Assembly: GCA_015143295.1 (NCBI GenBank)
Contig: CM026557.1
Span: forward strand, 29,731,760-29,795,759
DNA length: 64,000 bases
Reading direction: 5' to 3'
From: Tetracentron sinense
Lineage: Eukaryota; Streptophyta; Magnoliopsida; Trochodendrales; Trochodendraceae
Position 1 is the stretch's first letter. Every line of letters starts with the position of its first letter. The notes under the pieces were generated by a model. That model was not told the origin of the DNA, did no database searches, and saw nothing but the letters and a program-made list of their open reading frames with translations. Of this stretch, positions 1 through 64,000 are shown in pieces. The position numbers and the translations under genes were made by a program.

Positions 1-544
1 CAGGTAAAAAGGAACCAAAGAAATAAAAACAAAATAAAATATAATGAAATGAAATACCTACCACACTTAAAGGAGTGTTTTTGGGCGCTTAGTTCCGTAA
101 TTTGAGTTAGTTTTAGGGAGAGGGTTAGGGACTTAGGGGTATAGTAGGTGTTGAGATATGTACAATTCCTTTTATATTCTTAATTCAATAGTTCAATTCA
201 ATAAAGTAAATCTCAAAAGAAACGATATACACGACATACTTTTTCAATGCGGCTTGTTTATTTGAAGTGTTATGTAGTGAACCTTAGGTCATCAACTTAA
301 TGGGCATTAAGCCTACATCGCACACTTAGCCAAATCCGGATTGTTCAAATTCCAGACCACCTAAAGGTTAAACGTGAGACTAATGGGGGATCTTATTTTT
401 CAATTTAGAGATAAGACTTCCACTAACAAAGCTGACACAAATCACATCCCAACACGTAATCTAGACACAAATAGCTACCCAACATGGCGTCTTTTCAGAA
501 ATTTGGAAATTTCTAGTTCCAGGAAAGGTCAAGCAACAACAAAT
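1..544. other. No gene recognised
   Basis: AT-rich non-coding DNA left of the nested repeat block. The short frames on both strands resemble nothing known. If the SAC3C gene continues leftward this is still intron. Confidence 0.5.
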
Positions 545-888
545 CAGTGTTTTAAAAGGTGTGTGAGGCTTATGCCTCGTGGCTCGCCTCAGGGCAAGGC
601 TTAAGAAAAATGCCTTGAGGCTCAACCAAGAGGCTTAAATCCCATGAAGCTCACACCTCAAGTGTGAGGCACACTTTAGAGCCCCAGACTTTTTCATGCT
701 TAATACATGACACTTTCGTTGTCATTTTGCCTTTTTAGAGGTATAATTAATAAATAAGGAAGAAATTGGAAATTTCGAAACGTCAGAAATGTTCCTTTTC
801 GAAGTACGAACACAACGCAAGTTGAATCGTCTAAATCGGATGAACGAGTCAAAAGATATGGCCAAAACAGTCTGGACCTACAGGCAAT

Positions 889-984
889 CGTAGCTCGGTT
901 ATGCGCTAAGGACGTAGCTCGGTTATGCGCTAAGGACGTAGCTCGGTTATGCACTAAGGTCGTAGCTCGTAAAGCACTAAGGAC
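889..984. repeat. 24-bp tandem array, 4 units
   Basis: Four copies of CGTAGCTCGGTTATGCGC plus TAAGGA, the last two diverged, inside the solo LTR. It directly follows the conserved anchor sequence at 811-865. Confidence 0.9.
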
Positions 985-1142
985 GTACTCTGATAACATA
1001 TACGTTGTGCATCCGTTGTACAGCAACAACGGTACGGTACGTTGTACAACTCACAACGGGTACGTTGTACAGCACCACGGGCACGCTGTACATAAGACAA
1101 CGGACAACGTGTTCAGCGCTGTCCACAACGGACGTGTTTGGC

Positions 1143-1317
1143 ACTATTCACAGCACAACGAGTTGACACTATTCACAGTACAACGAGTTGGTGCTGTTCA
1201 CAGCACAACGAGTTGACACTATTCACAGTACAACGAGTTGGTGCTATTCACAGCACAACGAGTTGACACTGTTCACAGCACAACGAGTTGGCACTGTTCA
1301 CAGCACAACGAGTTCGG
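1143..1317. repeat. 25-bp tandem array, 7 units
   Basis: Seven units built on ACTATTCACAGCACAACGAG plus TTGAC. Alternating units differ at the same sites, giving a 50-bp higher-order period over part of the array. It lies inside the solo LTR. Confidence 0.9.
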
Positions 1318-1743
1318 CACTCGTGTTTTTACAGAAATTCAGTAAGGGTATTATGGTCTTTTGGTCGGTTCACTCTTACCTTAAGAGTTTAACCCGAGCC
1401 TTTAGGGCTTCATTTTCGACACTTAGAGAGATTGGGAGATAAGAAGAGAGGAGAGGGCGATTCCTAAACCTAGGGTTTCCATTTTGGAGAGAAATCAAGG
1501 GTTTCGAGACCCTAGATCACTTCAAGTCTGGTTTTCTCCAAGATCTCGGCTCAAGCACTCTTGGAGAGCATTCTCCAAGCTAGGGCAGCAGCTACACAGT
1601 CGTTTTGGAAAGGGGTTTCTTCCCCATTTCTTCAAGGTCGGTACTTCTTACTACCCTCCTAGTTATAGATCCTCTTTTCACTTCTTTTCTCTTTATTTTC
1701 CCTTATTTACACATGTGCTATGAGATGGATGGATGTGAATGGG

Positions 1744-1816
1744 GAATGGTGAATGGTGAATGGTGAATGGTGAATGGTGAATGGTGAATGGTGAATGGTG
1801 AATGGTGAATGGTGAA
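1744..1816. repeat. Heptamer microsatellite (GAATGGT)n
   Basis: About ten perfect copies of GAATGGT within the solo LTR. They produce long open frames in three phases of the opposite strand that are repeat artefacts. Confidence 0.93.
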
Positions 1817-2280
1817 TGAAGATGGAATGGGCGACTGGATGCCAATGGTTGTGTGTGATGAACGAATGGGGAAGGGCATTGTTCCAATAATGAACATACA
1901 TGTATGATTTGAGTAAAACCCATCTAGGAAAGCATGTTGTAGGGTAAATCCATAATGAACACACCATGTTTGATGAAATGCCAAGGTGAATAAAGTGAGC
2001 TGTAAATTAGTAAGTGCATGCCTAATAAATTCTGAATATTGCTAGGGCCTATGATAGTGTGTTTCCTGCTTTCCTAAAATGCTATGAATATTACATTGCT
2101 CAATCTTTGATGCTATATGTGTTGTGAAATTACCCAAATGTCATCTTTAAATTTGAATGCAAGTATGTACACGGTTCCCACGAGCACGGCATGCATGGCA
2201 TGATTTATCGAAGTTTTCAAGAACATGGTTAGAGGTGGGACATATCCTACGATATGTTTTACCTCGCTTTTCACAAGAAG

Positions 2281-2460
2281 ACAAGAACCAACATTTCACG
2301 AGGGGTCTCCCCTCACTCACAAGTGCATATCATGAAGAAGGGCCTCCCTTCCCTCGCAAGTACATACATATCATGAAGAAGGGTCTCCCTTCCCTCGCAA
2401 GTGCATTGCATAAAGAAGGGTCTCCCTTCCCTCTCAAGGCATCTCACAAGTGTATCTCAC
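2281..2460. repeat. Imperfect tandem repeat, about 30-35 bp, 4-5 units
   Basis: Units share AAGGGTCTCCCTTCCCTCGC and AAGTGCATA. They lie in the 3' half of the solo LTR. Confidence 0.8.
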
Positions 2461-3794
2461 AAGTTACATGACCACAAGCAAGCATGCATGACATGACACG
2501 ACATACAAGAATCAAGCAAGATAGACAAGACAAGCTTTCAAGTACGAAAAGATATTTCAAGTCAAGTCAAGTGCACGATGTTTTCAAGAGGATTTATCGG
2601 CTTTCTACGAAATGCAAGCATGATTATGAATTGCTTTACTTCCTTGTATGATATAAATTGTTTCTGTCTAACAAATATGAATTGCTCCTGCTTTATGTAT
2701 GCTATCCGTATGCTATGACTGTTGGTTAGTGCTTAGTACCCGCTGAGTATTCCATGCTCAGCCGTACTTCTTATGTCGGCAGGTTCTGAGGAAGCTGCTG
2801 CTCCATTTGATGTTTGTGCTCCTGGTCCATGGGTGGAAGAGGAGTACATCGAGGAGCCTTTGGAGGAACCTCCCGTAGAGGGTTATCAGTAGGTGGTGTT
2901 AGATTCTGAGTGGATTAGCTGTGGGTGAGATGAGAGATATACATTCATGTATTTTGGCGGGTCTGTCCGCACTTTCTTTTGGTTACTTTTTGTGAAAAAC
3001 TTGGATTCGTATATACATAGAGGTTTGTTTAGACTTCCGCTATGCCATGTTAGAGTATGTTTCCGCTGTTTATATCCTCTATTGTATATGCTTTGTGGGT
3101 TTTTGCAGGTTGGTTGTCAAGCAAGTCATGTAAGCCATGATTAGTCGTCCAAAGTTCACTCTAACTCCTAAGGTGTGTTTTGGGTCGCGACACACACGCC
3201 TTGAGATCGCTTTATGTCTATGACATACACTTCATACATTAACTAAAATTAAGGTTTTAGCCACAACTGAGACTTAAATGTCAATTTTTTAATTTGTTAC
3301 TTGTTTTAACTAATAACAAATAACACTTCATTCATTTCAGATAAAACATTGAAAATGATGATGATATTGGTTTCAACTAACACTTAATTTATTATGTTAA
3401 ACGTATTTAGTCTTTTAAAACCATTTAAATCTAATTCATACTATTTCCCTAGTAGACTGCAAAGTTTTGGAGTCATTGGCCTATATAATGTAGTTCATGA
3501 CTTCTTTGCAGTATTTTACTAAATTTCTAAATCCACCACATGAATTGATGATTGAACATTATCTTCAATATGTATATGAACAAAAAAGTAAATCTAAAAT
3601 TCAGCATTTGCTTGCCATTCTTATTTTATATTTTTGATAGTTAAACATTTATATAGTATTTCCTATGTTTACGCGTGCGTACATGCACACAGAAACAAAT
3701 ATCTCTCTCTTTATGTGTATATATATACTATAATTTTTCATTAACTTTTTGAATCTTTTAACCATTTTTCTTATATTTTATTTATTTGTTAAAA

Positions 3795-5208
3795 GGGGAA
3801 AATATATTTACACCCCCTGAGGTTTGACGAAAATACACTTAGACCCCATCAATTTTCAAAAAAAACATTAGGTACCCTTACTTTTCAAAATAATGACACT
3901 TATACCCTTTCTGTCAATTGACCGTCAGTCAACTAACAAACCTGCTGATGTCATGCAATAAACTATATAAAACTCCAAAATTACCCATTGAATCATTTTG
4001 GGGAATACATTTACACCCCTTGAGGTTTAACAAAAATACACATAGACCCCTTGAGGTTTGACAAAAATACACATACCCCTCAGTTTTTAGAAAATACATT
4101 AGGCACCCTTACTTTGCAAATCCAACAATTACAATGAATTGGAAGTATTATTGGTGGCTAGCTGTGAAAAATCTAAGATTCAAGTTCTCAATATAGTAAT
4201 GGATCTATGAACAGTGGCCTAATTACAATGAATTAGAGGTTTCTTTTTCTTTTGGTAGGTAAGTTGGGATTGAACCTGTAATCTCAACACATCTCATGTG
4301 AGGTAAAGTCTAAGGTATGGCTGCCCATATTGATATAATGGGAATGTGACGTCCATATCTCATTTCTCACTTCTCGTTCTCAATGATATTTTGAGTCTCA
4401 CTTCCTGCTTATCGCTTTCGTTTTACTTCTCGTTTTCGCTTCTCCTTTTGGTAACTATGGAATTATAGGAACTGCACCTCTGGATGGTCTATCTGAGGGC
4501 AAGACCATTCTATGCAAATCCTGTGGAGTCTAATCTTAGGTACCATTTGTTGGAGCATTTGGTAAGAGAGGAACAAGAAGAAGAAGAAGACCACTCTATA
4601 CTCAAAATACATATATGGGTACATTGGAACAGCTTTATGGAACAACTTTATGACTTAAAATAGTATTAGTAATCAAATGGATTCCAAAAATGGTTTTCGA
4701 GATCACACTAGTTAGGCTCAATTGAATCATGCTGTGTTGCAACATTGAGATTATAGGTTCAATCCCAACTTACCAACCAAAAGAAAAAGAAACTTCTAAT
4801 TCATTGTAATTAGGCCACTGTTCATAGATCCCTTTGCTTAATTGAGAATCTGAATCCTAGATTTTTCACCACTAGCCACCAATAATACTTCTAATTCATT
4901 GTAATTGTTGGATTAGCAAAGTAATGGTGTCTAATGTATTTTCTGAAAACTGAGGGGGTTTGTGTATTTTCATCAAACCTTAGGGGGTGTAAATGTATTT
5001 TCCCCCAAAATGATTCGAGGGCTAATTTTAGAATTTTATAGAGTTTATTGCATGACATCAGTAGGTCTGTCAGTTGACTGACGGTCAATTGACGAAAGGG
5101 GTGTAAGTGTCATTATTTTGAAAAGGGTAACTAATGTATTTTTTGAAAACTGAGGGGGGTCTATGTGTATTTTCATCAAACCTCAGGGGGTGTAAATGCA
5201 TTTTCTCC
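3795..5208. mobile_element. Foldback / MULE-like element with long terminal inverted repeats
   Basis: 1414 bp starting GGGGAAAATATATTTACACC and ending ATTTTCTCC, with inverted arms of almost 500 bp (3795-4280 against 4740-5208) carrying repeated CCCCTGAGGTTTGAC motifs. It is flanked by 9-bp duplications TTGTTAAAA and TTATTAAAA with one mismatch, as expected for Mutator-like insertion. The centre (4290-4735) has no recognisable transposase, so it is non-autonomous. It sits inside the hAT MITE. Confidence 0.8.
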
Positions 5209-5329
5209 TTATTAAAATGAGAGCATAAAGCTTTCTTGTGAGGCTTAAGTCTCACGCCTCGAGGTTTATGCTTCACGCATCTTGAGGTCCTAACACCTTG
5301 CTTCACACCTTCATGTTTTAAAAACATTG

Positions 5330-6826
5330 AACAACATAAGGGGGCTCTTTGTCAAGAGGAGAAGGTGCAGTAAAAGAACAGGAACAAAAAGACAATGGTG
5401 GGGTTTCAGCTTCGTCGTCAACCGCGTAGGATAGGATAACAAGAAAGGTAGTTCATCTCCTGAAAGCTATGCAATTCTCATTTGCCTTCAACGTAACATG
5501 CCGTCGAGTCAACAACACCCGGATGTGCTTGGCTAGGAGCACAATGGCCATGCAAAAGGTCATTTAGAGAACCTCCTAAGATTAGAGCCTACGGATTCGC
5601 CGAAAACTTCTTTGAAAATAGATAGTGAGTGGGACTAAAAAAGGAACGAAGACTATTTTTCAGCCTCAGCCTCCGCCTCCTCTTTCTGCTCATTATTAAG
5701 GTTTCCTCCATTAACCGCTCTAATCTCCCTTCTATAGATGCTGTAGAGAGAGAATTGTGGAAGAGCCTTCTTTAAATAGTTGAAGACAAATGGGTGAGAG
5801 AGAAGCATTGAGAGAGGGTGGAGATCACATAAGCATTTAAGAGAGAGACTGAAGCATTGGAACACTTCATGTAGTAATGAGAAAATAATTGTGTATGCTA
5901 TATAAGAAAAAAAATATCAAAAAGAAAATAAAAACGGATTAAATGTGGAGAGTGAGGAGAATCATGTCTTTAAATAGTAGAGATCCAAATAAAATATGGG
6001 AGGAGAATCGCCTATTTAAATGGTAGAGAACCAATAAAAAAAAAGGCAATCAATGAAAGACATGGAAATTCAATCTCAAATCTCATTAAATGGTGGAGAG
6101 TGGGGAATAACGTCTACTTAAATGGTAAAGAACTAAGTAAAAAAAGTTGTCCAAACATGAAAATTCAATCTCAAATCTCATACATTAAATGGTGAAGAGT
6201 GGACTAATAAACAAGGGGAAGTTAATGGGAGAGAAGAGATGAAAATGTGAAAAAATTATGGGTTCCATCGATTGACTTTAATTTAATGATGTGACCTCAC
6301 AAATGAGGAGTCCTACGTGGCATCAAGAGGAAGACAGGTGTCATCCATAGAAACACTCTAACTGTGTTATATAGTAGATGTATAGATATCTTTTCTTAGT
6401 CTGACTTATTTTAAAACCTTTAAAATCCAAGGTATTATCATCCAAAGTTCTAGTTTTTCCATTTAACCCCTCTTCAATATCACCCACTAATACCAATATA
6501 TGATCAAAATGAAAAATCTAGCACTTCGGAATTACTATGTTTCCCCTCAATAAGTCAAAAATAAATAAAATGAAAAGAAAAGAAAAAGAACTGAGCAGCT
6601 TACGAGCCCCATGCAACTGGCCAGGTTCAGATGACTGTTCAGGTCACTCAGATGTTAAGATTCTGCAGTGTCTAGACTAATGTTACCAAAACATGCACCA
6701 AGGCTTCTCCAGTGCAGGAGAATACAGGTCTAGTGCTGAATTCGTAAAAGATAAGAAAATTTGAAACTACCAAACAAATAAATAAATACAGAAAAAAGAT
6801 ATTTGTGACACAATATTGAAAATAAC
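5330..6826. other. Non-coding DNA left of SAC3C exon 6
   Basis: No gene recognised. 5935-6200 holds about three imperfect copies of an 85-100-bp unit (AAATGGTAGAGAACCAA, GAAATTCAATCTCAAATCTC). A short minus-strand frame near 5490-5560 ending in a stop resembles nothing I know. If SAC3C continues leftward this is intron 6. Confidence 0.6.
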
Positions 6827-6923
6827 CTCATTGATATAAGGATCCAAAAGGCAGTACTGCAGATGAGACGCCTCTGTGGCAGTAGTATTAAGGAAACACT
6901 TATAATTTCCTATTCGGAAGAAT
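6827..6923 (-). CDS. SAC3C: SAC3C exon 6, last exon visible
   Basis: 97 bases; acceptor AACAG, donor GAG/GTTATT. It completes the split Arg codon and reads [11 protein letters not shown], then [17 protein letters not shown], ending in phase 0. Intron 5 is 167 bases. The next family block (about 80 residues, with an INN/PYPL region) was looked for in 1-6826 on this strand and not found, so the following intron runs at least 6.8 kb or the remaining exons lie outside the window. Confidence 0.9.
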
Positions 6924-9900
6924 CTGTTACAAAAATGAAATTGGAAAATCTCTCAGCCTAGCTGAAACCCAAAATTAAAGTAGAAGCAACAAAACTGATC
7001 AATTCTAAACATTCCACCTTAAATGGATGCATATATAGAAAGAAAACAGTTGAAAGATTTAAATAGGATCTCAAAGAACTTTAAAGTTACCTTAAAATTC
7101 TCCGAGCAAAGCACATTTCTTTTGACTTAATAATGGGAGAAGCCACAGCTGCCATACGGCGAAACCACAAAGCAAGTGTCTCACCCTGTAGATCAAAGTT
7201 ATAGCAATATGTAGTAATGACCCAGCCTAAGGGTGCAAGTCACAATAAACAAAATGAGCAAACCAAAAACGCAGCAATGAAGCCAGATATTAACCGTTGA
7301 CTGGCTGTTAGAAACGAGATGAAGAAGCACATAAAACGAATGGAACTCAGCTTCATTCTCATTAATGTTGAACCTTCGATTGGCATCGTACAAGCCATAA
7401 AGAGATGCAAGGGATTTGGTAAGCTGCTCCATATTGAGGTAACGCACAGAAGAAATATTTGGATTGCCAGTACACTTGAGAAGCTTGTGGTGGGAAATGA
7501 TATGAAATTTAACCTGTCTGATGAAACATATCAGTAATTGTCCCATAACATGTACCTTGTAACTGTTTCCATTGCTTGAACTTTATGCAAGTATGCAGCA
7601 CAAAGTATGACTACCAAACTGCATGCTTCCTATATGTGTTATATGAAAAGGAAAAAAAAATCATTTGCACAGGCATGCAGCTTCATGTGGGTCTCAACAG
7701 CAAGGGATGCAACAAATAGACAAATGGTAGTTGCTTTTCCCTGCAACTATGGTGGTTTCAACACAACCACTGCAAAGACGTAGACCATGGAGTGATTGAT
7801 CTCATTCAAAGGCCACTACTATTATTTGTTGGCAATTGTTTTGAAGAAAAGACAGAAAGAAGAGAAGAAGCTAAATTGATTGGAATTGTATTCGTTGTAC
7901 AATGTCTTCACAAAGATGAACCAACTTATCATTTATTTTTATAAACTTGATAGTTAGAGATTAACTTCTTCTAGTTGCAAAATAGATTGTTATCTAGACG
8001 TGCACACGGTGAATGGAATTCCACATGGTGTAACGTTTGATATGATGTCTATTTTAAGATCTTTCACAAATATAGACACCGCCACTATGAGTACTTTCGC
8101 GATACAACTAAAACGAGTTGCACAAATATAATGTTTAGTATATAGTCTCTGTTACTAAAGGATGGCATATTTAGTAATCTAAAGTTTCATCAGGAACAAA
8201 GATACAGGAAGAAAAAAATATTATCCACATGATCCAATATGGCAAGCTAAACCCACTGACATTCACTTATCTGCAAATATATATGAATGTGGTGAATATT
8301 TATTTATTCCAGATACCAAAGGCGGGGGATATTTTCTGTGCTGCAACCTTGTCGTGGGTTTGTTCAGACCTTGTACCGAGGACAATCATATTAGGAAAAA
8401 ATAAATCTCATCAAAGCAGTGTTACCTAGGCACTTCAGTTTTCCCCAAATTTTGTCATTTTGACACCTTGGCACGACACGACACTCCTTGGTACGTGCCT
8501 ATACCGTGCCATGGTCATGTCAACATTATGATTAGGTATGTATGTGATGCTTCAAGTATGCCATGTCATTTTAACATATATATATATATATATATATATT
8601 GGATTGTTAGGAAATTTTTGTCATGTTGTGTACTTTTTCCCGACAACATAGAGGAAAACTTCCTAAGAGAGCAGCGCCGCCAACAATGATCAATAGGTAC
8701 GTCTTTCTCTCTCTCTCTCCTCTATATTCTCTATATGACTGTTCTTTTATAACTTTTGTTTATACTTTAAAAAAATATGAGGGACAGATGGTTCCCCCTC
8801 TCTCTATTCCTATTGTCTTTTAAAAAAATCTAAAGGTACCGTATTGGGATTTTCAGAGCTTGTTGTGCTGTACACCTCTAGACACCTGGACACTTAGCAC
8901 CCGTACCACGTGCCTAGGTAACATTGCATAAAAGATACTTAGAAGTAAATCTATGGTTTTATTACTCTGAAGACAGATCTTAAGCATTGTTTATAAATTA
9001 CATGGAGGTAAAACTATGCTCCTGTGAATATACACTATTAAGTGAAAATGGATTTCCATGTTTCCAACTGGAGCACTCTCTAGCTCGTGAAAATATATAA
9101 AGGATGTAATACTTATGTTGGCCTGCATTGAGAAACCGGTCTCAGATATACATCAAAAACATGTAGGGTACAACACATAACTAGCCACCTCAAGAACTTG
9201 ACTCAAGGTAACAGCTTGGAAGTCAGTTATGCTTGAGAATCACTAGAGTCAACTAGTAGAGCCATGTCATTTTCATTTTTTCATTTCTAAAAATAACTGG
9301 GAAGGCTTGGATGATGATGTTAAAAATAGCAGGAAGTAAAATATATGGCATGGTTGAGCCTTTTCCTAAAGTTCGTCTTATCAAAACAAAAGATCTACAA
9401 CTCAAAAGCCACAATATAAGTCACTTCTAATATATGAATTATCAAATATCAGTCCAAGAAATTTTCTGTAAATTTAAGCACACCAAATATGTATATAAGA
9501 AAATTTTATGGCATGAAAAACAAAAGAAAACGAGATGGGTGAGAAGAGAAAACAGATATAGAAAGATGGAAAATGAAAAGGAGTCGCATAACTATGATTC
9601 TTGGTATCAATAGGACAAAAAAGATTGTCTTTCACCAGCCCAAAAGTAGTGATATCATCTTTGCGATGCAATGCCCAATGAAATCAGCATTTCAACTCAG
9701 TTTCAAGTGAAGTTATTTATCATTCTGTGCCTTTTTATTTGCTTATAGAATTTGTTGATGTCAGGTGTAAACACCTAATTTTTGCACGGGCCTCCGCTTC
9801 TCCTCTGAATCTCCAGAAATCACCACCCTAAATACCCTATTTAGACCCCAGACCTCTTGCCTGAACCTAAGTACCTTTCCAAAGTCCCAAAACCCAAGCA

Positions 9901-12900
9901 AAATTGCGCAGCAGCCTGTTTTGGGGAAATTCCTTATCAGGAGGTACTGCCTCCACCCCTATGAAAAAATAATGAAATATGGGTTGGGCGGTGGAAGCCA
10001 TACCACCAGAGTAAAATCTTGCCATATTTGGTTGTATATGGACCAATTACTGCCAATTGGTGAACCGTACCAAAAGTCAGCCACCCAACACTATCATAGA
10101 CTTGTCTTACATGCAAGAGAGCAATTTCGGAATAGTACACCAGTGGGCGGTATAGGGTTCACCGACAAACTCAAAATTGAGGCACTTTGCAGTGGGTGGT
10201 AGGCCATATACCGTCACCTTGAAATAGTCTCACCTACCAACAGTTTCCCTCCTAGGAAACCTCTTTCTTGGACCAAAAACACCCCATTACCCAGAATTGT
10301 TCATGTGCATTAATCCCTTCATATGCCCAAGTGACTAATACACCCCCCAAGCCAAGTTTAGTCCCACATTGGAAATGTGAGGATTTCTCCCCCCTTTCCT
10401 ATCCTATAAATACGCCTCACCCCCAACCCATTTCTCCAACTTTGGATGCTCCAACCTTTGGAATCCTGGAAAGAAGCTTGAAGCTAAAAAAAAAAAATCT
10501 CTTGAGGAGCTAAGCCATAGCTAGGCTTACTCTGAGACCAATCTCGTCTTGTTCCAAATCCCCTTTCTTTAAACTCCTTCCAACCTTAGTCTTTCCATTC
10601 AAGCATTATCTTTCAATTATTTGCTTGTTTCATTCTTTACTTTCTAGTTATTTTCTTTACTTTCGAGTTCTTTGCTCTACTTGCTTCCTAGCTCTAGTTA
10701 TTTCCCTGCATCTTTGATAGAGCTTGGTTTAGTGGTAGAGGTCATACCCTTAGTAGTAGGATCCCCCTACGCTACTTTAAAGGATTGGTAGGAAGTAGGG
10801 ACCTTTACCCTTTTATTTTCCCCCTATCCCTCTTTATTTTACCTCAGTACTGCGGGGAGAATACAGACCAATAGGTGAGCCAATGGTCCCCAAAATGAAC
10901 ACAGTCCAAATTCCAAAACAGTCACTATTCGGAGCTATGTAGTGTTCGGATGGTATATGTAATGATCCGGAATTTTAATATAATAAACTTATGTGTTTAT
11001 GGGTCCTTAATGGAGGTTAATTAGTTAATTATTTGTTAAATTAATAAAAAGTGGATTTTGCTCGGGATTGAAGTGCACCGAGGAAATCTCAGTATCTTTT
11101 GGCGAAAATCGCGCACAGTGTGCCGGTCAACTGCCGGCACACACCCCCTACCGTATCGGTTCCGTCAGGTATCATTTCGCAAGACCGTGGGGCCATTATG
11201 TGTGATAAAATTGAGAAAAACGGGAAATTTTCATATTTCCAGAAATTAAGTGGGACCCAATATCTGTTGGAGATCCTAATAGAAATCCGTGCGGTTGGCA
11301 CTAATGCGTGTTGGTCGGCCGTGGGGACTAATGTCTGTCGTCTCGGCAGTTAGTTATCTCAAACGAAGAAACGGCGGTCTGTTTTGTATTCGAAATCAGG
11401 AAATTAGTGGGTTTTGCAGTTTTTGTCCAGACTTACTTTTGGCTGTCAAAACTCAGTATTTTTCCCTGAAATTTTTACAGCAGGTGTCAGACTATCCCAA
11501 GTTCAGTCACTTGAAGTTTCGTCATAATTGGGCATCATGAAGTAGGGTTTCAAAGGCCGTATACGCGAGAAAATACGGAAGAATAGTCAAATGGTCAACC
11601 CATTGACTTGGTCAACGGGACCATTAATGGTGGTCATGTGCATGGCACATGACCCTTGAATTATAAATAGGGAGCAGCCCCTTTTATTCTCACGGTTTTG
11701 CAACAGTGGGGGAGGTTCTGCCACAGCATGTTTTAGAGAGAGAAGGTGAGGAGAGAAAGGAAGAGAGAGAAAGGGAGGTCCCCTTGGGGTTTTTCGACGT
11801 CCCCGACGCGTTGCGGCGTTTGATTTTCTCTCCGGCTTCTCATTTGGCGTGTAGAGAGAGAAAGTGGAGAGAGAAAGTTGCATGCGCTCTACCTTGAGGT
11901 TGATCATCCTTCCGAGCGCGTTGGCGGTGTCCGTTTCGGCTCTAGATGCCTCGAAATGCGTGAAGCAGGTAAAACCCCTCTTTTCTTCTCTTTTTCCCTT
12001 ATTTTGCTATATTCTTTTATCTGAAGTATATGCATGTCTTTTGACGTGAATGAAAAAGGGTCGGAGACCCCTATGTGATGTTGTGATTTTATGTGGTCCA
12101 TCGGGGAGCCCAGATCGGGTCCCGGGTAAATTGTATCGCCACTCTATCGTGACAAAAAGTTGTTTTGCATGTCGTGTAAGACTATGAAGACATCCATTAG
12201 CCTGAAAACGTTCCCTAACGGGATGGTGTGTTACCGGAGTTGGTTCACGAGCGCGAGGCCCAAGTATTTCAGTTAATCAAGCGAAGCTTGGGTTAACTGG
12301 GGTTAACCTGTGGTTAGAAAATCTAACCAGGGTTAAGTATAATCCGTGGTTCCTCTTTGACTAGGTCAGAAGAGACGGTGTCCATTAAGCCCTAGGGTTC
12401 CTCCGTGACTCGGGGTTCCTCCGTGACTGATAGTCGGGAGATGTCGGAGTCCTAGGGAGTTTAAAGTGGCTGAACATCAGATAGTGTATAGTCCGGGGTT
12501 CCTTTCTGGGTGGGTCAGAAGATGTCGCCACCGTGTCTATCGGGGTCCCTTCTTGGTGGAACGCCAGGAGATGACAACATTGGCAAAGATGTCGGGGTTC
12601 CTCCGTAGACTAGCCAGAAGATGACGGTAGGCAGGTTGGTCGGGGTTCCTTCATGACTGATGCCCAGGGCGATGGCGGCGAATACACGGTAGATGTGGCC
12701 AGTCAATTGAATGGAAAAGTATGTCCTTATTGGGCGAATGCCCATGTTGTGTGTATAAGCTTCGGATACGAAGTGGTCTGAGTCGGTATACTCAGGGTTG
12801 GTGTATTTGTCTGAGTTGGTAGACTCATGGTTCGGTATGGAATCGTCGGATTCCAGGTGAGTTGGGTTGGTATACCCAAGGTTTGATCGTGTTCGGGTGA

Positions 12901-15900
12901 AAGCCGGAACAACGTGTGTGAGTCTAAATGACTCAATGTATTATGGCTAGGATTTAGAGACTTTAAGCCGAACATTTGTGGGCTGTGACCAATTAATAGA
13001 GTCTCAGGACTCGAAATGAAACATGATTGATGATCGAAACGATAATTTGGTAATATAATTCATTCATAACTGAACCTCATAATTGGAAAGTAATGTGAAG
13101 TCGGGAACCTCTGTTAGGGTGACGTAAACCTAAGTGACCTTGGGTCACAATTTATTATATACTGTTCTATTTTACTATAACATGCAAATTGAACTGTTTA
13201 TTATATCATTATTGATGCGTGTTATTATGTGGAAAATAGTTTAGAAGGATTGTGGTTTTATTGGGCTTCATAGCTCACTGACTTTTTATGTCAGCAGATC
13301 TTGGAGCTGCTGAGCAGTAAGTGAAAAGTCCAACTGGACATTTTGGAAGCTTGTACAAGTTGTACCCGGAGTGATAGAGGCGCCTACTTTTGTAAAACAA
13401 ACTTGATGTAAATAATACAAGTATATGGTTTGTATAATGGCTATTGTGATGACAGGTGTTATTTGCTTTTTGGAAGCATATGATAAATGTTTAAATTTCC
13501 CGTATTTTCGCGGGTAAAGTCTTCCGCTTGCATGATTTGACGAACGGACACGCGTCTTGGAACTTGATTCCCTAGGCGCGGGTTCGGGGCGTCACAATTG
13601 GTATCAGAGCCTACGAGCAATAACCATCATAACAAACCATACTTGTTCATGAAATACCGTAGTACATGATTTTTAGTTGTATAGCTAGATGTATTACTGT
13701 ACATCACCTATTTCGAAATCAGATAGTGATATGGAAATTGTGTGTATGTGCAGGGATGCCGTTAATGCACAGAGTCCCCACCAAGGAGGATTGGCAGCAT
13801 TATAAGCGGATGACAGCCATATTGAGTCGCCGTTATCCAGAGTGGCTTGGGATGACTCAACGAATCATGGCGGCCATTAAGCCGAAGGCTGTCCGGATAA
13901 ATCCGGGCGGAACTGCCTGGATGCCACCCCCGACTCCGATGAAACATGCAGTACCAGCTCGGGTACGTCGTGAGATTTTAAGGCAGGTTAAGCGGGCACT
14001 AGCAGACATCAGGCCTAGTCCGGATGGGACTGGTTGGATACCTCCACCCCTATCATCTAAGAGGCTTACGGCACGAGAGTATCGTGCGATTTTGAACAAT
14101 CGTAAGCAGAGTAAGAAGAAGTCGGTGGAGGCGAGTAGTCCGTCTACCTCGACTGAGGTTTAGATGCAGGAGTAGGGAGTCAGGAGGGGAGACGATAGCG
14201 TATCTGTATGGTTTTGGAGTATAGTAGATGCCCTAGGCGGTCTTCTTATCACTCGACTCATAGATTTTTGGTGTATATACTTGTACAGCGGATGTGATGT
14301 TTTGTATACTATGATGTAGTATGTTCATGTATATGGTGTGGTGTGCATATATTAAGAATGAAATGAATGAAATGTCTCTTTTTGGATATCGAATTCTCAG
14401 TGCATTTCAGTTTCATTTTATTATTAAAAGTTCGTTACTTTATAATTATAAGTGAATCATGCCACCTCGAACGAGCACCCGAGAATACCTTGGCCGGGGC
14501 ATTCGAGGCTATTACAGCCCTAGCCAACCTAATTCAGCAACAATAGGCCCAGAATATGAATGGAAATGGGAATGGTAGTCGTATCCCCATTGCTACCATG
14601 CCAGAGCATGGGAATGTGACCCGATTGGAGAAGTTTAAGAGGCTTGGACCGTCGGCCTTTTCGCGTACTACTGATCTGCTGAAGGCGGAGAACTGGATCA
14701 GAAGTCTGAAAAAAGTTTTTAGGGCTATGTCCTTGCCAGAAAATGACAAGCCCGAGTTCGCTATCTTTCTACTTGAAGGAGAAGCGGAACATTGGTGGAC
14801 CACAGTGGAAAGGCCAGTTCCACCGCATTAGAGGCCCGTGACTTGGGCAAAATTTACTGAATTGTTTTATGAGCGCTATTTTTCAGCGTCAATGAAAAAG
14901 AGGAAGGAGATAGAGTTTCTTCAGCTGACCCAAGGAAATATGTCGGTTAGCGAGTATGAACAAAAGTTTAATCAACTCTTGAGGTTCGCTGTGAGATTTG
15001 TCGAGGATGAGCAGTGGAGGGTTGAGAAATTTGAAGAAGGATTGAAGCCGGCTATCAGAGGGAAAATTGGCAGCTCAACGATTTACCTCATTCTCAGAGA
15101 TATTAGATAGAGCACTCAGAGTAGAGCGAGTGCATGAAGAACCGGCGCAGTCTAGTGCTGGCATAGGCAAAGGGACAGTTGGGAAGCCTTGGATAAAGGA
15201 GAATAACTGGCAGTTTACTGGGAAAAGAAAGTTCCGAGGACATGAAAAGCCAATGGTCTACAGGAAGATTGGGGCTTAAGTGCGAGAAATGTGGTCAGGG
15301 CCATTTGACCAAGGACTTTAGAGCGAAGGTTTGCTTCCAGTGCGGAAAGCCTGGACACTTCAAGAAGGATTGCCCTAGGGCTCAACCACTACCGTTGGAA
15401 GGCGGAAAAGGAAGAGTGTTTGCAATTACCTAGGAAGAGGCATAGCAGACCGAAGGTGTCATCGAAGGTAAACTTTTAGTATTTCAAGTACCTACTTATG
15501 CTTTGATTGACACTGGTGCTACACATTCGTTTGTCTCTACTCGTTTTGCTAAACACATAAGTTACAAGCCTGATACACTCAAAAGCATGATGTCTATATC
15601 TACACCATCAGGGAAAGTTCTGTGCACAAAAACAGTCTATGATAGGTGTCCCATACTTGTCAATAGTGTACGGATGTTAGTAGATTTGATCGTGTTAGAT
15701 ATGAAGGATTATGATGTTATCCTAGGGATGGATTGATTGGCTAATTATCATGTAGTGGTAGATTGTAATGCCAAGAAAGTGATATTTCGAATTCCGGACA
15801 TCCCAGAGTTCGAAATACAGGGGATTATCCGAGGTCAAGCACCCAAGCTAATATCAGCAATTAAAGCATGTCACCTTCTAGATAAGGGGTGTACTGGGTA

Positions 15901-18900
15901 TTTAGCTGCAGTGGTGGTTGATAAAGATGAAGATGACACTTTAGGGAATACCCCGGTGGTCAGAGAGTTTCGAGATGTGTTTCCTGATGAATTATCAGGA
16001 CTCCCTCCTACTAGAGAAATCGATTTTACAATCGATGTTACTCCGGGTGTAGACTCGATATCTAAAACACCGTATCGGATGGCTCCGGCTGAGTTGCAAG
16101 AACTGAAGATTCAGTTGCAAGACCTATTAGATAAGGGCTTGATCCGTCCTAGTGTTTCACCATGGGGAGCACCGGTGTTATTTTTCCGAAAGAAAGACGG
16201 GAGTCTGCGTCTGTGTATAAACTATCGTCTGCTGAATCAAGCGACGATCAAGAATAAGTATCCTCTCCCCAGGATCGATGATCTATTTGATCAGTTGCAA
16301 AGCGCCCAAGTGTTTTCAAAGATTGATTTACAGTCCGGCTATCACCAATTGAGGGTCAAAGAATAAGATATTCAGAAGACAGCATTCCGAACTCGGTATG
16401 GTCACTACAAGTTCATGGTGATGCCTTTTGGACTGACAAATGTACCTACGACCTTTATGGAGTTGATGAATCGTCTTTTCAGGCCGTACTTGGATCAGTT
16501 TATTGTGGTATTTATTGATGATATCTTGGTGTACTCACCTAGTCGTGAGCAGCACGCTGAGCACTTGAGGATTACGTTACAGACATTAAGAGATAATCAG
16601 CTGTATGCTAAGTTCTCCAAGTGCGAGTTTTGGATGGAAGAGGTAGCCTTTCTTGGACATATTGTGTCAAGAAATGGAATATTTGTTGATCCTTCCAAGA
16701 TTCAAGCAGTAACCAATTGGGCAAGGCCATCCACTGTTACTGAAGTTCGAAGTTTTCTGGGATTGGCTAGGTACTACCGCAGATTTGTAGAAGGTTTCTC
16801 AAAGATAGCAGCTCCATTAACGGAATTGACTAAGAAAGATGTGAAGTTCGAATGGACGGTATCTCGGGAGCGAAGCTTTCAAGAATTAAAGAAGAGATTA
16901 ACAACCGCTCCAGTATTGACAACTCCCTCAGGATCTGGAGGATTGAGGTGTATTGCGATGCTTCCAGTAAGGGACTCGGTTGTGTCTTAATGCAAAATAA
17001 AAAGGTCATTGCTTATGGTTCGAGACAACTCAAGATTCACGAACGGAATTATCCCACGCATGACCTGGAGTTAGCTGCGGTAGTGTTCGCACTAAAAATT
17101 TGGAGACATTATCTTTATGGAGAGAAGTTGGTGATCTATAGTGATCACAAGAGTTTAAAGTATCTATTCTCCCAAAAGGAACTCAATATGCGACAGCGTA
17201 GATGGATGGAATTCTTGAAGGATTATGACTATGTAATTCAGTATCATCCTGATAAGGGTAACGTGGTTGCTGATGCCCTGAGTAGAAAGACAGTTGGATC
17301 TGTAGCATATATGAGGGCAGAGCGATGGGAGATGATCGAAGAATTCAAGAGTTGGAATTTGAGTCTAGGATTCTAGGGTAATAGTGCCAAGTTGGCTAGT
17401 ATTCAGGCCAAGCCAGTGTTATTACAAAAGATTCAAGAAGCACAGTTGGAAGATCAGGAGATCAAAGTTATCAGAGATAAGATTCTTCAAGGAAAAATGG
17501 GTGATTTTAAAGAATCTGAAGATGGAATACTTCGATTCAAAGGTCGAATCTGTGTGCCTAAAAATCCTGAGTTGAAGAATGAACTGCTCAATGAGGCACA
17601 TCGATCTCGTTTTGCGGTGCACTCCGGAAGTACAAAGATGTATCAGGATGTGAAGAATAACTACTGGTGGAATGGCATGAAGAGAGAAATTGCTAAGTAC
17701 GTATCTCGATGCCTTGTTTGTCAGCAAGTCAAGGCTGAACATCAGAAACCACCTGGATTGTTAAATTCATTGCCTATTCCCGAGTGGAAATGGGAGCACA
17801 TTACGATGGATTTTGTAGTAGGGTTATCAAAAACAAGGAGTGGACATGATGCCGTTTGGGTGATAGTTGATCAATTGACGAAGTTGACTCACTTTCTTGC
17901 TATCAAGGATACCATAACCCTGGAAAATTTATCAAAGTTGTACATCAAGGAGATTGTGAAGCTGCATGGTGTGCCGGTATCTATTGTGTCAGATCGCGAT
18001 CCGCGATTTACTTCCCGATTTTGGAGGAGCTTGCAAGAAGCTTTAGGTATGCAGCTAAACATGAGTACAGCTTATCATCCGCAAACCGATGGACAGTCTG
18101 AGCGCACAATACAAACTCTAGAAGATATGATGCGCACTTGCAGTCTGGACTTTCAGGGAAACTGGGATGATCACTTGCCATTGATCGAGTTTGCATACAA
18201 TAACAATTATCAAGCAAGTATTCAAATGGCTCCTTACGAGGCCTTGTACGGCAGGAGTTGTCGGTCACTAGTATGTTGGACTGAAGTAGGGGAACGTAAA
18301 CTACTGGGACCTGAGTTGGTGCAAGAAACAACAACGAAGATCGAGTTGATTCGATCGAGGTTATTATCAGCACAAAGTCGACAGAAAAGCTATGCAGATG
18401 CAAAGAGCCGAGACATAGAGTTTCAAGTCGGCGAGCATGTCTTCTTGAAAATCTCTCCATCAAAAGGTATTGTACGATTCGGAAAGCGGGGAAAGTTAAG
18501 TCCACGATTCATTGGACCTTTTGAGATTTTGGCTAAAATAGGAGGTGTAGCCTACCGTTTGGCGTTACCACCAGAGCTGGCAAGGGTTCACAATGTATTC
18601 CACATATCCATGTTGAGAAAATATGTACCTGATCCCTCGCACGTGATATGATATGAACCAATTCAAGTCAGAGAGGACTTAACTTTTGAAGAAAAGTCAG
18701 TGATAATTTTGTACCGCAAGGAACAGGTGTTACGAAACAAAACGATTAAGCTAGTTAAAGTTTTATGGGAACACCATAGCATAGAGGAAGCCACATGGGA
18801 ACTTGAAGATGTCATTAGGAGCAATCATCCTCAGTTATTTGATAACTAGTGTATATGTAAATTTCGAGGACGAAATTTTTTTGTAAGGAGGGGAGATTGT

Positions 18901-21900
18901 AACGACCTGGAATTTTAATATAATAAACTTATGTGTTTATGGGTCCTTAATGGAGGTTAATTAGTTAATTATTTGTTAAATTAATAAAAAGTGGATTTTG
19001 CTCGGGATTGAAGTGCACTGAGGAAATCACAGTATCTTTTGGCGAAAATCGCACACAGTGTGTCGGTCAACTACCGGGACACCCCTACCGTATCGGTTCC
19101 GTCAGGTATCATTTCGCGGGACTGCGGGGCCATTATGTGTGATAAAATTGAGAAAAATGGGAAATTTCCATATTTCCAGAAATTAAGTGGGACCCAATAT
19201 CTGTTGGAGATCATAATAGAAATCCGTGCGGTTGGCACTAATGCGTGTCGGTCGGCCGTGGGGACTAATGTCTGTCGTCTCGGCAGTTAGTTATCTCAAA
19301 CGAAGAAACGGTGGCCTGTTTTGTGTTCGAAATCAGGAAATTAGTGGGTTTTGCAGTTTTCGTCCAGACTTACTTTTGACTGTCAAAACTCAATATTTTT
19401 CCCTGAAATTTTTACAGCAGGTGTCGGACTGTCCCAAGTTCAGTCACTTGAAGTTTCGTCATAATTGGGCATCATGAAGTAGGGTTTCAAAGGTCGTATA
19501 CGCGAGAAAATACAGAAGAATAGTCAAATGGTCAACCCGTTGACTTGGTCAATAGGACCATTAATGGTGGTCATGTGCATGGCACATGACCCTTGAATTA
19601 TAAATAGGGGGCAGCCCCTTTTATTCTCACAGTTTTGCAACAGTGGGGGAGGTTCTGCCACAGCATGTTTTAGAGAGAAAAAGTGAGGAGAGAGAAAGGG
19701 AAAAGGAGGTCCCCTTGGGGTTTTTTGACATCCCCGACGCGGTGGCAGCGTCTGATTTTCTCTCCGGCGTCTCGTTTGGCGTGTAGAGAGAGAAAAAGGC
19801 AGAGAGAAAGTAGAGAGAGAAAATTGCATGCGCTCTACCTTGGGGTTGATCATCCTTCCGAGCGCGTTAGCGGTGTCTGTTTCGGCTCTAGACGCCTCGA
19901 AACGCGTGAAGCAAGTAAAACCCCTCTTTTCTTCTATTTTTTCCCTTATTTTGCTATATTCTTTTATTTGAAGTATATGCATGTCTTTTGACATGAATGA
20001 AAAAGGGTCGGAGACCCCTATGTGATGTTTTGATTTTATGTGGTCCATCAGGGAGCCCAGATCAGGTCCCGGGTAAATTGTATCGCCACTCTATCGTGAC
20101 GAAAAGTTGTTTTGCATGTCGTGTAAGACTATGGAGATATCCATTAGCCTGGAAACGTTCCCTAACGGGACGGTGTGTTATCGGAGTTGGTTCACGGGCG
20201 CGAGGCCCAAGTATTTCAGTTAATCAAGCAAGGCTTGGGTCTACGGAGGAACCCCGACATCTTTACCAATGCCGTCATCTCCTGACGTTCCACCAAGAAG
20301 GGACCCCGATAGACATGGTGGCAACATCTTCTGACCCACCCAGAGAGGAACCCCAGACTATACACTATCTGATGTTCAGCCACTTTAAACTCCCTAGGAC
20401 TCCACATTTCCTGACTATCAGTCACGGAAGAACCACGGGCCATGCAGGACACCGCCACTCCTGACCTAGTCCAAGAGGCACCACAGAGGACTTAGACAAA
20501 CATCTCCCGACTATCAGTCACGGAGGAACCCCGGGCCTTACTGGACACCGTCTCTCCTGACCTAGTCAAAGAGGAACCACGGAGACTAGTCAGAAGATGA
20601 CGGTAGGCAGGTTAGTCAGAGTTCCTTCATGACTGATACACAGGGCGATGGCAGCGAATACACGGTAGATGTGGCAAGTAAATTGAATGGAAAAGTATGT
20701 CCTTATTGGGCGAATGCCCATGTTGTGTGTGTAAGCTTCGGATACGAAGTGGTCTCAGTCGGTATACTCAGGGTTGGTGTATTTGTTTGAGTTGGTGGAC
20801 TCATGGTTCGGTATGGAATCGTCGGATTCCAGGTGAGTTGGGTTGGTATACCCAAGGTTTGGTCGTGTTCGGGTGAAAGCCGGAACAGCGTGTGTGAGTC
20901 TAAATGACTCAATGTATTATGGTTAGGATTTAGAGACTTTAAGCCGAACATTTGTGGGCTGTGGCTAATTAATAGAGTCTCAGGACTCGAAATGAAACAT
21001 GATTGATGATCGAAACGATAATTTGGTAATATAATACATTCATAACTGAACCTCATAATTGGAAAGTAATGTGAGGTCGGGAACCTCTGTTAGGGTGACG
21101 TAACCCTAAGTGACCTTGGGTGGCAATTTATTATATACTGTTCTATTTTACTGTAACATGCAAATTGAACTGTTTATTATATCATTATTGATGCGTGTTA
21201 TTATGTGGAAAATAGTTTAGAAGGATTGTGGTTTTATTGGGCTTCATAGCTCACTGACTTTTTATGTCAACAGATCTTGGAGCTGCTGAGCAGTAAGTGA
21301 AAAGTCCAACTGGACATTTTGGAAGCTTGTACAAGTTGTACCTGACGTGATAGAGACGCCTACTTTTGTAAAACAAACTTGATGTAAATAATACAGGTAT
21401 ATGGTTTGTATAATGGCTATTGTGATGACAGGTATTATTTGCTTTTTGGAAGCATCTGATAAATGTTTAAATTTCCCGCATTTTCGCGAGTAAAGTCTTC
21501 CGCTTGCATGATTTGACGAACGGACGCGCGTCTCGGAACTTGATTCCCTAGGCACGGGTTCGGGGCGTCACAGTATATGCTCTACTGCCCAGCCCAGTTT
21601 TAGTTACTATGGGTGTGGGCGTTAGATCATCTACAGACTAACAGGGACAGTGCCCAAAACAGTGCACTCTCCCCTGAGATTTGGGACTTTTTGACTGCTT
21701 TTTGGTTGTTTCTCCCCTTCAAACCCTCTGGAATTTGGTTTAGCCTCAGATCCAAGCCATGAGGATCTCTGTTTTCAACATTGCCCCGTATGGGTGGCAG
21801 AGGCTTCCGCCAACTCGAAATTGGACTATTGTGAGATCAGCGACAGACCCTCTATCGGTAATACTGACAGTTAGACACTGCTTAAAATAGCATTGTGCCT

Positions 21901-24900
21901 ATGTTTTGGGCCACTATTGCAATGTTTTAAAACGTGAAGGCGTGAGGCGTGAGGCGTAAGCCGCACAAGAAAGCTTCATGCTCTGGCATTTTAACAAATA
22001 AACAAAATATAAGAAAAATTCTAAAAAGATTCAAAAAGTTAATGAAAGATTAATGTATATATATACATATATAGAGAGAGATACACTTATATATATATAT
22101 GCGTGTGTGTGTATTACTGTGGGTACACGCATACACTTAGGAAATACTATATAAATTAGTTGAAAATTGAAACAAATAACAAATTAAAAAAACGGGATTT
22201 AAGTTTTAGTTGTGGCTAGATGCCTAATTTTAATTAATGTATGAGATGTACGTCATAGACATAAAGCGAGCTTCAAGGCATGAGGCATGTGCCTCATGTG
22301 AGCCTCATGGGGTTTAAGCTTCATGGGGGAGCCTTGACATTTTCCTTAAGCCTCGCCCTGAGGCGAGCCTCGAGGTGTAAGCCTCACATGCTTTTTAAAA
22401 CACTGCTATTGAGCTACCCCTTTGGGTGTTCCTTATGCTCCTTGGGTTTTCCAGACCTTAGACTTTGCCCGTTTGGCATCATTCCAGATCAGAAACGATT
22501 CTATTCCCTGGAACAGTCTGATTCTTTTTGGAATGTTTCTGTTCTTAGAACTCATTTGGATGCAGTCAACCTGACAAGTCAGCAGAATCACATTTGGATG
22601 GAAAAAAAAAAAAAACAGAATCACAATAACATTATTCTAACAAAAATAGAATCACAAAGGACTGACTAGTATGCAACAAAGTATCACTAGTCTGGATGTT
22701 TTACTTTCAAATACATGTAAAAAGGCAAAGCTCTTTGCACCAAAAAATTACAGAGTTGAATTGGCAATTTGATCAGAGTGAAAAAAATATGGAAGGAAGC
22801 AACAGATCTGGCCAACATAGATACATACCAATAGATGGTAGCCTAAGAATTACAGAGTTGAATTGGCAATTCACTCATACTACTACATACATACCAACAA
22901 ACAGGACCAACATAGAATTTCTGCCATAGCCTAAGAATTATAAGCCCACTATAACAGCCATAGCCTAAGAATTTATAAGCCCCAAAAAAACTTGTTAATG
23001 GAAGACAAACTGAAAATATACACAGAGAAATCCCAAACATCTCGTAGGAACAGCAGCCAAAAAAAATTACGAGAGGAATCCCAAAAATTTGTTAACAAAG
23101 AGAAACCTTTTTTTTTTTTTTTTTTAACATTGATAGATATACAAGAGAAACCCCAGAATTTTGTTAATGGAAGGCAAATCGGGAAAAATAAATTTGTAGA
23201 ACATCATTAAAAAAAAAAAGAACGAGGAACCCAAAATATTTCACCAAAGAGAAACCAAAAAAATAAAAATAAATCTACAAAGAAGAACCCCAAATAATTG
23301 TTAACAGTCCTTCAAGAGCAACCCCCATTAGAGAGATCATGGGTTGAAGAGAACCCCAAAAAATCTAACAGTGATAGATCTAGAAGAGGAAACCCCATTA
23401 GAGAGATCATGCGTGGAAGAGAATGCCCAGAAAAAAAACAAGAAATCCCCAACAATCCTTATTAGATCTACAAGATGAATAGTCCAAATATCTTCAATAA
23501 AACCATGCAAGACAACAAAGATGAAGATGATACAGTATTTTTGTAAAATCAAAACGAGAGAGAGAGAGAGAGAGAGGGGAATACATTGTCGCTGTCCGGA
23601 GTGGTTACCAGAGTTGATCGTCGCCGGATCTTGGTTCCGATTCATCATCTCCTGCTACTCCCTTCACTAGCGCCCAACTCAATACGACTCGTGTTTGCTT
23701 TTTTTTTTTTTTTCGGGAACAAAAGAAGTGTGCAGTTGTGCCGTTCCGAGGAGCTTTTTTTTTTGTTCCGCAAAAACCGTGCCGTTGGGTACCGTTTCAA
23801 ACCTGGGTTGAACCCATAACTCCTCCCAAATGGGTTTCTATCTACTTGGGTTGTTCCAGAACATGGAATCATTCCATGAGAATGATGCCAAACGGGCCCT
23901 TATTTTCCCTCGAAACTTAAATAGGTTGTGACTCTGTCTTCGGATGTTAATCATTCCATCTAAGGGATTTCCCTAATTTGAAATGACGGTAAATTTCCAT
24001 GTTCACATCAGGGACTTATGTAATTTTTTCTGTTATATGCTATAAACCCATTTCTGCTTTTGGACAAAGATTACGTGAGGTTGGATCCAAGTATCCAACA
24101 TGATGAAGTTCTAAGGGTCAAATGACCCTATACCTTACTAATACTATGTGCTATAACAGAAAAAGGTGAATTTGATCCAGTGAAGATTCAAGTGATTTCT
24201 AACTCTGTGGAACCATATAATTCAACTAAAGGAGTTAGAATCGAAGAGTCAATGATTTGATTAAGCATATAATTTGGAAAATGAGAATCATCCTGTCTAC
24301 TTAAATGACGAGCCTGGAAGTCGACTGTCTTTTTTGATTTTTCCTTCGTTTACTTTTTATTAATAGTTGAGTCAGGGAGTCAACGAGTTACTGCGACAGA
24401 ATATGCCAAAATTGTACAGTTCCACTCATCAACAATTGCAACAAGGTTGTTAAATTTAATACATGACATGAACAGTCATGCCAAAATAAGCTAGCAATCA
24501 TGAGAAGTGTCTCCAGAATAGGGTCCATCCAAAGCACTAAATACATTTTATCATAATAAATAGCAGATTTCCACCATACAGTAAATAGTGAGAAGAATTA
24601 AAAGAAAGGTATGAAAGTATATGAACTTTGCATGTTTGTAGTGTTTGGGAAGTATTTTCATTATCATAAATAGCAGGTCTTTTGCAGTGTGAATTATGTT
24701 ATGGTCCAATGGAAGTAAAGATTATACGGTTAGATGCTAAAGTGAATAAGAAGGATCAAGCTGCCCCATGATACCTTAAAATAAGGAGGATAAACATCAT
24801 AGCAGGATTAATATGAATCAATAGATTCAACAGATTTCACTCTTGTATGCTTTTGTAACTGGGAGAAAAATGTTAACTGGGAGATACTTAAAAGAGGTTT

Positions 24901-27900
24901 CCACCAGGAAAGTCATACCATTTCCTCAAACATGTGGATTGCTTGACAATTGATGATGTTCTGCATGCTAAGATCTTGCCTTATAGACCTTGTCCTATCA
25001 AAGATGAAGTCATGAACCACTTCAAATGGATGATCAGATGAATCCAATAAGTTTAAAAGGTAGTTTAGTGTGTCTTGCAACACCGACAGGGGCCGCACGT
25101 CCAATGCCTGCATGGTAGAGATAGTTCTGCAAAACTAGTGACAGAGATGGAGGGTGAACCGCTTTCTGCGTCAATAATAAACAATTCATAGCATTAAGTA
25201 CCAAACTATAAGTTGCAGGGTAAAAAATTTGTTTCATTCCACCATATAAATGGGACATGCTAAGGGGAGAACAGAATTGGCTGGAGATGAAAGCATGGCC
25301 TGACACAAGCTCTACAAGATCAATAATGAATTAATGATGAGAGTACTAGGGTCTCTGCTATGATTAAGTAATGGAAAATGTAGCATCCCAAAATTCAAAT
25401 GAAACAAAAGCACAGGACAAGTAATGCTCAACTTCGATAAGAACAACGAACAATTCTAGATTGTCACATGTAAGCACCCAATTTTGCACTCCTATAGGGC
25501 CCACAGGATTTCTTATGACCCACTAGGTTTTGGAGAAATTACACAAAATACCAATTTCACAAATTACAAAAACAACCCTAGTCTCTTTTAGAAATATGTT
25601 CCATTTTGTTCAGAATTGTTTAAAACATATGTTGTGTCAATTTGGGCCTTTTATAGAAGGGTTTTTTTGTGAAAACCCCCCTATCTTGTCAGCTATTTGT
25701 AAATACCCCCTTTCCTTTTGTGATTTTGTATTTTACCCCCACTATCTTTTAAATCCTTTGCAATCCACCCTTCCATCCATAACTTAGTTAACGGATGTTA
25801 CTTTTTTTTATGAAATGACCTTTTAAACTTTTTTTTTTATAATTTCAATGAGACTTCTAACAACTTTTTACAAGTGCTTGGAACCCACTAACTGTGGTTA
25901 AGAATCACTCACCCCTAAGATTGATCCATCTAACCTTTGTTTGAAGGGGGGTGTACCTCGTTTGTGAGAGTGGTTGCTGCCCATATGGTCTCCTCTTATG
26001 ACACACAAAAGCACACCCTAGTCCCCATAGTTGGCGATAAACTATCATTACAAAAGTAAATTGGGTACATCACATAGACATGTAGAGCCCCATTTAACTG
26101 TGATTAAGTATAGTCAACCTAAGGTTAACATTTTTATATATTTTTTCTAAAATTCAAGGTTAGATGGATGAATCCGAGGGGTGAGTATATCTTTAACTAC
26201 AGTTAGTGAGTGTTAAAAGGGACACATGGCGGTTTGTAGAGCCCCCTTTACTGTGGTTAAGCATAATCAACCTAAGGTTATATTTTTATTTCTCTAAACA
26301 CCAAGGTTAAATGGATGAATCCTAGGGGTGAGTGAATCTTAACCATAGTTAGTGGGTTCGAAGCACTTGTGAAAAGATTTTACAAATCTCATTGATATAA
26401 AAAAAAGGTTAAAAAGGTCCTTTCATAAAAATTTAACATCTGTTAACTAAGTTATAGATGGAAGGGTGGATTTGCAAAGGATTTAAAAGTTAGTGGGGGT
26501 AAAATACAAAATCACAAAAGGGAAGGGGTATTTACAAATAGCCGAATTATTGAAAAAATCGTGTTTAATTCGCGAAAATTTCACCTCCCGATTAAATCGC
26601 GATATAACAAATAATTCGGCAGTTCGCGTTTAATTCAGAAGTTCACGTTTAATTCAAGTTATTTGCGAATTATTCGAGCGGAGGACATTTAAGTTGTTTT
26701 GAGTATTTCAATGGGGGCAGTTTCGTAATTGGACCGAAATAAAACCAAAAACCTTTTCATTTGACCAAACTAATCACCCCGAGATCGACAAAAGAGAAGA
26801 GGGTTTCGAGTTCTAGGGTTTCGAGTTTCGACGTTGAGGAGAGGACTTAAGAAGGAGAAGAGGAAGAGAAGGAGAAGAAAGAAGGATTCCGATGCCCAGA
26901 GGATATCCGGACGCACCCAGGTCAGTCCTCTCACCATTCTCTGATTCGCCATCCTCGCATGCACTGTTTCTTCTCCTCATTCTCTTTTTTTTTCAAAGGG
27001 TTTTTCGGAGGGGTTTAAGAGACCTTATTTTCTAAGGGGTGAAAAATCAACTCCTCCATTCTTATTCTTTTCAGAGGGGCATTCTTTGTGGGTGGAATAA
27101 CTGAACAAGTGTAATTTTTTTTTTATGTCTTGATTTCGGGTGCTGAAAAATGTTGCTTTGATTTCGAGTGCTCTGTTTCTTAAAATCTGTTTTTTTTTTT
27201 TCATCTTTTCATGTTTTTTGATTTGAGGATCCAGACGAATTAAAATCACCATCCTCTGTTTGTTTGTGTAGTTGATTTGAGAAATTTCCAAATCAATCTC
27301 TTAGTTGTAGAATTTATTTTGAAGGGTGATTTTATTATGTTGTAATTGGGGAATTTTTATTTGATCGTTAACTAGGAGAAATGGTTGGAAATTATTTTCA
27401 ATTTTGAGTGAAAAAATTGTTTTTGTTTTGATTTTTTAGGAGACCTTATTTTTAAAACTTAGAGGGTGGCTGCTGCCTTGGGGCTGATAAGGTATGATTT
27501 TTATTGTTTATAGTTTCTTTTAATCAATATTTCTAATAGTTGGAGATTTAATGTTATCGTAATTGTTTCTATCCATCCAATTAGATGAATCTTAAATATT
27601 TTTATGGGTTAATTTAATTATTGGCATGTCTATAATTCTGGATAAATATGGAATAATTTGTCTAATGTTTCGAATGACTGCATTTTCATGCTTAATTACT
27701 TATGTTGTGAATTATTTGGTGTGTGTTCTTTTCTTTAGGGAGTAGGGATAAAGGGTTCGAAATTTTGAATCAAAATATCAAAGTTAACCATGCCAAGAGC
27801 TAGAGATCCTTTTTGGGAGTATTTAACTGAAGAAGAGGGGACAAAGATGTAATTTTTGTCAAGAAGTGTTTGTGGGTTTACCCATACAAAGTATCATTTT

Positions 27901-30900
27901 TCAAAGTTATTAGGAAGAGATGTGCGGCCTTGTCCTTCAGTGCCTGATATTGTCTATGAAATGGCACTAGAGGTCGTACAAGAGATAGATTCACGTAAAA
28001 AGGCAAAGATATCAAATTTATTGCGATCATCTAATTCTCAAGTTGGTGGTGGAAGTTCTACGGGATCAACCGCGCATACAACTACAAGCGCAACTTGTGG
28101 TAGCCTAGGAAAAGGAGGTCAGCCAAAGGTATTGCAGCTCGTAAAGAAGAAAGAAAAAGAGCTTGCAAATCATTTGATTGCAAAGGCTTTGGTGGCGAAT
28201 AATCTTCCGTTTCAATTGGCAAGGTCGCAAGAGTTTCAGGATGCCATCACTGGCTCACAGCTATTACGAATCATGGCCTGGGTTATGTCCTCCCAAGTAG
28301 TGAAACCTTTAGGGTAAAGTTATTGGCAAACTTGAAGGGAGAAGCAGAAGAGTATGTTACGACAATTAAAAAATCTTAGGCTGTTTCTGGGTGTACTATA
28401 TGTCAAATTCTTGGACTGATGGACAAAAGAGGTCACATGTGAACTTATTAGTGGCATGTCCTAAAGGAACAATATTTTTGAAAAGTGAGTCTACAGTTGG
28501 GAAGAAGAAAGATGCGACATTCATTGCGAATTTCATCTCATATGGGATCCAAGAAATTGTAATAGAAAATGTTGTCCAATTCATATCAGACAATGCTTCC
28601 AATTACAGTGCGGCTGGAATTATTATTGAAGATAGATATCCAAATATCTTCAAGACATCATGTGCAACACATTGTTTGGATTTGATTTTGGAGAGTATAG
28701 ATGAGCTTCCTCATGTGAAGCCAATTTTGGAAAATGCAAGGCTTATTGTAAAGTTTTTGTTTAAGTTTCAACATATTCTTGATTTGATGAGATTACACAC
28801 ATAAAAGAAAGAACTAAAAAGGCTCGGTGCTACTAGATTTGCAACTCAATTTCTTTGTTTGCAATCTATTCTTAAAGAGGAACAAGCTTTAATGTTTATG
28901 ATTGCTTCAGCTGAATGGAGAGCTCTTCCTCAAAGCAAGACAGAGGAAGGAATAGAAGTTGCAAATATAATACAAGGTAATATGTTTTGGGAGAAGGGCA
29001 GAGAGATAATTCAGACAGTAGAGCCTCTTGTTAGGATTCTACGAATGGTAAATGGTGATGACTCCACTATGGGATATTTATATGAAAGCATGGTTGGGCG
29101 AAAGAGGCAATCAAAGAAATGTATAGAGACAACTCTGAGAAGTATATGCCTTTTTGGACGATATAGATGAAAGATGGAACAAGACATTGTACAGTCCCTT
29201 GCATGCAGCTGCCGCCTACTTGAATCCTTACTTGTTTTATAATAAACTTTTGAAGATGGATAAGGAAGTGAGGGTGAGCATTGAGGTGATAATTAATAAG
29301 ATGATCCCTAGTTTTGAGGAGAGAAAAAAGTTTAACAAGGAGCTGAAAAGTTACCACCAACTGGATGATGCCATCTTTACCACATAGGCAGTTGATTCCC
29401 TTTCAAATTCACATCCAAGTAAGTACATTACATTTATTTTAAATTTTGAAGTTTGATTAAGATTTTAAAATTTTTAATTATGTATTATATTGTAATTAGG
29501 GGTTTGGTGAAATATGTGCAGACAAGAAATTCCGACCTTGGAATGCTTTTGAGGCCGCACATACGAAGAAGCGGAACAGATTATAGCCAAATAAATTACA
29601 TGATTTGGTGTTCGTTCGTATGAATTTACATTTGATGAAGACAAGTGCAAGTAAAGAAAAGAAGGATTCAGAACCAATTAGTCTTGAGAAAATTTTGTCA
29701 TTCTCAGATATTCCTGAAGCTAAAGGGTATCATGACCTTGAAGATGGAGTATCATCTTCCAGTGAAAGTTTAGAGAATGAAGAGAGTGCAGCTATTGATT
29801 ATATAGATTATGATGCAATTTTCTGTGATCGATAAATTCAAGTAACAAATGAGTTTATTTTGTAGTAGGTTGTACTTTGTAATACTTTTTTGTTGATGGA
29901 ATTGTAAGGATAAACAATCAGTCTTTTTATTTTTAATATTAAGAGTTGATAATGTCTTAGTAAATTTTGATGCTTTGTTAAAATGAATTGGATGTTGAAA
30001 TGATATTATGAACATATTATTGTTGATAATTAGCTACTTATATTATATAATATGTAATCAAATTGTTAGACTTAGATATATTAATTAATATCATATTTCT
30101 ATTTTATATAATTATTAAAAAAAAAAATTATTTCCCTGATTTTTTCCGAACTTGAATCCTGCCAAATTATTCCCAAATCCCAACTTTTCCCCGAATTTTT
30201 CCAATTTTTTCCCGAACTTGAACCCTGCCGAATTATTCCCGACTTTGTGACTATGGATGGAGTAGAGATGACCTATCTATTAATCAACAAATAAGGCACA
30301 CACAAGCTCCAAAAAAGAATAAGTGTAAGGATAGGGTTATCCTTGCACTCAAACAAAGGCATAAGGAGCGGGCTTAGAACATTAGCAGAATAGGGATAGG
30401 ATTATCCCCCCTTTGGGTTGGTCTAGGTGTTGAAACCAAACATACCTATTAGCTATATGCTCATGCTTGTGTATGCAATGTTCTTCTATATAGATCAAGA
30501 GGCACTTGACCGTATATATGCACCCCATCACATGGGTTAACCAAGTGCCTCTAGGGTTGATTGGTGAGAGTGGAAGAATTCAATTGCGTTAACCAAGGAT
30601 AACCATCCCACGGTTCTACGATCGATACTCATTCATGGGTCTTTGGGTTCCATCATTGAGGATAATCATTCCACGAACGTAAACTTAATGGATCGTTGGG
30701 TTCCATCATACTAATGCTTTTGATCTTGAGTTGCCTAGTGCTCATCACAAGGAGGTTCGTACTTGAGTTACTCCCTATCCCCTTGCTAAGTATGTTTGTT
30801 ATCAGACATTTCCCCTTCCTACAGGATCTTTCTCTCAGTTGTTGACACTATGACTATTCCTCGCACTCTTCGTGATGCCCTTCTTCATCCTGCATGGAAC

Positions 30901-33900
30901 TGCTATGGTTGATGAGATGGGTGCCTTGCAGACAAATAATATTGGGGTATGGTCTCTCTTCCACCCGGGAAGAAAATTGTAGGATGCTAATGGGTTTTTC
31001 TATCAAACATAATTCAGATGACTCTATTGCGCGGTATAAGGCTCGCCTTGTGGCTCGTGGCTTCACTCAAACCTACGACCTTGATTATGATGCCACTTTT
31101 GCTCCTGTGGCTAAGTTGACTTTTGTTAATGTTCTCGTCTCTATTACGACCAATCAGGATTGGCCTCTTTATCAGTTGGATGTGAAGAATGTCTTTTTTC
31201 ATGGGCATCTCACCTAGGAGGTCTTTATGGATTCTCCACTTGGCTTCCTACTTCAGGGAGAGTCTGGAAAGGTTTGTAGACTTTGGAAGTCCATATATGG
31301 TTTGAAGCAGTCGCCTCATGTTTGGTTTCATCGGTTTAGTGGAGTGGTTCTTAGCATGGGATTTCAACAATGTCCTCCGATCATACCGCTTTCATCCATT
31401 CGGGCGCCATTGGCTGCACTATTCTTCTGGTCTATGTTGATGATATCATCTTGACTGAAGATGATACTTTTATTTCTCATGTGAAGTATGAGATGGATCG
31501 TATTTTAGATGTCAAAGACTTGCAATCTAAAGTACTTTCTTAGTCTGGAGATTGCTCGATCTAAGAAAGGGATTTTCTCTTGCAACGTAAGTATGCCCTG
31601 GATCTGTTGAGTGATACTGGTATGCTTGAATGTAAACCATCATTGTCTCTTATGGATCCTAAGCTTTTTTGGCATGATACTGAAGGTGATCCTCTTCCTA
31701 ATCCTCATGAGTACCAGTGTCTTGTGGGACGTCTGATTTACCTCACTATCACACGACCATACTTCACCTTTACGGCTAGCATAGTGAGCCCATTCATGCA
31801 CGCTCCTTGTGCCCCACACCTTGCCGCTATCCATCGAATTCTTCGATATATCATGTCCAATCGTAGTTGCAAACTTGTATATCGCTCATATGATCATCTT
31901 GAGATCTCTGGATATACGAATATAGATTGGGCTGGATATGCTACTGACTAGTGTTCGACCTCAGGATATTTTACCTTTCTTGGAGGTAATTTGGTTGCAT
32001 GTAAAAGCAAAAAACATGTGGTTCCTCGTTCTAGTGTCGAGACAGAATATCGAGCTATTGCTCATGAGATTTGTGAAATGTTGTGGCCTTGTTCCCTCTT
32101 TTTCGAGTTGGGGTTTCCTATCAGAGGCTCCATGCATGGTGTAAAAATCGACTCAATTCGGACGAAGTTGACCGAATTGAGTTGACTTCCGAGTTGTCTG
32201 AAGTGAAATTTACCTGTATTTTAAAAATATCGGACTTCGTGATAAACTTTGACCGAAATAGAAAAAACGTGTTGGGAAAATACATAACTTCGGTGGAAGT
32301 TAATTGAAGAAAGTTTATAAATTGAAGGGTTCTTAAGTTTTAACTTAAAAGAGTAATGCTAATTCCACTCGCTTTAAACTTGCTTTCTTCATAAGGAAAG
32401 ACGTGCACTAGCATTAACCTTATTATAAATAAAATTAGCTTCAAAAGAGAGTGTTGCTAGCATTAACTTTATTATAAATTATAATTTTATTATTGTAAGC
32501 ACCCTATTTTTGCACCCCCTCCCATTCTCTCTCTCAAAGCTCCAAGCACCAAGCCCATCAAACCATAGGCCTAACCCAGTCTCTAAACCAAGCCCTAAAC
32601 CTAACCCGAGGCCTAAGCCCATTGACCAAACTCAAAACCCAAGACCAAAGCCCATATGTCTGAAATTTAGTCCCCAAGAATCAAAGATTAAGCCCATATA
32701 CCCAGCCAGGCCCTGGGGCCCACCAAAAATTCAAACATTTGAAAGTTTCGGGAATGTTGGTATTCACTCTACCGACATTTCCATTTTGTTGAAAGGATAT
32801 AGTGCGCACAGACATTTTCCAGCTTCCTAGACCCTGTTTCAAGAAAAATTCAAAATTGTTGGCAAAACAATTACCGACATTTCCAATTTAGCCTGAATCC
32901 AAGAATGGCAAAACTGGATTTACCGCCATTCCCGGACTGTGTGCAGAACAGGCTTGCAACTCCAGTTTGACCTCCAATAGCTCCCTTTTGCCTCACTAAC
33001 CCCTCTTCGATTTACAAGACTACCCTAACCTCCCTAAACCCTATAAATACCCCCCACCATCTCCACCCTTTGAGCCCACTTACAAAATTCCAGAAAATCC
33101 CAATAGAAAATCCCTGTTGAAAGCTCAACGTGAGTGGCATCCCTCCCCATACCTTTGAAAGGAACTTGGACTCTAGTAGGTAGTGGCCTTTGTGCCCAAA
33201 CACCTAATAGTTCAGGGTTTCTTGAGGCACCCCCCATCCTTGGAGCTTGAACACGCAAAAGAGAAGGGTAGGACCCTCCTTGCTCAACCTATACCCTTCC
33301 CCCCTTTCCCATTCAGTTTCTGTTTTGTTGCTAGGAAGGAAGGCCCCCCACCCTGAAGAATCAAGGCCCCCCCTATGTTGCCAAGGTAATGTAAGGGACC
33401 CCTACTGGTTAAAGGAGGGGAGGCATTCCCTCCCCACTCTCATTTCTTTTTGTCGTTCATATTACTACTCATACCCTTTTTTTAATTTAAAGCTCTCTTT
33501 AGAACTCCTCTAACTTCCCAGAGCACCCCTAAATTCATAAGGGAATCCCTGGATATGTCGCAGTTCACGGCCAGAGGAGAAATTGTGATTTCTGGAAGAA
33601 GTCCAGAATGTTGGTACTGTGTTTACCGACATTCTGGGCTCTACCCAGAATAGTAATTCCCTCCCCCTGCTTTTGCTTCTAGTCACTCCAGAACCCCGGG
33701 TTCACCTCCCTGGATCCCCTAGCTTCAGGCACCACTTATGCCCCTTTAGACCCCTGGCCATCACATTATTCTAGCAAATTTAGAAAAGCTCCAGAATATC
33801 GGTACTAAGTATACCGACATTCTGGGACTTTCTGGTTCCCTTGTGTTGTTTTGCTGTAGACCACCCACATAGCTCCCGTACCACAACTAGACCTTGCCTA

Positions 33901-36882
33901 GGTGCTAGGTCTCAAATAGGCCCCTGAGCTTACCCATGGGTCCAGAGACCTTCTAGAGTCCCAAACACCTTTCCCCATTGTCAAAATGCCATTTCCAAAA
34001 AAGCCTGGAATTGGCAAAAATTCCAGTACTAACATGCAGTTCTGTATAGAACTGTAATTGGCGGCACTAAGATTACCGCTAATTCCAGACTTCTGTAAAA
34101 ACAACATTGCCTTGGGTCCAGATCCTGTAGGAGGCTATTCTAGGCCTTGCAATTAACCTTAACTAGGGTTAAACTTAACCCCGGTTAATTCCCTCAACCT
34201 TAGTTGCTTTGCAATGAGCTTAAACTACTATTGGTAAAACCAAAAAAATTAATATAAAATATAAAAGACCAAAATGCAATTAACCCCGGTTAGACCATGC
34301 TCCACAATGAGCCTAAAACTACCATAAGCTCTGAAACGAGCTCTTAAACTATCCCGCTCTGAAACGAGACTAAAGCTACCCGAACTCCGCAACGAGTATA
34401 AACTACAATATTCCCCCGGGGAGAACTACACCGGTCTGATCCCGCTTAACCGGGTATGTAGGCAGCTTAACCATTGGGTTTGACCCCTAGAATAGAATTT
34501 CCCCTTTCTTGGGTTAGCATACTTTGAACATTTTAAGCATTTTCCTTGAATTTTATGATTGTTTGGCTCAACCTAGAAAGTAGGTACCGTCTTAGGACGA
34601 CGGTCCCGAGGTGCCTAACACCTTCCCTGGGGCTTAAAAGAATTCCTTACCTAGATCTCTACATTGACCGTAAGTCTTTATCGACTCTTAACTAGGTCCT
34701 ACTTCCCTCCTAATAAAGTAGGTGGCGACTCCAAAGCACTTGTGGAAAGGGGTTTAGCGTCGTTCCTCCGTAGGGGGGGCCAGCCTAGAAGGAAGGGCGG
34801 TAAATCCCACGCTCACAATTATTAGAGTGTGGAGAGCATTAACCTTATTAGAAATTATAATTTATTATTCTATTAGTATATTATGCCCATAAGGGATTTT
34901 TAGTAATATTTAAAAAAATCTTAATAGTATTTCATAAATTAAATAATATTTAACTACCCATCTCTTCCTCTTCAAATATTCATTCAGTCTTGTAAAAACA
35001 ATGCGATCATCAATTGCAGATTGAAATAGGCTTAGAAACTAAATTAAATTTCAATTATTTATAAACTTTAATGTGCATTCATAAGTTTTTCAGATTTCCA
35101 AAACAATTAGCAAGGAAAATAATTGAAAAATAAAGAGAATAAAATGGTTTTACATATCTCCTTCACTTGACAAAGGGTAAAATAAAGTTAAAAAAATTGA
35201 CAATATAAAGAAATATCAAGAAGAAATTATAGGTCAGACAATGCATGTCACTTAATATGATCCTCACATTTGAGTACAACATGTTTGCATCAGTAATATA
35301 ATGAATTCTAGATGTGTATTCATGTTTAAGTATTGAATCTCTAATGTTTCATCTTAGATTTCCAATATTTCCTTAAAGTTTCCTAGACTTCTTTAAACTT
35401 CCTTCAAATGTGTCAACTTCTTTAGCGACCTAAGTTTATACCGAAACCGAAGTTTAATATATTGGACCTCCATGTTCCTATATTGTAATAATGAGGTTGC
35501 AGGGAAGATTGCATCTGATCCAGTTCTTCATGAGTGGACAACACATTGAGGTAATATTCATTTTGTTAGAGAAAAAGTTCGAGATGATTCATTATCTCTT
35601 CAACAGGTTTCTTCTTCACAGCAGCTTGCCGACATATTTACCAAAGTTGTTGAGCCTATTCTTCTTCAGGGTATCATTGTCAAACTGGGCATGTTTGATG
35701 TTTATGCTCTAACTTGAAGGGGAGTGTTGGTATATGTAATGTACCTTTGTAAGGGACATTTATGTAATTTACTATTTCTCTTAATATAAGAGATTAGTAA
35801 GTTACTTTTGCTAACTAAGTCACTTTATCCCAAAAATATTTTTTCTCAATTTCTTCTCCTCTCATCTAAACCCTAAACTTAATCTCCTTGTATCTCCTAT
35901 TATATGTACCTGAGAAGAGGTGCATATGACTTATAAGATTCAATGGAGATACCATTGATATTAGTCTGCACCATAGTAAATCTTAAGGTGTCAGACAAGT
36001 TTGATGCATTTAACTTTTCCATAAATAGAAGGGTGTGCATGCCAAGGGTGTTCCATGTTACATAGGGAAAACAGATTCAATATTCTATTTTAGTGAATAC
36101 TCTCAAGTTGCAATATTAAAAAAAAAGTTAAAACACCATAGAATTTGAGATAACCAAGAAACTAGAAGATCCAAAGACCCATGCATGACATCTTCTATTC
36201 AAGCCATTACTGCTAGTGACAAACCCCAAACCCATTTATTTGTAACAATTAAAGTCATTCTATGAGGGAAAATTACAACAAATGACACAAATAATTTATT
36301 CGACTTACCTTTTTGACAGCAAGGCTTGGCGATGTCTTCCCGGGATTCCCATTTAACCTCTCAAACACAGATAAATCACGGAGCCTCTCACGCTGGGCCC
36401 TTTCCCTGTCTATTTGTTAGAAATGAACACAACAGAGACAAAAAGAGTTACCATATACCATGCGAAAAATCATTGAAACTATCATACAGTTTCACTGTCA
36501 ACATGTCATACAATGTAATTGCAAATAAAATTTCTTGTTTTGTCTACAATAAGTTTCAGTTAGGATGCTTTGTTGAAATAAATCTATCCTGAGAATCAGA
36601 ATATAGTTATCAGGGTGTAATTGCGAACCTTTCAAGAGTAAATTTACACTCCAAAAGCATAAAAGTATAGTCATACCAATGTTTTAAAACATGAAAGCGT
36701 GAGGCGAGGCGTTAGGACCATAACGATGCGTAAGGCGTAAGCCTCGAGGCGTGAGGTGTAAGCCTCATAAGAAAGCTTCATGCTCTCTCATTTTAACAAA
36801 TAAATATTAAAAAATAAGAAAATTTGCAAAAATAATAAGAAGTTAATGAAAAATTATAGTATATATATAGAGAGAGAGAAAT

Positions 36883-36919
<37 letters not shown>

Positions 36920-39900
36920 ATATGTATGTATTCGTGTACATTGTGTGTGTTCGTGTGAGCGTGCGACTACACATAGGAAATACTCTATAAAGTAGTTGAA
37001 ACAAATAACAAATTAAAATAACATTTAAGTCTCAGTTGTGACTAGAAACCTAGTTTTAGTTAATTTATGAGATGTACACCATAGACATAAAGCGAGCTTC
37101 AAGGCATGAGGTGTGTGCCTCATGTGAGCCACATAGGGTTTAAGCCTAATGGTTGAGCCTCGAAGCGTTTTCCTTAGGCTTCGCTCCGAGGCGAGCTTAA
37201 AACACTGATTCATACATACCCCCATAAACCTCTGCAAGCCAAAAACAAAATAGGAAACACTGTATACGTTTATTCAGGAAGCACTTAGAACCCTCAATGA
37301 ACATGCTGTTACACCCAAAACCCTCTAAACTATATACCAATCTAAGAATCATTGAAACTGCTGTTAATAGTTATATTGTTAACAAGTGAAAGGATAAAAC
37401 TGCAAATATAACATTTTCTAGAACACACATCTGTTGTAGTACTGTAAAACCCCTAATTGCATAGATACTTTTAACTTGGGAACATTCGTATACAGCAAGT
37501 AGAAGATTCAGACACTCCAATTCTGGGGGAAGACTTTTGAATTATTCTCCTAATTGTTAAATTTGGGCATCACATTAATTTAAGCAAGGTTCAAAATATC
37601 GTCGAAATTTCACAAATTTCGACAATATATATCGACTTCGCGGGGTGTCGAGACATCTGAACCAAAAATTTAGGTTTTTACAATTTTTCGACAATCTCGA
37701 CTGATATTTCATAGATATCATATTAAAAAAAAAATCAGAACAGTGAACTCGTAATTCACGAGTTCACTGTTCTTCAGAGTTCAGACTCTTGCAAACCTAT
37801 CAGGGATTCAGAATTGAGAATACCCGTGAATGAACTCCTTACTTAAACCATAGTTAAACCTCAATTCAAGAATTAATGGGAAATACCAAAATAGGAGAAG
37901 GAAAAAAAGAAAAAAGATTGTCTGAAAAAGAAAAAAAGATAAAGAAGAGAGGAGAGGAGAAAGGGGAAGAAGAAATATAGAGGAGGAAGGAAGAAGAACC
38001 ATACCTGGAGGTTGTTGCTGTCTCCCATCGCTGCTGTCGTTGTCGCCATTTGCCCTACCCTAGGTCTCACACTCTACGGCTCTGCTTTCCCTTTCCATCG
38101 AAGCATATAAAAGGTTATAAGTTATAACCTTATTTATTACGGGGTTATAAGTTATATAAGGTTATAAGGTTATAACTTATATAAGGTAATAACTTTTAAC
38201 TTATAAGTTATAAGGTTATAACTTATAACATAAAACGACCAGATTACCCCTAAATTGAGAGTGTTGCTAGTATTACCCCTATAGCATAGAATTTTTTTTG
38301 GAAGAATATATTTGATTATATCCTAGTATTATTTTTTTAAGGATATGTTTTATTAAACATATTGACAACAAAAAATTAAATAAATCAAAAAATGATATAT
38401 GTTAGTAGGTATACATATGTCAAAATTATTACTGTGCATAGAAATATATATATACCATTTTAGATTAAACAATTAATGTTTCTCCTTGATCATAATTATT
38501 CTTTTTTGTGAAAAAATTCAACAAAACAAATCAAAAATTAACAAAAAGAGTAAAATAAAGATAATAAAATGAGTTTACATATATATCTGCTTTAATTGAC
38601 TAAGAGAATAAAATGTAGTTAATTTTTTTTACAATATAGAGAAATATCATCATACATTGTCGTCAGCGTTAGCGCACATCTTTGGCCTCCTTCTCATTGC
38701 ATTTCTTATATACATTGTTGTTTTTTTAATTTTTTTTTATTCTCAGGTGTGTATTAATATATTTATTTTAACATTTCCTTAAGTTTCATTGAAAAATTCC
38801 ACATTTTTCACTAATTTTTCAAATTTGTCCTCCACGTGCGATATTGTTCCCACAATATTGATATATCTTACGAAATAACCTCAATATATCTTTTTTTCAC
38901 GGCTCGAAATGACATGCGAAATCAATATTCAGAACCATGAATTTAAGTTCTACCATTTGCAATAGAAAGATTTAATAGTCATAACATGATATCTATGTAT
39001 ATTATGCTCTAGTCACTAGATATGTAATTTAACATTTGATAGCCTATGAGAATCCTATCAATATATAAAAAATATCAATACTTTAGACCAACTAAAATAT
39101 ATTCATATCCAGGAATCCTGTTTTTCTAAAAGTTCAAGTTCTAGATTCCCTGCTAGTATCAGATCCGACCCATACCCATGCAACGTTGATAAGGCCACTA
39201 GGGAGATTCAACAATGCACCATTCAAAAATAATGATTGAGTGGGTTTACCCTTATGGCACCCAATGTTTTAAAACGTGAAGGCGTGAGGTGAGGTGTTAG
39301 GACCTCAAGATGCGTGACGCGTAAGCCTCACAAGAAGGTTTCATACTCTCTCATTTTAACAAATAAATAAAATATAAGAAAAATTGTAAAAAAATTCGAA
39401 TAGTTAATGAAATATTATAGTATATATATACATAATCATATATATATATACAGAAAGAGAGATACATTTATATATATATATATATATGCATTCGTGTACA
39501 TTGTGTGTGTTCGTGTGAGCGCACGCGTACACATAGGAAATATTATATAATTTAGTTGAAACAAATAACAATTAATAAAAAAAAAATTTAAGTCACAGTT
39601 GTGGCTAGAAACCTAATTTTAGGTAATGTATGAGATGTACGTCATAGACATAAAGCGAGCTTCAATGCATGAGGTGTGAGTCTCATGGGGGGTTTAAGCC
39701 TCATGCTTGAGCCTCAAGGCATTTTCCTTAAGCCTCGCCCCAAGGCAAGCCTCGTGGCGTAAGCCTCGCACGCTTTTTAAAACAATGTTGGCACCTTGGC
39801 AGAAACCTTAGGTCTGGCTGTGTGTGGAAGTTTAGGTGTTACTTTACGTCCTTAACCAAAAAAAAACAATGCACCATATAGAATTCATTCTTTTCATATC

Positions 39901-42900
39901 CTTTTTTTTAGACAAAAAAACTTAAGAAAATATTTTTAAAAAAATACCACAAATTATTTATTTGTGTAAAATGTAGCAATTAAAGGATTCACAAAGTCAA
40001 CATTTGTAAGCCAACAAACTCTATGTGCCAAAATTGCATAACTCTAAACCCATGTACTAAGATTTATAATCAAGATAGGAGTTGGACCTTGGTGAGTTCA
40101 GGATTTTATAACCTGGATGATTTAACATGCTTTAAATAAATTTTTTATTGGCTATTGATACTTGACTACTTTCATTACTACGGGAAAAAAATTTGGGGAA
40201 GATGCACAAAGATCCATAGTATTGCATGAAGGAGTGAGAGAGAGTTAACTTGCACCAATTGTTTAAAATATCGGTAATGAGGAACATATCGGTAGGTCCA
40301 AAATAGGAAACGTATCTATACGTATAGAGGATATGCATGGAAACGCGGTAAAAAATTAAGGAAACTCATGGAAAGTTAAACCCAAACTTATTTCAATGCA
40401 AACATAAAAAAAAAGTATAGTTAGAGTCCTATAAATACTATTTGAACTATCTATATTAGTTTCTAATATTCCTTCTTAGAACCGCAGATATGTTGCGTAC
40501 ATATATAAATACATACACACGGGTTGTATCAAGACAAATTACAAGACGACAATTCAATAAAACAATCATTTGTGTGCAATAGACAAATATTTAAGATTCT
40601 TACACCATTCAACACATAAAAAAAGTAGAAATACAAAACTAAAAGTAAATAATATTGCCAATAACTCAACAACTCAAAGACCAAAATAGATAATCACAAT
40701 GTTCTCATGAAAATTCATAAATGGTGTAACTCAATGGGTATATCATTACCACATTGAGCTACGTGGAGGCTCGCAAATCACCGGTGCTACTATTAGAATC
40801 GTTGTGTTATGTCTTCCAAACATTGTCACAGTATTGAGCCTAACTCATATAATTCTGATACCATCTATGTAGTCTCATTAATACTAATACTGCTCGGGAG
40901 TACAAGAATATACAACCCCAACTGGCTGCATAACCGGATAAGCCTAACTCATAACTACTATAAGAATCCAATGATTGTGGCTATGCCTCATACTTCGACC
41001 CTTAACTAAGAGGTCCTACAAGGACCCCTCGATCAGTTGAATGAATGTATGTTTGTACCTGATCATTAGTTGGCAAAGTGGAGAGTCTGACATTGATCAT
41101 CTGAATGTCATAGAGGATGGCATACCTACCCAGACACATCTCCTCATCTATGTAGGATCAATGTTGCCTACGCTATTAACGGTGTTGTTGTCCCTTAATC
41201 AACATCATTGGTATGTGCGAGTTGGAGTACAACTATATAGTAAGTAGTAACTAATAAAATATCTAAATAAAACAATTATGATGAATGATTCAAGTTGAAT
41301 CAAACCAATGCAACATTAAGCAATAACTAATAAGAATTCAAGTGAAACAAAATGAGTCGGAATTTTTCAAATTTTTAATTAAAAATAATTGAAAGTATAT
41401 TTAATTATTATAAGTAAAGATTTATCTATGGACCTAATAGATCATCCCGACTAATCTCATATAATTTCTTCAAAAAAAGTACTTAGTATGCTGGTTCAAA
41501 TTATTTTAATTTAGAATATTAATTTGTAATTAATATTTATTATTAAAAAAGAATGATTTTTTCTAAAATTAGAGATAATGTGGGGGATATGATAGATCAC
41601 CCTTTTCGCACCTATACATGAGTAGTATGTGTAGGGATATGATAGATCACCCTTACATGTTTGGTGAACTAACAAAGACCGATCCTATTCATGGTTTAAA
41701 ATTCTGGTACGTATCAACCAATACGTGCCGATACGTATCTTGTTTGGAGCTACCTGATACATTGATACACTAGAAAAAAAACTATCTCCTATACGGGCCC
41801 GACACAGGAGATTTTTCTGTTAATTTTTTTTCTTCTATTTATATTAGGATCCACAACACAGACCTCATACACACAACTTATTTATATAAAATATTATTTA
41901 AGTAAATAGTTTTAAATTAAATTTACTTTTATTTACTTGAGATATTTATATATAAATAAGGTTCTACTCCAATTGGAATTCGATAATTTGATCCAAATTC
42001 CTAAATAATAAAAAAGTCAACTTTCATGTTCAAGAAAAAAATCCTCTTTTTAGCGCCTTTTAGGGATTATGTCAAATTTTCAACTTTCAAATGGTAAGGC
42101 ATTGCTCAAATATTAAAATGACAAATTCTACTATATCAAATTATTACCAAAACTCAAAAGTCCGGCAAATAAAGTCTCATTTTAATCTTCAAAAATATAT
42201 TCATGTATAGAGTCAAAAAGTAAACTATCAGTGTAACAGTTTAGCACAAGAAGACTTACATTCAAGCTTATACTTTATAGTTGTAATTCAATACATTCTT
42301 ATTTTACTCATTGAGTGTAAGGTTTTAATATCTAGACTGTATTTCATATACTTGGCTAAATGACTATGGTTTGTATTATCATATTTGTTTATGAGCATGC
42401 ACATCTTTTTTAACTTATAAAATTCTTAACTCTCGTATGTTTATAAACATAGTTTGAGGCCTTTATTTAGTTTGTTTTTAACTTATATTTGCATTAAAAG
42501 AAGTTTTAAGTAAGGTATCCAAGTTTTTCTTGCGTACCTAAGCGTTTCCTAGCGTATCCTGATTTTTTTTATCATATTCATCCGATATGGGCCGATATGG
42601 CGATACGTATCAGGTTTTAGACTTACCGATACATCACCCGATACCGGTATTTTGAACCATGATCCTATTATCGACGCATATAAAGTGGATCCACACCTAA
42701 ATTTGAAGTAAAAAGAGCATAGAATGAAATTTTACGTATATTTGGATTTTTTTTTTTAACTAAAAAAAAAAAATTTGTTTTTTGTTTTGGCAATGTAACT
42801 TCAAATCTCTTTGATGTAGATCATAGATCTATGAATTTTATCACAAATCCCTAGATCTATGATCTAAATAAGATTTGGTTGATTTGAAAGGATCCATAAG

Positions 42901-45900
42901 AAATGAAACCAAAGAAAATAACCTTGCCTCAATGAATTCGAATCTCTCTTTTGATCTCTAAATTTGAAGGGATCTATGAATTTGAATCTCTCTATACGGA
43001 ATTCGAATCTCTTTTGATCATTTGAAATCAACGAGATACTTGATTTTAGGGTTAGAGAGAGGGAATGGATACCAAATGACATCAAAATAGCGAGTTTAAG
43101 ACCTCTCAAACTCAAGATATAGCTCTCGGTTCGATATGGTTAACTTTAGGATTGTTTTAGTACTTAGTCGTATCATATCGTTGTCCTGACTACCAATACT
43201 TATTGATATACTCCATATTTTATATCATGCCTGCACCAGATGTTGAATTGGCTGAAAGGGGCAGACTTTCAAGGTGCATCAACAGCAACAGTTTCTAATG
43301 CTATGAGTAACAGTTTTAGATTAAAGAAGAAGAAAAATCTTAGGAGAAGAATATGAAGCAAAATCCCATCAAATATACGGATGGAAAAAAGAAAAATGTC
43401 CAACCGAAGAGGATGACAGGTATTTGTCTATTCGATTTGGCATAAGAAAGGCTATAAATGAATATTGAACTTTCTTAGAATCCCATCACTTCTGGTTTTT
43501 TTGATGAATATTTGTTAACTAGTCTATGATGTAGTACGAAGAAAGAACAATGCTAGATTATAATGAAAGGAAATACGGAGTTTAATGAGAAATGAAATAA
43601 GGGAAAAAGAGAAGAGTAGAGTCTCAATACTTCTATGGATTACCTCGGGTTGGAGTCTCACCAACTTAGGCCTCCGAAGATGGAGTCACACCACCAATGT
43701 AAAGAGTCATACCTTATTAAAGAAGAACATTTCATTCACTTTGAGTTTCTACATTGTCTTAGGGTCTTCTATTTATATGCATTCATAGAACATTTCACAT
43801 CTAGACTCTTAGACTTTCTAGAATATTTTTTCTTCAAATAAAGACTCTCATGGACTTATTTGTGGGCCTCATGGTCAGGCTTTCTTGGGCCTACGATAAT
43901 ATACTTTGAGGCCCACAGGCCTGTCTTCATCAATTCCCCCCGTCATGAAAAAACTCGACTCCAACGAGTGAATCGCCTAGTAATGCTCATACAAATCAGG
44001 ATTGATTTGCTGAAAATCCTCTACAGTGATCTATGTGCAATCTGATAGAGGAAGATTCTTCCACTTAACTAACAACTTTTGATATCTACCACGCCTTGTT
44101 CACATAATTTGATCATAAAGCATATCTTCAATGTCCTCTACCTTTTGTTTGGGTGTTGAACGAAGATGGATAGCACACTCTGCAGTTTTTTCATGGTGCC
44201 CAAAATATGTTGTTAAGTCTTCAATGTTGAAGATAGAGCTAAATTGAAAATCAGTGGAAGCTCAAGCAAGTAAGCATTTTCCCCAAGTCGCTTCAAAACA
44301 CGATAAGGTCCAACATTCTTTGATTAAACCTTGTGATAGGTACCAGTTGGGAACCTTTTAGGCCTTAAACGGGCCATCACCATATCACACTCATTGAATT
44401 TGGCAAACCGTCGATGGAGATTAGCTTTTTCTTTGTAACTCTCAGTACTAATTGCAATCATTCTGCAGACCTCATCATGGATTTCCTTGATATGTTAGGA
44501 GAATGCTTCAGCATCTTCACTAATGCAAGTAGATACTGGTAAATGTATCAAATCAATAGGCTGCCTAGGATTAATACCATTAGTAATCTCAAAAGAAGAT
44601 CGTCTCGTTGTTCGATTAATAGAGTTATTATAAGCAAACTCCGCCCGAGGAAGAATAAGATCCCATGTTGTAATTTTGTCACCAACCAAGCATCGTAACA
44701 AATTACCCAAGCTTCGATTCACAACTTCTATTTGGCCGTTTGTCTATGGATGATAAACACTAGAGTACTTAAGTTTTGTGCTCATTTTTGCCCACAATGT
44801 TTTCCAGAAGTAACTCACGAACTTAACATCTCGATCAAAAACAATAGTTTATGGCACCCCATGCAAGTGAACATCTTGAAAGAATAATGTGGCTATATAC
44901 GAAGCATCATAAGCCTTCTTACATGGAATAAAATGTGTCATTTTTGAGAATCGGTCCACAACAAGGTTGTTAAATCGAAATCGAATCGTAAAATCATTTT
45001 AGGACCGATTCGATTCAAATTATGATTCAAATCGTAAATCGTAAGATTCAATCATTTTATAAAAAAAATACAAATATTACTTAATAAATCAAAAAAATAG
45101 AATAATCTATTATCCAAAGATTTCATTCAAATTTATTGATAAAAGAAAGTAATGAACATTTCGTTGCAAACACTATAAAAAAACTCGAATGAACTTCATA
45201 AAATGAAAAAAAAAAAAAAAACCAATATTATTAAAAATAAATCAACAAAAGTAAACTCATATAATTATGTTGTATGAGATCAAGTATCAAAAGACTTTGA
45301 CAATTAAAAAGACTAACAAAATAAACTATCAAGTTTTCCCAAAATCCAACTTCATCATCTTTCTTCTTCCTCATTTCTTCTCTTTTTTTTCCTCATTTTT
45401 TTCCCGTTTCACAACATGTCAACAATAGAGAGAAACCCCAAATAGGGGTTTTGGCATGTCCGTAATAGGAATTTTCTTATTTCTTCCCTCTTCTTAAAAG
45501 GCATAAAGTACCTTCAAAAAATCAAAAGAATAAAAATATTTTTTAAGTATTGGTCTGTAAAAGGGGTTTCATGCTCGAATCACCTGAATCGCCTTAATTA
45601 TACGATTTGAATTGCAAATTGTAATCAGAATCGCAAATCAAATGAGATTTATCCAATTAAGATTTTCACCTCCGATTTGAATTGTTTTGCTTGAGATTCG
45701 AATCGAATCGTAGGATTTGAATCGCAAATCGCAAGGAATTAACAATCATGGTCCACAACGGCGAAAATATAATCGAATCCTCTTTGAGTTTTTGGTAAAC
45801 CCAACACGAAATCCATGTTTAAATCTTCCCATGGTGTTTTCAGAATAGCCAGTGGAGTGTACAACCCGGTGTTCTTCTTTTGCTCTTTTCCCAATTGACA

Positions 45901-48900
45901 AGCTCGACATTGCTTCAAAATCTTTCCCATATCACGCTTGGCCAATAAAAACGATTTTCCACAAAGTGTGATCGTTTTGTCCATGGTTTAAAATATCGAT
46001 ACGTATCCTGTTTAGAGCTAGCTACCCGATACACTTGTACGTTTAAAAAAAAACTCCCCCATATCGGGCCGATACGAGACTGATACATGCCCGATATAGG
46101 GGATTTTTCAATTAATTTTTTTTTCTCCTTCCATTTACACTAGGATCCACAGCACAGATCCAATACGCACAACTTATTTAAATAAAATATTATTTAATAA
46201 TTTTAAATTAATATTACTTTCATTTACTTAAGATATTAATATGCAAATAAGGTTATTCCCCATTTGAATTCAATAAAAATTATCCTGATTCAAATTCCAA
46301 AAGAATAAAAAGTCAAATTTCCAGTTCAAGAACAAAATCTTTTTAGCACATTTTAAGGATTTGGTTAAAAATTTCAACTTTCAAATGATAAGGAGGGTAT
46401 AAAAGTCAACTAACAGTGTAACAGTTCAACATAAAAAGACTTACAATAAGATTAAAATCTATGGTTGTAATTCAATATATTCTTATTTAACTCATTGAAT
46501 GTAAGGTTTTAATATCTATATTGTTTATCTTATACTTAGCTAAATGACTATGCTTTGTATTTTCATATCTTTTTATGAGCACAGCACGCACGCACGCTTT
46601 TTTTAACTTATAAAATTCTTAACTCATATATATATGGTTATAAACATAGTTGGAGACCTTCATTTAGTTTGTTAATAGTTTATATTTGCATTAAAAGAAG
46701 TTTTATATAAGTATCTAAGTTTTTCCTTACGTATCCAAACATTTCTTAGTGTATCCTGATTTTTTTCGCCGTATCTATAGGATACGTTGATACATATCCT
46801 GTTTTGGACTTACTGATACAGCACCCGATACCGACATTTTGAACCGTGGTTTTGTCACGTCCAAAATGTCCCCCTAGACCTCCAGAGTGTAGCTCCCATA
46901 CAACACGATCTCGAAGAGAAGTTCTTGGTAGGCACAACCGGTTCCCAAAAAATAGGCACCCGTCAAGTAACTGATACTACGAGTAATCTGAATTAGGGCC
47001 TACTAGTAAAGTCCCATATATCTTACCAAAAATCTTGTCAGATGTGTAATCATATTTAATCTCCTCAAATCCAACAACTGTTACTGTAATGGTTGGTAGA
47101 ATGTAGGACTTATGGCTTAACGTGTCTGCAACCTTATTTTCAATCCTTACCATGTGTTTTAGAAGGAAAGTAAATTCCTGTAGATATGCGCTCCACTTAG
47201 CATGTTGAGCACTGAGCTGCTTTTGAGAATTAAGATATCGCAAAGCTTCATGATCTGAGAACAAAATGAACTCCCGATAGATAAGATAATGCCTCTAATG
47301 CTTCAGGGCTTGAACCACAGCATAGAACTCAACATCGTAGATAGAGTACCTTTTTCGGGCATTGTTGAGCTTCTCACTAAAATAATCGGATGTCCTTGAC
47401 TTAAGACGACACCGATTCCCACATGTGAAGCATTACAAGCAACTTCGAACATCTTATCAAAGTCTAGGAGTCGTAGGATTGGGACCTCAGTCATCTTTAC
47501 TTTAATCTCTTCAAAAGCCCGGGTAGTGGCCTTCGTCCATTCAAACTGTACACCTTTCATGCATTCAGTAATAAGGGCCATGATGGTACTGAAATTTCTA
47601 ATAAATCGCCGATAGAAAGTAGTTAGCTCATGGAAGCTCTGCACTTCATGAATGTTAGAAGGAAGCTGACACTCAATGATTGCTCTAACCTTCACAGGAT
47701 CCGCCTCAACTCCCCTTGATGATACAACAAAGCCCAAGAAAACAATGCTTTGACTCATGAAAGAACACTTTTTCAAGTTAATGTAGAGTTTCTCAGATCT
47801 TAAAACTCTCATAACTTGACAGATTCTCCTCATGGTCCTTATTAGATCGGCTATAGATAATAATATCATCAAAGTAGACTACGACAAATCTTCCAATAAA
47901 AGGTCAAAGTACCTCTGTCATAATGCGTATGAATATGCTTGGGGCAATGGTTAGTCCAAATGGCATGACTAACCACTCATACAAATCATCTTTAGTCTTA
48001 AAGGTTGTTTCCATTCATCTCCTGGACGGATGCGAATTTTGTGGTATCCGCTACAAAGATTTATCTTAGAGAAGATCATTGCACCTGCCATCATGTCGTC
48101 AAGCCTTGGAATTGGAAATCTGTATTTAATCATAATCTTGTTGATGGCTCGACTATCAACACACATCCTCCAAGTTCCATCGCATTTAGAAGTGAGGAGC
48201 GCAGGTACTACACAAGGACTCATATTTTCTCTTATGAATCCCTTGTTAAGGAGATCATCCACTTGCCTTTTAAGTTCGGCATACTCTGTCGGGTTCATGC
48301 GATAGGCTAGCAAGTTGGGTAAAACAACTTCAGGTATCAAATCGATTGCATGTTGGATATCCTTTATTGGTGGCAACACTTTTGGAAGTTCTTCTAGAAT
48401 GAGATCTGAAAAATCCGATAGAAACTTCTGAATTTCAGGTAGCTGCTCCTTTGGCATTTCCTTGGGTTATTCAACTTCACGACCCACTAATGCATAAATT
48501 AGCCCTTGATCTCGGCTGTCCTCCATGAATTCTTGCATGGTAAGCACATTAAGGGAGATCTTCTTTCCCACCTTCTTCATGGGTAAGGTATCCTTCATGG
48601 GCTTAAGGATAATTTCGACAGCCATTGTGTAACAAAGTATAGGTATTGGCAAATCCATCATGTTGAACCTTAAGGTCATATTGTTGGAATTTTGGCTCGA
48701 ATACGACAATACCCAAAGGGGCGATCAATCGCCCACGGGCGATCGATAGATCGCCCCAAGTGGGGATTGATCACCCGAAGCGCCAGGTGCGTGGAATTTT
48801 TTCTGGAAAAATGCTATTTTAGTCTTTATATGCTTTGGGAAACCCCTATTCCGATTGGGGGACTTTCTATTAGTCTAGGTCTCTTGTTTAGCCTATAAAT

Positions 48901-51900
48901 AGGGGATTATGGGTCTAGGGTTTGTATCTAATTATCTTGAAAGGATCAAGGGAATGCTTTTGTAGTGAGAGTGGGATATAATAGAAAGGGTTAAAGCATA
49001 CTAGGGCTTGGAAAAAGTTTAGAGAGGATACATAGAGATTATTCTTTGGGTTTTCATAGAGAAGGTGAGTTGAGTGCTTTTGTATTAGTTCCTTAAGGTT
49101 TCTGTGAATAAAGAAGTGATCAGATCTTGACCCGTGGGCGTAGGCAGGTTGTTGCCGAATCACGTATATCTCTTGTGTTCCTTTGTGTGTGTGTTTTGGT
49201 TTATTCTTTTCTGTCTGGTTATTTCTATTGGTTGTCTTTCCTACATCAAATTGGTATCAGAGCTTCGGGTTGAGTTAAATTATTTTTCAATGGCTTTGAA
49301 AAATTATGAGCAAGAGAAGTTTGACGAAAAAGGGAGTTTCAATCTGTGGCAAAAGATGGTAAAGGATATCCTAATTCAACAGGGTCTCGCAAGGGCATTG
49401 AAGGTAGAATACGGTAAACCGAAAAAGATGCCCGATGCAGATTGGGAGGACATTGAGGCGAGGGCAGTCAACACAATACGCCTCTGTCTTGCAGATAACG
49501 TGATGCATAGAGTTATGGATGAGGAATCGACACCAGATCTTTGAAAAGAAGTTGGAAACGCTCTATATCGGAAAGAGCCTTACCAACAGGTTATACTTGA
49601 AAAAGGAGTTCAATACCTTAAAGATGACGGAGGGTGCAAATCTCATGGAGCACATAACGTGTTCAACCAGATCTTGAATCAACTGCTGAAAGTTGATGTC
49701 AAGGAGGATGAAGAAGACCAGGCCGTAGGGCTTCTTACATCACTTTCAAACTCATATAATCACTTGGTTATAACTCTCATGTATGGCAAGGAGACATTGC
49801 TAATGGAGGAGGTCAGGCGCTACTCTCTTAAGAGATTAGGCGGAAGTCATCGCATGATGGAAATAATCATGCTATGGTTGCTTAGGGAGGAAGAAGGGAC
49901 TTGAAGAGAGGATCTGGAAAAGGCAGGGGCAGATCCAAGGGAAAAGGCGGGGTCCAGTGCTATCATTGTAAAGAATTAGGAATGTCCAAGGCGTGCTGAT
50001 GGGAAGAGGAATTCTTCCTGAGGAGATTCTTCAGCGGCAATAACAACGGACAATGAGGAATACATTGGAGATGTTTTCACAGTCTCCAAAGGTACGGACA
50101 ATTCTTCTGGTGAGTGGATTTTAGATTCGGGGGCTTCATGTCATATTTGCTCAAATATGAAAATTTTGATACATTCCAAAAGGGGACAAGAAAAGTATTC
50201 CCGGGAGATGGATCTGAATGTGAAATCCCGAGATTTGGTAATGTAAAGATAAAAATGTTTGATGGAGTTATTCCGACTTTGGGAGGGGTAGTTTGTGTCC
50301 CTAAGTTGCGAAGAAATTTAATATCACTCGGGCAATTAGACTCCGATGGCTATTGCTACACAGTTGCAGGTGGAGTTATCAAAATAAAGCGGGGAAAGCA
50401 GAGTTGCTTAGTTTTGATGAAGGGGAAGAAGTGTGGTGGATTATATCTTCTGGAAGGGAATACGGTGGTAGGTGGAGCGACTACAAGGTCTACAGGAAAA
50501 CAAAAACCTGATGTTGTGCAGAGGGTAGAAAGTTCATCTAAAGTCTCTTTCGCATTTGGTGCAAAGATGAGTATTCCAGTAGGTTTTCGTAAGGGTGGAG
50601 ATGGTGATGATGTGCCTTTGATGGAGAGGACGGGTCATGTCCTCGCCCGAGATTCTTCTAGATTGGAGAATGGGTTTTCAAGCTACACATAGGTTTTGAT
50701 TATGTTTTATCGAATCCGGTAGAGGATTCAAGGGTGTGTAGCTAGTGGGTCTCTTTTGCAGATGGTGCAGAGGCGAGCAAAGTCAAAGCAGGAGTTTACG
50801 GTATTTGCAAACGGGTTTGCGGTAATTGCAAACGGGGTTTTAAAATTTTGAGAGAGATTTTGGTTTGAGGTGGAGGTGTTTCTCGAATGTGGGCGATGTG
50901 GTGTTTTATCTTGAAGATTTGCTTGGTGATTAGCAAATCGATTCTCTTGGTTGCGGTGGTATCGCGGAATTCTCGCTAAGGTGGAGATTGTTGGAATTTT
51001 GGCTTGAATACGACAATGCCCAAAGGAGCGACCGATCGCCCACCAAGGGGGATCGATCACCCGGAGCGCTTGGTGCGTGGAATTTTTTTGGGAAAAATGC
51101 TATTTTAGTCTTTATATGCTTTGGGAAACCCCTATTCCGATTAGGGGACTTTCTATTAGTCTAAGTCTCTTGTTTAGACCTATAAATAGGGGATTATGGG
51201 TCTATGGTTTGTATCTAATCATCTTGAAATGATAAAGGGAATGCTTTTGCATTAAGAGTGAGAGATAATAGAAAGGGTTAAAGCATACTAGGGTTTGGGA
51301 AAGGTTTAAGGGAGGATAGATAGGGATTCTTCTTTGGGTTTTCATAGAGAAGGTGAGTTAAGTGCTTTTGTACTGGTTCCTCAAGGTTTTTGTGAATAAA
51401 GTGATCGGATCTTGACCCGTGGACGTAGGCTGGTTGTTGCCGAACCACGTATATCTCTTGTGTTCCTTTGTGTGTGTGTTTTGGTTTATTCTTTTTTGTC
51501 TAATTATTTCTATTGGATGTCTTTCCCACATCACATTTAGCCATAGTCTTCCCAACAAGATGTGGCTAACTTTCATTGGGATAACATCACACCAAATTGA
51601 ATCGGAATAATTTTAACCCAAAGAAAAATTAACTAAGCATCGAATACTTATCAGTATTGATGTGTCATTTACCCAAGCAACTCGATAAGGTCGTGAGTGT
51701 TTTACAACCTTTAGATTCAACTTATCAACAAATTCCTGGGAAGCCACGTTCATACTACTTCCTCTGTCGATGATGACCTTGCAAACTTTTCCTTCACAAG
51801 CTACATGAGTATGAAAAATATTGGTACGACGATAATCTTCCCTCACCTCTTCCTTAGGTATGGTCAAGATTCTTCGAACTATAAGAGTAGTCTCAGGGAG

Positions 51901-54900
51901 ACCTTCTAGTTCTTCAATATCTAACTCTTTTAATGGTTCAACCCAGTGTTACTTAGGCATTTCAGTTTTTCCAAATTTTGTCGTGCCGACACTTGGACAC
52001 GACATTCCTTGGTACGTGCTTATACCATGTCATGATGACGTCAACATTATGATTAGGCACGTGATGCTTCAAGTATGTCGTGTCATTATAAAAATAGAAT
52101 TACTATGAACTTTTTGTCAAGTTGTGTTGCTTTTTCAGAAACATAGAAGAAATTTTATTAGGATAGCAGCGACAACAACAACGATCAATATGTACATATC
52201 TCTCTTCTCTTTTTCCTCTCTCTTGTTGCTCATTTCAACTCCTTATATGAGTATTTTTTATAAGTTAGGTATATACATTTTTTAAAACAATGGGGACAGA
52301 TGATCACCCCTCTTCCTATTATTATTTAAAAATTTATGTTAATCATATATATATATATATATATATATATTTTAATCATTTTTTAAAATGTGTACGTCAG
52401 TGTCGCCGTATTGGGATTTTCAAAGCTTGTCGTGCTGAACACCTCTAGACACTTGGCACTTGTACAGTTGTACCACGTGCCCAGGTAAAACTGGTTCAAC
52501 CCCTTGATCATTAACAAATTGATCTTCCACAGTTTCTTCTTCATAATAGTGAATGTTCTTTGTAGGACACAACTGCATAATGCCCTGCTCCACCACACTT
52601 GTAGCATTTTGCTTCACTATCACGGCGTGGGGTACTATTCATAGGAGCCTTGCCCTTGTTATTATCTCCATCAAATGGCTTCGAGCTGCTGAATTTGTTG
52701 ATTAAAGGAGAGTTTGAAGTACTCACATTGCTACCGGGAGCATTAGAAGCATTTTGAGAGGTAGAGAATCCTCCAACTATGGCTCTAGTACACTTTAACG
52801 TTGAGTGCCTTAATTGGGCTTCAATCTTTAATAAGCTTCTTCAAGGCTTGTCAAGCGTACATAAGTTCCTTCTTAATTTCCATCTTCAAACCCATCCGAT
52901 ACCGCGATATAGCTTGTCGCTCATCTTCCGTTATCCGGCTACGAATGGTCAATTCATTGAATTTCTCCGTGTATTCCTCTGCACTAGAAGCTCTTTGCCG
53001 AAGTAGAAATAACTTCTCAAAGACGGGTTTTTTCATAATCAAGAGGAAGATACTTCTCTTTCAACTTCAATTTAATTTCCTCCCAATCATTGATAGGAAG
53101 GAGGATGACCGAGTCTATAGAGTCAATCCTCAATATTATGCCACCATATACGAGCTTGTCCCTTGAGTTTCATTTTCACAAAACGGACCCGTCGTTCTTC
53201 GGACATTTCGAACCAGTCAAAATAATCTTCCAAAGACATTAACCAATCTTGGAAGGCATGCGGATCTAGTTTTCCGAAGAAATCAGCAACTTCAACTTTA
53301 ACTCCTCTCGATCCATCATCAAATCGATCTCTATAATTATCGCGGCACTCCAAGAATTGATGGAAAATCCCTTGTGGAATTCTAGCTTCAACACGATGTC
53401 AAGGTTATCAATGCAAAGTAGAGTCATCGCAAATTGGAGTATGAGTTGTTGATGCTTTGGGCCGATTGTTCCTCGTGCCCTCACCAATCTATGTCTTCAA
53501 GCTCTTGAAAAACTTCATCAAAATTTGTGTCACCATTGTTGGGTTCTTGTTGAACTTCTTCCGACTGTTCCGGGAATATACGAGACCATAGAATGTCTAT
53601 ATGTTGAGAGAGTTGTTGCACATGTTGAACTAACTCCAAAATAAGTTCATCTCGCTGAGATTGCGTGAGTTTTAGATGCATTTGGTTGTCCACTTCGAGT
53701 AGACATCTTTCCACAAAATTGCCAAGAAGTCGGAACTTGCTTTGATACCAAAAATTGATGTAGTACGAAGAAAGAATAATGTTAGATTATAATAAAATGG
53801 ATTACGGAGTTTAATGAGAAATGAAATAAGGGGAAAGAGAAAAGAGAAGTAGAGTCTCACTACTTTTATGGATTACCTCGGGTTGTAGTCTCACCAACTT
53901 AGGCGTCCGAATATGGAGTCCCACCACCAATGTAAAGAGTCACACCTAGTAAAGAAGAACTTTTCATTCACTTCAATTCTGAGTATCTACATTGCCTTAA
54001 GGTCTTCTATTTATAGGCATTCATAGAACATTCCACATAAATGTTAAGACATTAAATGATTTATAGTTTCTAGGACCAACTAAGACTCTTGGACTTTCTA
54101 GATAAGACTTTTGGACTTTCTAGACATCTAGACTCTTAAACTTTCTAGAAAATTCTTTCTTTAAACAAAGACTCTCCAGAAGAATGATTAATGAAAAAAT
54201 TTCCAGCAAGGATTTTTGACTTCTAGAAGAATCATTGGACTTATTTGTGGGACGGATATCCGCACCGACCCACTCGGAATTTTCCCTACGGAAACCAGGG
54301 TAAGTCAAGGAGTGGGAGTTAAACACACAACCATAGAGAGCAAACTCGGGACGCTAGCCAACTGCACCAACCCCTGGCGACACCAATTTTCAAGAAGATG
54401 GTGGTCCAAATACACCAAGACCCTTATCTTATGTGGATGTATAAACAATGAGAAAGATGTCTAGTTAAATTTGCAGTTTTTGGATCTGTGCGATAGGATT
54501 AAATTTTTTTTTTTTTTATCGGTAATCAATACATCAATATATATAAAGAGAAACGAGTATACAAAGAAGTTTACAATGAGTGAATCAAGGAAAGCAAAGC
54601 AAATAGAGCGAATACAACATGAAAAGAGAAAACATAGAAACCATAGCCAATGGCTCGACAACAAGGGACAGAGTGCCTCACAACAAGATAGCTCCCACTT
54701 CATCTCCCAAAGGAGTAATAGATGACCAATCCATAATCATGCGCCAAATAGGGCCAGTATGAGAGAATTAGGAGAAGAGAAATTGTCAAACGCGCGACAA
54801 TTTCGTTCCTTCCACACACTTCATGAGATAGCTTAGACCAAATCACTTTCTTAACCCCCACCATTGTCGTCAATTTCTAGCCTGATAAGAAATTCAGCAG

Positions 54901-57900
54901 GGAGGAAGGGAAGACCCACTCCACACCTAGTGAGGAAGAAGGCCCAAATCCCAAAGACAACCGGATAGTGCATGGTCAAGTGATCAACCGTCTCTTCCGA
55001 GGTCAGGCACAAAGAACAACGGTTTGCCAAATTCTACCCTCTACTCTTTAGATGATCAATGGTAAGAATCTTATTTAGTGCTGCAGCCCAGAGGAATAAA
55101 GATACATTTGATGGAACTCCTGTGAACCAAACAACCTTATGAGGAAATGAGTGCACTGGTAATCGGCCAAGTGACTGTAATAAAGATCTCTGATGCAGGG
55201 ACTTAACCAATACTCCACAAAAGCCGCGAATGATGGAAGCGTGAGATTAAATCCCTTTATCTTATAGCCCAGGCAACCCGGTCGAGACCTCCAAGTGGGT
55301 CCTACCCCGTGGGCCACCCCACCTCAGCGGGCCCCACCTCGTAGACCACCCCACCCCAGTGTGGAAATGCTCCTGCATCATCCACCCACACCGATGAGGA
55401 GACTTGAACCCGAGACCTGCTCGCATTTCCACACTGGGGTGGGGTGGCCTACGGGGTGGGCCCGCTGAGGTGGGGTAGCCCACGGAGTAGGACTCACTTG
55501 GAGGTCTCGACCGGGTTACCTGGGCTATAAGATAAAGGGATTTAATCTCACGCTCCCATCAGTCGCAGCTTTGTAAAGTATTAGTTAAGTCCCTGCATCA
55601 AATGGTATCAGAACAGGTCTTGGGTTCGAGTCTCCTCACCAGTGTGGATGGATGATGCAGAAGCATTTTCACACTGGGGTGGGGTGGCATACGGGGTGGG
55701 GCCCGCTGAGGTGGGGTGGCCCACGGGATAGGACCCACTTGGAGGTCTCGACCAGGTTGCATGGGCTATAAGACGATGCCATCAGTCGCGGCTTTTGTGG
55801 AGTATTGGTTAAGTCTCTGCATCACCATAACCTACAATCTCTAAGCTGAGGGATAACAGATGAGGAACTCAATCTCCTCAAGAAGAGTTGGAAATGTTTC
55901 CCTCCCAATCATTCAAATTGCGGCACAGGCGGGGGCACCACACGGACTCACTACCCACCCTCTCTACACAGTGAGAAACTAAGGCATCCTTGTTAAGGGC
56001 AAGGAGGAAGATGTACTGAAGTCATCCTCAAGTCTCAACGGACCACACCGTATATCTTTCCAAAAGAGGGTTTCAGACCCATTCCCGACTTTAAACCTAA
56101 TGTGAGGGTCGAGTAACTTAGCCACACTCATGATACCTTTCCAAATACCAACACCATGAGAACCCCACACCTCCTTAGGTTTCCAACAAAAGAGTTGTCC
56201 ATATGCAACAATGACCCTCCGCCACAAACTCTCACGCTCGACACCAAACCGCCAAACCCATTTTCTCAGGAGAGCCTTATTGATTTGACTAGTGGGAGCA
56301 AGGATGAAGCCCCCATCACAGAGGGGGGCACAGATGGAGTTCCATGCTACAAGGTGATATTTCTTTTTCTCACCAGAACCGCCCCAAAGAAAATTGCGCT
56401 GAAGACGGTCTAGGGTGAGGGTTATAGATTTGGGTATTGACAAGGTAGACATGAAGTAGGTCGGGAGATTGCTAAGAGTATTTTTGATGAGGGTCAACTT
56501 ACCTCCCTTGGAAAGGAAGGACGATTTCCAGCCCGCTAATCTGGAAGAAAAATTTTCAATAATTGGATTCCAGACTACTTTGGCTTTAAAAGAGGCACCT
56601 AGAGGAAGGCCCAGATAACTAGATGGAAGGGATCCTCACTTACAACCTAGACAACAAGCTAGCAAGTCAAGATTGGGTATCTCACCAACCTTGACAATTT
56701 CACATTTACCCAAATTCACCCTGAGACCCGAGACTACCTCAAAACACCGGAGCACACATCTAATATAAAGAAGCTGAGATGGACGAGTTTCACAAAAGAT
56801 TAAAGTATCATCACATGAGAAATACTTAGGTGCTCCTGACCAATTGAAAACTGTCGAAACCCACCCCATTCGCTTGGGATATCATCCGACTCAAAGCCTC
56901 TGACACGATGAGGAACAGAGTCTGGGAGAGCGGGTCCACTTGCCTTAGTCCTTTTGAGCTCCGGAAGAAACTTTTCGAGCTTCCATTCAGAAGAATAGAG
57001 AAGGAGGTAGAGGAGACACAAGCTAACATCCATTGTAACCATTTTGACCCAAATCCCATCCTACGCATCACATATTGGAGGAATTCTCAATTCACATTAT
57101 CGTAGGCTTTTTCTATATCAATTTTACAAACCAACCCTGGGATCTTTGACCTAAGACGCTTATCCACACATTCATTGGCTATAAGAATGTCGTCTAGTAT
57201 CTGTCTGCCACTAACAAAGGCCCCTTGTTGCAGGGATATGATTGAATCCAATACAAGTTGTAGGCGAGATGATAACATTGAAGCAATGATTTTGTACAAA
57301 CTGCTCACCAGACTTATTGGCCTAAAATTCCGGATGTCCTAAGCGCCAAGTTTTATCGAAATCAGCACCATAAATGTATTATTGATTGATCTGTCAAATT
57401 GGTTCGATTCATAGACTGCTTGCAAGACTGCAAGAAGGTCCAGACCCACAATGTCCCAACAAAAACAGTAGAACTCTATGTAAAACTCATCTGGCCTAGG
57501 AGATTTGTCTCCAGCCATTGCTCGAAGGGCTGACAACACTTCTTCACCCCTAAATGGTGTTTCTAACTCGTCTCGTTGTTCTACGGATAGAGTATCAAAT
57601 TAGAGGCCATCCAATGTTGGTCGCCACAGGATTAATTTAAGAAACACTTATCTAAAGACTAAACAGGTGTATTGAACGACAACGCTTATTGGAGAATTGA
57701 TTCTTGCAAAATCAATTGTCATCACAATAGACTATGGCTAAGAGAATCCAAACCAAAAAAGGCTTACTGTAATCCTAATTATCAGATTTACCGCTAAAAG
57801 AAGCCCCTAACAATATAATTAAGTTGTGAAGTCATACTGAAATGATGTAATAAATTTCTTTTCCTTTTTTAAAATGATATAATCTTGAAGAATGGTAAAT

Positions 57901-59009
57901 CTTTGAGAGAATTTTGTAGCACAACTAAAAAAATCCTGACCAAATACTGGAGCAAAAGCTTATGATTTACAGCCTTCGGTCCACAAAGCATTTAAAGCTT
58001 TTTTTTTCCCCACTTCGCATGCCATACTTACATTGAAACCCCTAATATATCACTCTTTGTAGAGTGTACACAAATGAGTTCCTTAGTTCTTTTGCTTAAG
58101 TTATGTATAGTTCATTTGTAAATTGGAGTTCTTATTCCTCTTAAATAAAAAGGGAATCTTTAGTTACAAAAGATGTTTCATAAAAGGTCAAAATTCTTTG
58201 GCACACAATTGTCATTCTGATCCATTGATTAGAGAGACCTCAACAATGAAAAAAATAATATATTTTGATTTAAATTTCAAACACTCTACTTCAACATAAA
58301 TAAATCAAAAGCACTGATTAATGGGGAAAAAACAAATAAAAATAGAAGGGAAAGAAAGAGAGATATTTTGGCATTCCCAGCCACCTCTTGAAAAAGATAA
58401 ATGTTAACTAACACGAATCAAAATAGCAGATTTTTTGCTATAACCCAAATCAGAGGTGCCCCAATATGCAAAAACGATTAAATGATTCTTCTAACAAAAT
58501 GGGTTTTGAATCGGAGTTGGCTTATGATGGACTGATATTCCAATTTTGAAAAGTATTAGTTGACGATGTGAGCACAATTTATACGATCCAGTCCAATAGA
58601 ATTTCAAAATCGCTCAACACCAACTTGTAATAATTCTTTCACTTGCATTTTAGCGAACATTCAAATACAAATTGGGTTATGATTCCATGTTAAGAAGAGG
58701 ATTTTGAAAAGAAAAAGAAGTTAAAATCAAAGAAAGAGAAGAAAAAAAAGTAAATTTACCTGGGCACATATGAAGGCAAGTTCCTACTAAGGATGGAAAA
58801 ATGGAGGAATCTTCGCTACTTTGGGATCTCAGATCGTGGGTATCGTCGACGTTAGTACCTTTATTTGAAACATGGGCGTTTTTCACGGGATTAGAAGGTC
58901 TATTATTCCGTCGAAAGCGTCTTGAGTCCCTAAAAGAGGAGGAGGAGGAGGAGGAGGAGGAGGAAGAAGAAAAAGAAGGATTTTTCGCTTTTCTGATGCT
59001 CTCCTCCAT
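6827..59009 (-). CDS. SAC3C: SAC3 family protein C gene, six exons in window, 3' end missing
   Basis: SAC3/GANP domain protein. Known relatives (yeast Sac3, animal GANP, plant SAC3A/B) scaffold the TREX-2 complex in mRNA export at nuclear pores; SAC3C is the short plant member and its exact role is less clear. Six exons join in frame: 59009-58760, 36409-36309, 25134-24919, 7513-7295, 7185-7091 and 6923-6827 (978 bases, 326 codons). Every intron begins GT and ends AG. Domain order is Ser-rich N terminus (about 1-70), GTCLHMCP entry motif, [83 protein letters not shown] and LDPYINE, the expected order for SAC3C. The Arabidopsis protein is about 400 residues, so roughly 80 C-terminal residues are absent from the window. 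No stop or frame break is seen in these exons. Introns 1-3 are packed with transposons. Exon joining is inferred from splice signals and family order, not from transcripts. Confidence 0.93.
7091..7185 (-). CDS. SAC3C: SAC3C exon 5
   Basis: 95 bases; acceptor CTACAG, donor AAG/GTAACT. It reads [18 protein letters not shown] then a [12 protein letters not shown] stretch, leaving two bases of an Arg codon. The intron before it is only 109 bases, the usual plant size, in contrast to introns 1-3. It matches the family block with LWFR and SKE motifs. Confidence 0.92.
7295..7513 (-). CDS. SAC3C: SAC3C exon 4
   Basis: 219 bases, 73 codons, phase 0 at both ends; acceptor GACAG, donor ACG/GTTAAT. It starts [14 protein letters not shown], continues through the [20 protein letters not shown] stretch and ends [14 protein letters not shown]. 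It follows exon 3 (EEM/VKFH) exactly as in the family. The 17.4-kb intron before it contains the Tekay-type retrotransposon. An opposite-strand frame over the same bases (7319-7537) is only a shadow. Confidence 0.93.
7514..8416. other. Intron 3 of SAC3C, proximal part
   Basis: AT-rich intron sequence next to exon 4; no element recognised. Confidence 0.6.
8417..8926. mobile_element. hAT-type MITE (family 2)
   Basis: 510 bp with ends CAGTGTTACCTAGGCAC and, in reverse, CAATGTTACCTAGGCAC. It is flanked by 8-bp duplications CATCAAAG and CATAAAAG (one mismatch). It contains a (TA)n run near 8577-8600. A second copy is at 51944-52493. No coding capacity. Confidence 0.88.
8927..9766. other. Intron 3 of SAC3C, no element recognised
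   Basis: Ordinary AT-rich intron sequence. The open frame at 9474-9671 on the minus strand has no recognisable content. Confidence 0.55.
9767..10957. mobile_element. LTR fragment, left part (TGTAAACACC family), split by Tekay-type insertion
   Basis: Begins TGTAAACACCTAATTTTTGC, close to the start of the solo LTR at 32494. It has a TATA-like CCTATAAATACGCC near 10403 at a position comparable to CCTATAAATACCCC in that LTR. Several short inverted repeats occur (e.g. ACCAATTACTGCCAATTGGT at 10038-10057). It continues after the nested element at 21573. Its right end is not defined. Confidence 0.55.
10958..13596 (+). repeat. 5' LTR of the Tekay-type element
   Basis: 2639 bp from TGTAATGATCCGG to GGGGCGTCACA. 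A TATA box (TTATAAATAG) lies at 11661-11670. The 12380-12660 stretch repeats GGGGTTCCTCCGTGAC motifs and is inverted in the other LTR. Confidence 0.93.
11661..11670 (+). promoter_or_regulatory. TATA box of 5' LTR
   Basis: TTATAAATAG about 700 bp into the LTR, followed by GC-rich leader and AGAGAGAGAAAG runs. The same box is at 19598-19607 in the 3' LTR. Confidence 0.6.
13599..13610 (+). promoter_or_regulatory. Primer binding site, initiator Met tRNA type
   Basis: TGGTATCAGAGC starts two bases after the 5' LTR, the usual Met-tRNA primer site of plant chromoviruses and copia elements. Confidence 0.92.
13756..14163 (+). CDS. Additional ORF between PBS and gag
   Basis: 135 codons from the ATG at 13756 (the frame is open from 13666). 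The product is basic and carries a duplicated motif: GTAWMPPP then ARVRREIL, and GTGWIPPP then AREYRAIL, about 40 residues apart. A splice-acceptor-like TGTGTATGTGCAG lies just before the ATG. It matches no gag or pol domain I know. Extra ORFs are known in some large plant Ty3/Gypsy elements, but I do not recognise this one. It is open throughout, unlike the gag-pol region. Confidence 0.6.
   Translation: MPLMHRVPTKEDWQHYKRMTAILSRRYPEWLGMTQRIMAAIKPKAVRINPGGTAWMPPPTPMKHAVPARVRREILRQVKRALADIRPSPDGTGWIPPPLSSKRLTAREYRAILNNRKQSKKKSVEASSPSTSTEV
14459..15433 (+). pseudogene. gag: gag region of Tekay-type element
   Basis: Retrotransposon gag domain ([30 protein letters not shown]) followed by a CCHC zinc knuckle ([14 protein letters not shown]) near 15330-15372. 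Structural protein for the particle. Part of a broken fossil. Confidence 0.88.
15434..18651 (+). pseudogene. pol: pol region: protease, RT, RNase H, integrase
   Basis: In order: aspartic protease ([11 protein letters not shown] near 15505), reverse transcriptase (CINYRLLNQ near 16210, [10 protein letters not shown] near 16510), RNase H ([11 protein letters not shown] near 16956) and integrase with HHCC zinc finger (about 17590-17730) and catalytic core (about 17790-18250). The integrase part is the longest uninterrupted stretch. Broken fossil overall. Confidence 0.9.
18470..18849 (+). pseudogene. Integrase C-terminal region and chromodomain
   Basis: [15 protein letters not shown] block with [19 protein letters not shown], then a chromodomain-like stretch ([15 protein letters not shown]). 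In chromoviruses this module guides integration to particular chromatin. Confidence 0.8.
18884..18896 (+). promoter_or_regulatory. Polypurine tract
   Basis: AAGGAGGGGAGA immediately before the 3' LTR, the plus-strand priming site. Confidence 0.85.
18898..21572 (+). repeat. 3' LTR of the Tekay-type element, with internal inversion
   Basis: 2675 bp from TGTAACGACCTGG to GGGGCGTCACA; TATA box at 19598-19607. About 20241-20580 runs in the opposite direction to its counterpart at about 12346-12606 of the 5' LTR; both sides outside this segment are collinear. The inverted part also holds an extra repeat module. Confidence 0.92.
21573..21919. mobile_element. Continuation of the split LTR fragment
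   Basis: Begins with the GTATA duplication and continues the sequence broken at 10957. It contains TATCGGTAATACTGACAG, reminiscent of the hairpin motifs in the related solo LTR. No coding sequence. Confidence 0.5.
21920..22405. mobile_element. hAT-type MITE (family 1)
   Basis: 486 bp with ends CAATGTTTTAAAACGTG and, in reverse, CAGTGTTTTAAAAAGC. The interior has GGCGTGAGGC arms and TA/GT microsatellites. Flanks share CTATTG on both sides, an imperfect trace of the target duplication. Confidence 0.83.
22467..23899. mobile_element. Non-autonomous TIR DNA element, possibly carrying a gene fragment
   Basis: Ends are GCCCGTTTGGCATCATTC at the left and its inverse (GAATGATGCCAAACGGGC) at the right. 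Inside are imperfect GAAACCCCAAAATTTGTTAAC-like repeats (23040-23330), an (AG)n run at 23556-23577 and, on the minus strand near 23648-23586, an exon-like start reading [19 protein letters not shown]. No transposase and no convincing target duplication, so the superfamily is open. Confidence 0.6.
23900..24918. other. Intron 3 of SAC3C, distal part
   Basis: AT-rich intron sequence up to the donor of exon 3; no element recognised. Confidence 0.55.
24919..25134 (-). CDS. SAC3C: SAC3C exon 3
   Basis: 216 bases, 72 codons, phase 0 at both ends; acceptor CACTAG, donor ATG/GTATGA. It begins FCRTIST, passes [20 protein letters not shown] and [17 protein letters not shown], and ends IHMFEEM. This is the core helical region of the SAC3/GANP domain. 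FCRTIST is followed directly by MQALDVRP, slightly shorter than I expect in relatives. The NCQAI stretch carries Cys where I would expect an acidic residue. Confidence 0.93.
25135..25466. other. Intron 2 of SAC3C, part nearest exon 3
   Basis: Contains the pyrimidine-rich acceptor tract of exon 3. No element recognised. Confidence 0.6.
25467..25688. mobile_element. Possible LTR start (TGTAAGCACCC family)
   Basis: TGTAAGCACCCAATTTTGCA near 25465 resembles the starts of the LTRs at 9767 and 32494. The rest is cut into by the foldback element and could not be followed. Confidence 0.35.
25689..26545. mobile_element. Foldback element with long inverted arms
   Basis: Arms start TCAGCTATTTGTAAATACCC and, in reverse, TCGGCTATTTGTAAATACCC, and are recognisable for about 270 bp each side (ACTAACTGTGGTTAAGAATC against its inverse). 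The centre carries a tandem duplication of about 150 bp (AGTCAACCTAAGGTTA). No coding capacity; no clear target duplication, perhaps because another element abuts its right end. Confidence 0.68.
26546..30247 (+). mobile_element. Decayed hAT transposon with DUF659-type transposase
   Basis: A transposase gene in the plus direction with a leader (about 26770-26930, ending at a donor-like CACCCAG/GTCAGT). The outer ends contain CCGAATTATT motifs at both sides (26543-26552 and about 30228-30240), probably remnants of its terminal repeats. Exact ends and target duplication are not clear. Confidence 0.65.
27791..29835 (+). pseudogene. hAT transposase, DUF659 type, broken
   Basis: Starts [19 protein letters not shown], the head of a BED zinc finger, after which the frame is shifted with a stop; it resumes as [20 protein letters not shown]. 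The DUF659 region follows (28391-28804: [34 protein letters not shown]), then [29 protein letters not shown] and the AAAYLNPYL block. The usual C-terminal dimerisation region with its WW and CERNWS motifs is missing between about 29385 and 29560. A C-terminal tail with [15 protein letters not shown]-like sequence and an acidic end remains. At least three stops or shifts make it a pseudogene. Confidence 0.82.
30248..30789. other. Unassigned repeat-like sequence between hAT transposon and copia fossil
   Basis: Contains repeated GGGTTCCATCAT and GATAA(C/T)CAT motifs (30600-30700) of the kind seen in LTRs, but no ends could be set. Confidence 0.4.
30850..32134 (+). pseudogene. pol: Copia reverse transcriptase and RNase H region
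   Basis: Copia RT hallmarks: [59 protein letters not shown]-type site near 31430, then [16 protein letters not shown] and the RNase H block [15 protein letters not shown]-like near 32025. Remaining RNase H and C-terminal sequence (LADIFTK, near 35628) is on the far side of the insertion. Fossil. Confidence 0.85.
32494..34817. mobile_element. Solo LTR (TGTAAGCACCC family), Ty3/Gypsy-like
   Basis: 2324 bp from TGTAAGCACCCTATTTTTGC to CCCACGCTCACA with exact 5-bp duplications ATTAT (32489-32493 and 34818-34822). TATA-like CCTATAAATACCCC at about 33041. The 3' part has GGGTATGTAGGCAGC, GGTGGCGACTCC and GTTCCTCCG-like stretches as in large plant Ty3/Gypsy LTRs. It contains a series of hairpin-forming repeats. 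No internal region remains. Confidence 0.88.
32751..34088. repeat. Series of short hairpin-forming inverted repeats in the solo LTR
   Basis: Inverted repeats at 32751-32782, 32851-32885 (weaker), 33604-33636, 33791-33825, 34010-34030 and 34052-34088. The best have stems like GAATGTTGGTA and TACCGACATTC around a 6-10-base loop. Stem sequence changes between copies while pairing is mostly kept. Confidence 0.7.
35467..35725 (+). pseudogene. Copia pol C-terminal remnant and polypurine tract
   Basis: RNase H tail with QLADIFTK-type motif near 35628, then the polypurine tract GAAGGGGAG just before TGTTGGTATATG of the 3' LTR. Fossil. Confidence 0.75.
35931..36308. other. Intron 2 of SAC3C, part next to exon 2
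   Basis: AT-rich intron sequence; no element recognised beyond the possible LTR tail. Confidence 0.5.
36309..36409 (-). CDS. SAC3C: SAC3C exon 2
   Basis: 101 bases between acceptor AAATAG and donor GTAAGT. With the single base left by exon 1 it reads 34 codons, starting [20 protein letters not shown] and ending SLAVKK, a strongly conserved SAC3 segment. It ends in phase 0. It lies 22.35 kb downstream of exon 1 and 11.2 kb upstream of exon 3. Being only 101 bases among transposons, it would be easy for gene finders to miss. Confidence 0.92.
36677..37207. mobile_element. hAT-type MITE (family 1)
   Basis: 531 bp, ends CAATGTTTTAAAACATG and (in reverse) CAGTGTTTTAAGC. Target duplications AGTCATAC and ATTCATAC (8 bp, one mismatch). 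Same interior as copies at 21920 and 39262, with (TA)n at 36898-36918. It lies 267 bases from SAC3C exon 2, in intron 1. Confidence 0.9.
37208..37584. other. Intron 1 of SAC3C, no element recognised
   Basis: Short AT-rich stretch between two hAT-type elements. Confidence 0.55.
37585..38939. mobile_element. Non-autonomous hAT-type element with an exon-like insert
   Basis: 1355 bp with ends CAAGGTTCAAAATATCG and, in reverse, CATGGTTCTGAATATTG. Exact 8-bp duplications AATTTAAG at 37577-37584 and 38940-38947. Inside, 38109-38230 is a dense set of TTATAAGTTATAA-type palindromes, and 38005-38049 looks like a first coding exon on the minus strand. No transposase. Confidence 0.88.
38005..38049 (-). 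pseudogene. Exon-like fragment inside the hAT-type element
   Basis: Reads 15 codons, [15 protein letters not shown], from an ATG in good context to a donor-like CAG/GTATGG followed by a pyrimidine-rich stretch. It looks like the first exon of a captured host gene; the source gene is not recognised. Confidence 0.4.
38940..39261. other. Intron 1 of SAC3C, no element recognised
   Basis: AT-rich intron sequence between two hAT-type insertions, including the AATTTAAG duplication at its left edge. Confidence 0.55.
39262..39787. mobile_element. hAT-type MITE (family 1)
   Basis: 526 bp, ends CAATGTTTTAAAACGTG and (in reverse) CATTGTTTTAAAAAGC. Duplications ATGGCACC and TTGGCACC (8 bp, one mismatch). 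Interior as in the other family-1 copies. Confidence 0.9.
39788..41689. other. Intron 1 of SAC3C, mostly unassigned
   Basis: AT-rich. About 40256-40380 starts CAATTGTTTAAAATATCGG and looks like a fragment of the family-3 hAT element. Around 40850 the reverse strand reads TGGTATCAGAATTATATG, a primer-site-like sequence without LTR context. No gene. Confidence 0.45.
41690..42661. mobile_element. Non-autonomous hAT-type element (family 3)
   Basis: 972 bp with ends CATGGTTTAAAATTCTGG and, in reverse, CATGGTTCAAAATACCGG. Exact 8-bp duplications ATCCTATT at 41682-41689 and 42662-42669. Both ends are rich in GATACGTATC-type motifs. The sister copy is at 45982-46848. No coding capacity. Confidence 0.9.
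42662..43526. other. Intron 1 of SAC3C, no element recognised
   Basis: Contains GAATTCGAATCTCT repeats around 42930-43020 but no recognisable gene. Confidence 0.5.
43527..43932 (-). repeat. 3' LTR of the minus-strand chromovirus
   Basis: 406 bp with ends TGATGTAGTACG and GTCTTCATCA. On the minus strand it directly follows a polypurine tract (reverse of ATTCCCCCCGTCATG, 43933-43947). It matches 53756 onward. Confidence 0.87.
44962..45750. mobile_element. Non-autonomous hAT-type element in the chromovirus
   Basis: 789 bp with ends CAAGGTTGTTAAATCG and, in reverse, CATGATTGTTAATTCC. Exact 8-bp duplications GTCCACAA at 44954-44961 and 45751-45758. Both ends are rich in AATCGAATCGTA-like motifs. 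No coding capacity. Confidence 0.9.
45982..46848. mobile_element. Non-autonomous hAT-type element (family 3) in the chromovirus
   Basis: 867 bp with ends CATGGTTTAAAATATCG and, in reverse, CACGGTTCAAAATGTCGG. Exact 8-bp duplications GTTTTGTC at 45974-45981 and 46849-46856. Sister of 41690-42661. Confidence 0.92.
48682..49248 (+). repeat. 5' LTR of the nested copia element
   Basis: 567 bp, TGTTGGAATTTTGG to CCTACATCA. TATA box CCTATAAATAGG near 48893. A short stretch at 48718-48790 is crowded with GGGCGATC/GATCGCCC palindromes and differs from the other LTR more than its surroundings do. Confidence 0.88.
49252..49263 (+). promoter_or_regulatory. Primer binding site of the nested copia element
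   Basis: TGGTATCAGAGC starts three bases after the 5' LTR, initiator Met tRNA type. Confidence 0.88.
49290..50692 (+). pseudogene. gag: Copia gag-side and protease-side region
   Basis: Starts [20 protein letters not shown], the copia gag head. Further on are [15 protein letters not shown]-type gag sequence (near 49745), a degraded CHC zinc-knuckle stretch (YHCKELGMS-like, near 49960) and a protease-side [11 protein letters not shown] motif (near 50128) followed by a GAG-pre-integrase-like region ([16 protein letters not shown], near 50305). Fossil. Confidence 0.8.
50989..51533 (+). repeat. 3' LTR of the nested copia element
   Basis: 545 bp, preceded by the polypurine tract AAGGTGGAGAT (50979-50989). 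TATA box CCTATAAATAGG near 51179. A few percent different from the 5' LTR by eye. Confidence 0.88.
51613..53714 (-). pseudogene. gag: gag and protease region of the minus-strand chromovirus
   Basis: From high to low: leader protein with [19 protein letters not shown] (near 53640), gag core ([19 protein letters not shown], near 53250; [19 protein letters not shown], near 52980), CCHC-like knuckle [10 protein letters not shown] (near 52610), and protease ([15 protein letters not shown], near 51780). The hAT MITE at 51944-52493 lies between knuckle and protease. Fossil. Confidence 0.83.
51944..52493. mobile_element. hAT-type MITE (family 2) in the chromovirus
   Basis: 550 bp, starts CAGTGTTACTTAGGCATTTC and ends GTGCCCAGGTAAAACTG. 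Exact 8-bp duplications GTTCAACC at 51936-51943 and 52494-52501. (TA)n at about 52347-52370. Sister of 8417-8926. Confidence 0.92.
53739..53750 (-). promoter_or_regulatory. Primer binding site of the minus-strand chromovirus
   Basis: Reverse strand reads TGGTATCAAAGC just after the 5' LTR, a one-base variant of the Met-tRNA site. Confidence 0.8.
53756..54251 (-). repeat. 5' LTR of the minus-strand chromovirus (outer end not intact)
   Basis: Begins TGATGTAGTACGAAG as in the LTR at 43527 and matches it up to CTTATTTGTGGG near 54251, after which the sequence is unrelated and SINE-like. Confidence 0.82.
54252..54385 (-). mobile_element. SINE-like sequence
   Basis: The reverse strand reads GGGGTTGGTGCAGTTGGC, close to a Pol III A box (TRGCNNAGYNGG), and about 35-40 bases on GTGTTTAACTCCC, close to a B box (GGTTCRANYCC), then a CTTACCCTGGTTTCC tail. 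The spacing suits a tRNA-derived SINE. It sits exactly where the chromovirus LTR breaks off. No flanking duplication found. Confidence 0.5.
54880..57600 (-). pseudogene. LINE ORF2 remnant: reverse transcriptase and zf-RVT region
   Basis: From high to low: RT start ([18 protein letters not shown], near 57530), [20 protein letters not shown] and [18 protein letters not shown] (57305-57180), [13 protein letters not shown] (near 57120), [15 protein letters not shown] (near 56935), the DD site region ([12 protein letters not shown], near 56810), [15 protein letters not shown] (near 56490) and [16 protein letters not shown] (near 56370). A zf-RVT-like region (ANRCSLC, near 55030) follows. Several shifts and stops interrupt it. 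Acts in target-primed reverse transcription in live elements. Confidence 0.85.
55193..55824. repeat. Inverted and direct cluster of three SINE-like units inside the LINE
   Basis: Both ends read TGATGCAG(G/A)GACTTAACCA inward. One unit runs reverse (55193 to about 55430) and two run forward (about 55430-55585 and 55585-55824), each with CACACTGGGGTGGGGTGG, GGAGGTCTCGACC and ATCAGTCGC blocks. The forward unit contains TGGTATCAGAAC and GGTTCGAGTCTCC, the latter a good Pol III B box. The arms could form a hairpin of over 200 bp. Confidence 0.6.
57628..58759. other. Intron 1 of SAC3C, part nearest exon 1
   Basis: AT-rich sequence with the donor of exon 1 at its right edge. No element recognised; there may be unrecognised repeats. 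Confidence 0.55.
58760..59009 (-). CDS. SAC3C: SAC3C exon 1 (start codon to MCP motif)
   Basis: Codons 1-83 plus one base. It starts [13 protein letters not shown], then a run of about 12 serines from a GAG/AAG-type microsatellite, then a basic patch ([11 protein letters not shown]), and ends at GTCLHMCP, the SAC3 domain entry. The start is chosen because an in-frame TGA lies 27 bases upstream of the ATG and the context (GCAATGG) is good for plants. The donor is CCCAG/GTAAAT, leaving phase 1, which the next exon completes to Asp. The family usually has MCPE here; this copy reads MCPD. Confidence 0.92.
58937..58977. repeat. Trinucleotide microsatellite coding for poly-Ser in SAC3C
   Basis: GAG/GAA repeats on the plus strand, read TCC/TCT/TTC-type on the minus strand and giving about 12 serines in exon 1. 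Confidence 0.9.
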
Positions 59010-60414
59010 TGCCGTTTTCTCGTCCCTCTCTGCTCACCAATTTGCAATGATGTACTTATGAAACCAAATACAGAGTGTGTGAGAACTGAGAAGAGGTAGT
59101 CAACCCTCGGGGGGGTGTAGGTGTAGCTTAGCGGTCGAAGGACGAACCGTAAAGCGGAGGTCTTCCTCCCGCTTGTTAGTTACCCTACGTTTGTTTGTCA
59201 AGAAAATTTTGTTTGTCAAAATTTTCCTTTTCTTTTCCAAGTTTTCATGTATTTTCTCGTAATGGTTTACCTATACATCAGGTGAGACTATAATGATTGT
59301 ATGAGTCTCGGCATAGATACCCACGTTTACCAAGAAAAAGGAAAAAAACTCCCGCTCTCATGACCTCGGTTTCAACTTTTGAAAGTGATCACCTGCCCTA
59401 AAGACCATGATTTTTGTGTAAAATTTTGTTTTTATTCATTTTTTTAGGTATAACACACACCACGCGCCAGGCCATAATGCGTGTGTATTTTATCATTTTC
59501 CTTTGTATGGTACGGGATTCTTGTAAACTTTGTTAATTATCCATGATCTTGTAATTAAATTTCGAATAATACATTTAATTTATCAATAGTCATCTTATCT
59601 TATTTACAGTGACTATAAAATTTTAATGATGAATGATTTTATCACATCTTTCTTATAGTTTAGACGGTGAAAATGATATATTTGCATCTACTAAAATTAT
59701 TTTCAAGAAACATTTTAGTGACTTTAGGCTTTGAATAGTCAAAAGTTAATTAAAATGTCATACGGTTCGAAAATTAGGAGAATAACTTATCCATAAGTTA
59801 AAGTCATAAAAAGTAAAAATATTAGTTTTTAGGGAAAGTTGCCCCGACTAGCTTTTGCGAAAGTCCCTATTATCAGGATTCACATTGGGTTGTAAATTTG
59901 TAATGGTAGCATTTTGATAAATAATGGTGGTTTGAGTGGTAGTTTTGTGAAAAAATAAAATTTTAAAAAAATGTCCAACCAACACTTCATAATTATCCAT
60001 AATGGCATCCAAACTTGTTTGCGTGAACAATTTTAACCTTCACGTACGCATGAAGGTTAAAAATTTCCTTTTTAAAATTTATTTTTCTTAAAAATTGTTT
60101 TTAAAAAAGTCACATTGCATCCCTTTCCTTTCAACTCAAAATCGAAGTTTTCATAATTCCAAAACTACCATTTTAATGATCCATGATATATATGTGTGTG
60201 TGTGTGTTATTTATCAAAAAAATTCCTCACAAACTTCACATTTATCGTATAGGGGTTCAATGCCTCAATTTTACCAAATCAGGCTTGTCAGTCAATTCAA
60301 TTCATTAAATGGATAGAAATACCCCTCTGTACCCCTCATTGATTCGAGTTAATTTAAAAACTTACATTATGCTCCTTCAATAACTCCCTGAAATTTAAGA
60401 TAGCTATTAGCACT
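59010..60414. other. Upstream region of SAC3C
   Basis: 5' leader and promoter should lie here, reading leftward. An in-frame TGA is at 59034-59036 on the minus strand. 59115-59350 is possibly a SINE. The rest is AT-rich with a (GT)n run at 60191-60208. No other gene recognised. Confidence 0.5.
59115..59350 (+). mobile_element. Possible SINE just upstream of SAC3C
   Basis: TAGCTTAGCGGT matches the Pol III A-box consensus at 11 of 12 places; a weak B box may follow near 59160. It ends in CCAAGAAAAAGGAAAAAAA. The middle looks disturbed. It lies about 100 bases upstream of the SAC3C start codon. Confidence 0.35.
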
Positions 60415-62616
60415 GTAGAGCCCCGGAATTTTTGCAAACACTGATCATGTGAGTGAATAGTGCTTTGCACTAGGTGTGTTCAAGCCAAGGTGTTATGTGT
60501 GATCTTGGCATTTGGTTAATGCTAAGGGGAATATATTTTGTGTAAAACATGTGATATGTGTTGTGTGAGTTTAGTGTATGAGTCATGGGGTGTGAGGTAT
60601 CTGTAGGAAAGCAAGTAAAGAGTATAAAATATACTCTTAAGTGTTAAGTGAATAGTCCATATCAAGGCCTCTATGTATCTTCTTGGATATTTCTCAGTGA
60701 AATGATGGTTCGATGTGCGTGTGTTGAGTATCAAAGAGAGAGCATAAGTATACTCTAAGTATCTAAACATGTAGGGTATAAAATAACTTAAGTGTGAATG
60801 TAGAACCCCGGGAATCAATTTTGCAATGCTGTGAATAGTGTCAGGGCATTGGGATGGAAGGCCAAAAGTCTTCTTGTATTGTTATGATGTTATAGAAAAA
60901 TGATAAGGAGGATTTTTACCTGGAGTGTTGTTTGATGGAAATATGTGTGGTGCATGTCGGTGTTTTGAAACCAATAGTATAAAATGCTCTAAGTCTATGA
61001 GAGTTTAAACAAAGAGTATGCATGACTCGAGGTATGTGGGTGATGAAGCAAAGATTAAAAGGACTCTAGAAGAAATTGAGTGGTGTTAGTGTGCAAAGGA
61101 AGGGTAAAGGAAATACTCTAAGTAGGTAAAAGCAAGGGTATAAAATACCCTAAGTGCTTAAAGGGTTGTAAGTGAATAGTGTGTGAATAGTGCTGTGAAT
61201 AGTGTGTGAATAGTGCCAATGGATAGTATATGTAAGGCCAAGGTCGTCTCCGTGAACTTGGTGTTGGTTAAATGAATGAGGTATTTCATTTTGAATGAGT
61301 GTTATGGTACTGATTTTATTTTGGCATGTGAAACATAAGGTATGCTATATGTGTGTTTGGGAACCAAACACGAGTATAAAATACTCTAAGTGTCAAAGAG
61401 GGTGGTTGTCTTACCATAACCTCAACTTGAGGGAGCTCTAGTTGGGTCATAGCTTATCGGAATCGAGTGATTCTTGAACCATTAGAAAAATATTGAACCC
61501 CTCTTTAAAGTTCATGTTTATCACTTTTTGAGATTTGGAATAGAAGTTAAGTCAAACGTGGGATTTTCGGAACCTGGTCTGCTGAGAATTTCTGGAATAG
61601 TTTGGACCAGTCCTTTCAACCCTTTAAAACTTAGAATTGGGATTTGTGAAAAACATGAAAGTTGTTCCTCTTTGAATGTAGAATCCAACGCAAGTTGAAT
61701 CATCAAAATCAAATCAGTGATTCAAAAGTTATAGCCAAAACTGCAAGGTAGACAAAACAAGGCAGCTTGAGCGGGAGACCAGCGGTCGACCCCTCCACTA
61801 AGGGTCGACCGGTCAGACCAGGGGTCGACCGGTCTCGCACTTTTTTGTATGGGGGCTTATTCCAGAACCCCCTAAGTGAACCGGTCGACCGGTGGATGCC
61901 TCCGGTCGACCCCTCCATGCTTTTTGGTGCCTAAACCGACTTTGGGGAGATATTTTGAAGGGTATATGGGGTTTTTGACAAACCCTTTACCTATATAAAG
62001 CCTCACACTCGTGGGTAAGGATTTACACAACCTTTAGAAGAGATTTTTGAGGATTTTGAGAAGAAAGTTAAGGTTTTGAAGGGGACTTTGCGAGTGTTCT
62101 TCGAAGATCAAAAGGTGAAGCTTGTTCTTGCTTCCGAAGCCTGATCTTCACTTCTTCGAGCTTTCTCAAGCTTGAAGTGGATTCCATAAGCTTTCTCAAA
62201 GCTTCAAAGGAGTTCTTGTAAAAGGTAGATACACTCTACTACCTACCTTGTGCTATTATTTTAAAGGCAAAACACTATGTTAAGGTTGTTGTTGGATGGA
62301 ATTGGATGATGATTGGTATATGGGATGTAAGCTATCACTATTATTGAATTTAATGAATAAGATGCCATGTGTACAATTTCTAAGATCACCATGATATTCA
62401 TAAGTATTATATGCATCGTATGTTCACAAGTCTAGCATGATGTTATTAAGTCTCGCATGATTCGATGATTTCTCACAAGAAAGGTATTTTTAAAAGTTCA
62501 TAAGCAAGGTTTTGTTAAAAGAATTCTCACAAGCTCACAAGTAATAAGGCCAAACTAAGGGTTGGTAAGTGACAAGCTCTAAGATCATTTTAAAGCTCAC
62601 AAGGAATCCCACTATG
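60415..62616. mobile_element. LTR (TGTAGAGCCCC family), left one of two
   Basis: Starts TGTAGAGCCCCGGAATTTTT and contains several TGAATAGTG runs, sub-units starting TGTAGAACCCCGG (60801) and the anchor block at 61681-61740 shared with the solo LTR at 675. TATA-like CCTATATAAAGC near 61991. It ends without a clear terminus where another LTR start appears at 62617. Confidence 0.6.
61778..61920. repeat. Palindromic GGTCGACCGG array
   Basis: Seven or so copies of (C)CGGTCGACC(GG/CC) in 140 bases, following the anchor block of the LTR. Built on the palindrome GGTCGACC. Confidence 0.85.
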
Positions 62617-64000
62617 TAGCACCCTGGATTTTCTACAAGCACTATTCATGTGCAAGGACAGTTCATGTGAATGAATTGTGTCGAGGGCACTAGTATTGGA
62701 AGGGCCAAATGCCTTTATTATAAGTTGGGTTTGGTTAATGAGAGTGAGGGTTTCCTCATGGCTTGAGAGTGATGGGAGTTGGTGTATGAATCAAGAAGTG
62801 TAAGGTGTTTAGGGAAAACATGAAAGAGTGTAAAAACACTCTTAAGTGTCAATTTGAGCGATTTTGTAGCAGCCGGGGCCTCCCATGCATTTGGGTTGTG
62901 CCCAATGGGTTACCTTAGTTGGTTTAAGAACCTAGGGTCGAGAATTATGAGAATGGAGTAGGGGTTAGATTCGAGGTGGATGGGCTATGAAAATACCCTT
63001 AGTATGTACGTAGAAACCCGGAACCGAGTTCCCTAGGCCAAGAATAGTGCCATGAAATAGTGTGTGGATAGTGCCTTGTGTGCTGTGTGTAAAGGCTTAA
63101 GGCCTTTACATTTTGTTCTTGGTAGGATGGTCCATTTTGTTTTAGTTAGTGTGTTGAGTTAAGTGAGGATTGTAGGTGTGTGTTTTAAATCTTAAAAGAG
63201 AGTATAACGATACTCTAAGTGTCTAAAAACAAGGGTATAAAATACCCTAAGTGTTGAAATGGGTTGTAGGTGAATAGTGCTAGTGCATGAGGCATAAAGA
63301 GACCGGAGCCTCTCATGCATGTCGGTGTGAAGTTAATGATCATTGAGGTGGGTTAAAAACCTACGGAGAATTATTTATGAGATGTGAGTAGGGTGTTGGA
63401 CCCAAGAGAAAAGAGTGAAAACACTCGAAGTGTTCTAGGTGTTGAAAAGGTATGTTTCGGCATTTACCTCAACTTTAAAGGGCTCTAGTTTAGTCATCAT
63501 TGCTCAGAATCAAGCGAGTATTGAATTTTTGGAAAGATATTAGAACCCTCTTTGAGGTTCATGTTTACCATTTTTCTTGATTTTGAGTCAGCATTGAGTT
63601 AAAAGTTAGATTTCCAAAACCGGGTCTGTTGAAAATCTGGACTGTCGAAACCCAATTTCAGACCAGTTGACTTTAGAGCCATTTTTGATAGAGTAAAACT
63701 TAAAATTAGGAGTTTTACAAAACATAAAAGTTTTTTCCCTTCGAAAGAAGAATCCAACGCAAGTTGAATCGTCAAAATCGAACCACCAACTCAAAAGTTA
63801 TGGCCAATTTATTGAAGTACGTTTTTGTAGAAAACTCGCTCGAGCGAGATCCAAACCCGCTCGAGCGAGATTGACCAAAATGCTGTTTTTGAGTACCGGG
63901 AGCAACCCGCTCGAGAGAGATTGAAGCCCGCTCGAGCGACATTGCCCAGAAATGTTTTTTTTTGGGTTTTCCTCAACACAAACACCTATATATACCCCAT
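62617..64000. mobile_element. Related LTR, runs off the window
   Basis: Starts TGTAGCACCCTGGATTTTC, repeats the layout of the LTR at 60415 (CATGAATAGTG-type runs, a sub-unit start at about 63009, anchor block at 63751-63807) and ends with a TATA-like TATATATACCCC at the window edge. Probably inserted into the LTR on its left. Confidence 0.55.
63836..63950. repeat. Palindromic GCTCGAGCGAG array
   Basis: Four or five copies of CGCTCGAGCGAGAT in about 115 bases following the anchor block, built on the palindrome CTCGAG. Confidence 0.85.

Follow-up and report, generated by a model that had tools for sequence, protein, structure and literature searches.

A putative SAC3C-like gene extended over 52 kb by transposon-filled introns in Tetracentron sinense

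Six exons that together encode a SAC3 domain are spread over 52,183 nt of Tetracentron sinense contig CM026557.1, of which coding sequence accounts for 978 nt (<2%), most of the remainder lying in introns that contain transposable elements. All positions are given within the window, the whole 64,000-nt stretch that was analysed. The arrangement is very probably that of a normal plant SAC3/GANP gene, most likely the SAC3C orthologue, whose introns have grown by repeated transposon insertion and whose transcript would be spliced to encode a SAC3-domain protein. Three of the five introns within the window would have been enlarged in this manner, as would probably the sixth; transcription would pass through the elements, ordinary GT-AG splicing would join the exons, and the product would belong among the SAC3-domain proteins of TREX-2/mRNA export. 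SAC3-domain proteins are part of the TREX-2 mRNA-export complex.

The gene model lies on the minus strand, and its exons join into 326 codons in one open frame with no in-frame stops (Table 1). All five introns have GT..AG borders, exon phases are compatible at each join, and no exon is interrupted by a mobile element, all marked elements being situated between exons. The original prediction had described six exons totalling 978 bases over 52.2 kb, with three long introns of about 22.4, 11.2 and 17.4 kb and two of 109 and 167 bases; its coordinates, lengths, joins and intron sizes were all reproduced, and its statement that the joins keep frame and family order agrees with the open codons, the splice borders and the family match described below. 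Canonical splice sites together with a frame that stays open across every join are the pattern of a working gene with transposon-expanded introns, and on this basis the gene is likely functional. Counting against that reading are the donors of introns 4 (GTTAAT) and 6 (GTTATT), which we take to be weaker than the plant consensus.

Table 1. Exons and long introns of the gene, and the elements marked within those introns (positions within the window)
Feature	Location	Positions	Strand	Details
Exon 1		58760-59009	-	250 nt; begins at assumed start ATG; donor GTAAAT
Intron 1		36410-58759	-	22,350 nt; GT..AG
Exon 2		36309-36409	-	101 nt; tblastn match and joined frame
Intron 2		25135-36308	-	11,174 nt; GT..AG
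Exon 3		24919-25134	-	216 nt; tblastn match and joined frame
Intron 3		7514-24918	-	17,405 nt; GT..AG
Exon 4		7295-7513	-	219 nt; tblastn match and joined frame
Exon 5		7091-7185	-	95 nt; preceded by intron 4 (109 nt, GT..AG)
Exon 6		6827-6923	-	97 nt; preceded by intron 5 (167 nt, GT..AG); followed by donor GTTATT
LINE remains	intron 1	54854-57338	-	RVT_1 and zf-RVT pieces; sense to gene; split by fold-back element 55191-55824
Gypsy C (LTR element)	intron 1	43527-54178	-	sense to gene; LTRs 43527-43850 and 53756-54178; contains copia B
Copia B	intron 1	48682-51533	+	LTRs 567 and 545 nt; gag and Pol_BBD pieces
Non-autonomous inverted-repeat element	intron 1	45985-46848		between gypsy C LTRs; outer ends approximate
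Non-autonomous inverted-repeat element	intron 1	41719-42661		75-80% identical to 45985-46848; outer ends approximate
Short inverted-repeat element	intron 1	39262-39787	+	family of 21920-22405
Short inverted-repeat element	intron 1	36676-37196	+	family of 21920-22405
Copia reverse-transcriptase fragments	intron 2	30876-31540	+	PF07727; 3 overlapping or adjacent pieces
Putative hAT transposase fragment (DUF659)	intron 2	28370-28801	+	PF04937, E = 3.4e-35
Fold-back element	intron 2	25689-26545		arms ~250 nt
Short inverted-repeat element	intron 3	21920-22405	+	related copies 36676-37196 and 39262-39787
Gypsy A (Ty3/gypsy)	intron 3	10958-21572	+	10,615 nt; antisense to gene; LTRs 10958-13596 and 18898-21572

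Exons 2-6 are the five best tblastn matches (37.7-108 bits) to an approximate plant SAC3C-like query, and the best match in a reversed-window control reached 23.5 bits. Exon 1 is the weakest exon, as its own tblastn score is only 18.9 bits, which lies at noise level, and its start ATG is an assumption. It was accepted because its GTCLHMCP motif is in frame, adjoins the GT donor and aligns with human GANP, and because the GTCxxMCP pattern occurs a single time in the six-frame translation of the window; in the phmmer alignment, which starts at residue 73, the VGTCLxMCP motif of the exon is aligned with GANP. The low score of exon 1 taken alone, and the element-rich DNA that separates the exons, would also fit an origin by gene capture, in which exon fragments were carried by mobile elements, or a set of chance protein matches, neither of which would constitute one gene. 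Such an origin is extremely unlikely given six same-strand pieces that follow the order of the family, phases that agree and splice dinucleotides that are present at every join, a continuous Pfam match, and nothing above 23.5 bits in the reversed window; the open joined frame and this control were the grounds for rejecting both alternatives.

Searching the joined protein against Pfam resulted in a sole family, SAC3_GANP (PF03399), with E = 6e-64 and 216.6 bits against a curated cut-off of 27. The match runs through profile positions 1-239 of 289 as one continuous stretch, therefore no internal domain exon is missing. In the PDB, 12 distinct sequences were matched at E <= 0.001, their types being human GANP, yeast Sac3 and SAC3D1 (one is a fusion named also after its maltose-binding part), and the best match was human GANP at E = 1.1e-26, with an alignment covering residues 73 to 324. 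Judged by the profile score above the curated cut-off and by the matched human GANP and yeast Sac3 chains, the gene is a member of the SAC3/GANP family of mRNA export. Of the SAC3C-like label originally proposed, the family part is upheld and the SAC3C part is weaker: the matches to the approximate query and the short N-terminus suggest that the gene is most likely a SAC3C orthologue rather than SAC3A or SAC3B. Likeness to Arabidopsis SAC3C (At3g54380) and the PF03399 family consists of the SAC3 domain with its GTCxxMCP entry motif and of an exon content that corresponds; the span of >52 kb would set the present gene apart. PMC12856525 identifies At3g54380 as SAC3C of Arabidopsis and describes its binding to other TREX-2 parts as unconfirmed by the earlier work cited there. 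The same paper gives dwarfing for the sac3b sac3c double mutant and a more severe phenotype for the triple mutant sac3a sac3b sac3c. A search for relatives gave 1 pattern match in viral_contigs and 25 in genome_contigs, none of which was confirmed.

The last 50 profile positions of PF03399 and the C-terminus are absent from the six exons. Approximate C-terminal query sequences gave no convincing tblastn match to downstream exons in bases 1-7000. When 75 open pieces (>=25 aa) on the minus strand of bases 1-6826 were scanned against Pfam, none matched SAC3, and the three families that did appear were weak and unrelated (best E 0.0049). With a donor directly after exon 6 and no later exon in 1-6826 by these searches, the gene continues beyond base 1, and intron 6 is probably >6.8 kb long, provided that no short exon, which could escape both the tblastn and the Pfam scan, was overlooked.

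Turning to the introns, the marked spans, counted together with the DNA enclosed by each LTR pair, make up 67.7% of intron 1, 17.5% of intron 2 and 63.8% of intron 3, which leaves the greater part of intron 2 unassigned. Forty chosen open pieces were compared with Pfam; 21 had matches at E <= 0.01, 14 were above the curated cut-off, and 19 had no match. Whole retrotransposons, a LINE and over ten DNA elements had been expected inside the gene. The LINE was recovered as remains in intron 1, split by a fold-back element for which no target duplication was recognised, and about eight DNA elements, not more than ten, are defensible across the three long introns. As for the retrotransposons, their outline and structure are whole but their coding content is not, as that of gypsy A is in pieces and copia B has 1,740 nt between its LTRs. 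Gypsy C retains reverse transcriptase (RT) and RNase H pieces at 46980-48466, its protease-like and CCHC pieces are weak (Pfam E <= 0.01 yet below the curated cut-off), and no target duplication was recognised at its ends. Copia B lies between the protease-like piece and the RT pieces of gypsy C and is flanked by CATAT and CATTT, an imperfect target duplication. The DUF659 fragment in intron 2 is presumably of hAT origin, based on the link between DUF659 and hAT, and we take the short inverted-repeat element in intron 3 to be hAT-like. Also in intron 3, a segment of ~500 nt (8411-8921) would be a fragment of a gypsy C-related element, because it is 71-86% identical to 51938-52488 in the gypsy C interior.

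Gypsy A has LTRs of 2,639 and 2,675 nt, a 5-bp target duplication that is identical on both sides (GTATA, 10953-10957 and 21573-21577), and domains in the order gag, protease, RT, RNase H and integrase, although its coding part is in separate open pieces. The sequence TGGTATCAGAGC after the first LTR is, judged by its motif, presumably the primer site; with the LTR pair, the target duplication and the domain order, it places the element in Ty3/gypsy. Assemblies fail in repeat-rich stretches, and here one might have fused pieces from distant places or collapsed repeats within the introns; however, gypsy A has its exact duplication at both ends and that of copia B is almost exact, thus these two stretches are contiguous as inserted, and an assembly error is very improbable. 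Despite the perfect target duplication, the first and second LTR of gypsy A are distinguished by an inverted internal segment of ~300 nt (12343-12610 versus 20239-20487), which in the second LTR contains a 96-nt tandem duplication.

By the divergence between paired LTRs (K2P), gypsy C (0.096) is the oldest dated element, copia B has a value of 0.091, and two parts of gypsy A have 0.053 and 0.040, so that gypsy A was inserted later than the other two. The LTR pairs served as a neutral clock and provided the indel ratio (14 indels to 180 substitutions) for a simulation of exon decay in 20,000 runs per case, in which intact meant that the frame, the ATG and 10 splice dinucleotides were retained, the sixth donor being excluded. 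At the LTR rate, half of it and a quarter of it, the gene was intact in 1.15%, 10.5% and 32.2% of runs since the gypsy C insertion, in 1.3%, 11.9% and 34.0% since copia B, and in 11.4%, 33.1% and 58.1% since the youngest element, gypsy A. These figures bear on whether the gene is a recently silenced pseudogene, that is, a former SAC3C copy (e.g., one of two after genome duplication) that has been gathering transposons and in which damage is not yet visible. The heavy transposon load would accord with this, as would the chance survival of the open frame at the two lower rates since gypsy C; nevertheless, a silenced copy is unlikely in view of 978 nt without a stop or frameshift, GT..AG in five of five introns, and survival by chance in only ~1% of cases at the LTR rate over the same interval. 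Silenced or methylated LTRs may mutate faster than exons, and because this is probably so for silenced LTRs the test is not decisive for selection; within the window, it modestly favours a gene maintained by selection. The original view that the gene looks functional is thereby backed by the open frame and the splice sites, with modest support from neutral decay, and stops short of proof. For the favoured reading of a normal gene with expanded introns, we infer that it would be transcribed and spliced, and that its protein would function.

Comparable systems have been described in other plants. In PMC3058033, grapevine introns >3 kb are mostly repeats, with LTR elements and LINEs among them as in the large introns here, and large introns split genes in annotation, with 99 of 188 checked clusters matching several consecutive annotated genes; the original expectation that standard annotation would probably split the present gene corresponds to this documented error. 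The grapevine introns differ in being EST-supported and dominated by copia, whereas gypsy elements occupy the most bases here. LTR elements in introns likewise underlie the long genes of magnoliids and Chloranthus spicatus; in C. spicatus, 876 of 2,184 orthologues exceed 20 kb, mostly in this way, whereas rice has 2 of that length and Arabidopsis has none (PMC8626473). In rice, ~11% of genes have heterochromatic introns, and transcription through them needs factors such as OsIBM2 (PMC7145194); these rice genes are working genes with transposons in their introns, as the present one is likely to be. There is a small chance that the gene relies on IBM2/EDM2-type read-through of heterochromatic introns, in which case the output of an mRNA-export factor would be set by silencing of its own intronic transposons and might change under stress or genome shock. 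The finding is true but ordinary, as transposon-swollen introns and the annotation errors resulting from them are already in print (PMC3058033, PMC8626473, PMC7145194), and the general view is unchanged; its use is as a worked example on which gene finders can be tested and transcription across transposon-rich introns can be studied. A literature search, limited to the papers it matched, found none on SAC3C intron length.

The claim that nearly every element in the window lies inside the three long introns was too strong, as repeats are also present in 1-6826 and 59010-64000. At 3195-5342, a nested insertion is seen in which one member of the 500-nt inverted-repeat family, lying on the minus strand, is apparently split by a fold-back element at ~3789-5215. 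On the other side of the gene, ~100 nt upstream of the start codon, 59111-59340 has a tRNA-like head (GTAGCTTAGCGGTCGAAGG..., the resemblance being judged by eye) and an A-rich end; it may be a SINE that lies within the promoter or the 5' UTR, and no clear target duplication was seen around it. The window contains no Rfam family of structured RNA at gathering score and no tRNA gene in a scan run with the bacterial setting. Short tandem arrays of similar motifs, CACTATTCAC and GTGAATAGTG, flank the gene on both sides, at 889-1321 and 61172-61216.
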